64,000 bases of DNA from Psococerastis gibbosa (taxonomy: Eukaryota > Arthropoda > Insecta > Psocodea > Psocidae), in contig OZ020492.1 in the NCBI GenBank assembly GCA_963971405.1, positions 2,542,001 through 2,606,000 of the forward strand, given 5' to 3'. The translations under genes were made by a program, and so were the position numbers. Shown here piece by piece: positions 1-64,000 of this stretch (positions are counted from its first letter, which is position 1; each line of letters starts with the position of its first letter). The notes under the pieces were generated by a model. It had not been told where the DNA came from. It was given only the letters and a program-made list of their open reading frames with translations, and searched no databases.

Positions 1-214
1 TTACGTATAACGGTGTTACTTACTGTCAAATACAAAATGTAAAGGATCATTTCTTCTAAGTTATGTGACCTCATAATAGGCCACTAACGAATCTATATTT
101 CCTGTGAAGTTTGAGGTTGTACAAATCGCAGGTAATGGGGTAGGCCATTGCAGTCTACTGAAACAGCTAGAGATGTCAAAATATTTTGTAAACAAGAAAT
201 GGACGCGCATTTCA

Positions 215-482
215 GACGATATTAATGTATTGTGCCGCAAAGATATGAAAGTGGTCAGATGAACAGTTTATAAAAAATGCAAGCTTTCCTAAAAAACAGG
301 ATAATTGAGCGACTAATTTACTACCACTCTGTAATATCTGTTTAATGCACTTTTTCCTAAGTAATAATATTTCAGGGAAGAAAATATAAATTTCCTGTGA
401 AATATAGTATTTCGTGTGAATGTTTCATCTGACCACTGTCATATCTTTGCGGTGGTGGAACGAGGAATTAATTAATATCGTC
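215..482. repeat. terminal-inverted-repeat element
   Basis: The left end GACGATATTAAT and the motif CCGCAAAGATATGA with AGTGGTCAGATGAA reappear inverted at the right end (GTTTCATCTGACCACT, TCATATCTTTGCGG, ATTAATATCGTC). Arms are about 30-60 bp with small gaps around an AT-rich core. Probably a non-autonomous DNA element; no target duplication identified. Confidence 0.7.
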
Positions 483-1184
483 AAAATTAATAAGCCATTC
501 CATTTACAGAGTATTTTGAAAACTTTCCCTTAAGTGTGTTTAAGTATTCATCAATCAGAACTGACAATTAGTATTATGCTTTCCCACAGAAAATTGTTGG
601 GAAATATCGATTCAAAATTGTAAGTCTAATAGAATTTTTGTAATTTTTAATGTCAGTGAAAAATTATATATATATATAAATATATTTATCTATTTTAGAG
701 GCCAATCAGTTTAACTGTAGCATGCTCAGTTCCTGAATAAAATGCATTTGAAAATCAGTTCATCAATGAAAAAGGTAAAAGTTTTTTAACTTCAAGTGCG
801 TTTATCTCAAAATGAGTTAGACCGCAGTTATACCCTTTTGGATTCTATGCGGTTCAATTGAAAATCGCCCATCAAAGAACCCGTAGAACAACAAAAATAA
901 ACCTGGGTTGGCATCAAAATGTATATTTATGAACTTGACTCAGGTACAAAAGTATAGAACGGAAAATAACAGGTGTGGTTGCATAACCACTATTTACGAG
1001 GATGAAAGCCCTAAACACTACATTCAGATATTTTTTGTCTTAGTTTCAAAAATCCGAAATCCGAATTTTTTGTTTGCTTATATGTGAATTTGAACTAATT
1101 TGTAACTTACTTAATTTTGATTAGAATTATTATTATTATCTTTTTTGTAGCTTAATAAGGAATTTAACTCACAAGTCCTGTAGG

Positions 1185-1504
1185 GAATAAGGAACCAGTA
1201 GAATCCGGGCTGATGGGCCGTGGTCGAAGTGAAAGTAAACTTCCAAACGTTTCGTCAACATCTGCGGTCGACATCTTCAGTGGAACTGCGTAAACTTCTA
1301 AGATTGTATCTCGGAGGCTCAGCACAGTCGACAGTCGCTGCTGAGCCTCCGAGATACAATCTTAGAAGTCTACGCAGTTCCACTGAAGATGTCGACCGCA
1401 GATGTTGACGAAACGTTTGGAAGTTCACTTTCACTTCGACCACGGCCCATCAGCCCGGATTCTACTGGTTCCTTATTCGACTCCGGCCGTGAAAGCCTTT
1501 GCAG
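1185..1504. repeat. large foldback repeat, 140-bp arms (founder copy of dispersed family)
   Basis: A nearly perfect palindrome: arms 1185-1324 and 1339-1478 around a 14-bp centre, with very few mismatches. The two strands encode almost the same 62-residue reading frame, which is an artefact of the palindrome. The right end continues into CTCCGGCCGTGAAAGCCTTT, whose inverse begins the related copy at 27409. Relatives occur near 27409, 51099, 56633 and 59595. The core has CCACTGAAGATGTCGACC and GTTGACGAAACG. Superfamily unknown. Confidence 0.9.
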
Positions 1505-2401
1505 TTATACCTGTAGGGAATGTCTTCGAATTGTCAATATGTTCCTGCTTTTTTTAAGACGAAGCTTACCGTCGGCATTAGCTACCCCAAATTAGGTTGG
1601 TTTATTTTTATTTATTTAAGTTAATACTTATGTTGCAAGGACTTGGTCATTCCAATTGGTAGAGAACCATATTTCATACACCATGTTATAAGTTGTTTTC
1701 AACTTATTTTTCTATAATTTTTCCTTGAATTTGATAATTTGGTAAATTTCTCTTACCTATCAGTTTTACAAAATAAAACCCGCACCAAAATTAAAACATT
1801 CCTACAGTACTTTGTATGAAACAGTCCTCTACTAATTGAGTGGACAAATCGTTATAACTTAAGTATTAAAATAAACAAAAATATAAACCAAACCTATTTT
1901 AGGGTGATCCAGGGGATGCCATGTTTCTCCTTTAAAAATATCCAATTTCAATGAAAATTCACACATCTCTCGTTTCCAGAAACTTCTATTAGTGGTAAAT
2001 GTTGAGCCTGTGTGAATTTGTGATAGAAATAGCTTTTTTTGGCATACGTTCGAATGGGCTATTTTAATTTTTATTTGTTAATTGTCTTTATTTGCTTCAT
2101 CAGAAAGTCACTGCCAGTGGTTGAGCTTGGCCGCTCTCGAATTTGTTTGTAATAATATTTAGTTTTAAGCAATTGCACTAAGAGAATGTGGAACCCAAAA
2201 TTTGACGTTTTTATCGACTTTTCATACTTATTCAATTTACTATGACCATTGCATGCGTCATGTTTAAGGTATTTTTTTTTTTTTTTTGACACATCAGTTC
2301 TCTTGAAATTATTCCATAATAATAAAAATACAAGAAAATGTTATCCCGAAGTAAAACTAAAGGGAAAAATAGAACACTTCAAATTTCAAAAATACGCTAT
2401 A

Positions 2402-2645
2402 TTAATGAAATGAAATGAAATGAAAAAATGACTTTATTGCAAACAAAAGGCGAACAATAAGACTATAAAGTCTTGTTTTCATGCTAACCTTAAAAACTAA
2501 AAAAAAACATTGTAGGTTATTATAGATTAATTAAAATTAAATGGAGAAGAAGTAAAGAGAGGAATAGTGAGAAAAAAGAAGGATAAAAGGTATACGGGGG
2601 GGGGGGGCGAATCCATTGTCATCACCCATTAATATACGATGCATC
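2402..2645 (-). repeat. retroposon-like repeat with (TTTCA)n tail, copy 1
   Basis: Read on the minus strand it ends in GCGAACAATAAGACTT-type sequence, an AATAAAGTCAT-like signal and a TTTCATTTCATTTCA pentamer tail. Copies at 31093, 34270 and 44850 share a GGTTAGCATGAAAACAAGAC core and a poly-C block. The signal plus tandem 3' tail suggests a SINE or LINE 3' end. Confidence 0.7.
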
Positions 2646-3244
2646 AAATAGTCTTCTTAAATTTGAATATTAAGTACCAGAATTTGGGGTGTTTTTCTAC
2701 CTGAGGTGACACTTGGGTTTGTGAGGCCCAGTGCGAAATGCCATTTTGAAGGGTACCTCAAGTATTTTATCGTCAAAAAACTACATATTTTACAAACGAG
2801 GTCTCACCCGGGGGATATATTTCGACACCAGTAAAATTTAGATATATCACACGAAGACTTATTCAAATTAATACGTACATGGGGCCGAGGGTACCCCTCC
2901 CCAGTTTTAAAAATATCGGAGCAAAGCAGTGGGGTTTTCCGCATTTTTTCAGAAAAAACCTTCAGATATGATAACTTATTCATCCAACTGCAAACAGGGA
3001 GTTGGGGAATCTAACGGGGAATTAGTATTGTTGAAAAAATAGGCCCGAAACAGTGAAGTTCTTATTTAACCAAGGGTTAGTTGGACTTACATTGCCTGCT
3101 GTGTTAATAGTCATTAGAGGCAGGGGTTTCATAGTCGCTCGCCCATATGAGATAGGTCGTGCCGCCACTGCTTTCAACGTCCTATATCTTCTTAATTAAT
3201 TATGCTTTGTAGCATATAGGTAGCGTCAAAATTTCAATTGCTTT

Positions 3245-3421
3245 CAGGGGCGGTTTTAGAATTTTCAAATGGGGGGGGGGCATTGACAAGAGATCAGACC
3301 TGACTTTTTAATTTGTTTCACTTCCAAACACTTTTTACTTTATTTTTCAAAAGGAGTATACTAAAATGCTCCTGTGAACTGTCAAAAGGAGGGCCATGCC
3401 CCCCTTCAAACCGCCACTGAT
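3245..3421. mobile_element. hAT-like MITE with perfect 8-bp target duplication
   Basis: Ends are CAGGGGCGGTTTTAGAA and AAACCGCCACTGAT, with inner poly-G and poly-C blocks. Flanked by ATTGCTTT at 3237-3244 and 3422-3429, a perfect 8-bp duplication. That length and the CAG start are typical of hAT. No coding capacity. Confidence 0.85.
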
Positions 3422-4638
3422 ATTGCTTTGCTATGATACAAGCTTCCCTCGGCCAATGCTCTGACTTAGAACTTGCATACTATCCATCAATAAGGACGCC
3501 AAGTTTTAAAAATTCTGGGGTGTGGGGCAAGAATTCCGCCGAAACTCAGGAAAGTATAGAGAAAATGCATTGGTAAATGGTTACTTAAAATAACTATAAT
3601 GCAGAAAACGTTGACCGACGCACACTCGTATCGCTCTTTCTATAAAATTATTGACTAAAACCTTTTCTGCGCCTTGCCTCCACGTGCAAAATGGCTGCAC
3701 AATGGCAAGGGACCCAAAAGAAAAAAAACTTTATGTATAAACTTATGTAACTGAATTTATTTTGGGAATTAAACTATTATTATTATATATCAAGGTTTTT
3801 TGCCTCTTCATTGTGAATGCTCGTGATTGCCATGGCATTAAGTCTCTGCCCCCCAAGAAACTAGTCTGCGGGGGCAAGATGGACCATGCCCCCCCCCCCC
3901 AAGTCGGCGTCCCTGCTATCCATAATCAACGACTTATAAAATAAATTTAGTCTCAGGGGAAAACCAGTCCATACAATACTTTAAATAATATAATAAAATA
4001 ACAATATTATGATTAGTGGTCTATTTACATTTAACACTGGTGCGGGGTCGTCAAAACCGTTTCGCAGCCCCTGGAGGAAGTATTAGTTCGTCCCCTGGGC
4101 CCAAATTATTCCCGCTGGGGCAGCTTAGTCGCAGTCAAAGTCGAACTGATTCTTGTGGTTTGTTAGCCATACACAAATGGCGTATGTTACCCCCTAGTTG
4201 AGTGTAAGGGAGCTATAGAAGGCCTAACGACCCAAAGTCCACTAGGGCATTTCAGTTTCTTATACAAGCTATTATTTATTTATTTATTTAATATTTATGT
4301 GGGGTTTTATTTTCCTGCTGGGAATCAGCAGGGTGTACTAGACTTGATTGTTTTTCAAATTCAAGGTACTGTTGCACTTCAATAATTTGAACTCCAATTA
4401 TCCGAATTGCTGATTATCCATCAAATCACTTATAGGTAAAAAAAATTGGCGGACCGAAAACGGGCGAAGACACAAGCAGCTTACTTTGAACTAGGTGGTC
4501 AGTGTTTAAAGTAATTGAACTGATAATCTTTTATCTACTGTCCTGTACTACTAGTCTACTACACCACTACCTAATCAATTAAATAGCAAAATGCATTAAG
4601 AGCACCAAAAATAAGCTCTTTTCCGTTATTCCCATTAT

Positions 4639-5507
4639 AAAAGAACCGGTCCGAGTTTACTCGAACATGCTTTCCAATTTATCAATTAGTAGTTAGAGAA
4701 AATTAGTAATTTCGTGGTAAATAATTTTCCTATGGCTAAATTTTCGATATCTGGGGGGGGGGGGGTTGTCTACCTGACGTCACTGGAGGTGAGGTAAATT
4801 CTAGATAGGTTAGACCAAAACATTACCACACATTAATAATGGCAGGGCACGCAATGCATTTGAATTATCTATCATTAAAAAATTCACCAAAACCAAAAAG
4901 GTTTCTGCGAAAGCATTAACCTGTCCGGTTTCGTTACTCAATTTAACACCTAAAACATGACTGAAGGTAGAAATCAGCGATCGAAAGGTTTAGCAGATAA
5001 ATTATTTTTTAGTCATTTTTCAGGAAAATTTAGTTATTTTTATTTTTTTTGCCCCCAGAAGCAAACTATCAAGGGGCAAGCGATCCCCCGCATTTTGTCA
5101 ACATTCATAACGACTACAATATATGTGAATTTAAAAGAAATCGTTGTAGCCGTTTTTGAGAAATAATTTTTTTAGACGTTTTATATGAGTTTTTTGAGAA
5201 TAAAAGCCCCCAAATTGAGTTAGCCCAAAATAAAAATAAATGGACCCGAGGATTTTTGTGAATCTACATACTGAATTTCATCAAAATCGAATGAGTAGTT
5301 TGCCCGGAAATCGACGAACAGACAGACAGACAGACTGACAGAAAGACATACAGACAGACATAAAGACAGAGCGACAGACAGACATTTCGTAAAAATCACT
5401 TTTTTGGGTTCCTGGGACCTCAAAACGTGTAAATCCGTTGAAATGTCAGAATCGAAAATTTCGACCATCACAAAGCTTTCCTTATGCTACGTATAAATTG
5501 GAAAGCA
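4639..5507 (-). repeat. TCTG-containing repeat element, full-length copy 1
   Basis: About 870 bp shared with copies at 23357 and 58130. Diagnostic parts on the minus strand: GCTTTCCAATTTATACGTA start, a (TCTG)n run degenerate here, CGATTTCCGGGCAAACTAC, then a GGACCGGTTCTTT end. Both ends contain GCTTTCCAATTT in inverted orientation. No transposase. The short ORFs inside are not conserved in length. Confidence 0.8.
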
Positions 5508-5789
5508 AAAACCCAATTATCCAAATGTAACATTATCCGAATGTGGTCCTGTCTCAGCAATTGATTCGGTTAAATTGGAGTTATATTTTACCGTATATGT
5601 GCTTATATAAGCTATTATAACTTCTTTAAGGGATAGATTTCAAAATATTTTGTCAACGGACGTGTATTTGTTCCGATTTTGCTTCCCCCCCCCCCCTCCC
5701 AAAAATATTTTATGCATTCCATGATGTTTAAAACTAAATTCATTTAATCGTAGTGTTCTTGAGTTATCACTGATGATTCATGGGTGGCC

Positions 5790-6063
5790 GGACGTGAAAA
5801 TTGTCTTCTGTCGAATGTCGAACCTCGACCTGCTGTTTAATAGTCTAGTACTCTACCAAGTTTATTATGCCGAGAAAAGGGAATGGAAATAATAAATTTA
5901 TTAGACCTAAGGGTTAATGAGTTAATATTGAAGATGCGTGGGAGCCTGGCATAAAATTTGTCATTTGTCGAGTTTCGAACCTCATTCTCCTGTTTCATAG
6001 TCCACTTCTTTACCAACTGGACTATGCTGATGCCACTAATCCAAAAAAGGGATGCCAATAATA
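5790..6063 (-). repeat. two adjacent tRNA-related units
   Basis: Two similar units (about 5790-5895 and 5948-6063) each carry, on the minus strand, an A-box-like TAGTCCAGTTGGTAAAG (5' unit more diverged) and a B-box-like GAGGTTCGAAACTCG or GAGGTTCGACATTCG. No full cloverleaf was built. Likely SINE heads; a related unit is at 22935. Confidence 0.6.
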
Positions 6064-6519
6064 CCCACTAAACTAATAAAAACATAAACATTAAATATCT
6101 ACTGTATCACGCGGCAAGGCGGCAGATGTTTCTGGCTAAGTGTTTGTTAGTTTAACTGTTTTTTTTTTTTCTTCGTGAAATCCCATTCTTATACGAATGA
6201 CAGCGCTGAAAGAAGATCTCCGTTCTCCCATAGCTTTCAAAACAGCTCCCTTAAATTGTTAATTGTTTAAATAAAAAACAATGGATGCATTAGTAATGGA
6301 TATACATTCGCGATGACCCCAGAGAAAGATCTTGTCAACACGATAGATTGCTGTTTATGTTTTTAATTAATCTCAGACATTTTTTAACGAGATATATGCG
6401 GCTGTGTGAAGGCCGGAATATTTCACATGGATGAAGACTGGTCGTCTATGAAACGAAAGGCTGAAGTTCGAGCTGTGGTGTAGCAGCCCAGGCCGGGGGC
6501 GCCAGGCCAAAGGGCGCCA

Positions 6520-7225
6520 AAAACAATGTTAATTATTAATTTAAGAAAACGTTCAACTTTTTAAGTTATTTTCATAAATTTTATTGGATTAAATTAAATT
6601 AAAAGGAAATTGACAGCTTAAATTTAACACTTCTTATTTTTTATTTAATTAACTAGGCAAGTTATTAAGGATTTGGGTCATTTACACTGTAGAAGACTAA
6701 CTTACTTCATGCAACATATAGTAGGGTATTTTTAATTTTTACTTTTGTAGTTTTTTCTTCGAATCTATTTTACGTGAAATTCTATTGTTTATAAATTATT
6801 ATAATTTATTTTATTATTATTTTATATTATTACTTATTTTATAATGAGCCAAATCTTTAATTACTTGCTTAGTAATAATAATGTCCTGAAGGAATTTTTA
6901 TATGAACTTAGGCCTACTTATAGTGGCTCATTGGTCTCTTGCCCAATGCCAACGACCCCATGAACTTCGGACACTGTTTATATCGTCTCAGTATGAATTT
7001 TGGGCCATTGGCAAACTGGTATACGTCGTCGATGTCAACCTACACCGGCTACAAGCGATAATGGACAAGATGTGACAAGCTTACCATTGACGCCATGTAA
7101 CAGGCAAAAGCATGACTTAACCAAGCACAGATACGAGTGAAACTGATAACTTGCTTAGTTAATTAAATAAAAAAATAAGAATTATTAAATTTTGGGCTGC
7201 CAATTTCCTACGGGACGTACAATCA
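6520..7225. repeat. composite repeat related to the 44662 element, carrying a family-4 repeat
   Basis: Shares TTCATGCAACATATAGTAGG and ATGAGCCAAATCTTTAAT with 46555-46850. Its right end GGCTGCCAATTTCCTACGGG matches the right end of the TTAA-flanked element at 44662-45217. The inner part 6905-7135 belongs to the family described at 22270 (CAACGACCCCATG, ACAAGCGATAATGGACAAG). Confidence 0.55.
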
Positions 7226-7804
7226 TAATGTAACACAGAAATTTTCAAACTTATTTTCCAAATATTATCCATTACTTTGGGGTGCTATAATTCCTCAGCT
7301 CCACACCTAAAGCTGCGCCTGTGGCTATAAAATAACTTTTAAAAGAGTCATATTGTCAAGGACGACGTATTTCTTCCTTCACAATGTACAGTCGGACCCT
7401 TTTAGCATTTAGTAACAGCCGTGCCTAATATGAAATTATACCACAAGTATGGCCACAGATCATAAGGCAAAGAATTACTGTGCGCTTATATATATACTAC
7501 GTCGTAATTCAAGGAACTGCATGGGCTCCGGGATGATAGGGAGACCATATTAGCATAGTTACAAATGCTCAATGTATATTAGCGTAGTTTCATGGGGGGG
7601 ATTCCATAAATAAATTAAACCCCCCCTCCCCGTTTAGCATGCCCCTAAATAAAATTAACGTTGTGTCGCCGTTCCAGTTTATCTTGCTGTCCCTGTTGTT
7701 GCCGCAAATTGCAAATGGAGACCTTTTTCTCTGCTCGTCAGAGTACCAACCTTTATACAGCAAGCCAGCTTTCGGGGGGGGGGGGGGGCTAATACTACCT
7801 TAAG

Positions 7805-8112
7805 CATGGGCGTAGTTAGGATTAGATCCAGAGGGGGGGGGGCAGTGCAAAAGTTTGATTAAATCATTTGGTTACCGCGCGTTTACTTGATTTTTTTAAA
7901 AATATAAGGATTAATATAATAAAATGTAGAAATACATATTGAAATATAAATAAATAAAATATAAATAATAACATGAAATCTGATTTAATTTATTATATCT
8001 AGTAAAAGTCCCCGCACATTTTTAAATTGTGTAAATTCATCAAAGAAAACTCAATTATCTCTAGTGTTAGCTCGTGCCCCCCCCCCCCGAAACCTCTCTG
8101 GCTACGCCCATG
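7805..8112. mobile_element. hAT-like MITE
   Basis: Ends CATGGGCGTAG and CTACGCCCATG are exact inverted repeats, with inner poly-G and poly-C. Flanks ACCTTAAG and ACCCTAGG match at 6 of 8 positions, a decayed duplication. AT-rich core, no ORF. Confidence 0.75.
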
Positions 8113-8226
8113 ACCCTAGGCCATAATTGTTCGTACCATATTTGTAATACTGGCTAGTTCTAGCTGTAAGCATTTGGTAAGGATTTGGATGTTGGAAAAT
8201 TTTTCTTATTATATCGTGCCTCGAAC

Positions 8227-8524
8227 CAGAGGCGTAAAGTTTTAGAATGATAGCGGGGGCAAAGCTAAGTAGACCTTATGACGTCATCAGGCAGGATTTA
8301 AGGAAAAATTGAAAATATAAGAGCAAAATAGTAGGGTTTTACGTATTTTAATGGTTGTAAAGTATATAGCTGTATATTTTAGAAAGCTATAAAAAAGGAA
8401 TGCTTGTAGTCAAATTGCTGCAAACGGGACCATGAAGTATGAACCACGTCTTACAACGCTCGAGGCTGGGGGGGGGGGGCAAGTTGCACCGTGCCCCCCC
8501 CCCCCCCCCAACTTTACGCCCCTG
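8227..8524. mobile_element. hAT-like MITE with perfect 8-bp target duplication
   Basis: Ends CAGAGGCGTAAAGTTTTAG and AACTTTACGCCCCTG; perfect flanking duplication CCTCGAAC at 8219-8226 and 8525-8532. 298 bp. Inner G and C runs make glycine/proline-rich false ORFs on both strands. Confidence 0.88.
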
Positions 8525-8720
8525 CCTCGAACCTTGATCTTCCGTTTCATATTACAGTTTTCAAACAGCTGTACTACGCTGACACATCTGTCCGTTTTTT
8601 TTTTTTTTTTTTTAAATTGCAGGACTGATTTCAACTCCCACTCCTCCATTTTCTACTTTTTTTAGTGACAACCAATGTCTATGTTCAATTTTTCATGTTG
8701 TCAGTCGATCATGGTTCTAA

Positions 8721-8865
8721 AAAAATATTGACTATTTGTTCTATTACTAAGCCAACCTAGTGGCTATAAAGCCCTCTCTTTCACTCAACTAGGAAGACCC
8801 GGGACCGCCTGCTCTACATGCCCTCCGAAGCATGGCCAGAAAATGTAGCCAGTGTGGGACTCGCC
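8721..8865 (-). repeat. SINE family 1, truncated copy
   Basis: Matches the body of the tRNA-derived SINE seen complete at 14881 and 36556 (CATGCTTCGGAGGGCATGTA, GGCTTAGTAATAGAAC). The tRNA-like head is missing after GAGTCCCACAC. Confidence 0.8.
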
Positions 8866-9643
8866 CTAGCTGCATTCTCCTAGAACTTTACAAAAGATCC
8901 ATGGAACTTGGAAGGCTTTATTGACGGACTTCCACCTTTTAGGCTTAGCAGTGTAATACCTCATCGGCCTCATCTAACTTGAATAATTCAAACCAAATAG
9001 AAAAATTCATGTAGATTTAGTATACAAATGAGCGAAGATTGCCCCCTTGAGCGGTGGAATTTTTAAATTAGGCCCCTAGTCATGGCTGTAGAGCTGCACG
9101 ACTGTAAATAAATAAATAAACAAATTAGCAGCTAAATTATAAGGCTACACACATAGGCTAAAACAATGGTGGGCCTGGACGCAAACATAGCTGTGACAAA
9201 GAGCGCGTCGCTGCCGTTTACAGAGTTCTTTAACACCCACAAAACTTGCCTCTTACAGACACAGGGCTTGTCAGAAAGTCACTGGTTTGACTACCTGGAG
9301 TGTATTGCAACATATTTAGGACGGATTTTTTTTTTTTTTTTTTTAAATTTGGTTTTTGATTTATAGGTAATACTTTCAACATTTTATAATTTTTAAGTAC
9401 GACTGAATAATTTAAGTTTTTAATTGTATATTTTAAATGTAACCCGGCAACACAAGTCCTATTGGGGAACTTAGAGCCGGGATAACTAAAGATATTTTAT
9501 AAGTGTACTGCTTTTCCAAATAAATATTCAAATTCAAATTCAATATGCTCTCCTTGTAGTCATTGTCATTATGGTGACTCTCACAATGTGAGAGTTTCCT
9601 TGGTAACTTCATGGAACTTGGGGAACATCTCAGGGAGAAGTTA

Positions 9644-9725
9644 GAACGCAATGATCCACAGTAAATAAAATATATTGATGTGGTCGGTCACATCAATAAT
9701 TATTTTACTGTGGATTATTGCGTTC
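9644..9725. repeat. hairpin-forming inverted repeat
   Basis: GAACGCAATGATCCACAGTA is answered by TACTGTGGATTATTGCGTTC across a short centre; arms near 37 bp with few mismatches. Possibly a foldback element remnant or a very short MITE. Confidence 0.75.
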
Positions 9726-10910
9726 AATCAAACAATCAATCAATCAACATGTATTATGTCACAACCATATATGGCAGACATTACGTCAATTTTTTATTTT
9801 TTTCTTACTTCTATGGGTACTCTAATCGACTCATGGGCTTCCGCGTTATGAAGTATTTAAAAAAAATTACAAGGACGAAATGCTTAATTATAAATTGCCG
9901 AGCTTTTGGACGTGACCCGAAAGTGAGAGTAATGCCTGAAATATAAAATGTAATGTTATGCGCATATCTTGAGAGACACAGGTGCCTGGTTGTCAAAGTC
10001 GATATCCACACTGCCCTATGGATGAACCGATTCTCATGAATCTTTTATGCTGGGTGTGTACATTCCATGCACTGAATGTCTGAATATGGTTTTGAATAGG
10101 TTCCGAGAAAATTGGGCACCCCCACTACGCGTTTCTTGTCTCAAAGTCATAATCATAATGCCATAATTTTTTTTATAATAATCCAAAATAAGATGAGTAA
10201 AGTATAGTAAAAGACAAATATGAGGGACGATTAGTTAAAAAATGTGACTTAGTAATAAGTCGCATTGTCCTGCCGTGGGATCGCGTGTTTTTCCATTTTT
10301 TCCCGCCTATACATTACTAATTACAAACCATTATCACTGACAGCTCTCCCCAGGAATTACTAATTAAGCTACATAAAAACAATTCGAGGAACATGTGTCA
10401 TGTTTTATTCCACATTACTTTTAATCGATTCAGTAACCACGGTTCCATTAGGTGTATTCATCATCTTTCTTATGATCTTTTGGGCTTAGTTATTAAAAAA
10501 AATAAAAATACAGGTATGCAAGTCCCATGTGGACATTTGCGGTTCCAGAAATTTCTCAAAGGGGGGGGGGGGGCGAACCTTGCTTTTTGGCTTGCACTAA
10601 TGTTCGTCCGTTAGTCTTGCAAATAGGAATGAACGTAGACCATAGCGATGCAAAAGTAGGGGTTGGTTCCGCTAAATGGGCTGCGAAAAGTGTCGCCTGA
10701 AAAGGTCCGAATTCCCCCCAAAATCCGAGCCCTTGATTCATTAAATAAAATGGGTTTTGAGAAACAAGTACTGTAGTACTACTCAGCAAGGGCCCATTAG
10801 GTGACAAACGCATACACCTATAACGCAACCAAAAATAAGAATTAATTACTAACCTTCCCCAGCCGTATATTGAACAAAAGCATTTTGATGTATACGGGCT
10901 TGAGCAATCA

Positions 10911-10936
10911 TTAATAATTCTTTCATTTTGTTTCAG
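10911..10936 (+). other. splice acceptor of engrailed copy A
   Basis: The pyrimidine-rich stretch TCTTTCATTTTGTTTCAG directly precedes the EH3-coding exon. The AG is at 10935-10936 and leaves a two-base remainder that completes a glycine codon. The same phase is used by copy B, so this intron predates the duplication. Confidence 0.9.
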
Positions 10937-11286
10937 GTCCTAGATCACGCAGATCGAAACAGAAAGAGAAAAAGCCCGACGAGAAAAGACCTAGAACTGC
11001 ATTTTCAGGAGATCAGCTGGCGCGATTAAAGCATGAATTCAACGAAAACAGATACTTAAATGAAAGAAGAAGACAAGATCTGTCCAAGGAGTTAAACCTT
11101 AATGAAGCGCAGATAAAAATTTGGTTCCAGAATAAACGAGCTAAGATGAAGAAGTCTAAGGCTGAGAAGAACCCGCTGGCGCTACAGTTGATGGCCCAGG
11201 GCCTGTATAACCATACTACAGTGTCATTGGATGAGGACGAGTACTTAGAAGAAATGGCTTATGCAAATAAGGTTAAAGATACATAG
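10937..11286 (+). CDS. en: engrailed-family homeobox gene, terminal coding exon (copy A)
   Basis: Homeodomain transcription factor of the engrailed/invected family, a nuclear DNA-binding protein that in arthropods marks posterior segment compartments and neurons. The exon begins after a pyrimidine-rich CAG acceptor and opens with the last two bases of a split glycine codon. It encodes about 115 residues to a TAG at 11284-11286. Order: EH3-type basic linker starting PRSRR, homeodomain at 10981-11160 (EKRPRTAF to helix 3 [15 protein letters not shown], with W48, F49, Q50, N51), then the EH5 block [17 protein letters not shown], then an acidic tail. The split-codon boundary ahead of EH3 is the usual engrailed intron site. 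Oddities: Asn at homeodomain positions 27 and 39 (Thr and Gly in copy B) and a tail lacking the common PLTKEEEE run. No EH2-like WPAWVYCTR coding was seen upstream, so earlier exons should lie left of the window. I cannot tell engrailed from invected with this exon alone. Confidence 0.97.
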
Positions 11287-13142
11287 AGGTATTCCAGCGG
11301 AGGGGAAGCCCTGGTTCCAGAAGCTTATGTCTACGACGTAGATACGATTTGAAATGCTTAATACCCAACGATTTCGCATCTATTCTTTTAAGCTTCCCTT
11401 CGAAGGTGACCCCCAGGCCCCCCTAAGCTTTACGTTGCATGTATAAACAGTCGTGGTGAGCACTCTTGCTGACTTGTGAGTTGCCTGGCCGAAAAGTCAC
11501 CACTTTTTTCGTATTTCATTTAAGTTTGGTCACTACTTAGTCGAATGAATGTTCATGGTTTGGGCACTTTTGAGTTTTGCCAATTAGAAAGGACCATACA
11601 GATAGTGTCTCAACAAACGAATTGATCTCGATCTGTCTTTAGCCATTCTGGCAGGAGCTTCAATTAGGTTCCTTGAGCACATTTATTGGTTGCACTTACT
11701 GCAGTCTTTTGCATTGTGTGCATCTAGTTATACCTTTTATTAGCTCAGGTAGCCGTGTCAGCCCCTGAAGAAAGTCCAATTGTTGTATGCTATTAGTCTG
11801 GGCCTCAATCGCCCCCGTAGCGCAGCCACTCAACAACCACCTTACAAACTTGCCAACACCCATTGGGCCTACTACTTACAAGTGTTCTGCATGTTCTGTA
11901 TGTTTATTTTTTACACCATCATTATCTAGTGTTTTATGTAAGGGCAAATATTCAGGCCGGATGTACGTTTCTGGTACTCTTAGTAGTCTAGCCTCTAGGC
12001 AAAGTGTTTTAGCGCCACTCCCCCATGCCTATTGCACCAATTTTTCCCCCATGCCCAAGGCACCAGTTTTCCCCCACCTTTTACGTGCAATTTAAGCCTA
12101 ACCCTATACTGAATTTGCGTTACAAGATGGAGATGTATTGGCAAAAATGTACTTTGAAGACCTTCTAAAATATATAAACTGTGATTTAAACGAATATATC
12201 TGTATGCTATATTTTGTCAGGTGAACTATCATTAATCTATAAAATTGGATAGAGTAAGTCCTATTTCTGGAGTGGGTCGCCTGCTTCTTCCTTTCAGACA
12301 GCTTAACAGTCCTCAAGCCAGATAGTTTTTCCTAAATTTGGAAAGAAGCTCATATAGTTTTGTTACACTGTGATGGGCTGCGTATATTACATTTTATTGC
12401 TTAAAGTACAAGCCCAATAACTCGTACTGTACTTGCCTTTATTGTAGGTATTATGTAAAAAGTGAAAATTATATATTTGACTTGAATATGTGTTTCGTAT
12501 TAATCATATTGGCGCTCGTAATGGCTATACTATTTGAAAATATACATTCAATTATGGGCATAATATCTTCTTCACTACTATATAGTAATAAGAAATATAT
12601 GTATCATTTCTACATATAAAAGCCATATAATCTATATAATATCTATATAATATAATTAACGTGTCCGGGCCTAAGACACGTTTATCCAAAACGTTGTTTA
12701 TCTATACATAAAGCTATATAAAGCTATTCTATAGTTCATGTCTAAGAATTTTTTTTTTGTGAAATAGAGCCCCAACCTCGCTCTATGAAATGGTGGCAAC
12801 CGACCCGGTTACCTAGGATGGTTTCAAGTACCGAAGTCACCTCCCGTAAATCAGAATGGAAAGATGTAGAGTCTACCCAAGGGCAATGGACTCTTGTTTT
12901 TATAGAATAGCCTGAATGTAAGTGTAAGCCGAACAGGGAGAAGGAAAAGGCCACTAGGGCAAAAAACCTTCTTGTCCAAGAAATAAGGATTTGGAAACTA
13001 TGTTATAGCAATTATGCTGCCTGAAAATAGTTTAGGGTATCAATCGCTATATTTCTCATATTAAAAATTCAAAATTCAAAATTTAACTATAAATTTAACT
13101 ACACGCAGTGAATTAGAGTAAGGAAGACACAGAAAAATTGAC

Positions 13143-13205
13143 GGTACCGGGAATAGAACTCGAGTCTCCACCTTTGCGGGGACGGTATGCTGACCTCTGG
13201 TGGCC
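13143..13205 (-). repeat. tRNA-like sequence (SINE head?)
   Basis: Minus strand has GGTCAGCATACCGTCCCCGC followed by GAGTTCTATTCCCGG, placed like a tRNA A-box half and B box. It faces a plus-strand tRNA-like unit at 13396. Weak; no cloverleaf proven. Confidence 0.4.
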
Positions 13206-13318
13206 TTTTTGCTATTCACCTCCTATATGCGTAGCCTGCAGCTCAGCCCTATAGTTGGCAGATATATCTATACCAACATGTGTCAACTTTGTCAAGCCTT
13301 GCAATTCGGTGAGCGATA

Positions 13319-13380
13319 CCGTAAGCGTAAGCGTAAGCGTAAGCGTAAGCGTAAGCGTAAGCGTAAGGGAAGCGTAAGCG
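13319..13380. repeat. hexamer microsatellite (GTAAGC)n
   Basis: About eight uninterrupted GTAAGC units, then GGGAAGCGTAAGCG. It creates Lys-Arg and Leu-Thr repeat ORFs on the two strands, which are not genes. Confidence 0.95.
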
Positions 13381-13395
13381 ATATTGTAATAACGG

Positions 13396-13462
13396 GTGTG
13401 GTGTAGAGGACAGCATGCCACCGTGGCAAGGTGAATAGTCTGGTTTAAATTCCGTTTCCGTC
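13396..13462 (+). repeat. tRNA-like sequence (SINE head?)
   Basis: GTGTAGAGGACAGCATGCC resembles an A-box region and CTGGTTTAAATTCCG a B box, spaced as in a tRNA. The pair with 13143 (opposite strand) brackets the hexamer run. Confidence 0.4.
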
Positions 13463-13477
13463 TATTTCTACACACTC

Positions 13478-13600
13478 ATGGCCGTGCCCAGGGGGGTGGT
13501 CCAAGGGGTCCGGACCCCCCCCCCCCCCCGAAATAATTTTTGTTTATGTAAAGCTGTATTGTTTGAAGAATTGGAATAAATTTATTAGAGTTGTATAATT
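13478..13600. repeat. G-tract MITE, left end only
   Basis: CATGGCCGTGCCCAGGGGGG and the TGTAAAGCTGTATTGTTTGA core match the element at 28109-28298. The right end is not found. Confidence 0.6.
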
Positions 13601-14734
13601 CACTCCTTGATTTGCCAACTGTTTTAACTGGAAAAATCAATTTTTTTTTATTACATCAAAAATTTAATTTTTCCCCTTTTTTTACGTGCAATTGTCGTAT
13701 CTGCAAGCCTGTAAAAAATTGAAAATTTCTTAGCAGAAATGTAGGAGATACATAAGTTAAAATCACCGGAAAAACTTTGGAACGCTCTCCTGTAAAGTTA
13801 GCTATTTATATTTATAAGAATATAACATGCCTAAATTCTTCTTAAACTATAATACTAATTGTTTGCATTCATTTAATGTATAATTAAAACGTATATATAT
13901 ATATATTCTCAAAGTTAAAATAAACATAAAATATAATGTACGTTTCAGTGGTCAGCCTATAACAAGACATTTCATTTGTTTTTCCCGCGAATATAATGTT
14001 GTAAATATAATATTATATTGTATAACTTATAAGTTTACAATTATTGTACTTTGAATTGCTAAGGCTTATAGTTATAGTGAAGTAAAAAGTCTGAAAAATG
14101 TATCAATGACTGCTTAGCGTTATAGACTTCTTGTTCTTATTTTCAACTTTCCTACTTCTATGTTAGCGTAGCACGCTGTAACTATACATTATATTGCCTA
14201 GAGACATTTAAAAAAGTGCCCTGCATATTTTTATTTAGCCTTTGAATAACGAAAACCCGTTGAGGGTTTAGGCAGGCCCGGATTCACACAATTTTTTTGG
14301 ACTAAATCAAGAGATAAATTTGCGGCCCTCTCCCATAACTTTCCCACTTTATTATAGAGTAGTAGGTATTTTTTTATTATAATTAACATTAAGGTCCAAT
14401 GATCAGTGGCATGAGGAAAATGAAAAAATGTTAATGAGCTAATTCACTAATTGTCAAATAATTAATTAATAACATTGTATTATCAAAAATGACACCAATT
14501 TTACATTTTCCCTTAAAACTGCGCCCTCTTGGAAATTCGGACTCTTGACCTATGTTGTCCTTATAGGAAATCCGTATCTATTAGACCTGAGGACTGGTAA
14601 AGGAAAAAGAAAACTGGACACGATTCCTCAGGCAGAGTAGGCTACTTTTTAATATTATGCTCATACTATTAATTCTCATGCTCATACAAGGACGTACCTA
14701 TTGGGGTAGAACACCTAAAATTATGACTAGATAG

Positions 14735-15145
14735 CAAGGGTGACGCCAAGATTTCAGCTAGGGAGGGGGGGGGGCAGGAGGTAGGTCCCCACCCCCTTAA
14801 AAAGTCATTTCGTAAAACAATGACTATAGCTTAGCAGTAGCAAGCACTAGAGGGGGGAGGGGGGGGGGCAGCGGATGATCTAAATAAATAAATAAATATA
14901 GACTTTTTTGTTCTAATACTAAGCCAACCTAGCGGAGTTAGGGCTATAAGCCCTCTCTTACACTCAACTAGGAAAGCCCGGGACCGCCTGCTTTACATGC
15001 CCTCCGAAGCATGGCCAGAAAATATAGCAAGTGTGGGACTCGAACCAACAACCTTTCGGGTGAAAGTGGGAGTCCGTTCCACTATTCTACATGCTCTGAC
15101 TAGGGGGGGAAGTGGCCCCCCTGCCCCTCTCTGGCGTCGCCCTTG
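14735..15145. mobile_element. hAT-like MITE interrupted by a SINE, perfect 8-bp target duplication
   Basis: Ends CAAGGGTGACGCCA and TGGCGTCGCCCTTG; duplication CTAGATAG at 14727-14734 and 15146-15153 is perfect. The body GGCAGGAGGTAGGTCCCCAC matches 20002-20310. A SINE family 1 copy occupies 14881-15100, so the SINE is younger than this MITE insertion. Confidence 0.9.
14881..15100 (-). repeat. SINE family 1, near full length
   Basis: On the minus strand: tRNA-like head with an A-box region GTAGAATAGTGGAACGGACT and B box GGTTCGAGTCCCACAC, body CATGCTTCGGAGGGCATGTA, CCCGGGCTTTCCTAGTTGAG, and a (TTTA)n tail. Transcription would be by RNA polymerase III from the internal promoter. Confidence 0.88.
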
Positions 15146-15204
15146 CTAGATAGCCCCGAAATTTTGAAATACTATAGATCTGTGCAATGCTTACATATAA
15201 GCCA

Positions 15205-15636
15205 TGTTTCTTTGTCATTTTTCATGAAAATTGAGTATTTTTTTTGCCTCCAAAACCAAACTATCAAGGGGTTTGCTTACATTAGTAACATCTACAATTT
15301 ATGCAAATTAAAAGGAAATCATTGGAGTCGCTTTTGAGAAAACTTTTTTTTGGAGTGTTTGTAGGTTAAAACCTACAAAATTAAGTTAGTCCAAGATTTA
15401 AAAACACGTTCCGAGACATAATTTTTGTGAACCTATATGCAAAATTTCATCATAATCAACCGATAAGTTTGGCTACAAATCGACGAACAGACAGACAGAC
15501 CGACAGGCCGACATTTAGTAAAAAACACGTTTTTGGGTTCCTGGGACCTTCGTTGAAATCTTGGAATCGATCATTTCGTCCATCACAAACTACAAAGCTT
15601 TCCTTATACTCACCTATAAATATAGGAAAGCAAAAC
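15205..15636 (-). repeat. TCTG element, truncated copy
   Basis: Contains the diagnostic GTCGATTTGTAGCCAAACT variant, a short (TCTG)n run and the GCTTTCC terminus, but lacks the distal half present at 23357 and 58130. Confidence 0.75.
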
Positions 15637-16695
15637 TATGGAGGCCGTCGTATAAAATAAGACAATATAAGAATACAATGGTAAATAGAATAGCGTAACA
15701 AAATCCCCGACAAGATCAAAGGAAGAATCAATGGAAAGGAGCTCAACGAAATAATCACTACAGTCTGTAATCCCGACATGGGGTATTAGTGTAAGTACAT
15801 AGTGGAGGAGGCGCCGAACAATGGTTAGAAAATAAATGATTTGGAACCCCAGGAGGAGGGGGGGGGGGGTTTAGTGTTGGTGGGGGGTGGGGGGGGGGGT
15901 GTTACGCCATTTGGCCACCCTTGTCCTCACAGTTGCCACAATGATACCCCGAGTAATAGCCTCGGGTAAACTCATCTTCGCTCAGGACCGGTCTCAGGGC
16001 CCTATGAAGACTTGCTTCAATAAATTAATCAAAAATTTATGTTGCTACAAGGCATCAGAATTCAGCAGTTTTCCACTTTACAGCAGGTTATGGCCCAAGT
16101 CCAACGCTTCGTGCTTCGCAAGCCCTACTGTTATATTTAAAATTCATACATCCATTACAGGCTACAGCAGTCAGTGGCGTATGTATAATACCCAGACCAG
16201 CAAACTCTACAAGAATTAAGCGCCTTGTAGTACCTAGAGCACATACAGTACAGGTATAACAACTTTTACAAGATCATACCAGTACATAGCTCCAAAATTA
16301 TTTATCTTGATGTTTACCCTGGGTCTTTGTAAGTAAATAAATTCTGAAAATTCATTCGGTAGTGGCTGATGAGACGGGAAAAGGAGGAATCCTAAGATGC
16401 AATAGTGAATTAGACTGTTTGTTTGTGGGATCTGTTGTTGGTATGATAGTTTAGTTTTAATTATGTTTCATAATATTTTAATATTATTTAGGAGCAAGTA
16501 AATTGTAAAATGCCTCACAAAATTACAATTATTGTTATTTTGTGGTTGTTTCGAAACACGCTTACTTGCTATAATAGTATAATATATTATATATATACAT
16601 ATGTATAGTTAGTTACTGAATAGATTCAGTGAAATACGTTTTAAGAGTTTTGCAGTGTTAAATTATGTTTCCTCATTCATATAACATCTAGTCCA

Positions 16696-16887
16696 CAAGG
16701 GCGGATCCAGCGGGAAATTTAGGGGGGGGGGGAGCAAGTTGTATGTGTAGGTGTGCAGCCTCTACCACCACCCTCCCGAGAAATCGTTTTTGTAAAAAAT
16801 ATTTTATTTTTATTATCTTATCAATTTACTCATTAGGGGGGGGGGGGGGTCATGACCCCCGTGACCTCCCCCGTGGACCCGCCATTG
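16696..16887. mobile_element. hAT-like MITE, family B
   Basis: Ends CAAGGGCGGATCCAGCGG and GTGGACCCGCCATTG; flanks CTAGTCCA and CTAGTCTA match 7 of 8. 192 bp with poly-G and TCATGACCCCC inner blocks. Same family at 38988, 48128 and 63441. Confidence 0.85.
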
Positions 16888-16981
16888 CTAGTCTAGATTA
16901 ATGGCCCTGTTCTTCACAGCTGTAATCTTCGTGTAATGTTACTCCCAGGTATCTGAAAGTCCTGGCCTTAGGTCTTAGTAC

Positions 16982-17144
16982 CTAAGGCCGTAGCCAGAAA
17001 TTTTTTTCGGGAGGGGTCCATCTGACGCCACCGGAGGTAAGGTAGCCTCAATATATTTAAATCTCCAATCTATATGTAGTGTACGCTACAACTATTTCGG
17101 GAGGGATACGGACTCCCTGGACCCCTCTCTCTGGCTACGGCCTC
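16982..17144. mobile_element. MITE, family D
   Basis: Ends CTAAGGCCGTAGCCAGAA and CTGGCTACGGCCTCA, inner TCCATCTGACGCCACCGGAG and CAATATATTTAAA. Relatives at 29667 and 37016, and the termini of 54356. Confidence 0.75.
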
Positions 17145-18302
17145 AATAGTATCTTCTATCCCCTGATAAATCCGCGTGATAAATTATTGAAAATTGAAAA
17201 GTGTCAGACTTTGGAAAATGTTTCCCCTAATCATTTTCGCATCGATTCTTAGCGAAAGCCTTAATACGGGCCTGACACGTTTTTTAGGTGTACGAAAAGA
17301 CATAAAGGAAACATGACGGCCGAGAAAATCTCATATGAAAAATGGGGGCCAGAAAAAACTTTATATATTATCTGGTGTGGGAAGTGTTTATTACATTACC
17401 AAATGTTACACGAGGGGTGTGGTTTGCTTTATTGAAAGCTGGAGGGGTCGTACAACAAACAGCCCCAATTTGGACACACCCCTAGCCCATGCAACTCCGA
17501 ACAAATACCCCTAATGAGCTTACCGTTTACTATCATGGTAGACCTCGGCTTTATAATTTTCTTGAATGTATGGAAAATCACGTTTTCAAATGTTTTGCAG
17601 TAATTAACAGGAAATTGACTATAGATTTTTTTTTAAATAATTATTTTAAGGGTGACTTCACGTTTTGGCTTGCTTAATATACGCCCAAAGAGTTGTTTGT
17701 GATGGGTTGGTACATTGTGAGGGCTTTATAGCCCTAACTCCGCTAGGTGGGCGAGGCTAGGCGGTGGCGAGGTGGGCCGGTGGTGCAGGCCCAAAAGGCG
17801 CAAAATTTACCCCTGGAAACATTACATTTTCCTATGGGTGTGAAGCGCTCTCCAAAAAATAGAGTAAAGAAGACTGGGAATAATTTAAATCGGCAATGAA
17901 ACGAACTAATAGAAACTTTGAAAAAGCGCCAAAATTTGCTTGTGACATGAATTTTTTGGGTACAACTTGAATTTTTGGCTCTCATTAGACTTTTCAAAGG
18001 GGAAATCTCAATAAAATAAGGATACGAAAGGCTTCCTCCACTTTAGAATCCACTTCCACCTCCACTTTTCAGTCCTTGACCACTACAGTTTAGAAGGTAT
18101 GCACTGTATGATTTACTATAGCAATAATAACCTCAACTTAGGTACCGTACTGGTTTGTATGATATTGTGTAATATTTGGGCGGGTTACTATACTTTACTA
18201 GTAAGAAGGGGGCTAGGGTCGCATTTTAGACGAATTTTGTTAACCTTGTTCTAAAAACTACTCCAATGGTTTTTAGAAACCGAGCCGAAAAAACTGATTA
18301 GA

Positions 18303-18400
18303 AATAAAATAAATAAATCTCGACTTTTTGTTGTTCTATTACTAAGCCGACCTAGCGGAGTTAGGGCTATAAAGCCCTCTCTTACACTCCACTAGGATGG
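18303..18400 (-). repeat. SINE family 1, 3' fragment
   Basis: Carries CTTAGTAATAGAACAACAAA on the minus strand and the AGAGAGGGCTTTATAGCCCT block, then breaks off before the central part. Confidence 0.75.
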
Positions 18401-18650
18401 AACGCTTCAATTCAACCATGGCCCATCTGCCTAGACATTTCTACCTCTCTCATATTAAAGATTATTACACGGTCCGATTACATAAATAGCTTTATAAAGT
18501 AAGCCAAAACTAATTTTTGGACATTTTTATTCCTTCTTTTTGAGAAAATGCTGACATTTTCTTATTGAAACTCCTAAATCACATAAACGAATCGCCTAAA
18601 CCTAAACTTAGAAATGTTCTAGTTCCCCCCCCCCTTGATGCTAATGATCC

Positions 18651-18836
18651 CAAGGGCGGATTTTGCCTCCAATTTAGGGGGGGGGGTCAGCGGGCAGATT
18701 CAGTGGATCAACATTAAAAAACATTATTAATTTTTAATTACCACTGTAAACCCATACTCGTATTATCTAGTGTAAGTTCATTTAATTTTTGGGGGGGTCC
18801 AGACCCCCTGACCCCCCCCCCTAAAATTCGCCCTTA
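18651..18836. mobile_element. hAT-like MITE, family A
   Basis: Ends CAAGGGCGGATTTTGCCTCC and CTAAAATTCGCCCTTA; flanks AATGATCC and AATGAGCC match 7 of 8. The core AAAAACATTATTAATTTTTA is shared with 21865 and 44010. Confidence 0.87.
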
Positions 18837-19683
18837 AATGAGCCAAGGCTACCTAACTGCTAAGCTAATGTATGAGATGTAAATGAATAATAATCAAATC
18901 AAATGTATTAAATTCTATTTCAAAAGCACAAGATACAAATCAACAATGCCCAACCGCAAATGTTCCTAAGAATGTGCTTGGGGAGGGAACATACCATATA
19001 TATAGTATATATTTCTGTAAAATTATGCAACCAAGTAAACAACAAGTAATCGACAAGAAAGTATAATGTAAAATCGTCAAAATATCATCAAAATAAGGTA
19101 GTCCTGTCATTGCCATGTTAAATTTCTACTGCGTTGATGCTAGTATAATTTAATTACAATTTTCAATTATTTTGTTATTGTACGTGGTGCAAGTATATTT
19201 AGCAACAGTATAAAAAAGGGCTGGTAGCGGATTAACAGCCCCCCCCCCCCAACGTACGTCGAGACTAGTTAGTGACAAAGTCGAAAATAGGCGCTTGTGA
19301 TTAAAATGAAGGTCCGCCCATCGCAAAACATATTGTTTAAACCGCCCAGTGAATGGCAAAACTTTCCATGACTTGTAAATTTGAGAGCCAATAGATTATA
19401 AAATATGCCTGGTCCACAAGGATATGTCATGATTTTGCAGATGCCGAAGATAGAATGGCCCCCGGGGCCCTATTCGTCATCATAGTGAAATAAATATTTT
19501 TGATAGCATAAACTGCCAAATTTTAAGCCGACTATTCACAAGTTGGTCCTGCCCACTTCTTAATAAGAAACTACCGGCGGAAATAAAAATAGCCAGAGAA
19601 GAGCAACCAATATGAATTCACAATGTATAGAAAAAAATGTTTCTTTACGTTATGATGCACATTATGTGGCAATAACTAACTGG

Positions 19684-19872
19684 CAAGGCCGTAGCCAGGG
19701 GGGGGTTCAAATCCCCCCCCCCCCCCCCCCGATGAAATGGTTTGACACTAGATATATTCGGATTTTGAGAGGAAAAATAAAAACTACTTTGTAAAAATAC
19801 GTAAAACCTTACCTTACACAACTACATTTTTTAAAAAATCACTCCCCCCCCCCCCCCCGAGAGCCCCCCCGG
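19684..19872. repeat. MITE family D-like, degenerate
   Basis: Starts CAAGGCCGTAGCCAGG, with long inner poly-C runs at 19714-19730 and 19844-19858. The right end is unclear and no duplication was found. Confidence 0.5.
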
Positions 19873-20001
19873 TCTGCAGGGTATAACGTGTGTTTTAGTT
19901 AATTACATTTGGAAATTGAATGCATGCGGAATAATATATTAAAAGTGTATTTTACCTAGAATGGTGGCAAAACCAAACCTGGCGAGGATTCAGGATCCCC
20001 A

Positions 20002-20310
20002 AAAAGGGCGACGCCAGGAATATACTAGGGGGGGGGGCAGGAGGTAGGTCCCCACCCAGGGACGGATCCAGCCCATTTTCGGGGGGGGGGTAGCTGAGGG
20101 TCAAAATAAAATAGGAAAAACTTATGTAGGATCGACTAAATTAGAGCATAATAACTAAATTTACAATAGATTTACCAAATTTTGGGGGGGCAGCTACCCC
20201 CCTACCCCCCCCCCCTCCCTGTATCGGTCCTTGTCCCCACCCCCCTTAAAAAGAATTAGAATGCTAGGGGCTCTAGGTGGATGGTCCAGCCCCTCTCTGG
20301 CGTCGCCCTT
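20002..20310. mobile_element. hAT-like MITE (family F) split by a younger MITE
   Basis: Ends AAAAGGGCGACGCCAGG and CTGGCGTCGCCCTT; flanks GATCCCCA and GATCCCAA match 7 of 8. A family C element sits inside with its own perfect duplication, giving relative ages. Confidence 0.87.
20057..20233. mobile_element. hAT-like MITE, family C, nested
   Basis: Ends CAGGGACGGATCCAGCCC and TGTATCGGTCCTTG; perfect 8-bp duplication TCCCCACC at 20049-20056 and 20234-20241. 177 bp. The unbroken family F relative at 14735 shows the empty site TCCCCACCCCC. Confidence 0.93.
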
Positions 20311-21317
20311 GATCCCAAATAATACAGTATAGGTGCAATTGTTCTTGATGAATTTCATTCCATTTAGAAGTTAAATACTCAAATGGAAAACATCAATTTA
20401 ACAAAAGAACCAGGTAAAATGAAACATTTCAAAAAGGCAATAATAATAGACTCGTCTCCAAAACGTCCTTATATTTTGTAAACATGACACATGCACCAAA
20501 AATACAATTCGACACGTTCCCGTCCAAAGTCAGAACCTTTCAAAAAGGCCCTGAAAAGGCTCACGGACCATCACAAATCGGATTTCATTATTTATTTGCA
20601 AACAAAGTTTGACAGGGCCGACTAACCGCATGAATAGGATCTGTATACCTGTATGGTGCGGTACCAAACCCTTGTGGGTCCCCGGATATTGTTACGGTAC
20701 CCGTGTTTTAAAGCCGTCAAGTTTACACAATACCGCTTACCTGAATAATCATGGCTTATTTTGGAATTTGTTTTATTAACGAATCCGTCCCCTTAAGAAG
20801 CACAAAATCCGGGTTCAGCTCAGTGAGCAGTATTGCTATATTGCTTTATTTTTGTAATGTATTTTTCATCACAGCAGAGGAGAGATTTAAAACGAGTGTA
20901 AAAAAAGGTGGCCGTGTCATTTTGCGCAATTAATAAAATACTCGTTTCAAAGCCCCAAAAATATGAAATGGTGTCTCCTGACATTGTTACTCGTGTTTTG
21001 CAGAATGTAACGTTGCTTATTAGCCCGGTCAATATAGACTGGAAAACAGTGACCAAATAACAAAAATTGTCGGTGAACCAAATTTGGGTTTACCATCATA
21101 AATAAAATGTCAAAAGTCCCCATCGATCCCATATGAGCTAAAAAAAGTTATTCGGGGTTAAAGGTCACAATTTCAGGTCTTTTGGGTTTATCTAAATTAA
21201 GGTTTTAAACAAGCAAGCTCTTAAACTATTAACTGTTAAAGATGTGGAAATTATATCTCATCTTAAATGATCAAACATAAATAAAATTATAAAAAGCAAT
21301 CAATTTACAAAAAATTG

Positions 21318-21355
21318 TCGAGTCTGCGATTCGAACTCAGGACTGATAAATAAGA
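21318..21355 (-). repeat. tRNA-like B-box fragment
   Basis: Minus strand has CCTGAGTTCGAATCGCAGAC, a good B-box/T-arm match, but no A box was found. Probably a decayed SINE or tRNA relic. Confidence 0.35.
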
Positions 21356-21864
21356 AAATAAGGAAGAAATGAAGGAGAAAGCGTTAGAGGTTTGTGTTGG
21401 GGCGATAACCCTCCCCTCTTAACACCAATCTGTTTTCGCCTGCCCAAACATCACTTTTCTTGCTGCTCTTTGTATAAGGGTGGCTGAGCAACCCTATTAT
21501 TTATCCCCAGAGGGGCTGCTTTGTAAGAATTTTATTTTTTAAAGCTACGAGGGGGGGGGGGAGGGAGTTAATAAACAAATGGGCTGCAATACTGATCCCT
21601 TTCCCCGCGACGAGACAGAAGATTTTTTGATGAGACATGAGTTACTTACTTTAGAATCTAGTGTTAGTCTCAACCAGTGGCGGCCCCAAGGGGGGTCAAT
21701 AAGCCCCCCCCCCACCGAGAAAAACTGTATTGAAGACTAGATGAAATGCACTTGCCACGTAAAACAAATACAAATAGTTACCATAGCATGGAGAAATATT
21801 TCCGAGTCCGCCCTTCATATCAACCCCCTTCATCCCAAGAAGGCTACCTGTCCCAGGGCCTTGG

Positions 21865-22044
21865 CAAGGGCGGATTTTGCCTCCAATTTAGGGGGGGGGG
21901 GTCAGCGGGCAGATTCAGTGGATTACAACATTAAAAAACATTATTGTTTTTAATTCCCACTGTAAACCCATATTATCTAGTCTAAGTTCATTTAATTTGG
22001 GGGGGGGGTCCAGACCCCCTGACACCCCCTAAAATCCGCCCTTG
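21865..22044. mobile_element. hAT-like MITE, family A
   Basis: Ends CAAGGGCGGATTTTGCCTCC and TAAAATCCGCCCTTG; flanks GGCCTTGG and GGCCTAGG match 7 of 8. 180 bp, closely matching 18651 and 44010. Confidence 0.88.
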
Positions 22045-22269
22045 GGCCTAGGTATGGCAAATGCCCCGAAATGATAGCTCCAGGCTTGGAACTATGCTAA
22101 CTTTACTAAGATTTTTCCCTTGCCATGGCAAGCTATACTAACTACGGTCCTACACTGACCGGCTGATCTTAAACTTTAGATGGTTCTGCAGTGCGTTGAA
22201 AACCTTCGCCGCTGGAACCACCTTTTGCTGCCATTCGTCGATCGATAGTACCCTTCTCCTGCAGTTGAG

Positions 22270-22480
22270 GATGTTTGTCAGGTGCGGTCAAGCTTGCCTC
22301 GGCCTCTCCATTATCGCTTGTAGTCGGTGTAGGTTGGCATCGAGAACAGATACCATTTTGCTAATGGCCAAAAATTCATACGGAAACAATACAAATAATG
22401 TCCGAAATCCATGGGGTCGTTGGCATTGGACAAGGGACCTATGTTTCAATATAAGCAGGCCTGGGTCCATAAAAAATCCT
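22270..22480 (-). repeat. family-4 dispersed repeat with a preserved reading frame
   Basis: On the minus strand the sequence reads CQRPHGFRTLF, then LFPYEFLAI, then ANLHRLQAIM. Copies at 6905 and 34600 (plus strand) retain related words such as CQRPHELRTLF, NLHRLQAIMDK and FVLFSYAFLVIGKL, while 24958, 26528 and 55842 are more decayed. This looks like a fragment of a once-coding mobile or gene-derived unit; I do not recognise the protein. Confidence 0.6.
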
Positions 22481-22934
22481 TTTAAAAAAAAAAAAAAAAA
22501 AAAAAACAGTGGCGTATTTACAAATGGGCCATACTCCAGAGTTTCAGTTTTTAAAAGGTTAGAAGCAGAGTTTTCGCTCCACAAATGTTTGAACTAAATT
22601 ATTAGATCTATTATTCTGAGAAATTTTCTTCTGAGCTTCACAGTTTTGCATTTAACTTACCATCATTTGGGGCTTACCTCCTCACCCCCCCCCCCTCCCC
22701 CCTCTTGATACTCACTGACAAATCAGGCTTAGCTCAAAGGCGGCAAATTGGTATATCTGCCTCTACGCAGTTAATGGCCAGTGGGTCCTCTAGCTTGGCC
22801 ACCACCCTGTGTAGTAGTGTGTAGTAGTATGTATGATCGGAACCCAGGTCATAATTTGGGTCCATAGGTCCCCCCGCAACCTACTCGGCAGTGTTCTTCC
22901 CCCGGGTCGGGTGGACGCCGACCCGGAAGAAAAT

Positions 22935-23005
22935 TAAGCTAGTTTTGAGCCTCGATCTTTCATTCATAGTCTAGTTCTCTACCAACTAGACTATTCCTGA
23001 CCCTA
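22935..23005 (-). repeat. tRNA-related unit
   Basis: Minus strand has AATAGTCTAGTTGGTAGAGA, an excellent A-box region, like the two units near 5790-6063. The B box is weak (GATCGAGGCTCAAA). Confidence 0.5.
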
Positions 23006-23356
23006 TTTGTGGGGTGTAGCCTTTCGACAATGACATGCAACATTTTTTTTAGAAAAATTTGCATAACGGAACGGCCTTAGAAAATTGTATGAAACAATAC
23101 CAACGTTTTGGGATGAGCAACACTGGAACAAATTCTAAATTCAGTTTTTATTATTGATTATGAACAGAATTCCATAAATGCCATTGCTCGTCTGAAGCAT
23201 ACATCAATACTTCCTGTGGCGGACGTACGGTTTGCGCGGACACAAGCATAAGAAATTTTGCGGACATTTAGGCTAAAGTCCCATTATCGACGCTTGGAGT
23301 TGGTATAGGTTATTTATTTATTATTACCTATAGTATATTATTTATTTACTAAATAA

Positions 23357-23480
23357 TTGCTTTCCAATTTATACGTAGTATAAGGAAAGCTTTGTGACGT
23401 TCGAAATTTTCAATTCCGAGATTTCAACGGATTTACACGTTTTAAGGTCCCAGGAACCCAAAAAAGTGGTTTTTACGAAA

Positions 23481-23527
<47 letters not shown>

Positions 23528-24258
23528 TCGTCGATTTCCGGGCAAACTACTCGGGCGATATTGATGAAATTACTCGGTGGATTTGAGTGAAATTTGGCAT
23601 GTAGGTTCACAAAAATCATACCCCGGGACCATTTTATTTTTATTTTGGGCTAACTCAATTTCGGGGGTTTTTTTCTCAAAAAACTAAAAAAATACGTCTA
23701 AAAAAATTATTTCCCAAAAACGGCTCCAACGATTTCTTTTAAATTCACTTATATTGTAGTTGTTGTTAATGTTGATAAAATGCGGGGGGTTGCTTGCCCC
23801 TTGATAGTTTTCTTCCGGGGGTAAAAAAATAAAAATGACTAAATTTTAATGAAAAATGACTAAAAAATAATTTTTCTGGGAAAACTTTCTATCGATGATT
23901 TCTACCTTCAGGCATGTTTTAGGTGTTAAATTGAGTAACGAAACCAGCCAGGTTGCTTTCCCAAAAAACTATTTGGTTTGGTGCAAAAAATTATTTTTTG
24001 AAAAAATGATAGAAAATTCGCGCTCAAATGCATTGCGTGCTCTGCCGTTATTGCTGTGTGGTAATGTGTTGGTCAGACCTATCTAGAATTTACCTCACCA
24101 CCAGTGACGAGTGACGTGAGTTGGACAACCCCCCCCCCCCCGTGATATCAAAAATTTAACCATAAGAAAATGATTTACCATGAAATTACTCATTTTCTCT
24201 ATCTACTAATTTTGATAAATTGGAAAGCATACTCGAGTAAACTCGGACCGGTTCTTTA
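23357..24258 (+). repeat. TCTG element, full-length copy 2
   Basis: Starts TTGCTTTCCAATTTATACG, then a (TCTG) run of about ten units at 23485-23526, CGATTTCCGGGCAAACTACT, GGGCTAACTCAATTT, and ends at ATTGGAAAGCATACTCGAG and GGACCGGTTCTTTA. GCTTTCCAATTT near the start is inverted near the end. A 63-codon frame at 23895 is partly shared with 58573 but looks incidental. Confidence 0.85.
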
Positions 24259-24517
24259 AATGGGAACGGAACATAAAATACGATTTTCTTTAAATAAGCT
24301 TACCGGTACACGTTTTTGAAAATCACCACAAAAATATACCTCAAGCATCTGCCCGTGCCCGGACACATCTCGTGCGCGGACACCTCTCGCGCGCGAACTG
24401 CTTGGTCTGCCCTATGGTTAATCCGCCACTGAATACTTCTCATGAGCCCTACTGTGGGAAAAGAATTTATACAGCTTAGTCGTATCCCTGACAATGTTTA
24501 TTATGGGTCTTTACGAT

Positions 24518-24752
24518 TTAACGATATATTCCCCGACTAATTCGAAGCCAGACATCATCATCCCCAATTTCGGCGTCACTGGCCATGTCTTGTTTGTTTG
24601 TTATGACAAAGCCTGCAATTTGTACAAGGCCCCCTATTGGGTTTACCACGTATGATTCACTCGGAGAAGTTTTTGCGCCACTTTCAGAGGTCAACCCCAC
24701 CTGAGTTATTCTTGCAGGTTCCCACAGGTATAAAGTGACCGCCTTGGTGTGA
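24518..24752 (-). pseudogene. possible coding remnant of unknown family
   Basis: A minus-strand frame of about 75 codons ends at TAA (24518-24520) and has protein-like composition: hydrophobic stretches such as GGLVQIAGFVIT alternate with acidic ones such as DAEIGDDDVWLRIS. It can be read upstream as AVTLYLWEPARITQ. No ATG start is needed if it is an exon or a retrotransposed piece. I do not recognise the family and see no splice sites I trust. It could be chance. Confidence 0.3.
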
Positions 24753-24957
24753 GGTCCTTCTTAGTATTAAGCGGCAAATTAGCCCCAGAAAGGCTCGTTT
24801 TGGTTGACGCCGACATGCGCTGACCTTTCAAGTATTGTTTTGTAATATATTGGGGTTAAATAAATGATGCGTGACCAAATTGTTTGGGGGTTTATTTACT
24901 AAAGAAGTATTTACTTGCAGGTTTCACAGCCGTGGGAAGTGAAGTAATGCATTGCAT

Positions 24958-25200
24958 TCCCTTGGCTCGTTTCTGTGCCTGGTTATGTCGAGCTAACACC
25001 TGTGTCAATGTCAATAGTAAGCATGCCTGAGCATCCCCATTGTCACTCGTAGTCGGCGTGGGTTGACGTCGAGGTGTGAACCAGTTTGTTAATGGCTATA
25101 AAATCATTCGGAAGCAATATACCTATAAAGCCCAAACACCAATGGGGTCGTTGGCAGAGCAAGGTTCAATGGGACACACTACAGGTAGGCCTTCGTTCAC
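24958..25200 (-). repeat. family-4 dispersed repeat, decayed copy
   Basis: Shares TGCCAACGACCCCATTGG and the GTAGTCGGCGTGGGTTGACG block (minus-strand homologue of CAACCTACACCGGCTACAAG) with other copies. Confidence 0.55.
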
Positions 25201-25918
25201 AAAAAGCCTATCAGTAACGATAGTAATAATTACTTGCCCTTTTCCTTTTTGTGGGGGAGCCAAAAATTTCCTTCTGAGTTAATACAAGAAAGTTCTATAC
25301 AGGAAAGTTTTACTTGGTTGAGAACTAAACTATGTATGGAAGGTCGAGGTTTGAGACTCATCATAATAGGCATATTAGGCCCTGGGTCCACCCAACCCTG
25401 ACGTAGGAGAAACCCACGGCTACCGGGCATACGACTGACCACAACATCCTCATAAAAGAAATAAATGCAATGTAGGAAAAGGCTGTAGGCAAAAAAAAGA
25501 CCGAAGGGGATCGCGCCTGCGTCCACAAAACCTGATTATTATTTTGCCACCCATTTGTTAAACAGGGGGGCCCGGGGGTCACCCTCGAAGGAATTTTTTT
25601 ATTACAATATAGTAGGCGAGAAATAATGGCTTTTTACTAATTTTGACAGCGGTAAAGCGTAAATTTTTCATACAAAGACACATTAATTCAAGTTCTAACT
25701 AGGAAAGCCCGGGGGGGAAAATTTGTGAAAATGTAGTCGAGAAATAATGGGTAGCTGGTATGTATTTCTACAATAATTATGTACTGTTAAGAATTTACAG
25801 ACGAAGACTAATCGATATTACTAAAAAAATCATCCCGGGGATTTTTTTTCTTGAAAGTTTAAAACACCACGAAAAATTCGGAGATGACGCAACTGCGAGT
25901 ACCTGGGACCAGTTGGTG

Positions 25919-26041
25919 CAGGGACGGATCCAGCCCATTTTTGGGGGGGGGGGGTAGTTGTGGGTCAAAATACGGAAAACACATGTAAGATCGATTAAAT
26001 CAGGACATAATAAATTAATTTTCAATTTATTTACCAAATTT
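25919..26041. mobile_element. MITE family C, right end missing
   Basis: Starts CAGGGACGGATCCAGCCC and runs to TTTACCAAATTTT, then joins abruptly to a LINE fragment at 26042. The missing poly-C right end means the LINE insertion or a deletion removed it. Confidence 0.75.
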
Positions 26042-26306
26042 TGCGAAGAATGGAGAACTGCTGCAATGGTTTGGCCACGTCCAAAGAATGAATGAGAATG
26101 GGACCACGCGGAGGTTGGCGGAAGCTAGGCCACAAGGCAGGAAAACCATCGGCAGACCGAGGACAACCCTTGAGGGAAGAGTCAAACAACTCGCCGGAGC
26201 AAGAGGGAAAACAATGGCCGAGCTGAAGACGCTAGCGTCCGATCGGGGCGCGTATAATAAGAAATGGATCCGGGGCGGCCCCATGACGCTGCGCACGCGG
26301 CACTAG
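26042..26306 (+). pseudogene. LINE type 2 3' end: reverse-transcriptase ORF C-terminus
   Basis: An open frame from the junction to TAG at 26304-26306 gives about 87 residues: QWFGHVQRM, then RRLAEARPQGRK, GRPRTTLEGRVKQLAG and LASDRGAYNKKWIRG. The WFGHVxRM and GRPRxxxE..R..W pattern is the usual tail of non-LTR retrotransposon ORF2. It is 5' truncated, as expected for LINE insertions. A GAAGAGAAGAGGAAGAAGG 3' UTR follows. Related decayed copies are at 45598 and 53085 (both minus). Confidence 0.85.
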
Positions 26307-26364
26307 AAGAGAAGAGGAAGAAGGATTTTTTGGACATTATTAGTATTGTTTACGGATGAATCTT

Positions 26365-26525
26365 AAATAAATAAGGACTTTTTGTTGTTTCCATTACTAA
26401 GCCAACCTAGCGGAGTTAGGGCTATAAAGCCCTCTCTTACACTCAACTAGGAAGGCCCGGGACCACCTGCTTTACATGCCCTCCGAAGCATGGCCCGAAA
26501 ATGTAGCTAGTGTGGGACTCGAATC
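26365..26525 (-). repeat. SINE family 1, truncated
   Basis: Body and tail of SINE family 1; stops inside the B box at GATTCGAGTCCCACAC, so the A-box half is lost. A family-4 repeat abuts it. Confidence 0.8.
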
Positions 26526-26527
26526 TT

Positions 26528-26642
26528 GACCATTGGCAAACTGGTACAAGTCCTCAATGTCAACCTACACCTGCTACAGGCGGTAATGGACAAGTTGAGA
26601 GAAGCTCACCATGATTTCCCCAAGTACGGGAACGAGTCAAAA
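26528..26642 (+). repeat. family-4 dispersed repeat, fragment
   Basis: CATTGGCAAACTGGTACAAG, CAACCTACACCTGCTACAGG and GGTAATGGACAAG match the family. Confidence 0.6.
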
Positions 26643-26908
26643 ACGTTTACTTAATTGTAACTATTGAAAAACATCCATAAAATTGCTATCATAAAACCTC
26701 GCTCAATACAAGAATTTAAATGGCTTTTGTTCTGTTTTTAGGTGAATACCTGCAGTATATTGTCTATACCCGGATGGGCATTGAAAGTGGCTGTAAAAAA
26801 TCGAAATAGATATGTAGCTAATTTTGCAGTCTGTATTACAGGTACGTATACGTGGACAGGCACCTTGGTAATAAAATACCTGGTAACGCGTGTTCCGAAG
26901 TGGGGGCC

Positions 26909-26967
26909 ACACAAGATGAACCAACTGCAAGTTGGTAAGTAGATACCACTACACCGCTTTGTCATGT
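26909..26967 (-). repeat. tRNA-like sequence
   Basis: Minus strand carries GCGGTGTAGTGGTATCTACT and CAGTTGGTTCATCTTG, at tRNA-like spacing. The B box is imperfect. Candidate SINE head or tRNA relic. Confidence 0.35.
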
Positions 26968-27408
26968 CCAAATTTCCCTGTTAGACAATATTTTCAGCCT
27001 TGTCTCTAAATACTTCGCCATCAGGGTATCAGTTGACAATCAATTTGTTTGTAAACACTTGTTCGAAATGGCCTATTACAATGTGTCGACGCCCTATTCG
27101 ATGATTTGTTGTGTTGCAGTTGAAAAGTTTGTTTTTATGGTTATTTTGGCAGTGTTTAAATCATTTGCAAATGGTATTTGTTTAAAGGTGCATTCGCGGC
27201 ACGTCCGATTGTGTCATTTTAAAGATAGACGTACCCGATATTTTCATTATGTACAATTTTTTTAATGACTTTTAGTGACCGCCAGTGTCATCAGGGTTTA
27301 TGATGTCAACCGATCTAAGTTCTAGCCTAGCAACAGTGGCGTAGCCAGATTTTTTTTTTGGGGGGTGCGGTTTTCAGGGAACGTCAATATGCAACATTTT
27401 AATTACAA

Positions 27409-27600
27409 AGGCTTTCACGGCCGGAGTTACTTTACGAATTAGTATAATCCGGGTTGATAGGCCGTATTCGTTCTGAAAGCGTACTTCCAAACTTTTCGCC
27501 AACATCTGCCGTCGACATCTTCAGTGAAACATTTGGAAGTACCCTTTTAGAACGGCCACGGCCTATTATCCCGGGTTCTACTAATTCGTTTGCCCACTTA
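27409..27600. repeat. foldback family copy 2
   Basis: Opens AAAGGCTTTCACGGCCGGAG, the inverse of the right end of the 1185 element. Contains AACATCTGCCGTCGACATCT with TTCAGTG and AATCCGGGTTGATAGGCCGT, matching the palindrome arm, then partly returns in inverse. Confidence 0.75.
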
Positions 27601-27892
27601 TGAGTACTACGAACGACACGAATTGCCCGTATGAATCTAATTGAATGTTACCTTGTCTCAGGAGTGCAAGGCAATTAAAAAGGTAACCACGCCACTAAAT
27701 AAGCGACCACTGGCACTGTCTTGTCCTGGGGTTCGGCCCCGAAGGCGGAGGAACTCAATGAAGAGTTATAAGGGTGCAGACGCCACTGCATTAAAATTCC
27801 GTACAGTCAGCATCACGACTAAGTACATTTGAAACTCTACTGCATACTTGACTTTTTGGGGAGTCCGATGTACGTAATCTACGTGTCTACTT

Positions 27893-27945
27893 TTGCCATG
27901 ATGATCGCCGATTTTCGATAGAAGAGGCATTCAAAGAAGAAGAAG
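27893..27945 (+). repeat. LINE type 1, extreme 3' end
   Basis: CATGATGATCGCCGATTTTC followed by GATAGAAGAGGCATTCAAAG matches the end of the LINE at 30210-30268 (ATGATGTTCGCCAATCTTCG, AGAAGCATTCAAA). Only the last codons and 3' UTR remain. Confidence 0.6.
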
Positions 27946-28108
27946 TAATAATATATCGATACCCTAATAAGACAACCGCTTAACCTAAAGAAAAAAACCG
28001 GAAATGAGTTGTTGGTATTCTCGTGATCTTGAAAAAATCCTCTACCGACTGGCAACCGACAAAAAAAAAATGAAATCCTGAAATATATCGCTGAAATAGA
28101 AAAGAAGG

Positions 28109-28298
28109 CATGGCCGTGCCGAGGGGGGTCGTCCAAGGGGTCCGGACCCCCCCCCCCCCCCTCACCCCCGGAATACTTTTTTTATGTAAACCTGTATTGT
28201 TTGAAGAATTCATCCATTACTTCATTAATAAATTACTTGGAAAAACCTTTTGGACCCTCCCCCCCCTCCCCCGGAATCTAAACCAGGGCACGGCCTTG
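28109..28298. mobile_element. G-tract MITE, family G
   Basis: Ends CATGGCCGTGCCGAGG and GGGCACGGCCTTG are inverted repeats; core TGTAAACCTGTATTGTTTGA is shared with 13478. No clear target duplication. Confidence 0.65.
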
Positions 28299-28415
28299 CT
28301 CCAAGATGCTTGATTTGGCGCGAAAATAGCAATAACTCCAGCAGTAAACAAAGAAAATGTTATCACAATTTTTATGATACATTGACTATGCTTAGAAAAA
28401 GATTAGTATTAATGG

Positions 28416-28655
28416 AATCTGGTACGGATCGGTGTCCGAGAAGCTCCTCTCTGTGAGTGTGGAGATCAGGAGGGCACTCCGGACCACATAACTTTTGAGT
28501 GCCCCCTCTACAGCCGGGAGAGGACAGAGCTAATTAGCAGGTCGCAGGACGAGGGGAAGTTGCCGCCATTCACATATATGGATGTGCTCCAGGACTTGGA
28601 CGGCGAGGTTTTGAAGGGGGTGGTCCGCTTCCTGGAGGGTATCGGTTTTGTTTAA
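28416..28655 (+). pseudogene. LINE type 4 3' end: zinc-knuckle C-terminus
   Basis: Open frame to TAA (28653-28655). It reads RIGVREAPLCECGDQEGTPD, then HITFECPLYSRERTEL and a C-terminal VLKGVVRFLEGIGFV. The CxCG-x(n)-H-x(4)-C spacing is the CCHC-like knuckle ending ORF2 in several Jockey/R1-type LINEs. No upstream RT domain is present, so the copy is 5' truncated; the frame is still intact, suggesting recent insertion. Confidence 0.85.
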
Positions 28656-28750
28656 TTCTTCTGAAAATGCACAATTTTGGAGTTAAGTGGTTTGCTAATT
28701 AGGGTATCGATATGGAACTTAGATCAGTCAGTGCTCCGGGGTGGTATGCT

Positions 28751-28928
28751 CAGGCCTGCACCAAGGATTTAATTTGGGGGGGGGGGGCAAGAACAATTTT
28801 TTTTATAAATAATAGGTACATCCGTAGCGATTTTAGTAGTTTTAGCTAAAACTCTTACATTATTTATTATTTTTATCAAATTTAGGGGGGCATGACCCCC
28901 TTGCCCCCCCCCCTTGGGTACGGGCCTG
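28751..28928. mobile_element. hAT-like MITE
   Basis: Ends CAGGCCTGCACCAAGG and CCTTGGGTACGGGCCTG; flanks GGTATGCT and TGTATACT match 6 of 8. Inner poly-G and GGCATGACCCCCTTG blocks. Confidence 0.7.
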
Positions 28929-29447
28929 TGTATACTGGCCTCTCGTAAATGTCTTTTCTCCAACTGCCCTACCTGCAGAGGCTTTCTAAAAAGTTAAATT
29001 GTTGTTGTTGTTACATGATAATATACGATATTGAAAGTAGAGATAAGTTGATACTGATACAGTGAATTGTCAGTGATACACGACCCTAACTAGAAATGAG
29101 AAGTGCCCCCACCCCCTCCCTCCCTTGATCTCTCCTAGCCTTCTACCCCATCCCCCACCCTTTCCACCCCTAGTAGAGGGACAAAAGAGTTGCCATCTAG
29201 CCATGACATTGTTTGACTGGTTTAAGCGGTGATTCGTTCCACAGCTTGCAATAATGTCACACCATCAGCCTTCACATTTACACTTCTCAAATTCTTCAAA
29301 TTGTTTCTTATAGGGTGATTGGGGGTGATCCCCATATCACTCTGTTTAAATCGTTTCAAAAAAACGGCTTAAATTGATGTCATCTGTACAGTTAAGGGCA
29401 AAAATCATGAAAAAGACTTGCCCAGCAGTATCACCAATATATTCGAC

Positions 29448-29627
29448 AGTTTTTTTTTTTTTAAGATTAATCGCATAAAAACAATTTAATGAATGTATCC
29501 GATTGACCTCTTCAGTCGTCTCTGCAGGTTAGTACCCGTGTTGAGTTACGGCACGTCTCCGATTGCATGGCGTGTAAAGACTGGCACAAGTGCTAGCACG
29601 TTACCACCTGGCCATCGAAGTAGATTA
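29448..29627 (-). repeat. SINE family 2
   Basis: On the minus strand: TGGCCAGGTGGTAACGTGCT (resembles a tRNA A box), ATCGGAGACGTGCCGTAACT, GAGGTCAATCGGATACATTC and a poly-A tail (poly-T at 29451). Copies also at 30905, 51908, 59846, 60721 and 62119. A clear B box is not seen, so tRNA origin is an inference. Confidence 0.85.
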
Positions 29628-29666
29628 CCTTTTTTCTATGGATATCTTATTATTTTTAAAGCAGAT

Positions 29667-29840
29667 CAAGGCTGTAGCCAGAATGTTTTCGGGGGGGGGG
29701 GGTCCATCTGACGTCCCAACAAAAGCACTTCGTGTAAAAACAAGCCAACAAACGTAACCTCAATATATTTAAAACAGTGTACGCTTCAAATATTTCAGGG
29801 GGGGGGGGTCCAGACCCCCTGGACCTCCCCTCTGGCTACG
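29667..29840. mobile_element. MITE family D
   Basis: Starts CAAGGCTGTAGCCAGAATG and ends CTCTGGCTACG; flanks AAGCAGAT and AAACAGAT match 7 of 8. Inner TCCATCTGACGTC and CAATATATTTAAAAC as at 16982. Confidence 0.75.
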
Positions 29841-29949
29841 AAACAGATGGTGAATTCTGAGTTTTAAAAATTGAGACTTAGGTAAGGCTGCTGCCTCCCC
29901 CCTCCCCGAAATGAATTTCTGGCTACGGGCCTAGCTTCCCAATTCTTGG

Positions 29950-30268
29950 CAATGTTGTGTCCCTAGTGCTGTCGTTCTGAGGTCAATGGATACAGAAGTC
30001 AAGTTGCTGCTGACGGTTAAGAAACGGAAACTAACATACTTCGGCCATGTGATGAGGAACGGAAAGTATTGCCTTCTGTACGAGTAATAATCCAAGAGAA
30101 GACAGAATTAAGGACTCCCGGCGGAAGAATATTCTGTTTGAAAAACCTGAGGCAGCGGTTTGGCAAGAGCACGACTTCCCTTTTCAGAGTAGCAGTTTCC
30201 TAGATACAAATGGCCATGATGTTCGCCAATCTTCGATCGAAGAAGCATTCAAATTTATTTCTTGGGGG
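29950..30268 (+). pseudogene. LINE type 1 3' end: reverse-transcriptase ORF C-terminus, broken
   Basis: One frame reads RSMDTEVKLLLTVKKRK, then LTYFGHVMRNGKYCLL, before a stop. After frame changes come the GGRRIFCLKNLRQRF-like and MAMMFANLR-like words typical of this LINE tail. The FGHVMRN word is a hallmark of a common animal non-LTR element. Stops and shifts show it is dead. Confidence 0.8.
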
Positions 30269-30900
30269 GTTCAGCAACCGTTCACCCGCCCCCTTTCAGA
30301 AGAAAAATGAAGAAGTATACGAACCCTACGCCCAAGCAAGATTGGCTGTAAACAAAAATTAAACGAAATACAGTAGTATTACTATTGGCAATCATTCATA
30401 TTGTTTATGAACCCATGGAAATATAACAAGCTTCCATTGTTGGCCATTTTACGAATGCATAGGTCGTGTAAAGATCTATAAAATCTCTACAGGGGGATAA
30501 ATCTATTAAGCAATTGTAGGTAGCACTGAAATACCTATTACATATAAGTGAGGTGTCATAAGGAGACCTAATCTTAGTCAAGGCATTTGTCGGTGCAGAA
30601 AAATAACAATAATAATAAACATGTTATTTCCATCACAGGTATGAGTAGGCTGATACTTAAGAAATATTCTACTGCTATATATATTGGAAGGCTTCCAGTA
30701 GGCTGGCTAAACGAGCTACTTTACGCTAACACTGAAGAGAATGGTATATAAATTATTCTTGAATGACATAAAATCTACTACTCAATCCTGAAAATAAATA
30801 CGACTTACGAGGACTCTCTTGTGACCGAATTAGGCTACCTATTTCAATATACCTGTATATTATTATTGCCCATTAAAAATCGTGCCCTACGCCAATGTAC

Positions 30901-30904
<4 letters not shown>

Positions 30905-30941
<37 letters not shown>

Positions 30942-31092
30942 TAAATCGCATACAAACAATTTAATGAATGTATCCGATTGACCTTTTCAGTCGCCTCTGT
31001 AAGTTAATACCCGTACGACACGTCTCTGTCTCCAATTGTATGGCGTGTAAAGACTCGCACAAGTGCAAGTACGTTACCACCTGGCCATCGAA
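30905..31092 (-). repeat. SINE family 2 with long poly-A tail
   Basis: Poly-T of about 30 at 30905-30936 (poly-A on the element strand) precedes ATTTAATGAATGTATCCGAT, and the element ends GTTACCACCTGGCCATCGA. It abuts the pentamer-tailed repeat at 31093. Confidence 0.88.
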
Positions 31093-31330
31093 ATGAAATG
31101 AAAACGGCTTTATTGAAAATGAACAAAAGGCGAAAAATAAGACGAACTTGTCTTGTTTTGTCTTGTCATGTTTTCATGCTAACCTTAAAAAACTAATACA
31201 TTGTTTTATTGAAGAATGGCTTAAATCAAATAGAGAAGAAAAGAAAAAGAGAGGAAGAGTGAAAAAAGAAGGATACAATATCTACGGGGGGGGGGGGGGA
31301 GGGATCAATTGTCATCGCCATTACTAGACC
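31093..31330 (-). repeat. retroposon-like repeat with (TTTCA)n tail, copy 2
   Basis: AATGAAATGAAAACGGCTTT then AACAAAAGGCGAAAAATAAG, TGTTTTCATGCTAACCTTA and the terminal poly-G at 31287-31300 match 2402-2645. Confidence 0.75.
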
Positions 31331-31755
31331 GGAGAGAGTCTCAAGCGTGATCTAAGATATATTTAGCCACCCCCAGCTATACTTGTCGACACCCCCCCCC
31401 CCCCAGGACTTTCACGGAAATAAAACAAAATTGATTAAAAAAATTAAATAAATAAAGTAATAATTAAAAATGCAAAAGTTTTTTTCGTAGAGAATAGCAA
31501 TATATATTTTTTTTCAGCGCAAAATTTCGACAATTATAATGTATTATGTTGGAAATTTCAGAGTTTCGGACTGTTCTTTTGTCAATTTTTATTTTTAAAT
31601 CTGCACTTCAATCATGGATATTAATATCTTACAGTTTTGGGGTTCTAAACCTCCACCTAGCCCCCCCCCCCCCCCGGATCGGACAACTAGGGGCACGTAA
31701 CTTCTTATTTTATCTCTATATTAATTAAGAGTAAATGGGAGAAGTCGAATTAGTC

Positions 31756-31985
31756 TTACAAAATCGTACGAGCTTACTTACTTACTTACGTACTTACTAT
31801 ACTACTATACTTACTTACTATACTTACTTACTATACATACTTACTTACGTACTTACTTACTACTTACGTGTCTGGGTCTACAACATGTTGATCCAAAACA
31901 CTGCGGCCTGGATGGCCTTGTCATTATTGGCATCTGAAAGATCTGTCTGGGACACAGATTAATTCTGCTAGTCTGGTATCATAAG
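31756..31985 (-). pseudogene. LINE type 5 3' end with (TAAG)n tail, short
   Basis: The minus strand encodes a remnant of VSQTDLSDANDKAIQAA followed by an expanded, impure TAAG/AAGT tandem tail (31770-31870). It matches the longer copy at 35360-35606. Tandem tetramer tails are usual for several non-LTR families. Confidence 0.75.
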
Positions 31986-32101
31986 TGGTAAGGAGACATT
32001 ACGGCAAAAAAATCGTGATAACTCAAAATCATGATTTTGGCGCTTATTTCCAAGCTTCAATTTTTAGCTTCTAATCGACAGATTTTCACACTAAATATTA
32101 T

Positions 32102-32615
32102 GGGTCTTCATAAATCATAGTGTTGGTTTTATCGAGTTATCGAGTTAGATGTGCTATCCAAGTTAACACACAGTCGTGAGTGGATCTCGGGAGTGAGTTA
32201 TCATGCTATATCGAAAACATTTAACTGAGTAAACAACGTGGTAGTAGTCAGACGTTCGTGGCACGGGTTTAAAGTAAGTGGCAGAACTCTATTCCAGTGC
32301 CACATTTGTTTAAATTTTTTGTTCATTTTGGTTATTATAATTTCAAGTATTTACGGTAATTGCTTGTGATAGATTATACAAATAAATGTAAATACTATAA
32401 AATTTTTCAAATCAATCGACAAAAACAAAGATGGCGGCGGTCAAACCTGAGCTATCGATCGCAGCGCAGGTTAAATAGCACGTTAACCAACTTGAAAGTG
32501 CGTTTAGGAAAGCACGCTGGTTAGCTGGTTATCGGGTTATCGGTGTGTTAACTCAGCTTGATATAACACACATAACTAGGTATAACTCGATAACACCAAC
32601 ACTGTGAAGTCCCCT
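32102..32615. mobile_element. 0.5-kb TIR element, copy 1
   Basis: Left GTGTTGGTTTTATCGAGTTA and right ATAACTCGATAACACCAACA are inverted repeats, nested in GGGTCTTCA and TGAAGTCCCC. The core includes GACGTTCGTGGCACGGG and AAGATGGCGGCGGTCAAACC. Copy 2 follows after about 50 bp in the same orientation. Confidence 0.85.
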
Positions 32616-32666
32616 TCTGCAATGGACTGGGTTTAAGACTTTAAGAGAGGAAAAGAGTGCCACATT

Positions 32667-33170
32667 AGGGGTCTTCACAGTGTTCGTGTTATCGAGTTAT
32701 CGAGTTAGATGTGCTATTCAACTTAACACACAATCGTGAGTGGACCTCAGGAGTGAGTTATCATGCTATATCGACAGAGTAAACAACGTGGTAGTAGTCA
32801 GACGTTCGTGGCACGGCTTTAAAGAAAGTGGCAGAACTCTATTCTAGTGCCACATTTGTTTATATTTTTTGTTCATTTTGGTTATTATAATTTTAAGTAT
32901 TTACGGTAATTGCTTGTGATAATTGATTACACAAATAAATTTAAATACTACAAAATTTAAAACTCGTGTTTCAAATCAATCGAAAAAAACAAATATGGCG
33001 GCGGTCAAACCTGAGCTATAGCAAGGTAAATAACACGTTAACCAACTTGGAAGTGGGTTTAGGATAGTACGCTGGTTAGCTGGTTATCGGGTTATCGATG
33101 TGTTAACTTAGCTTGATATAACACACTTAACTAGGTATAACTCGATAACACGAACACTGTGAAGACCCCT
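32667..33170. mobile_element. 0.5-kb TIR element, copy 2
   Basis: Ends AGGGGTCTTCACAGTGTTCG and CGAACACTGTGAAGACCCCT are exact inverses and continue into TGTTATCGAGTTAT. About 504 bp, no ORF. Highly similar to copy 1, so either a local duplication or two recent insertions. The superfamily is undecided: a 3-bp ATT flank on both sides is possible but weak. Confidence 0.88.
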
Positions 33171-33409
33171 ATTAAAAATTAAAAAGTAATAATCAACGGA
33201 GCGAGTTACAGGCATGGTCTTTTCTTGAAAGATATACATGGAGAATTGATATTTGATGAAAAAAGTAATTTAAGTGTATTTTAAGATAGATGGGGTAATG
33301 AAGGCTGCCTTTCAGTGGCGTCATTTTAATTTTGACTTGGGGGGGGGGGGGGAAGAAGTGGTGGTTAATAAAAATAATATATGCATGTATTGAATTTAAA
33401 ATGCAAGTA

Positions 33410-33483
33410 TACGAGGCTTTACAGCCCTAACTCCGCTAGGTTGGCTTAGAAATAGAACAAAAAGTCAATATTTATTTATTTAG
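33410..33483 (+). repeat. SINE family 1, 3' fragment
   Basis: GAGGCTTTACAGCCCTAACT, CCGCTAGGTTGGCTTAGAAA and a TTTATTTATTTA tail. Confidence 0.75.
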
Positions 33484-33574
33484 ATTTTCCCACATCTTCT
33501 TTAATTATTTTTATTTAACTAAGTTAACAGTGACCTATTCTTTTCCGCACCCTCCCCTCTTCTCACTGCTCAAT

Positions 33575-33690
33575 GACACAAAATGAAATGAAATGAATGA
33601 ATGAAATGAAATGAAAAACGTCTTTATATAATTATATTAGGCGAGCTTTAGCCCTGAAGGGCTACTCTGCCAGCTAACCTATTTACAATG
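33575..33690 (-). repeat. (TTTCA)-tailed repeat, second subtype
   Basis: AATGAAATGAAAAACGTCTT then GGCGAGCTTTAGCCCTGAAG and CTCTGCCAGCTAACCTAT; the same block is at 49316-49396. Different body from the 2402 family but the same tail type. Confidence 0.65.
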
Positions 33691-34269
33691 TACAATTAAT
33701 TATATTTTTCACATTATTATCATACGTAACGAGAAGAAATAATAGCAGAAGAAAAGACAGAAATAATAACTGATTCATTCACACCCAAGGAACTGATAAG
33801 GCTGTCCTAAAACTCCCCAATTTATTATCTGCATGTTCTCGTTTCTTCTGGCAAAAGACGCTCCTGAAAATTAATAAAGTCATCAAGTCATCACAAAAGC
33901 AGACTTCGAGATATAGGAATGAAGAATAAATTTGAAAACAATTTGCCTAAATCCATAGTTTATAAGTTGACGAGTTAGCATAAGGTATTCCTGAGTACCT
34001 GTGAGAAACCCACAATGTTAACATTGTGGGGCCCCCTCATATTGGTACTAATGATTCAGCGTTATGCAATTTTTCTTTATTACTGTACCGCAACGAAACT
34101 CATTGTTGTATACGTTTATCACATGAAAATATATACAATATTTAATCATTTAAGTTATGTTACTATGAATACATTCATACATTTGTATTTTTTTGACATT
34201 TTTTTCCATAAAGTAAAATTATATATTTTCGATAGCACGTAGACCCTGTTTTCTGGCCTCGCAGCGGTA

Positions 34270-34440
34270 CAGACAATGGACCCCCCCCCCCTTCCGTTTA
34301 ATCTTCCATATAATTTAAGTTATATTACTATGTACCTTATACTGCTATTACTGCTATTGTTAACATGAAAACTTTAAAGTCTTATTGTTCGCCAATTGTA
34401 TTGTTGCAATAAAGCCGTTATTCAATCATTTATTCAATAT
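34270..34440 (+). repeat. retroposon-like repeat with (TTTCA)n family body, copy 3
   Basis: Contains TTAACATGAAAACTTTAAAG, TCTTATTGTTCGCCAATTGT and CAATAAAGCCGTTATTCA; poly-C at 34281 marks the start. Confidence 0.65.
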
Positions 34441-34599
34441 TTATAAGGGCAATCTTTCTAAATTGTTTAAAACAACATGAGGTGAGAGCAATTAGTTAAT
34501 TTCTCCTTACATTGACAAAAATACTCTTTGAAACCCTTTATTCAATACATTGCAGCATTAAGCGGTGTATAAAGTTTTAATTTTTTTTCTCCAAAGGGC

Positions 34600-34830
34600 T
34601 TTTTATGGACCCAGGCCTACTTATAGTGGCCCATAGGTCCCTTGTTCCATGCCAACGACCCCATGGAATTCGGAAATAATTTGTATTGTTTTCGTATGCA
34701 TTTTTGGTCATTGGCAAACTGTCAACCTACACCGTCTACAAGCGATAATGGACAAGCTGAGACAAGCATTGACACAATGAAACAGGTGAAAGCATGACTT
34801 AACCAAGTACAGTACAGATACAAGTCGTGT
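34600..34830 (+). repeat. family-4 dispersed repeat
   Basis: GCCAACGACCCCATGGAATT, TTTTTGGTCATTGGCAAACT and TACAAGCGATAATGGACAAG match other copies. A stop interrupts the frame seen at 22270. Confidence 0.65.
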
Positions 34831-35284
34831 CTTAGGTTAGGCGTAGATCGTCCTGAAAAGTCCATTTTTTTCTAAATCCTCTTTATTTTCGGTCTTTAAA
34901 CCCCCCCCCCCCGTAAAATATAAAAACTGTGATAATTTACAATAGATTTTATCTTGTGAACTATCGTTAATCCGTAAAAATCTATAAAGTAAGCTCTATA
35001 TCTTAATTTTGAATATATTGATTGATTGATTGATATCTGGAAAGTGTCGTCTGCTTCATCCTTTTAGATTAGATTAGTTGATTTTGCCAATATAGCAACT
35101 TAGGAACGAAATTAATTAAATAGCCTACCCTTATATTCCCCTCAAAATTGCCTTTTTAAAGAGTAAACAGTAAACACCCCATCTGTTTATGGAATATTAT
35201 ATATTTTATATATATATATTAGATGATTTGAAAAATTATCAATAATCATTATGAGGAATTTTGAAATTCGTTAAAAAAATTCAT

Positions 35285-35719
35285 GACAAAGATGGCGTAG
35301 AACTATATTTTGGTGGTATTAGAAAGTTTAACCAACTCAGAAATGCGTTTCGATAACACGCTTACTTACTTACTTACTTAACGATACTGCGGCCTGGATG
35401 GCCATGTCATTGGCATCTGAGAGATCTGTCTGGGACACAGCTTCTTCTAGTCTCGGGCAAACCAGAAGGTGGCCGTTGTCTTGTTGTTGCCAATGTTGTC
35501 CACATTCGCAAGTCGGGTCCTTCGCCAGTCCCTACCTACACAGGTGCGTGCGGCATCTTGTAACCCCCGGTCTTAGCCCATTGAGGCTCCGCCAGCTAGA
35601 GTTTACATAACACACTGGTTAGCTACTTGGTTATCGGCGTCCACGAGTGTTAACGTAACTTGATATAATACACTTAACTAAAGATAACTCGATAACACCG
35701 TCATTGTGAAGACCCTTAA
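35285..35719. mobile_element. 0.5-kb TIR element, copy 3, decayed and split by a LINE
   Basis: GACAAAGATGGCGTAG, AACCAACTCAGAAATGCGTT, GGTTAGCTACTTGGTTATCG and the right end GATAACACCGTCATTGTGAA match copies 1 and 2. The left end is too diverged to place. A LINE occupies 35360-35606. Confidence 0.7.
35360..35606 (-). pseudogene. LINE type 5 3' end inserted in TIR element, with target duplication
   Basis: The minus strand reads ECGQHWQQQDNGHLLVCPRL, then EEAVSQTDLSDANDMAIQAA, a stop, and a (TAAG)n tail. The CxCG...H...C knuckle is an ORF2 C-terminus. ATAACAC at 35353-35359 and 35607-35613 flanks it, a likely target-site duplication. 5' truncated. Confidence 0.82.
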
Positions 35720-36212
35720 TGATCAATTTTCGGTTAGCAGCAGTTATACTTGGCTATATGCAGCAAGGGGGTCATTGGCCACAATTATTAAGGACAAGTG
35801 TCATTTGGGTTTTTTGTTGTTGAGATGGCATCTTGAGAAAGAGCGTGGCCACCTAGTGGACACTGTTATTACCACCATGGCAGATGTCCAGCCATTATAC
35901 ACATGTAAGCCTACCTCGTAGCCTACCGTTAACGCACAAAAACGTACTAATCAATTAACCCCATGTCATATTTAACAAAAGGTGTTTATCATTATAATAG
36001 TACGCCATCATTTTGTCATGAGGCATAGAATGCCTCGTACCGTACCTAGATTATTGATGTAGATCTACCAGCATGATAAAACTCTGTGTCACCTGTGTTT
36101 TTTTTCTACTAATTTAAGGTGTCGTATGAGTATGATCCTACAGATTCGGAGGTCACGATGAGTCCACGGTACCACACAAGTACAACATCTAAATCTTTCT
36201 TCTCCTTTCAAT

Positions 36213-36555
36213 CTATTGAAGATTAGCAGTCATCATGGCAATTTGGACATTAAATCCTTCAGCTCTCTCGGTCCTGCGCCTATCTCTTGTCACCTTCGAG
36301 CTCCTGCGTCCTCTTTCAGTTGATCCATGAATTCCTTCTTCATTAACTGCCCTCTTCTATTCGCTCCTTCCACTGTGCCCTCAATGATGGTATGTACCAG
36401 ATTTTCGTGCCTTCACAAATGCCCTCCCCATTTCACTCGTCTACTTTTTATATGAGGTAGCAGCTTCTTCTTCGATAGCCTCTAGCACTCTTTGATTGGT
36501 CACGTGGTCCTTCCAGCTGATCCCTTAGCATTTTTCTGTAACACCACATTTCAGG
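36213..36555 (-). pseudogene. LINE type 1 3' end, frameshifted
   Basis: Reading the minus strand across shifted frames: PEMWCYRKMLR, WKDHVTNQRVLEAIEEE, SEMGRAFVKARKSGTY, then RDRRRTERAEGFNVQIAMMT. EMWCYRxML..W.D.VTN..VL is a conserved RT C-terminal region of non-LTR elements. It is joined at 36556 to a plus-strand SINE. Confidence 0.78.
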
Positions 36556-36763
36556 ACATGTAGAGTAGTGGTACGGACTCTGATCTTCACCCGAAAGGTT
36601 GTTGGTTCGAGTCCTACACTTCCTACATTTTCTGACCATGCTTCGGAGGGCATGTAAAGCAGGCGGTCCCGGGCCTTCCTAGTTGAGTGTAAGAGTAAGT
36701 AACTCCGCTAGGTTGGCTTAGTAATAGAACAAAAAGTCAAAATTTAATAATATTTATTTATTT
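36556..36763 (+). repeat. SINE family 1, full length
   Basis: Head GTAGAGTAGTGGTACGGACT (A-box region), AAAGGTTGTTGGTTCGAGTC (B box), body CATGCTTCGGAGGGCATGTA, GTTGGCTTAGTAATAGAAC, tail TATTTATTTAT. Best plus-strand reference copy for the family. Confidence 0.9.
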
Positions 36764-37015
36764 CATCTCGGCTACTATAAATATATGGGCTCTTAGTGTA
36801 TTGCGTTTTTATTTTTTTATTTTGCATCTTCAACTAGAGATGGACCTAAACCCGAACTAAAGCTTGGTTTGACTTGGTTCTATTGGTTATATCTATTTAT
36901 TCTGATTTGGTAAGGCGAAACTGCAACTATCAGGAGCGCACTGGGTAAAGAGGTTGGCCGGTTTTTTTCTAACACTTTTACCGATTTTATCAAGGAACCC
37001 ACGATCAGGCCGTAG

Positions 37016-37158
37016 CCAGAAGGGAGGGCCGGGGGGTCCGAACCTCTCCCGAAATATTTTTAGCGTACACTAGATAGAATGGAGTTTTAAATATATTGAG
37101 GCTACCTTACCTCCGGTGTTGTCAGATGGATCCCTCCCGAAAAAAATTTCTGGCCTTG
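37016..37158. mobile_element. MITE family D
   Basis: CAGGCCGTAGCCAGAAGG to TTTCTGGCCTTG; flanks CCCACGAT and CCAACGAC match 6 of 8. Its core is the inverse of that at 16982. Confidence 0.7.
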
Positions 37159-37590
37159 CCAACGACCTTCGGATTAGAAGTCCAACGCACTGTCCAACTG
37201 TCCAACAAATGTATATAACTAGGTAAATAAAGGTCTTAGGACCTTACGAAAACTAAATTTAAAAACTAGGTATACCTAGAACCGGCGCCAGTTTTCAATA
37301 TTGCGCTGCAGTCATGATCGTAAAATATTTAATAGCCTTGTGGTGCAATCTGCAAGGAGATTGAGAGAGTTTACCCATAAGTTAAGTATGACTAGTGCTC
37401 CAGATTCAACATTTTACGTTCGAGAAACTGATTGGATTTTATTTTGGAGAGTTAAAATATTTTATGACATCTCACCACTGTCAGGTGCAAGAGCCTCCAG
37501 TCACTTGCCTGCAGCCACCGTATTTTAATATGTATAATTGTTAGCGCATTTTGTATCTGTCTCATACTGTAGTTTGTAATTCCCTTTAGC

Positions 37591-38037
37591 CAGTGGCGGC
37601 TCGCCATTTGAGGCAACTGTGACAGTGCCTCACCTAATTTTTCAAATAATGCGACTAAAAAAATTTATTTTTAATTAAGAAATGTAGGCTAATCAAATTC
37701 TAGGAGAGACAATTAAAACTTAAAAAATACCGCGAAAAAGAACCATGAGCTCCCAAAATTCACAACAACTAGCTATAACGATGTAGAGGCACCATTTCCG
37801 CCTGCCTCTCCATTGTTAGAAGACATGCACGAATTCGAGCTGTAAAAAGCTCAAACAGCGTTAAGATACATACTCAAAACATTCGCTGCACTCAGCTCAA
37901 TGATGAGGCGATGAGACACGCGCTAGACCCTGCCTCTAAGCACACACAGCTCTGCCAATTTAGATTTTTTATTTTATTTTTGTATAATGTGCCTCACCAA
38001 TTTATATCATTTATATCCCCCACGAGCCGCGCCACTG
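37591..38037. mobile_element. hAT-like MITE with perfect 8-bp target duplication
   Basis: Ends CAGTGGCGGCTCG and CGAGCCGCGCCACTG; duplication CCTTTAGC at 37583-37590 and 38038-38045 is perfect. 447 bp; GTGCCTCACCTAATTT and AATGTGCCTCACCAATTT lie near the ends. No G run, unlike the other families. Confidence 0.92.
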
Positions 38038-38658
38038 CCTTTAGCTGTCAGTGAATGACTTTCTCTAGAAGCATTTGCTCCAAATTCTAAGTCATTGAGT
38101 TACGCCAACCCTCAAAATTACACCCTTTACTTATATATTAGTTCACAGAATAAACCAAATTACAACCCCCCCCCCCCTTTGAAGGGAGAGAAATTTTTAA
38201 TAAATAGTTGAACTATCTGACAAAATGTAGTGGAAGCGTTTTGGAATTGAAAAAACATGGGTTTCGCTTTATCAGCCGCGGCAGAGAAGGGCGTTATGAG
38301 AAGGTGTTAAATTACTGCCGCTGCGGCCCCGCTGTCGCCCCGCTGGTGGGGTGTTGTCGCCAGATTACTGCGGCGCGTCTTGTCGAATGATTTTCAGCTA
38401 TTTTTCAACCCCCTTAAGGGATTTGCGGGAATCTTCTCGCACGCGGTTTACAACGGTTGATTCTATAGGGTTGCAAAAGAGTCCCTTTACATTGGGGTAG
38501 GCAACGCTGTCATAGCCTATATTCTTTTAATATAATATTTTATATTATATTTGTTTTCTTATCATGCATTTAAGAGGCTATGGAATGTAGATATGGATAG
38601 GATGGTTTTTATTTTATATTTAATTGACTACATAAGCGAAATTAGAGGATATGGAAAA

Positions 38659-38736
38659 AACTGGGCTTGGCGGGATTCGAACCCACGATCTAATTTCGGT
38701 TATAACGTGGAGGTTACCTCTTCAACCAAAGTTAAT
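38659..38736 (-). repeat. tRNA-like sequence with strong B box
   Basis: Minus strand has TTTGGTTGAAGAGGTAACC (A-box region) and CGTGGGTTCGAATCCCGCC, an ideal T arm. The acceptor arms do not pair, so it is not an intact tRNA gene; a SINE head or tRNA pseudogene. Confidence 0.6.
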
Positions 38737-38987
38737 TTAATGTCTGTGTTATATATACTATATAATACTACAATGTAATGACTACATAAGATAGACATAA
38801 GATATAAATCTTCAATGATAGCTCTACAATCAATTTTTTTCCTTGAAATTTGATTTAGTACAAAATTCAGATTTTGGCGGGTCGGCTAATCCTCTTTAAA
38901 AACCCATTCTGCAAACGGAACGCCGTGGCATGACTACCCTATGACAGGCCAACACATGAGGACCGGTAGAGGATCTTCCCTCTTGGC

Positions 38988-39140
38988 CAATGCCTCCCCC
39001 CCCTAAATTAGTAAATTCATAAGATATTAAAAAATATTTTTTACAAAAACGATTTCACGGGAGGGGGGGGGGTATAGGCTGAACACCTACACATACAATT
39101 TGTAACCCCCCCTCTAAATTTTCCGCTGGATCCGCCCTTG
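38988..39140. mobile_element. hAT-like MITE, family B, perfect 8-bp target duplication
   Basis: Inverse orientation to 16696: CAATGCCTCCC to TCCGCTGGATCCGCCCTTG. Duplication CTCTTGGC at 38980-38987 and 39141-39148. 153 bp. Confidence 0.9.
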
Positions 39141-39306
39141 CTCTTGGCCTTATATGGGATATTGTAGCAAGGAACTGGTCTCTCGTTTTCCATCAACTGG
39201 AATATTCGTGCTGAGTCCTCATGTTCATCACCTAAATAATTATGAAATCATTATCTATAATAATATTCGGTCCAGGTGTGATGCGTGAGCCTCTCACACT
39301 CCTTCA

Positions 39307-39391
39307 TAATAAATAAATAAGGACTTCATTTTTAATACACTACAGCGGAGTTAGGACCATATATGGTCCTCTCTTATACAATCAACTAATA
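39307..39391 (-). repeat. SINE family 1, diverged 3' fragment
   Basis: AATAAATAAATAAGGACTTC, AGCGGAGTTAGGACC and TCCTCTCTTATACAATCAAC resemble the SINE tail with several changes. Confidence 0.5.
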
Positions 39392-42300
39392 GAAACAAAT
39401 ACAGTAGTACAATTTACAAATTTTATCGAATTGCTTTTGCCTTAGAACTAAATAAGCACTCACTCACCCACACCAGCAGTTCAAATAAATCCTGGCCTAT
39501 ATTATTTTTGAAATTATAAGCTCCTTGAGTCGAATCCTGAAGACGGCGTTTCTTGAATTTCACGGGGGATTGAGTTCCACAGTAAAATTCATATTGGAAG
39601 CATGAGACGACATACCCCAGAAGAAATGTTCCTCCACATTGAACACTGCTTCCAGTGCAGGTCCCACTCTCCCGAGATCGTCCTCAATTTCGTTTCTCTA
39701 CTTATATATCTAGTACATTGGTATTCCTATTCGCGTTTTTTTTTTCGAGAATTTTTTTAAAATCAACTTTTAGAAATGTCACGTACAACGTCGGAACGGG
39801 TCCAAATGACTTTAGATTAACCAATAGTTTTTGGCTCAATCCTGCCCACTTTGCAGAAAATCAGACACCCCTAAAAACTCTTTTTGTACAAAGTGCATTT
39901 CTCATGAAATTTTGAACATAACAACCATAAATGAGATGCCATAGCGTCAGTGACATAAATAACACCCCCCATCCAACCACCGCGGTGTGGAGCGCGCAGC
40001 ATGGCTGGGGGCGCACTTCGGCTCTCAGTTCCAGGTTTAAACTAAACAAAAACGTATAAATGAACTGAAATCATCCCAGTATTCCAGCCTTATCCTTGAT
40101 ACAACTCAAGATTTATCGAAAATTCATTAACTGTCTGTTGCACTGGGGTATGACTTAATAAAAGTTGAAGAAAATTACATACTGCTTCTGCTGTTACTTT
40201 GTTCTGGTAGGTTTACGCAGCAGAAGTTATTTACGCCTCTGCATAACGTTAGTGATATGCTCCCCTACATTTCATAGTATATAGGTAGTATGTTGTTAGC
40301 ACTAGGAATCGTTAGGCCACAGTTTTTTTTTTTTTTTTTTTTTTTAAATTGTGACTGCAAGCTAGAGCTTGCTTATACGCCCACCGAGTTTATTATTGTC
40401 GTTACAATGTAATTGTGAACTGCGTGATAATAATATGGAAGGTAACACACCTTCCAAAACTAAGGCCAAATGGTATTAGTGGCCGACTCGGAAAATGTAG
40501 AGAAATATTTCTTCATCTTTATGAAATCTCAATAAATTATGACTCTATGATCGATTTGATCTGAGACATTGGGCTTTGTACAAAAAACGTGAATACGTGA
40601 TCTCTTCAGGGTTGCCGAATATTTTTGTCTAACCCAATATTTGTTACGGCTCACAAATTTGGACTTAAGCAGCCACGTCTGCTATACCTAATCCATCGCC
40701 CTTACGTGAGACACATCAACGTATTATAGAAAAGTCGGCAGGATCATAATAATAAATCCGGCGATCCGGAAAGGGGTAACTAAATCGGCTAAAGGCAATT
40801 TTGCGGGTCACAGCACCCCAATGTAACGGGGTACAATGCACCCTTGATTTTGTCAACCCGATCTCAAACACGGGTGAGCCTTAAAAAATGATCCTGATAG
40901 AACCACAACCAGAGAGAAAACGGCATAACTTACATCCCATCGCGGTCTTCAACAGAATGAGTCATTTGAGCGTGTCCCATTCCAGTAGATTTGTCTAAAA
41001 AAACGGCGCAGATACGCCCTTATTGCGCGCTGGCGCCGAGTGACACGTCAGACCACCCACGATGCTTTGGACAGCTTCTGAGTTGACTATTTATTATTGT
41101 CTTAATACGAAAATGATACATGTAGCGAAATTCTTTTGCAATATGTGGGGCAAATTATTATTTTTTCAGCTCTGTAAATTGTTGCAAATTTTTAATTGTC
41201 AAATTTAATGAGTCGTTTGTTTTTTGCGTGTCTGGAAATGAACTGACATTTCTTGGAAGTCTGGTGTATATGATATTTGTCAGTGGGGGGAGGGGGGAGC
41301 TTGAGCCCTCCGGGGGAGCCCCTTCGGCTTTTATTCTTTTATTTGGCTTGTACCACTTTCTCATACATCAACCAAATTTGAATTGGTTTTAAATCTATTT
41401 CGTTCTTGCTAAAGTTTCTCACGCCTAGGGATAGCTGTAAAAATCATAATCAGCGGTGTTACTTCATATTTTGGGGTCTTGGGTTCTTTGGGAGGGGCAG
41501 TTTTTAACAATAAAAAAATTACAAATATATAAGTGCTGAGTGAGAAGTTCTATTTAGCTTAAAAGTACCAGCATGAGTGAGTTCTAGCATACTACCATTA
41601 TGCCCCCCCCCCCTGTCAACTCCCAAAAATAATAAAAAGATCGGGTGCCAACACTGATTTATTTTTTACAGCAGCAGCAGCCTTATCTTCTTCCTTTTCA
41701 GTACTACGTGAAGCTTCTGAACCCTCTGCTGGACCCCATCAGAAATAAAAAAAGTTAAAAAAATTTATGGATGCCTTTCACGACTATTTTATGCGTGTAT
41801 ATGGTGAGTGAAAGTGAAAGGTGTGGATGGCCATTCATTTTTTTTAGTTATACAGTATATTTTAATTTTTATTTCGTTTTTGAGTTTAATTTGTAATAGC
41901 CTGTTGTACAGCCAGCATTTAATTTTATTATTGATTTGCTATTTATATACGTTAGTGTAAGGAATTATTTTTGGTGGTGGAAATAATGAATTTTTAGATT
42001 CCAACGGATTTACACGTTTTGAGGTAATAGGAACCAAAAGTCAGAATAGGCCCAAATGGAAAATAAAGACAATTTTCTATGTATCTTTCCTTCATTCTTT
42101 CTTCCTTCCAATAAGTAGATATACGATGATGATATGACACAAGATATTGAACTATACGTATCATACTCATGTAGACTTCGCTTATTGAACGTATGTGTAC
42201 CTATGTACTACTCAGCAATCAAATAGACCTGTGATGACTTGCGAGTATATAGGAGAAATATATACATATATATATATTTATATACATATATATATATTTT

Positions 42301-42393
42301 TTTAGGCGCGGGACTCTTTCGCGTATTTGCGCCGGTCGGTGTGTGTGTGCGGAAGTGATGGCTTATTTGGCTGCTATTGGTAGTTGTGGTTTA

Positions 42394-42777
42394 GGCGCCC
42401 ATTCCACCGACCGGCTAGGGCTATTTACAAAAACGGTGACGTGGTAGCAGACATTCAAGACTTAGGTAGCGTTTCCACCAACCTCGCATTGCCGAATGCA
42501 AATGACATTGACGGAAATTTGAATTTTTCTTTTTATAGAAATCTATTAAAATGTTTGTACTTAACATATCCCATGACGCCATTTTTTAATTTTAGTTTGT
42601 TTGTTTGTGATTTTACTGTTTGATCATTGATCAATTTTAACTATGGCATAGAGGAAAATAAACATTTCCGTCAATTCTGCAATACGAGGTCGTTGGAAAC
42701 GCCGCCTAAGTCTTGAATATCTGCTACCACGTCACTGTTTTTGTAAATAGCCCTAGCCGGTCGGTGGAATGGGCGCC
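42394..42777. mobile_element. foldback TIR element, about 100-bp arms
   Basis: Left GGCGCCCATTCCACCGACCG, GGCTAGGGCTATTTACAAAA and GTGACGTGGTAGCAGACATT are mirrored at the right end to GGAATGGGCGCC. The palindromic ends make shadow ORFs on both strands. Related to 54035-54924. Confidence 0.88.
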
Positions 42778-44009
42778 TTTGAATGGTTTTCTTGAGTTTA
42801 TCTACAGGTGGGGCATGACTCCGGTCTTGATTAGAAAGCTTAACGTTGCCGTGACCGGCCCATGCTTGTCCCCTATTAAGTTTGTCAGGGTGTGTGGTTT
42901 TGGGTAACAAAAGTATTTTTGCTTTCCAATTTTTTTTTGTCTTGGATTTCCTTGAGCTGAACCATAGTCCTATGTTTGCTTTTTGCTTCCCCATTGACGA
43001 GTATGTCTTACCATAGTGTGGCAGCTTGAAAACCATCTCGCCAATTTCCAACAGACCAACAAGTATTAGCTATCAGTCTAAATAAAGTGTATCTCATGTA
43101 CAAGGTGTCAATGTCATTGAGACCATTGTGCATAGGATAGCAGTTCCATATCAGCGTTCAAGTTGCTCCGACGGCAGGTTGCTCCAAGTCATTATTTCCA
43201 AGTAGAACATTGTGTTACCATAAGCAGGTAATGGGCGGAATGGCCCATACTACGTTTACGTAATATATGTTTACAAAAAGTATAGAAATTTACTTAAATA
43301 ACAAATTTTAAGATATACTGGGTCATATATCCCCCATGAACTATAAATATCATATTTCCCTAGAACCTATTCGACTGTTTGCAGTCAGTAAACGCACAGA
43401 ACATACATCTCGATAACTCACCCCAACAAAGCAGCATGTCAAATTATTTGTTCCAAAACCACAGTTCGAAATCCAAAAACAAATCTTAATGAGAGACTAA
43501 ATGTTCGTCATTAAGACAGTGCCCTAAGAAGACCCGTCTTTAAATTCTATCAAGCCATGGAAACTCCGTCTTTTAAATAGCAAACCAATGGTTTTAACTA
43601 AGCCTTTTAATTTCACATATTATTCCGAATTTTTCTGGACTGATGAATAGGGGCTAGTTTTCGAAATGTGTTGGAACAGTCAAATGAGCCGCGACTGTCC
43701 AATTATCATACTGGGAACCGGTAGCACCTTAAAATTCCTCACTTTACCGTCGCTATGATCTACCTTGCCCATAAATTTTGGTCGTCTCGAACGGTATTCC
43801 CAAATTAGAATTTTTTGATGAATATTTAGAATTTTTATTTGGGCCCCTAATGCTGGGTGGCAAATGCCTGCGCTGCTTTAAAGGAGAAATTGAGATTCTT
43901 TAGCATTTCCTCTAAGGTTTCTATAACGCAGTGGAACTTGGGTACCTATGCGAGACTTGGTCTTTAATAAAAGAGGTTCACCACTACTAGTCAACCGAGT
44001 CTGGGAGGG

Positions 44010-44189
44010 CAAGGGCGGAATTTAGGGGGGGGGGTCAGAGGGTCCGGACCCCCCCAAAATAAATTAACTTACATTAGATAAAAATTGGTTTACAGTGGGA
44101 ATTAAAAATAATTATGTTTTTTAATGTTATAATCCACTGAACCTGACCGCTGACCCCCCCCCCTAAATTGGAGGCAAAATCCGCCCTTG
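44010..44189. mobile_element. hAT-like MITE, family A, perfect 8-bp target duplication
   Basis: CAAGGGCGGAATTTAGG to GGAGGCAAAATCCGCCCTTG; duplication TGGGAGGG at 44002-44009 and 44190-44197. 180 bp, inverse orientation to 18651. Confidence 0.92.
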
Positions 44190-44334
44190 TGGGAGGGAGG
44201 GGGGTCACTCCTCAGGTGTGCAAGTTACGTTAATTGGTTTGGCTTGGAGGTTGGGTTGGGGACAAATCAAACTCCAAACTAAGCTTCTAGCAAGCCCAAC
44301 TCCAAACCGAGCTCACCAAAATTTGGATAAGCCT

Positions 44335-44456
44335 AACTGACTGAGGCGTACCGAGCAGCAGACGTCTTACAAATTATATATACGATACAGCTTTCGTATA
44401 TTCCATTTGTAAGATGACTGTTGTTTGCGTAACACTTGGACAGTATGCCTCAGTTA
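44335..44456. repeat. imperfect inverted repeat
   Basis: TAACTGACTGAGGCGTACC and GTCTTACAAATTATA are answered by ATTTGTAAGATGAC and GTATGCCTCAGTTAA. Arms are gapped; may be a small TIR element. Confidence 0.5.
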
Positions 44457-44661
44457 ACTTACCGCGATTTTTCTGCTCTGACGTATGGTTCAACTTAGTT
44501 TAGTGTACCAATAGCACCTGTTTGAAGAGCTTTCATGATATTTTTATTTCCAAAGATGTTTCAAAATTTGCAGAAGCGTTGTTGGCTTGGAAATAATTGA
44601 AACACCAAGCCAAGTCAAGATTTTTCCAAACCAATCTACAAACGAAGCTCATCTCTTTTAA

Positions 44662-45217
44662 GAGTGTACAGCCCGTAGGAAAGTGGCAGCCCGAAATTTA
44701 ATACTTTTTATTTTTAGTTATCAAAATTGTATTTTTTTTTTTTATAAAATCGATAATACGTGAAAAGTAATTTTTTATAAAATATTTGCATGTTTCTGAA
44801 AAAACTACAATTTCGAAAATTAAAAATATCTTACAATATGGTCTCCGGTCCTGTAATGGTGATGACAATGGATTTCCCCCCCCCCCCCCCTATATTTTTT
44901 ATCCTTCTTTTTTACTACTCCTCTGTTTCCTTCTTCTCTATTTAATTTTCATTAAGTATAATAGTTCACAATGTTTTTTTTCTGGTTTTTAAGGTTAGCA
45001 TGAAAACAAGACTTCATAGTCTTATTGTTCGCCTTTTGTTTTGTTTACAATAAAGTCGTATTTTCATTTCATTTCATTTCATTTCATTTCATATGATGCA
45101 TGAAGTAGTCTTCTACAACTTTGATGAGCCAAATCTTTAATAACATGCTTAGTTAATTAAATAAAAAATAAAAAGTATTAAATTTCAGGCTGCCAATTTC
45201 CTACGGGCTGTACACTC
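44662..45217. mobile_element. piggyBac-like non-autonomous element flanked by TTAA
   Basis: Ends GAGTGTACAGCCCGTAGGAA and GGGCTGTACACTC are inverted repeats that continue into GGCAGCC/GGCTGCC and AATTTAATA/TATTAAATT. TTAA lies at 44658-44661 and 45218-45221. TTAA duplication is diagnostic of piggyBac-type insertion, but it could also be part of the TIR here. No transposase; a pentamer-tailed retroposon sits inside at 44850-45097. Confidence 0.65.
44850..45097 (+). repeat. retroposon-like repeat with (TTTCA)n tail, copy 4, nested
   Basis: Poly-C start at 44877, GGTTTTTAAGGTTAGCATGA, AGTCTTATTGTTCGCCTTTT, CAATAAAGTCGTATT, then five ATTTC pentamers to 45093. Best plus-strand reference copy. Confidence 0.8.
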
Positions 45218-45597
45218 TTAATATTTTTTCCAAACCACGCCAAACCTTAGAAACAAGTCAGGGATACATTTTTTTTTCAATTTTGCCTCTAAAATGTAAA
45301 AAAATTCCTTAAAAGGTCTAACTTGTTTAACAAGAATATCAGAATTCAGAAATCAGAAACGTTTGCCTAGTTCCTCATCATGACCTCAATGCATGCAAAC
45401 CTTTATCTAGAAGATATTGCTTTAGTTTTCGTCTAATTCTTACTAGGCCTTCTTCTAATGTACCGTGTCAACTTTTGGAAGGACCTAGCTTCTGCGTGGA
45501 CTGGTTTACACATTACACACATGCTTGCTGGTTATAGGTTCAGGGTTCAGTTATCGCTGCCTCTAGTACCCCTTTTGACTATACGGGCCACTGCTAC

Positions 45598-45837
45598 CTT
45601 CTTCTTCCTCCTCTTCCCTCTTAGTGGGGGGGCGGGGCGGGGGGGGGGGGGGGTCGCCCGAACCCATTTCCTTTACTCTCCCCGGTCGGACGCTAGCACC
45701 TTGAGCTCGGCCATTGTTTTCCCTCTTGCACCGGCGAGTTCTTCAATCCTTTCCTCGTGGGTTGTCCTCGGTGGCCAAAGCTACCATGTGTCGGAAAATG
45801 GAACGTGACGAATACTGCAGTACTCTACTATGTTTTA
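45598..45837 (-). pseudogene. LINE type 2 3' end, decayed
   Basis: The minus strand matches the LINE at 26042: GAGGACAACCCACGAGG, GAACTCGCCGGTGCAAGAGG, GAAAACAATGGCCGAGCTCA and CTAGCGTCCGACCGGGG. Frameshifts and stops are present. A MITE with its own duplication inserted at 45838. Confidence 0.75.
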
Positions 45838-46149
45838 CAGTGGCGGCGCCAGATATTTTAAGGCGGGGGGGGGGGCATGACTTCTGTCTGGGGGCCAATA
45901 AAAAAACAAAACATTTGTCACTGGGTGGGAGTAGGTAATAGGTATAATGAAAGTAAGTAACTTGTAGTCTTGTAACCAGTTTCAATTCTGACGTTTTTAA
46001 ATTACAAAAATTCTGCTGTATAACATGTCAGATATCTCAAAAGTGGGGGGGGGGAGAAACATTCGGGGGGGGGGAGAAACATTCGGGGGGGGGAGAAACA
46101 TTCGGGGGGGGGGCAAGTCCCTCTGGGTACCCCCGTTGTGCCGCCACTG
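45838..46149. mobile_element. hAT-like MITE with perfect 8-bp target duplication
   Basis: Ends CAGTGGCGGCGCCAG and TTGTGCCGCCACTG; duplication ATGTTTTA at 45830-45837 and 46150-46157. 312 bp. Inside near the right end is a G-rich minisatellite (46045-46112). Confidence 0.93.
46045..46112. repeat. G-rich minisatellite, 3-4 units
   Basis: GGGGAGAAACATTC repeats three times, separated by G runs of slightly different length, inside the MITE. Likely slippage-driven. Confidence 0.9.
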
Positions 46150-46377
46150 ATGTTTTACCCTATTCCAATGCATTGTGGAAGACTGCAGCATCCGGTGGAT
46201 TTCCTCAAGATTACCGAAACAGCTAGGGTGGAAGCAACTGTTGAAAGCTTTGATATTTGATACATGACTTAAGTCGGATTTTAATAGGCTTCCAATAGCG
46301 CATTATAGTTTATTTTATGTACACATTAGCAGATATTATTCACTATATCAAACGCCTGATTCAACAAACTCCCAAGC

Positions 46378-46530
46378 AGGTCCCAAAAAAGTGGTTTTTA
46401 CGAACTTTCTGACTGTCTGTCTGTCTGTCGGTTGGTCTGTCTGTCTGTTCATCAATTTCCGGGCAAACTACTCAATGACATGTAGGCTCACAAAAATCAT
46501 ACCTCGTGAACATTTTTTTATTTAATTAAC
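46378..46530 (+). repeat. TCTG element, fragment
   Basis: AGGTCCCAAAAAAGTGGTTT, the (TCTG)n run and CAATTTCCGGGCAAACTACT, then breaks off after AAAATCATACCTCG. Confidence 0.75.
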
Positions 46531-46554
46531 GAAACAAATTATTAACGATCTGGC

Positions 46555-46850
46555 TCATTTAAGTTGTAGAAAAAAAAGTGTTTCATGCAACATAATCATA
46601 TAACAGGGTTTTTCAAATTTTTGGTACCGTACCTCAATCATAAAAATTATTGGTGACTAAAATTTCACGTAAAATAGAATTCATTGAAAAACTACAACAC
46701 CAAAAATTAAAAATACCCTATTACATGTTGTATGAAGTAGTCTTCTACAATTTGAATGAAACAAATCTTTAATAACATGCCTGGATAACTAAAAATAAAA
46801 ATAACAAGAATTAAATGTTACAGTGCCAACTATCAATGTAACAAGTCCTC
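46555..46850. repeat. repeat related to 6520-7225
   Basis: Shares TTTCATGCAACATAATCATA, AAATTTCACGTAAAATAGAA, ATGAAGTAGTCTTCTACA and CAAATCTTTAATAACATGCC with the 6.5-7.2 kb and 45.1 kb repeats. Confidence 0.55.
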
Positions 46851-47206
46851 TTAATTTTAAAACACGAAGCCATTAGGGTCCTACAGTGCAGGTATAATAA
46901 ATAAAATCACAGTTATGGTACACATTTTAGTATATTTCAGTTTATACGCTAAAACTTTTCAAATTTGCGCGGCACACTGAAATAATTCTATTTGTTATTA
47001 TAGACTATATCGTACAATGCTTACGCGCGTAAAATTACATTGCCAAAACAAATAAAAGAGGACTAGGTTAACTTAAAAAGGCTAACTATATTATACCGAT
47101 GAGAATACAGTCAAAATTTTTATGAACGAAATAATAGTCTTTTGGGGTAATGCGTGATAGGTTAGCATAAGCACATCATAAAAATGTTCATTATATGCAT
47201 TGATTT

Positions 47207-47340
47207 TACTTTTTTTTTGTTCTATTACTAAGCCAACCTAGCGGAGTTACGGCTATAAAACCCTCTTTTACACCCAACTAGGAAGACCCGGGACCGCCTG
47301 CTTTACATGCCCTCCGAAGCATGGCCAGGAAATGTAGATC
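47207..47340 (-). repeat. SINE family 1, truncated
   Basis: Body and tail present to CATGGCCAGGAAATGTAGA; tRNA-like head lost. Confidence 0.8.
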
Positions 47341-47436
47341 ATATACTGCCCTAAATTGTGGAGAAAATATTATTCAGCTTCGGACACTTAACAACAGGAC
47401 CGGAGACTAAAATAGCTGGAGTTTTCCATAGGCGGG

Positions 47437-47575
47437 GTTTCCACATGCGTCAATGGTTAATGGTAAATATTGTATTGACGTTTTAGCAGACATTAAAGAC
47501 ATACTAAAAATGTTCGCTACCACTTCAAAACCATATTTACCATTGACCACTGACGTATGTGAAAACCCCGCCATA
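47437..47575. repeat. short foldback element
   Basis: GGCGGGGTTTCCACATGCGT and CAATGGTTAATGGTAAATAT are mirrored by ATATTTACCATTGACCACTG and ACGTATGTGAAAACCCCGCC. Its GTTTCCAC ends and a GCAGACATTAAAGACAT core recall the 42394 family. Confidence 0.75.
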
Positions 47576-48127
47576 GGAGAGATGGAGCATTCGCTTCCCG
47601 CTGAAAATAGGTTTTTTTGATGTCTCTTATTTTAAATTAAAAAAGAAATATTTTTGGAGGGCTTGAATGTCCCATCTCTTCTATATAAAATATAATAATA
47701 TATAAAATATCTTTGGATGGAGTCAGCGTCCCATCACTCCTTTATAGAGCTCTAGGCCAAACCTCTTCTTCTCACTTATGTTAACTTATCACGTCATTGC
47801 CTTAAGTCTTGCCACAAGTTATGACCTATGGTCTCCAGTAGATATATATATTCTCTTCCCACCAAGAATATTTTTTTTGAATTTTCGGGGCCACCTACCA
47901 AGAATAATCATTGAATAGACGTATCAGTAGGCCCCAATATTTAAAAAAAAAATATTTTTGGCAAGCTCGAATGTTCTATCTCTCCTATATAGAACTCTTG
48001 TCTCCAGGTTGTCCCGTAACAATTGCACAGATGTAAACAAATATATATTTAGCATAAAGTTATTTAATGTATACGTATCTTCTTAGATCTTTAGAATCCA
48101 CTGACTAAATCAGCATCGGGTTGTGGG

Positions 48128-48319
48128 CAAGGGCGAGTCCAGGGGAAAATTTAAGGGGGGGGGGGTGGGTCACCAGTTTTATGTAAGTTTAAAAGGTAAT
48201 TTGTTTCTTGAAAAGTTGACTTTTATTAAATTAAATTATTTTTTACTATCGCATGAATTTACTTATTTAGGGGGGGGGGGTCATGACTCCCCGTGACCCC
48301 CTCCGTGGATCCACCATTG
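48128..48319. mobile_element. hAT-like MITE, family B
   Basis: CAAGGGCGAGTCCAGGGG to CCGTGGATCCACCATTG; flanks GTTGTGGG and GTTGTAGG match 7 of 8. 192 bp. Confidence 0.87.
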
Positions 48320-49315
48320 GTTGTAGGTATCTCCTTATACTAATTTAGAAGCTAAGATTCGTTTTTATTTAAGCATGAAAACCGCGTTTTGCATGCTTTT
48401 ACTAGCTATACCCAGCTTTACGAACCTCATCAGACTGTAATGATGATATTTTGGTTGACCCCAAGCACAGGGTAGTTCCCACCACCGCAAGACTGGAAAA
48501 GTCTTGCTAAGTAATACTGGACGGTACCGCCATGTGCCAATTCATCGCGATTCCGTCCTGTATTCCTTACCCATACTTTCCAAGCGATGGTGGGTAGACC
48601 AGGCCTTAGTGAAATAAGTTTGGCTATGGCTTTTGGCGGTGAATAAATCTCATATAATTGCTTCGCTTCGGGGCTAAAGCTAATAGCTTATAGCTAATAT
48701 ATAAACCCTTTTCAAAACACCCTACTGGGAGCACCCTCATGCCTAGACCGATATGAGCAGTATATGACAATACAATACATAGGTACTAAGGTTTCAGACA
48801 GCCTTGTATATTATACTATGTAGAACCAATCAGAATTATATCTTCTGGCCTAAAATAAAATAATTATTTATTTGAGTCATCTCATCTTTGAGAGCAGGTA
48901 AGAATTATTTTAATTTAGGAAAGAATGTAGAATCATAGTTTTCCATCTACAGAGTTTTGCTACTAGTTTTATTATTATAACTATTACTCCTCTGAGGATA
49001 TTTATGTTTTTTTTATTATTATTCTGGACTTTAGTTCGTTCAGGTATATTCAACTAAATTCTCATTATTTTTTCCTCCCTATGGTTTAGGTATTCCTACC
49101 ATAGCGGAGGAACTCAACAACCGCCACACACAGTTGCCTACTCCCATCAGACTTGTGTGTTAAGTCTGAAAGGTTACTGGCAATGTCTATCAAGTACACA
49201 GTCATTGAGACCATCGGACGTACCTGTACCAGTGTAATAGGTGCGGTGTCGTGAACCTTAGAACATTGTATTGCAACTCTTTTTTGACAACCAAAGCTCC
49301 TGTGAGAATGTTTTA

Positions 49316-49396
49316 TGAAATGAAATGAAACAAGTTTTTATATTTGGTGAGCTTTAGCTCCGAAGACCTACTCTATACCAGCTAACCTATGTGTGG
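49316..49396 (-). repeat. (TTTCA)-tailed repeat, second subtype
   Basis: ATGAAATGAAATGAAACAAG, TGGTGAGCTTTAGCTCCGAA and CTATACCAGCTAACCTAT match 33575-33690. It lies about 160 bp past the stop of engrailed copy B, so it may be in or near that 3' UTR. Confidence 0.65.
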
Positions 49397-49451
49397 CCAT
49401 TTACATTATTATATGAGATTTTTTCGTGTCTTAAAGGCAGCCCAATTGAAA

Positions 49452-49457
49452 TTTATT
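49452..49457 (-). promoter_or_regulatory. candidate polyadenylation signal for engrailed copy B
   Basis: An AATAAA hexamer on the minus strand lies about 95 bases past the TGA stop. It is the first such hexamer after the stop. Spacing is plausible for a short 3' UTR, but chance occurrence is likely in AT-rich DNA, and no downstream GU-rich element was established. Confidence 0.3.
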
Positions 49458-49551
49458 GAGATAATAACTTATGGACCATTTTTAGGCCCAAATTGGGGGC
49501 TCACACTTAAGAGACTACGCAACATTAATAAGCAATATCGTCTTTACAACA

Positions 49552-49889
49552 TCAGTCACTTAATTCGGCAGCTGCCGCTTCTTCTTCTTCCTTGGTAAGG
49601 GGCACCGTGCTGTGGTTGTACAACCCCTGGGCCATCAGCTGTAGTGCCAGGGGGTTCTTTTCCCCCCGCGCCTTCTTCATCTTCGCCCTCTTATTTTGAA
49701 ACCAAATTTTTATTTGCGCTTCATTAAGTCCTAACTCTCTTGCAAGGTCCTGACGTCGCCGTTCGGTCAGGTATCGGTTTTCGGCGAATTCGTGTTTTAA
49801 CCTGGACAGCTGGTCGCCGGAGAACGCCGTTCGCGGCCTCTTCTCTTCGGGGTTTTTCTCTTTGTTCTTTGGCCGGCGTGTTCTAGGGC
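49552..49889 (-). CDS. en: engrailed-family homeobox gene, terminal coding exon (copy B)
   Basis: Second engrailed/invected-type homeodomain exon, transcribed toward copy A. On the minus strand a TTTTGATTCCAG acceptor is followed by the last two bases of a split Gly codon and PRTRRPK. The homeodomain runs 49845 down to 49666 (EKRPRTAF to [15 protein letters not shown]), followed by EH5 [25 protein letters not shown], an alanine run and a TGA at 49554-49552; about 111 residues. An open frame runs back to 49989, but those extra residues are intron read-through, because the family's splice junction falls exactly at the glycine. The homeodomain is identical to copy A at 52 of 60 positions; differences are at 14, 21, 27, 35, 36, 39, 59 and 60, and helix 3 is identical. 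Its codons are richer in G and C than those of copy A. The sequence is closer to the common arthropod engrailed pattern. Earlier exons should lie right of 64000. Confidence 0.97.
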
Positions 49890-49912
49890 CTGGAATCAAA
49901 AAGAAAACATCC
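49890..49912 (-). other. splice acceptor of engrailed copy B
   Basis: On the minus strand TTTTCTTTTTGATTCCAG precedes the exon; the AG lies at 49891-49890. Intron phase and position match copy A exactly. A MITE starts only about 100 bp upstream, at 49990. Confidence 0.9.
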
Positions 49913-49989
49913 ATTAAATCATGGCTTCTGTAAAACCTACAATGGTTCGTGGTCTTGCCAATCCAGGCAGCCAAGTTGAGGGGTGTCAT

Positions 49990-50151
49990 CAGGGACGGAT
50001 CCAGCCCATTTTATTGGGGGGGGGGGTAGTTGTTTGTCAAAATAGGAAAAACCTTTGTAGGATCGATTAAATCTGAGTGTAATAAATTAACGTACAATAC
50101 TAAATTTGGGGGGCACCTACCCCCTCTGCCCCCCCCCTGTATCCGTTCTCG
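49990..50151. mobile_element. hAT-like MITE, family C, next to engrailed acceptor
   Basis: CAGGGACGGATCCAGCCC to TGTATCCGTTCTCG; flanks GGTGTCAT and TGTGTCAT match 7 of 8. 162 bp, inserted in the intron about 100 bp upstream of the homeobox exon of copy B. Confidence 0.87.
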
Positions 50152-51098
50152 TGTGTCATTCAGGGACCATCTGAGGGGCAGTTGAACCCCATGCTTTTGA
50201 AAAAATAATAAACATGTTTAAAGGGGGTTATCGTACGATAAGCTGTAGGCCACAATACCTTTAGATATACAGCGAGCGACATGAGAAAACTAAAGAAATT
50301 TGTTTTAGCTGAAAAATTAAATGAGTTTAATAATGCAATAGTCGGTTTAGACAGGTAAGGATGGGCCTCCTTGAGGTAGGGGTGGGTCTTCTTACAAGAT
50401 TTCATTAAGTATATTAAGTTGTGCACGCAACACGGGTATTCATAACTTGAAATGACCGCCGAGTACTATACTATATATTTTTTTCCTCCATGTCTGCCAC
50501 CCTTCTTTTTATAGATGCATATTGAACTTGGAATATCTGAAAATACCACTTCATTGGTCACCCCTGAGGGTCACACGGCAGTAAAAGTGTTTTTAGCTTG
50601 CACCTCTCCGGGTTTCACCATAAAAAAAAACTATTTAACAAATACGACTCCAAATGATCGACCCCCTTTAACAAAATTAAGGTAAGATTTATGTATCTAC
50701 AATTATTTCATGATTTTTTGTAAGACCTATTTTTTCTGAGGGGTTGAGTGTTCCAAATGTTTTGAATTACAGTACCGGTACTGATCCACTGCGTGTTTAC
50801 GAGATGGTCAAATCATCTTAGAAGTGATTGGGGAGGGGCCTGCATTTTTGATCCCGACTGGAGTTTCTGAAACTAACCTCGAGGACAATCTCACTGTGCA
50901 CCAGGCTATGTTTTTAAGAAGACCATGCCATGAGTAACCACTAAGCATTCAGCTAATTCAATTTACGGCACGAGTGAGTGGGATTTTCGGGCGTAAGTTG
51001 TGGTCACAGTCGTGCTTATTGGTTATCTGAGACGCCATCTTCTTATAACTCATCTTCAGTACAAAGTAAATCCGCCCACGAGTTTACCTACGTACGTA

Positions 51099-51236
51099 GA
51101 TCCGAGCTGATGGGCCGATGGAATCGAAGGTTGCTTTGAATGAGTTCACGCCAGTGCCACTGAAGACGTCTACCGCAGTTGCTGACGAAACCGTCTTGGT
51201 CGGGTAGTTGCCCATCATCCCGGATCTACGTAGTCG
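51099..51236. repeat. foldback family copy 3
   Basis: ACGTAGATCCGAGCTGATGG, GCCACTGAAGACGTCTACCG, GCTGACGAAACC and CATCATCCCGGATCTACGTA; the outer ends are inverted repeats. Conserved CTGAAGA and GACGAAAC words as at 1185. Confidence 0.75.
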
Positions 51237-51907
51237 TTAATAATTCATTTCCAACCATTTGCTAGGTTTTTCCCCTTGTAACGTCTAAATAAATTTTTTC
51301 CTCCATGAGCGGGTTTCTTCAATCCGTAGATTAGAAAATGTAATAAACTTTTCAGTCTCAAAAATAATTCAGTCTCTCAAAATGTAAAATAAAAAGCAGG
51401 TTCATTTAAAATAGCAATTTTTAGTTACACTATTATTATTTTAATTTCTAAGAGTTAAAAAATTAAAAGATTTAAAAAAATTTAAATTATAAAAAAATTA
51501 AAATAAATGGTGGTAAAAGAAATTAAAATTTGAAGTTAAGCGTTATTATTAAATAAAATATCATTAATAAAATTTTGAAAAATGATTCCACGCATATTCG
51601 ATTCCGTCCACAGAATCACGTCAATTCTGTTAATCTTCAGAAACCTGCAAAAACAATTCAGATTTAAGAAGATACCGCAACAAAAAAACAATGCAGTATT
51701 GTAAATAAACAAAACGTCAAAATGTATTGTCGGCTTCGAATAAAAATGTTTTTGCAAAATTTTGGCATTTGTTATGTAACTAAATTGTTAATTAAATATA
51801 CAGCATTATCGGCAATTCGGTTTATTAATATTGTAGATTAAAGATATGCATCTTATAATATTTCATTGTGTCTTTTCAATTAATTATCGACAATAAGTAA
51901 TCGACTT

Positions 51908-52090
51908 CGAAGGCCAGGTGGTAACGTGCTTACACTTGTGCGAGTCTTGACACGCCATGCGATCGGAGACGTGTCGTAACTCAACACGGGTACTAACCTA
52001 CAGAGGCGACTGAAGAGGTCAATCGGATACATTCATTGAATTGTTTGTATGCCATTAACCTTAAAAAAACAAAAAAACAAAAAAAAATCT
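51908..52090 (+). repeat. SINE family 2
   Basis: Plus-strand reference copy: TTCGAAGGCCAGGTGGTAAC, GTGCTTACACTTGTGCGAGT, CGATCGGAGACGTGTCGTAA, GACTGAAGAGGTCAATCGG and an A-rich tail. Confidence 0.88.
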
Positions 52091-52142
52091 GTTTTAGGCC
52101 CAGTACACACGGATTGTTTACGCCGGCGTCAGATAATGAGAA

Positions 52143-52622
52143 GTGTGTCATGGGAGGAAATGGGTTGGTACAAAAACCATTGTAAACTGTCCTTTGTGGA
52201 GGCCAACCCAATGTGGAGCCGTCGTAACTACCTTTTTAAGGGTCAACACTTATAGCTCTACTATCCCTTACGGTGCAAATCTGAAATCAAAAATTGAAAC
52301 CCAAAGAACTGTTCCGCTTCCAGGCATGACTCTTCGGCATCTTCTACTACTAGGGAGAGACTGTGCGCTGGGCATGGCACGAAGTCTAGTCGGGAGGCTT
52401 ATTGTAGAGGCCTTTCTTGTGGCCTTATTTGACATGGCTTCAATGGCCTCATATCTAGTTCGCCACTGGCCAAACCTCATATACCCAGCAGCGGCGTTTT
52501 TTCCCTACGGTAGAGGTGAAGTACCCATTACGGTTGGGTGGGCCCAGGCCCGGTGGCAAATGTTTCCTTCGAACCTGTACCTGCACCTGTACCAACTGGA
52601 ACACTCCGGAGTCGAGAAATGA
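52143..52622 (+). other. longest unassigned ORF, probably not a gene
   Basis: A 159-codon open frame, the longest in the window, starts at an ATG just after SINE family 2. The translation has no motif I recognise. It contains a fairly hydrophobic middle (residues about 80-125). A minus-strand frame overlaps at 52268-52480. No splice sites or homologues seen; could be a fragment of an unknown repeat. Confidence 0.2.
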
Positions 52623-53084
52623 GCTGAAGGCAAGGTGTGAAAAGGAAAAGCGATGAAAGTTGCTGAGAAATTAACAAACAAAATGTTGAGTCAGCAAAAC
52701 TTTTAGAGAAAGTGGAAGAATGCTAATTTAAGAAATTCAATATAGCCAGCGACTTTCGCCCGCCCCATCCATTTGGCCTCAACGCTTTAAATACTTTAAC
52801 AAGTCATTAACTCTTCTGAAGGGCGAAACGAAGCAAGTCCAAATATTTGGGGCAAGTAAGGAGCGAATTGGACTACATTATCAGTTTTTTGTAGAAAGGA
52901 GGCGAGAATTGGAGACCTGACCTTATTTAGGGCCAGTTCACAAGGGAGGCGACGCTCCGAGGCTCTCCTAAAGGGTAAGAAAACGTGTTAGTGTAAAATA
53001 CACGTTTTTTTAAAGAATTTTTTACTATTATGACTGCTTATATATTTTATTAAATGTGAAACAATAGATTTCTTGTTGCAACGT

Positions 53085-53280
53085 TTGATAGGTCCCAACC
53101 TCAATCCTACAGTAGCCTGTCTTCTGGGCAATATATTTTATTTGTCCTCCAGAGTTGTTCTGGGTCTGCCAAGCAGTCTTCTCCGCTGTGGCTTCACCTC
53201 TGCAAGCCTCTGAGTGTGATCCTTTCCTCGATTGCTTCCCCAATATTCTGTAAACGTGCCCAAGAAAAGCGAGTGCAAAA
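53085..53280 (-). pseudogene. LINE type 2 3' end, decayed
   Basis: The minus strand reads LGHVYRI, then after a shift DHTQRLAEVKPQRRRLL and GRPRTTLEDK before a stop. This aligns to RRLAEARPQGRKTIGRPRTT of the LINE at 26042. Frameshift and stop mark it as dead. Confidence 0.75.
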
Positions 53281-54034
53281 ACACAAGTGATAAATTAATT
53301 GAGACATTTATACCATCCTATATGAATTATATCATATATTATATATGTCATATATATAATATAATATATTGAATTAGGGGTAACATCCGTCTTGCAATGC
53401 CTTGCATGGGAGTTGGATGATGTAATCACGATTTAGGTGACTACGATTGTGCTTTACCTCGGGCTGCGATTGTTATGGCCGTAATATAATTTTTATATGA
53501 AACAGACCTATTTCCAGATCCAGGGGTGGTCAAAGTCAATGGCCTGCATCCTTTTATCCAAACCGTATAACACTATTTCCTGGAGTAAAGGTCCTGCTCA
53601 GGACTGAGGGGTCAATTCGCGCCCCTGTGAGAGGCGTAATGTGCGAAGCATCAAGCTACAGGTAGGGCAACATGACGTCCTGTCAATAAATATATTGTTT
53701 AAACATGTATTGAGCCGGTTGCCTGAGCACAAAGCACGCAAAGTGATCTGTATGTGTTAAAACATGAAAAACTCATGTAGATTCGAGTCAAAAACAATTT
53801 TATGATGATAATCAGGTTTTCTGCGGCACCTAGTTAATTAATACATAACTAGGCTACTTCCGCTCCTTCGCCGTTGAACTTCTCTCATATTATCCGATGA
53901 TTTAAACGACATCCATTACTACTCATAAGCCGAGCTTTCCTTCCCCGGGCTATAGAGTCTTTAAATTTGCATGCATATGGGTGCAATCATTATAGGGTCT
54001 CTTGGAACCTGGTTTCTGCAACCGGGGCCTGTTA

Positions 54035-54924
54035 GGTGCCCATTCCATTGACCGGCTAGGGCTATTTCCAAAAACGGTGACGTGGTAGCAGACATTCAAG
54101 ACTTAGGTGGCGTCTCCACCGACCTCGCATTGCAGAATTGACGGAAATGTTTATTTTCCTTTATGCCATAGTTAAAATTGATCAATGATCATACAGTAAA
54201 ATCACAAACAAACAAACTAAAATTAAAAAATGGCTTCATGGGATATGTTAATTACAAACATTTTAATAGATTTCTATAAAAAGAAAAACAAACATTTCCG
54301 TCAATTTCATTTGCAATCTGCAATGCGAGGTCGGTGGAAACGCTACCTAAGTCTCCAAGCCCGTAGCCAGGATTTTTTTTCGGGGGTGGCTGCGGCAACT
54401 GTGATCCTATCCAGTGTAAAAAAAAAATTCTTGAGAATTCAATTGTATCTAGTGTATTCTTTTGAAGTAATGGTGTTACTGAGTACATATATGATAGCAT
54501 AGCCACACCAAACGTCAATTTATAGGCGGAATTAGCTTTGGTGCGAACATTGGCGTATAATATTTTGCGGATATGCGGACTAAATCGTAATGTTATCATA
54601 ACGACGGTTTAAATTGCATAGAAATGATATTGCATTCTAACCCAAAGAGGGGGTCCGGGGGTCTCCCCCGGGGAAAAAATCCACCTATAAGTGCTAAACA
54701 GTGGGGTTTTACAGCAGCAAAGCTTACAAAGGAATGCATATTTATGTTGCTACAGGGGGGCCCGGGGGTTTCCCCCGGAGGAAAGAAAATTTTTTTCAAA
54801 AATTTCGGGGGGGGGGCTGCAGCCCAATAAGCCCCCCCTTGCCTACGGCCTTGTAAGTCTTGAATGTCTGCTACCACGTCACCGATGTTGGAAATAGCCC
54901 TAGCCGGTCAATGGAATGGGCGCC
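54035..54924. mobile_element. foldback TIR element copy 2, with nested MITE
   Basis: GGTGCCCATTCCATTGACCG, GGCTAGGGCTATTTCCAAAA and GACGTGGTAGCAGACATTCA are mirrored at GGAATGGGCGCC. The inner half is itself palindromic (TTAAAATTGATCAATGATC and relatives). A family D MITE at 54356-54853 splits the right arm. Confidence 0.88.
54356..54853. mobile_element. hAT-like MITE, nested in foldback
   Basis: CAAGCCCGTAGCCAGG to TTGCCTACGGCCTTG; flanks TAAGTCTC and TAAGTCTT match 7 of 8. The interior has GGGGGTCTCCCCCGGGG and GGGCCCGGGGGTTTCCCCC near-palindromes. 498 bp, the longest of its family here. Confidence 0.87.
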
Positions 54925-55281
54925 ATAGGCGGAGGAAAAACAGCGTAAAGCGGGTAATGCCGCATTACACTCGACAAATCCAAGTATTAAGAGCTTCGTT
55001 GTAATATACAGGAAGTCGCGAGTAAAAAAGATTGTATGAGCATAATGTTATCAACACAGTCTAAGAAAATTAAGAATCTCTTCTCGTTAGAATTCAAACG
55101 TTTTCTTTTTTGTTTTCAAAAGATAGAACCTACCATATATACGTGTTACCGGTTTGTTTTCAAATTTTTACTTTTTAAGAAGATAGAACATGCTATAATA
55201 TAAAATGATACGTGTTTTTTTTTAAAACTTAAATAAATATTTGCAAGCATTACACGCATTATCCCAAGCTCCAACCAAAAG

Positions 55282-55462
55282 GCCAGGGGCAGGCACAAGG
55301 GGGGGGGGGGGTCATAGGGGTCATACCCCCCCCCCCAAAAAATTTTTTATTGGAAATCGAAGAAAATACACATAACATCTTATTCAGGATTTTATTAATT
55401 TCTGGTTCTGGCAGCCCTGGTGATGATCCCCCTGAAAAATTTCGCTGTGCCCGCCCGTGCAA
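55282..55462. repeat. G-tract MITE-like element
   Basis: CAGGGGCAGGCACAAGGGGG near the left and GCTGTGCCCGCCCGTGC at the right, with long poly-G and poly-C next to the left end. Inverted ends are imperfect. Confidence 0.5.
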
Positions 55463-55841
55463 AAGCGCGAGTCTAAAGGAAAGGGGGGGATAAATTTAAA
55501 AAACCCTGGGTATGTGCTTGAGAGCACTCTGTAGAAGAGAAAATTACACATTTTTAGGCTCGGCGGTTACACAAATAGAACTCAATAGAGATATATTGAA
55601 TAGCATTTTTCATTAATAATTAATAATTAAAAAAATGGAGTTTACTAGTCTCCACATGATTCTAAAAATCAGTAAAACTCAAATTCTTAAAAATTTCAGT
55701 GTGCTTGTACCTACTATATTATCTTACCCTGAAAATTTAAAACTTAATTTTAATAATAAAAATCTATAGGGACTTTTCGTCTTAAAAAAAAAAAAAAAAA
55801 TATTTTCACTTTTTCGCATTTTCACATAAAATTAAAAATGT

Positions 55842-55945
55842 AAAACCTTCACTGGCTACAAGCGCTAATGGACAAGCTGTGACAAGCTTACCATTGGCCA
55901 AGTGTAACAGGTGGAAGCATGACCTAGTACAGACACGAGTCAGGC
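55842..55945 (+). repeat. family-4 dispersed repeat, fragment
   Basis: CACTGGCTACAAGCGCTAAT, GGACAAGCTGTGACAAGCTT and AACAGGTGGAAGCATGACC match the family. Confidence 0.6.
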
Positions 55946-56455
55946 TCGCCATAAGAAGTTACACTTATGAAACAAAAAAACAAAATTCGTAATTTTCTCG
56001 GAGAAAATGTACAATTTTTCAGACAAGAATAGTAATGCTGGCTGTAATGACACTTTGAAACGATATATGGACGTTACAGTAAAAAACGGCCATTTCAATT
56101 TATTTCCAAAAATCTCCAGTCTAATTTATCAGTTATTATCGTTTTTAGATCTTTACCTGCAGTTTTAATAATTTTTCGGTTAATATTGCAGTTAATGGGT
56201 AGTTTCTGGGAGAGCGATTTATATGGTGTCAATAAAACTTTTAAGACTTTAGATAATGCGTTTCCCGGTAAAGTCATATCTTTATCGATAATTTTAATAG
56301 AAAAATAAACGGTTAATAGCGCCATAAACCGTTTCCTATTGTGACATACATTAATGTTTACCAGTGTTAATCGTTTCAGTGATGCTGGATAACTCATTAA
56401 ACGACGGAGATATGACTTTTCTCGCTTCGATATACAGTGGGGCTGCAGGTGTCCC

Positions 56456-56632
56456 CAGGGACGAATCCAGCCCATTTGGGGGGGGATAGGGGGATAGTTG
56501 TGCGTCAAAATAGAAAAACATGAGTATAGTATCGATTGAATCAGAGCGTAATGTACAAATTAACAATAGATGTACTATAGATTTTGGCGGCGGGAGTGGG
56601 GGGGGGGGCGTCTGCCCCTTTATTCGTCCTTG
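56456..56632. mobile_element. MITE family C
   Basis: CAGGGACGAATCCAGCCC to TTTATTCGTCCTTG. The right side abuts a foldback copy; no duplication found, so one flank was probably replaced. Confidence 0.75.
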
Positions 56633-56800
56633 CTGATGGGCCGTGGTCGTAGTGATCTCTCCCAATATGGGAGAAAGCGAACCTGAAGCAACCGAGCCTC
56701 CCCTCCGACATACAATGTTCGAAGTTTATATAGTGCCACTGAAGATGTCAACCGCAGCTATTGACGAAACAAATTCAACACGCCCCATGAGTCTTCATAT
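56633..56800. repeat. foldback family copy 4
   Basis: CTGATGGGCCGTGGTCG, GTGCCACTGAAGATGTCAAC, CGCAGCTATTGACGAAACA and GCCCCATGAGTC match the 1185 family. The hairpin stem keeps pairing (GTCAA with TTGAC). Confidence 0.75.
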
Positions 56801-56825
56801 TCCCGTTCTATTAACCGAGTACTTA

Positions 56826-57880
56826 ATCTTCTTCTACTTCTTTATATGCCACTTCTAGTGAATATTGGCAATCATCATAGCAATTTGGAGTTTGGAGACT
56901 GCTCTGAAAAGTGAAATCGTGCTCTTGTTTAACCCTCGGGTATTTCAACGAGGATGTTCATCTGCTGCAGGGATGTCCGATACAATCCGATACTGATACA
57001 AAATCGATACTATGCTTTCGATATGCATACAATTTGTATTCAATACGCGCCTTGTGAATCGATGCACGTATCGATACTGGGAGTGGATGTATCGTATCGT
57101 GATGCCTATTTGGCGTATTTGCTCAACATTAAACCCCGGATTTAAGTGATTTCTTTTAATAATTTCATTTTTTTTGACATTTTTTTAAATAATTTAGTAG
57201 CAGGGAGCACGTATATAATCAAATTTGATCATTTTATTTGTTAAGTGTAATGTGCAATTACAATACAATGAACTAAGTAATGAATAATATCGATATTCGA
57301 TACAGCAGAGTATGGGATACTGGACGCCGATATTGTATCCGTATCGATACTACTTTAAAATTATCGGTATCGATACCAAGTGCTGTATCGGACATCCGTG
57401 AGTGAGTTCTGTCAGGAGCCCTCAGTCCTTCTATCTTCCCTTCGATTATAACATGCACAAGGCAATACTTTTCGTTCCCCATCACTTGGCCAAAGCTAAT
57501 ATATTAGTTTCCATTTCAAAGCCAACAGCAGCAACTCGGCTTCTGTATCAATTTAGCCTCAGAACCTCAGCATAAGGGGCACGACCTATCCAAGATGTGC
57601 CCACCATTCTGCCACATATCTACAATTCAATTGCACTGAATCTCCATGGGTCAACGTCCATCTATATTCTATCCAAACCGTACAGAACGATTGGGAAAAC
57701 GTAACCAATGAATATATAATATATATATATACATCAATGGCGTTAGATTTCACCATTCTCAATCGAAGGCCCATCCACAGCAGATTCCGACTCAAAAGTG
57801 CTTTCTCATTTTGATGAAAACATTTCGAGCTTGTTCAAAGCGGCTACGAATTTCCTGGCTCACCTTCCACTCACTGTTTA
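56826..57880 (-). pseudogene. LINE type 1 with RT C-terminal domain, split by a hAT-like insertion
   Basis: The minus strand, from 57880 downward, reads SEWKVSQEIRSRFEQARNVF, then LRLRMVKS, a VLYGLDRIWTL-like word across a frame change, AELLL, FGQVMGNEKYCLVHV and IIEGKIEG. Then a 434-bp element intervenes (56968-57401) and the tail resumes with KSTISLFRAVSKLQIAMMIA-like coding down to 56850. The words match non-LTR RT C-termini. Several stops and an AT microsatellite (57715-57732) show decay. Confidence 0.78.
56968..57401. mobile_element. hAT-like element inside LINE type 1
   Basis: Ends CAGGGATGTCCGATAC and GTATCGGACATCCGTG are inverted repeats, with many ATCGATA/TATCGAT subterminal words, typical of hAT MITEs. 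No clear 8-bp duplication remains. Confidence 0.8.
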
Positions 57881-57884
57881 CAAT

Positions 57885-58098
57885 AAATAAATAAGTACTT
57901 TTTATTGTTTTTGTTACTAAGCCAACATAGCGGAGTAAGGGCTATAAAGCCCTCTCTTACACTGAACTAGGAAGGCCCGGGACCGCCTGCTTTACATGCC
58001 TTCCGAAGCATGGCCAGAAAATGTAGCCAGTGTGGGACACGAACCAACAACCTTTCGGGTGAATGTCGGAGTCCGTACCACTACGTTACATGTCTTCT
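57885..58098 (-). repeat. SINE family 1, near full length
   Basis: Minus strand: GTAACGTAGTGGTACGGACT, AAGGTTGTTGGTTCGTGTCC (B box with one change), body CATGCTTCGGAAGGCATGTA and a TTTATTTATT tail. Confidence 0.88.
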
Positions 58099-58129
58099 CT
58101 TACAATGCATCCGAGACACTGCTATATTG

Positions 58130-58964
58130 TTGCTTTCCAATTTATACGTAGTATAAGGAAAGCTTAGTGATGGTCCAAATTTTGAGGTCCCAGGAACCCA
58201 AAAAAGTATTTTTTTCGGAATGTCTGTCTGTCTGTCGCTCTGTCGCTCTGTCGCTCTGTCTATCTGTGCGTCGATTTCCGGGCAAACTACTGGGTCGATT
58301 TTGATGAGATTCGGCATGTAGGTTCACAAAAATCATACCTCGGAACCATTTTATTTTATTTTGGGCTATCTCAATTTGAGAGGGTTTTATTTTCAAAAAA
58401 CTCCAAAAAAACGTCTAAAAAAATTATTTCTCCAAAACGGCTCCAACGATTTCTTTCAAATTCACATATATTGTAGTTGTTATTAATGTTGACAAAATGC
58501 GGGGGGTCGCTTGCCCCTTGATAGTTTGCTTCTGGGGGTAAAAAAATAAAAATAACTAAATTTTAATGAGAAATGACTAAAAAACAATTTTTCTGCGAAA
58601 CCTTTCCATCGATGATTTCTACCTTCAGGCATGTTTTAGGCGTTAAATTGAGTATCGAAACCGGACAGATTTCTTTCCCAAAAAACCATTTGGTTTTGTG
58701 CAAAAAAAATGTTTTTGAAAAAATGATAGATAATTCACGGTCAAATGCATTGCGTGTCCTGCCATTATTGCTGTATGGTATTTGTTGGTCTGACCTATCT
58801 AGAATTTACCTCACCTCCAGTGACGTCAGGTGGACAACCCCACCCCGAGATGCCCGAAATTTAACTATAGGAAAATTAATTATTTACCATGAAATTACTC
58901 ATTTTCTCTAGCTACTACTTGTTAATTGGAAAGCATGTTCGAGTAAATTCGGACCGGTTCTTTA
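58130..58964 (+). repeat. TCTG element, full-length copy 3
   Basis: TTGCTTTCCAATTTATACGT start, mixed TCTG/CTCTGTCG run at 58221-58264, CGATTTCCGGGCAAACTACT and end TTAATTGGAAAGCATGTTCG, GGACCGGTTCTTT. Collinear with 23357-24258 throughout. Confidence 0.85.
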
Positions 58965-59056
58965 CGTAATGCTATAGGCGCACCATCCAAAACAATATTA
59001 AGATTTGTCTCTGCCCTCTAACTGATAGCCATCACGTGCAATTTATGCAATTTATA

Positions 59057-59117
59057 AGGAAGGAAGGAAGGAAGGAAGAAGGAAAGAAAGAAAGGAAGAA
59101 AGAAAGAAAGAAAGAAA
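59057..59117. repeat. GGAA/GAAA microsatellite
   Basis: Tandem AAGG units shade into AAAG units. Confidence 0.95.
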
Positions 59118-59301
59118 ATTGTCGAATTTTTAACTAAATAAATGTTAACTCTTAATAATTAATACTATCTACATATTAGCTTCAATTAATTTACAATTAT
59201 AGAGACTGTTAAAAATCTGTCAGGACGTGCAGAAGCTACAGCAGGTGGACTGATGGGACTGATGGCATGGTGTGAGGCGCTACGAGACGGATTACCTGGA
59301 C

Positions 59302-59409
59302 CAGGGACGGATCCAGCCCATTGGGGGGGATATTATTTAGTATCGATTACATTAGGCCGTAATAAATAAACAGATTTACTAAATTTGGGGGAGGGGGCTG
59401 CTACCCGTT
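59302..59409. mobile_element. MITE family C, truncated
   Basis: CAGGGACGGATCCAGCCC start, TAGTATCGATTACATTAGG core, GGGGGCTGCTACCC, then the terminal poly-C end is missing. Confidence 0.65.
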
Positions 59410-59594
59410 GATGACTCGGACCATAATAAGGAAAGGACTAATTCCCTGAAGATCCTAGCCTTCCTTTGGGAGAGAGGTCTTCAAGAACTGGCGAAGCACT
59501 AATTATCTGTAGGGGCAAAATATAGGCCAGTAATGACCCCCAAAATAAATTAATAAGGGGGTAAATAACTTTCCATGAACCTACAACTGTATAT

Positions 59595-59815
59595 GCTGTG
59601 GTTATAAACGTTTCATCAACAGCGGAGGTCGACATCTTTAGCGGAAAGTTCAAAATTTTGCATCTCGGAGGTTTAATTACAACTGGAAGACGTTGACCGC
59701 AGTCGTAGACGAAACGTCTCGAAGTACTCCTTCAGATCTACCACGGCCCTTCAGCCTGGATTCTCCAGAACCATCATCTGACTCTGGTCGTAAAAGCTTT
59801 TGTAATTTGATTGCA
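59595..59815. repeat. foldback family copy 5
   Basis: AACGTTTCATCAACAGCGGA, GGTCGACATCTTTAGCGG, TGGAAGACGTTGACCGCAG, TAGACGAAACGTCTCGAAG and CACGGCCCTTCAGCCTGGAT match the 1185 palindrome on both arms; right end CTCTGGTCGTAAAAGCTTTT. Confidence 0.75.
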
Positions 59816-59845
59816 ATCAATAAATCAGTGTTTTAGTAACAATTA

Positions 59846-59998
59846 ATGGCAAAGTGGTAGCGTGCATGTACTTGTGCGAGTCTTTACACGCCAAGTGATC
59901 GGAGACGTGTCGTAACTCAACACGGGCACTAACTTACAGAGTCGACTCATCAGATAAATTCCTTAAGTTGTTTGTATGCGATTAACCTTAAAAAAAAT
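59846..59998 (+). repeat. SINE family 2
   Basis: ATGGCAAAGTGGTAGCGTGC, CTTGTGCGAGTCTTTACACG, GATCGGAGACGTGTCGTAAC and an A-run tail. Confidence 0.8.
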
Positions 59999-60720
59999 GT
60001 TAAACGCAAATATTCGTTAAAAAATTATATTTGTCTAGAAACCCCACTAATGTGTTAGTTATAAGAGTGGGCAGAAAGGCCCAAACCTCGCCCATATGGA
60101 AATAAAGACAATCTTCTTTCTTTCTTTCTAATGTCACTACCGACAAGAACGGCCATAATCAGTGGGCACACACTAGCACTTTTACACCTTATCACGACAT
60201 GAGACTTGCTCAACCCGAAAAAGATGCAAATTTTATCTATTGCATGAACCGGTTAGGGGTCTTGGAAAATGCGGGGACAAAACTAAAAAGAGGCTTTTGG
60301 AGTTGGCGCATTTTGAGCCTTTCCTCGAAGAACTGTATTTCCTGATTAATGGCACTTTCCTGTTGAGGAGTGGGGTTTTCTTCAATATTCTATCTTTGCT
60401 GGAAACTCAATTAGATAAGATGAGTTTCTTAGCATTAGAAGAACCGCAGCGTAATGGACGTCTGACGTATCATTTGTCTAAGATTCTCTCGCAAATAATT
60501 TTCTGCTTCCCATTAGTACCCGGGGAAAATTGGAGTTTCTGTTTTTCTGTAACTTATTTGAATTCCAAATAGTTCATCAGGAACTTTATTTAGGGTTTTA
60601 CATAAATATTACGCTTAGGGTTGCCAGATTTTTCAATAATGTATAAACATTTTTAAACCTATAGAGGGTGGATCAAATATGACGACTTATTTTTTTCTGA
60701 ATTCCTATAGTGTTCATAAG

Positions 60721-60897
60721 TATTTTTTTTTTTTTTTTAAGATTTATCGCATACAGACAATTTAATGAATGCATCCTATTGACCTCTTCAGTCGCCTCTG
60801 TAGGTTTGTACCCGTGTTGAGTTACGACACGTCTCCGATCGCATGGCGTGTAAAGACTAGCATAAGTGCAAGCACGTCACCTCCTGGCCATCGAAGT
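60721..60897 (-). repeat. SINE family 2
   Basis: Poly-T at 60723-60738, AATGAATGCATCCTATTGAC, CGACACGTCTCCGATCGCAT and CACCTCCTGGCCATCGAAG. Confidence 0.85.
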
Positions 60898-61228
60898 CGG
60901 AGCGGGTTTTTTATGTTCTTGTTTGGTGTAACTGAGAACCTTTACTTCTCTGCCGTGTGTTCGAGAATTTGGACTAAGGGTTGCTCTCACAATCTTTGGT
61001 GAAGCTGCGGAAAGTGGAAGTCAAATGGAGCCGCCATGTTTTTTCCTGTTGCGATCAGTCATATATCTCCGAATAGGCGGACTACGCGCGCGCCTAGGGT
61101 GAGAAAGTTTAGGGGTGGCAAATTATGGGGATAAATATCCTATATTTTTTATTTGAAATTTTTTGGAATGTAAGCATTAAAATCTTATTACATCTGGTTC
61201 CGATTCCCCGCACTTTTTTATTGTGTAA

Positions 61229-61465
61229 CTTAACTTAGGTAGGCACATCCAGCCAGGGGGGACTTTTAGCCGCTGCCACTACACCACGCCATTTCGGACG
61301 ATCTTCCTCCGCTAGCTTCCTGTCTTGGGTGCCGATGGCTAGCTCATCTTCAAGCACTTTGTCCATCCATCTGAGGCTTGGCAGTTGGACTAGGGTGGTT
61401 GAAGTTGTCTTCACAAGCCAGCTTCGGCGTCCACACCGCCTGCATACGGTGCACATGACCCATTA
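61229..61465 (-). pseudogene. LINE type 3 3' end with 13-bp target duplication
   Basis: The minus strand has an open frame: VQLPSLRWMDKVLEDELA, then DRKLAEEDRPKWRGVVAAA and KSPPWLDVPT. The RW.D.V...DR.KW...V.AAK pattern is an ORF2 C-terminus. It is flanked by TTTTATTGTGTAA at 61216-61228 and 61466-61478, a perfect target-site duplication as made by target-primed reverse transcription. The frame is intact though 5' truncated. Confidence 0.87.
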
Positions 61466-62118
61466 TTTTATTGTGTAAATTTATCCGAAACGTCAAATCT
61501 TTAGGGGGGCGGACGTGTCACCCCCCCCCCCCCCTGCGCCTTTTTGGCTACGCCCATGTCTGCATTTCCACAAGACATGCCGGGAGGCGTATAGTCTTCT
61601 TTTTTTCTTCCGGTCACCCTAGTTGAGTTGTCAAAATCGGGCCATACCCGAGTTAACTACCATGTCTACAAGGTTAACACCCATAAGCTTTAAGGACAAC
61701 TACAAGAGGTCGGTCAATGAATGAGTTAAATCTGTGTCGGTATTGGAGATCCGTGAGCATTAAAGACAGTTATGTCAGTTTTTCTTCATCTCGGCCCTCC
61801 GGCGAAGTTGTTTATTGCTACAATGAACATTACCTCTGTTTTTTTATTAATTAATTTGTCTGTAACCATTCGATTCGTGGGAGGTCCAGTCCGTTCGGAC
61901 TTATTTTCGCAGCATACGTACGGTCTGGCTCAATTATTTCGCAATAGGTCTACAAGCCAAATCACTTACGGCGTTGGGAGTGTATAATTCCAGCATAATA
62001 GACCTTCTGACACCCCTATAGTCAGTTTTTTAACGATAAAATAATCAATTTTCACAGGGAATATCGATTGTAGAGCCATAAATGAGATGTCATAAAGTAG
62101 AAAAACTGTTCCTCTACA

Positions 62119-62275
62119 CTTCGATGGCAAGGTGATAGTGTGCTTGCACTTGTGCGAGTCATTACACGCCATTCGATCGGAGACGTCTCGTAACTCATCA
62201 CGGGTACTAAGCTACACAGCAACGAAAATCGGTCTAAGTCATTAAATTGTTTGCATGTCACTAACCTTTTCTTAT
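62119..62275 (+). repeat. SINE family 2, diverged
   Basis: TCGATGGCAAGGTGATAGTG, CACTTGTGCGAGTCATTACA, CGATCGGAGACGTCTCGTAA and ATTAAATTGTTTGCATG. Confidence 0.78.
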
Positions 62276-63440
62276 TTACATATAGCATGTGGCCATTACT
62301 TAAACCCCTCAGGGTCCAGTATTTTTTGTCAAATCTAGTTCAATAACTCGGTGTTGGTTACAGCCACATTCTATGTCTCAAAATGTACATGAACATTTCT
62401 TTTACTCTTATATATTTAATTGTTACAACTTTCTAGTAGCCTATTATGGTGCATGAAATTGTCCTCTACAGCTTCAATAGAATAAATCTGCATTACTTGT
62501 TGTTATTATTATTAAATTAAATAAAAATATAAACCAACTGTGTTGTTACGTCTTGTTCTCGAAATGAGCCTGCCAGCACTAATTGCAATAGTCTTCTAAT
62601 ATACCCCAAACAATCGACACGGGTGTGAAAAATCATAATTGTCAGGCAACATCTAACAATTTCACCCAGGGTAGACCCTCGGGCCCCCCTGTTTGCAGTT
62701 ACTATAAATAATATGTAAATTTTCGCTTGTAAAATATAAGCTGTACTGCTGTTAAAAAACGTAATCCCCCTTTTGTCAAAAAGGTTTCCCCCGTGGGAGA
62801 CCACTAACAACAAGGTACTTCAAAATTATTTATATTTGTGGTTATCCAGGCCGATATCTAATCTGCCCCCCCCCCCTTAACTCGAAATGAAATCTTCCAG
62901 CCTTGAAAAGGTTAAACATTGCTGCTATCTAACGGGTATTTTAGCTATCACTATTCTCGATTATGTTAATTCATTCTGTGGCTTGTGCAATAGAGGAGGT
63001 CAAAGCACCATAAGAGTGTCTGAAGGATGTCGTGATACACTAAAGTAGGCTGTAGACATTGCAGTAGACCAGGATGTCGAATAACATTAAATTAAAGCGT
63101 GTTAATTGCGTAGATATGAAGTTAGTAATAATAATAAATTCGAATTTTTTAATCTATTTTGCTATTTATTAACTTTTAATTACACTATATTACACCTTTA
63201 CACTTAGCCTAACTCGTACAGGCGTGTTTATGTTCAGTGCTGGCCTGGGCTATCCTTCTATAGTCGCGCCGTAACACCACAAATATAAAATACTTAATTT
63301 TGAAGTACCTAGTGGTTAGTGGTCTCCCGCAGGGGAAATTTTTTGAAAAATTGGTGATTACGCATTTTGATAGCAGTAAAGCTTAGCTAAGGCAAAAGTT
63401 TATATATTATTTAAAGTAACTGCAAACAGGGAGGACTGCC

Positions 63441-63619
63441 CAAGAGCGGATCCAGTGGAAAATTTAGGGGGGGGAGAGTTGTATGGAAGTTTAAAAGGTA
63501 ATTTTTTTTGTTGAAAATTTGAGTTTCATTCAATTAAAAAAAAAAAAATACTATCAGATGAATTTACTCATTTAGGGGGGTCATGACCCCCCCCCTGACC
63601 CCCTGTGGACCCACCATTG
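63441..63619. mobile_element. hAT-like MITE, family B
   Basis: CAAGAGCGGATCCAGTGG to TGTGGACCCACCATTG; flanks GGACTGCC and GGACCGCA match 6 of 8. Core like 48128. Confidence 0.82.
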
Positions 63620-63966
63620 GGACCGCACCCTCCCCAATTTCAGTAAGACTACCCCAATACATGTCCCGTCAGCTGATCATGGATGTAAACAATTTAGCGG
63701 CAAATGCCACTGCCGCCGCTGCGTAGTGTCCGTTTGAATAACTCAAAAATTTGTTAGAATTTTATTTTTGTGGGCCCCACCTCAAAAATGGATTACTTCT
63801 TACGTCCCCTAAATTGTTCCGCCCGAAAAATTAACCGCCCTAGGTGCGCGCGCAGTCAGCCTATTCAGAAACACATCACTGAGTTGTATGCGGATCTGTA
63901 TCCTTTTAACAATAGACAATATTTTATACCTTTTATAGCTCAACAACTACAATATATACCTATGGC

Positions 63967-64000
63967 CAAGGGCATATTTTGCCTCAAATTTAGAGGGGGG
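63967..64000. mobile_element. MITE family A, cut by window end
   Basis: CAAGGGCATATTTTGCCTCA then AATTTAGAGGGGGG is the left end of family A; the remainder is beyond the window. Confidence 0.7.

Follow-up and report, generated by a model that had tools for sequence, protein, structure and literature searches.

Two intact engrailed-class genes arranged tail to tail on the X chromosome of the barkfly Psococerastis gibbosa

Described engrailed/invected pairs and the barkfly locus

Both engrailed (en) and invected (inv) mark the posterior compartments of segments and are under shared regulation, and the diagnostic exon of inv is 6 nt long and encodes Arg-Ser. The duplication that produced the two genes has been described as older than the hexapod radiation, with the copies lying tail to tail and inv carrying a diagnostic exon, and for Oncopeltus fasciatus, the milkweed bug, both a tail-to-tail order and a diagnostic alternative inv exon are stated (PMC6444547). 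In Papilio dardanus, the listed positions are 192,833 for en exon 1, 208,074 for en exon 3, 243,505 for inv exon 5 and 286,121 for inv exon 1 (PMC4071540).

The window analysed in this work, a 64,000-bp stretch of the X chromosome (contig C20) of the barkfly Psococerastis gibbosa (Psocodea), very probably contains the 3′ halves of en on the plus strand and inv on the minus strand, i.e. the conserved tail-to-tail hexapod pair, with the inv microexon being predicted. Compared by description only, the locus resembles that of Oncopeltus in the tail-to-tail arrangement and the diagnostic inv exon, which is a candidate in the barkfly, while the hosts differ in order, being a member of Hemiptera and of Psocodea, respectively (PMC6444547). 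The exon positions in Papilio imply the same order as in the barkfly pair, as judged from the positions and not from strands, with about 35 kb separating en exon 3 from inv exon 5 against 38.3 kb between the barkfly stop codons, and inv is the longer gene in both species (about 43 kb in Papilio and 56 kb in the barkfly). The Papilio exon numbering (PMC4071540) implies at least three en and at least five inv exons, whereas two coding exons were seen for barkfly en and two plus the candidate microexon for inv.

The Oncopeltus-like orientation and predicted microexon together with the Papilio-like exon order therefore agree with a single old origin of the pair and its long retention. The barkfly pair is an ordinary, well-preserved example of the known insect pair, and what is new is a chromosome-level Psocodea example of the hexapod cassette, placed on the X chromosome. 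The first-pass annotation, made from the sequence alone, had proposed that the locus would matter for dating the duplication across arthropods, which is not supported, as the barkfly is a neopteran insect in which such a pair is expected; the pair does not extend the duplication to animals other than hexapods.

Gene structure, copy number and surroundings

The stop codons of the two intact genes face each other across a spacer of 38,265 bp (11287..49551), bounded by the terminal exon of the plus gene (10937..11286) and that of the minus gene (49552..49889). The plus exon follows the acceptor tttcag|GTCCTAGA, with the first exonic base at 10937 and the stop codon ending at 11286, and the minus exon follows ttccag|GCCCTAGA, with the first exonic base at 49889 and the stop codon ending at 49552. 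The first-pass annotation had described terminal homeobox exons on opposite strands with facing stops about 38 kb apart, and its exon starts, 10937 (+) and 49889 (−), proved exact to the base; a glycine codon is indeed split at both acceptors, as G|GT and G|GC, in phase 1 in each case. The tail-to-tail order in insects, which the same annotation had mentioned, is stated for Oncopeltus (PMC6444547). Both terminal exons matched the Pfam Homeodomain model (PF00046; E values of 1.4e-22 for the plus and 2.3e-23 for the minus exon) and the engrailed C-terminal signature (PF10525; 3.7e-16 and 2e-18, respectively), all above the curated cut-offs.

The remainder of the window consists of the 3′ part of the en intron (1..10936, plus strand) and the 3′ part of the inv intron region (49890..64000, minus strand; 54.5 kb in all), with both first coding exons and the candidate microexon lying outside. 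A motif search inside the window returned zero EH2 matches and three weak EH1-like ones, none convincing; the EH1/EH2 exons, for which a search had been suggested in the first pass, were found in the flanks for both genes and join the homeobox exons in the same phase. The first coding exon of en (C20:2541079-2541634, plus strand) ends 366 bases before the window start and contains EH1 RIKFSVDQILKPDFG and EH2 WPAWVYCTRYSDRPSSG, and that of inv (C20:2647810-2646418, minus strand) contains EH1 TLKFSIDNILKSDFG and the same EH2, as well as an LSVG string which may correspond to a motif of invected and is given no weight in the assignment of the genes. The en intron is 11,302 bp long, with the donor TTCAG|GTATGT and the acceptor tttcag|GT. 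The joined coding regions, with start codons and any 5′ UTR exons as predicted, are intact and comprise 301 aa in en and 578 aa, including the candidate microexon, in inv, and EH1, EH2, the homeodomain and EH5 are all present in both genes.

Both genes code for homeodomain transcription factors that combine the EH1 peptide and the EH2 motif with the homeodomain and a C-terminal signature of engrailed class. In this family, EH1 serves to recruit Groucho, and Extradenticle is contacted through EH2; by analogy, the barkfly proteins may make the same contacts and act in posterior compartments.

A whole-genome homeodomain search, run with a query hand-mixed from both homeodomains and giving match counts that are lower bounds, produced at least 20 matches with an E value no higher than 1e-6. 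The pair itself showed 96% and 89% identity to the query, the other 18 showed no more than 53%, and only these two were of engrailed class among the matches listed. As a separate observation on the same genome, its Hox3 is not strongly zen-like, for which a host among the non-insect arthropods was weighed; this was dismissed, since the order of the mitochondrial genes fits that of the genus Psococerastis.

No tRNA genes were found in the window with ARAGORN. The surrounding 264-kb region contains 98 open frames of at least 100 aa, 12 of which were scanned against Pfam, namely the two homeobox exons and ten others. One of these ten gave matches to RNase H and to a reverse-transcriptase zinc finger, no Pfam model matched the two engrailed-family first exons, which were also among the ten, and no flanking gene was identified among the scanned frames (12 of the 98). 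E(Pc) is a neighbour of the Drosophila pair; in the barkfly, by contrast, both matches to the E(Pc) family (EPL1) are on contig C13 and none is on C20, and the two DDT-domain matches, considered for synteny with Drosophila, are on C19 and C13, again with none on C20.

The candidate microexon and the assignment of the copies

The copies cannot be told apart as en and inv by their homeodomains alone: with regard to the engrailed-class homeodomain of Drosophila melanogaster Engrailed (PDB 3hdd), 51 of 59 residues are identical in the plus gene and 49 of 59 in the minus gene. The intron of the minus gene contains a candidate 6-nt Arg-Ser microexon, gcag|GAAGAA|gtaagt, with a consensus donor, at C20:2606521-2606516 on the minus strand (window coordinates 64521-64516), 516 bp past the window end. 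The Arg-Ser pattern with a YAG acceptor and a GTRAG donor occurs once on both strands of the 264-kb region, on the sense strand of this intron, against a mean of 0.02 in 200 first-order Markov randomisations of the intron. A pyrimidine filter with a minimum of 11 of 16 removed this candidate and kept four other 6-nt candidates of the intron, none of which encodes Arg-Ser. Under a looser AG...GT pattern, there is one Arg-Ser-coding match in the plus-gene intron (9634-9639, plus strand; ctcag|ggagaa|gttaga), with a weak pyrimidine tract and a poor donor, and two more in the minus-gene intron, both on the antisense strand.

The check for an invected-type microexon proposed in the first pass was borne out in so far as a consensus-donor candidate exists in the minus-gene intron, though as a prediction from DNA with a loose match in the plus-gene intron; its presence in exactly one paralogue holds at the DNA level under the consensus-donor pattern. 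Since the minus gene has the consensus-donor candidate and the plus intron a loose match only, the minus gene is most likely inv and the plus gene en. If spliced in vivo, as predicted, the microexon would place Arg-Ser between the exon for EH2 and that for the homeodomain (SSG-RS-PR), and its phase would let either inclusion or skipping stay in frame.

Divergence of the copies and possible exchange between them

The homeodomains of the two copies are identical at 52 of 60 residues, the value given in the first-pass annotation and reproduced here, or at 52 of 59 over the stretch compared with Drosophila Engrailed. At silent sites, the copies agree at 3 of 10 fourfold positions in the homeobox, and in EH2, where the residues are the same, at 2 of 15 codons. 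The same codon is used at 23 of the 50 identical degenerate residues of the homeobox, and a codon identity of at least 0.46 was reached by 11 of 45 Hox/rough pairs, each compared over 60 codons. The silent sites of the pair are therefore about as diverged as those of Hox paralogues, and an independent, recent inverted duplication, one of the two origins proposed in the first pass, is rejected on this ground. The other, an ancient linked pair, is supported: the orientation, the presence of a consensus-quality microexon candidate in one of the copies and the Hox-like silent divergence all agree with the published cassette.

A tandem inverted duplication of a single engrailed gene specific to Psocodea or to barkflies, unrelated to the insect en/inv duplication, is very improbable. 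The copies share GDQ, RRQDL and MKK residues which differ from Drosophila Engrailed and are slightly closer to each other (52/59) than to it, as such an origin would have it, but the fourfold sites and EH2 codons speak against it, as do the poor alignment of the first exons outside the EH motifs and their unequal products (301 and 578 aa). The consensus-quality microexon candidate in one copy only and the order and orientation, both as stated for Oncopeltus, and the exon order, as in Papilio, also argue against it. That one copy is dead or a processed duplicate, which the first pass had named as fatal to the ancient-pair reading, can be practically dismissed: no supporting evidence was found in either copy, and both keep a GT-AG intron, open frames and engrailed motifs.

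Concerted evolution has been proposed for hexapod en/inv, as has long-term copying of exons between paralogues in other insects. A later homogenisation of the homeobox exons of an ancient pair by gene conversion in the barkfly lineage is a tentative possibility which we consider rather unlikely. Across the conserved 95 codons of the homeobox exon, the same codon is used at 39 of 77 identical degenerate residues against 28.0 expected (permutation, p 0.002), and the agreement is 7 of 9 in the part preceding the homeodomain, 23 of 50 inside it and 9 of 18 in the part following it, compared with 2 of 15 in EH2, located in the other exon; in the Hox/rough control, a permutation p of 0.05 was reached by 1 of 45 pairs and 0.0025 by none of the 45 (60 codons each). 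However, when the count is restricted to the 60 codons of the homeobox, which can be compared directly with the Hox control, the 23 shared codons against 18.8 expected are not significant (p 0.115), the codon identity is equally high in the 11 Hox/rough pairs mentioned above, and no identical run exceeds 14 nt, which leaves no recent conversion tract. A trace of past conversion limited to the homeobox exon, where synonymous codons agree above chance as they do not in EH2, is rather unlikely; if real, it would mean that the tail-to-tail layout has allowed copying of the DNA-binding exon between the paralogues over long periods in Psocodea.

A direct comparison of the two loci at the DNA level yielded 24 rows. 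One corresponds to the homeobox exon, and several of the rest have a query stretch in common that matches at many places, the pattern expected of interspersed repeats.

Structure and intactness of the two genes

The terminal homeobox exons are located at 10937-11286 (plus strand, ending with the stop codon, acceptor tttcag) and 49889-49552 (minus strand, likewise ending with the stop codon, acceptor ttccag). The first-pass annotation had positioned both exactly, and its count of 52 identical homeodomain residues out of 60 was reproduced on recomputing, as was the phase-split glycine, the codon of which is broken after the first base and completed by each exon. Both exons exceed the curated cut-offs of the Pfam models for the homeodomain and for the engrailed C-terminal signature. 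A search of the 409-Mb genome with a query mixed by hand from both homeodomains gave at least 20 matches (the counts are lower bounds), of which the pair stands out with identities of 96% and 89%, none of the remaining 18 listed exceeding 53%.

No convincing EH1/EH2 exon was detected within the 64-kb window by motif search, and both missing first coding exons are present in the flanks, where it had been proposed to look for them (100 kb on either side on the same contig, 264 kb in all). The plus-gene exon occupies positions 2541079-2541634 of contig OZ020492.1 (C20), plus strand, ending 366 bases before the window, and the minus-gene exon occupies C20:2647810-2646418, minus strand, about 40 kb past the window end. 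EH1 is represented by RIKFSVDQILKPDFG and TLKFSIDNILKSDFG in the plus- and minus-gene exons, respectively, and the EH2 peptide WPAWVYCTRYSDRPSSG is common to both. With their exons joined, both genes are open throughout, coding for 301 aa (plus) and, including a candidate microexon, 578 aa (minus), with start codons predicted; neither is a processed or visibly broken copy. The plus-gene intron, the spacer and the minus-gene intron measure 11.3, 38.3 and 54.5 kb.

Engrailed and invected proteins are homeodomain regulators possessing an EH1 repression peptide. Nothing seen in the barkfly sequence appears to be at odds with that family role, which in Tribolium, according to the accessible part of PMC10455198, is largely redundant between the paralogues in segment and limb patterning.

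Naming of the copies and comparison with other insects

The exon diagnostic of invected is presumably the 6-nt RS microexon encoding Arg-Ser, which was named in the first-pass annotation too. An alternative exon retained in insect invected is called diagnostic for Oncopeltus in the available text of PMC6444547. The pattern used, with phase-1 flanks, was G-N-(Arg codon)-A followed by an acceptor exon starting with G[TC], and it has one sense-strand match in the minus-gene intron, ctaatagtgatttttctgttgcag/GAAGAA/gtaagt (C20:2606521-2606516, minus strand, 516 to 521 bases past the window end), which if included would yield SSG-RS-PR. Restricting acceptors to YAG and donors to GTRAG left this match alone in the 264-kb region, both strands considered, and the intron randomised 200 times yielded 0.02 matches on average. 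The search proposed earlier thus provided a candidate in the minus gene, but one that fails a pyrimidine filter (11 of 16) passed by four non-RS 6-nt candidates from the same intron. A looser pattern (AG...GT) also matches once in the plus-gene intron (ctcag/ggagaa/gttaga, window 9634-9639), where the tract is weak and the donor poor, and twice in the minus-gene intron in antisense orientation. On balance, these sequence features point to the minus gene being invected (inv) and the plus gene engrailed (en), with the microexon as a predicted one.

The barkfly pair is a textbook case. The exon positions in Papilio dardanus given in the portion of PMC4071540 consulted (en exon 1 at 192,833 and exon 3 at 208,074; inv exon 5 at 243,505 and exon 1 at 286,121) imply the same convergent order, and an excerpt of PMC9632033 lists 2, 2, 2, 2 and 1 engrailed-family genes for, by footnote order, fly, bee, beetle, pea aphid and the psyllid Diaphorina. 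Drosophila-like flanking synteny was not seen around the barkfly pair. In a literature search, none of the 12 titles listed of 91 papers was on en/inv in barklice, a listing that leaves absence unproven.

Age of the duplication and gene conversion

Three of 10 fourfold-degenerate homeobox sites are identical between en and inv, and at identical degenerate residues the codons agree in 23 of 50 cases in the homeobox and in 2 of 15 in EH2. The yardstick came from comparing nine Hox homeoboxes and rough from the same genome with one another (45 pairs), excluding the intron-split proboscipedia homeobox; the pooled codon identity of these pairs is 0.40 and their fourfold identity 0.26, with 11 of the 45 at a codon identity of at least 0.46. 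By this measure en and inv differ from each other about as much as Hox paralogues do and are not a recent duplication. The earlier reading of an ancient pair was right.

The data leave room for old gene conversion within the homeobox exon, as 39 of 77 codons are identical over the 95-codon conserved block versus 28.0 expected (permutation, p 0.002); simulation from the codon usage of each gene gave 27.9 and 0.0026, and the excess is spread as 7/9 before, 23/50 in and 9/18 after the homeodomain. However, the homeobox alone has no significant excess (p 0.115; of the 45 Hox/rough pairs, 1 reached p 0.05 and none 0.0025), and the longest identical run is 14 nt.

Host genome, X linkage and mitochondrion

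The assembly analysed contains 409,210,807 bases in 68 contigs, five of which have 53,621,875, 52,571,483, 50,329,800, 46,548,803 and 22,821,630 bases. The P. gibbosa genome note, in the part available, reports 409.21 Mb, 69 scaffolds, chromosomes of 53.62, 52.57, 50.33 and 46.55 Mb, an X of 22.82 Mb and a mitochondrion of 17.08 kb. The en/inv pair (C20:2541079-2647810) is on the X chromosome, its contig having the length given for the X, and this location may affect the dosage of the two segmentation genes. About 40 kb past the invected first exon, a subregion of C20 (L027:1776-9544, C20 ~2687776-2695544) contains two open-frame pairs, alike in their first 60 residues and in mirror orientation, which suggests a large inverted repeat or a palindromic mobile element; no Pfam model matched one frame scanned per pair.

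On another contig (C2:32412600-34151921) the Hox cluster lies on one strand, in order, over 1.3 Mb, with lab, pb (intron-split), Hox3/zen, Dfd, Scr, ftz, Antp, Ubx, abd-A and Abd-B named by eye and rough 0.4 Mb past lab. Compared with a typical zen homeodomain, that of Hox3 looks less diverged.

In the mitochondrial contig (C68, 17,084 bases), nad3 follows nad5, trnN-S1-E follow nad3, and trnM-C precede trnI-Q; tRNAs were predicted with ARAGORN (a few evidently spurious), cox1 was assigned by Pfam and the other protein genes were identified visually from their reading frames. It is the same rearrangement as in Psococerastis albimaculata, in which the available part of PMC3632521 describes nad3, trnN, trnS1, trnE, trnM and trnC as translocated. 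With this gene order and the matching assembly and chromosome lengths, the host is a neopteran insect, and the value for dating the duplication across arthropods attached to the pair in the first-pass annotation falls away, the pair having no bearing on its dating outside hexapods. Both species carry 20- and 36-bp arrays, although with very different copy numbers: nine and five tandem units in the P. albimaculata control region (PMC3632521, same part), and 56.8 and 9.8 perfect copies in the P. gibbosa non-coding region (L052:5755-8079, a subregion of C68). A chromosomal copy of cox1 on contig C14 (11085363-11086704) spans the complete profile in two pieces that overlap. Together with 40 shorter matches to cox1 at other sites off the mitochondrial contig, it probably represents nuclear copies of mitochondrial DNA.
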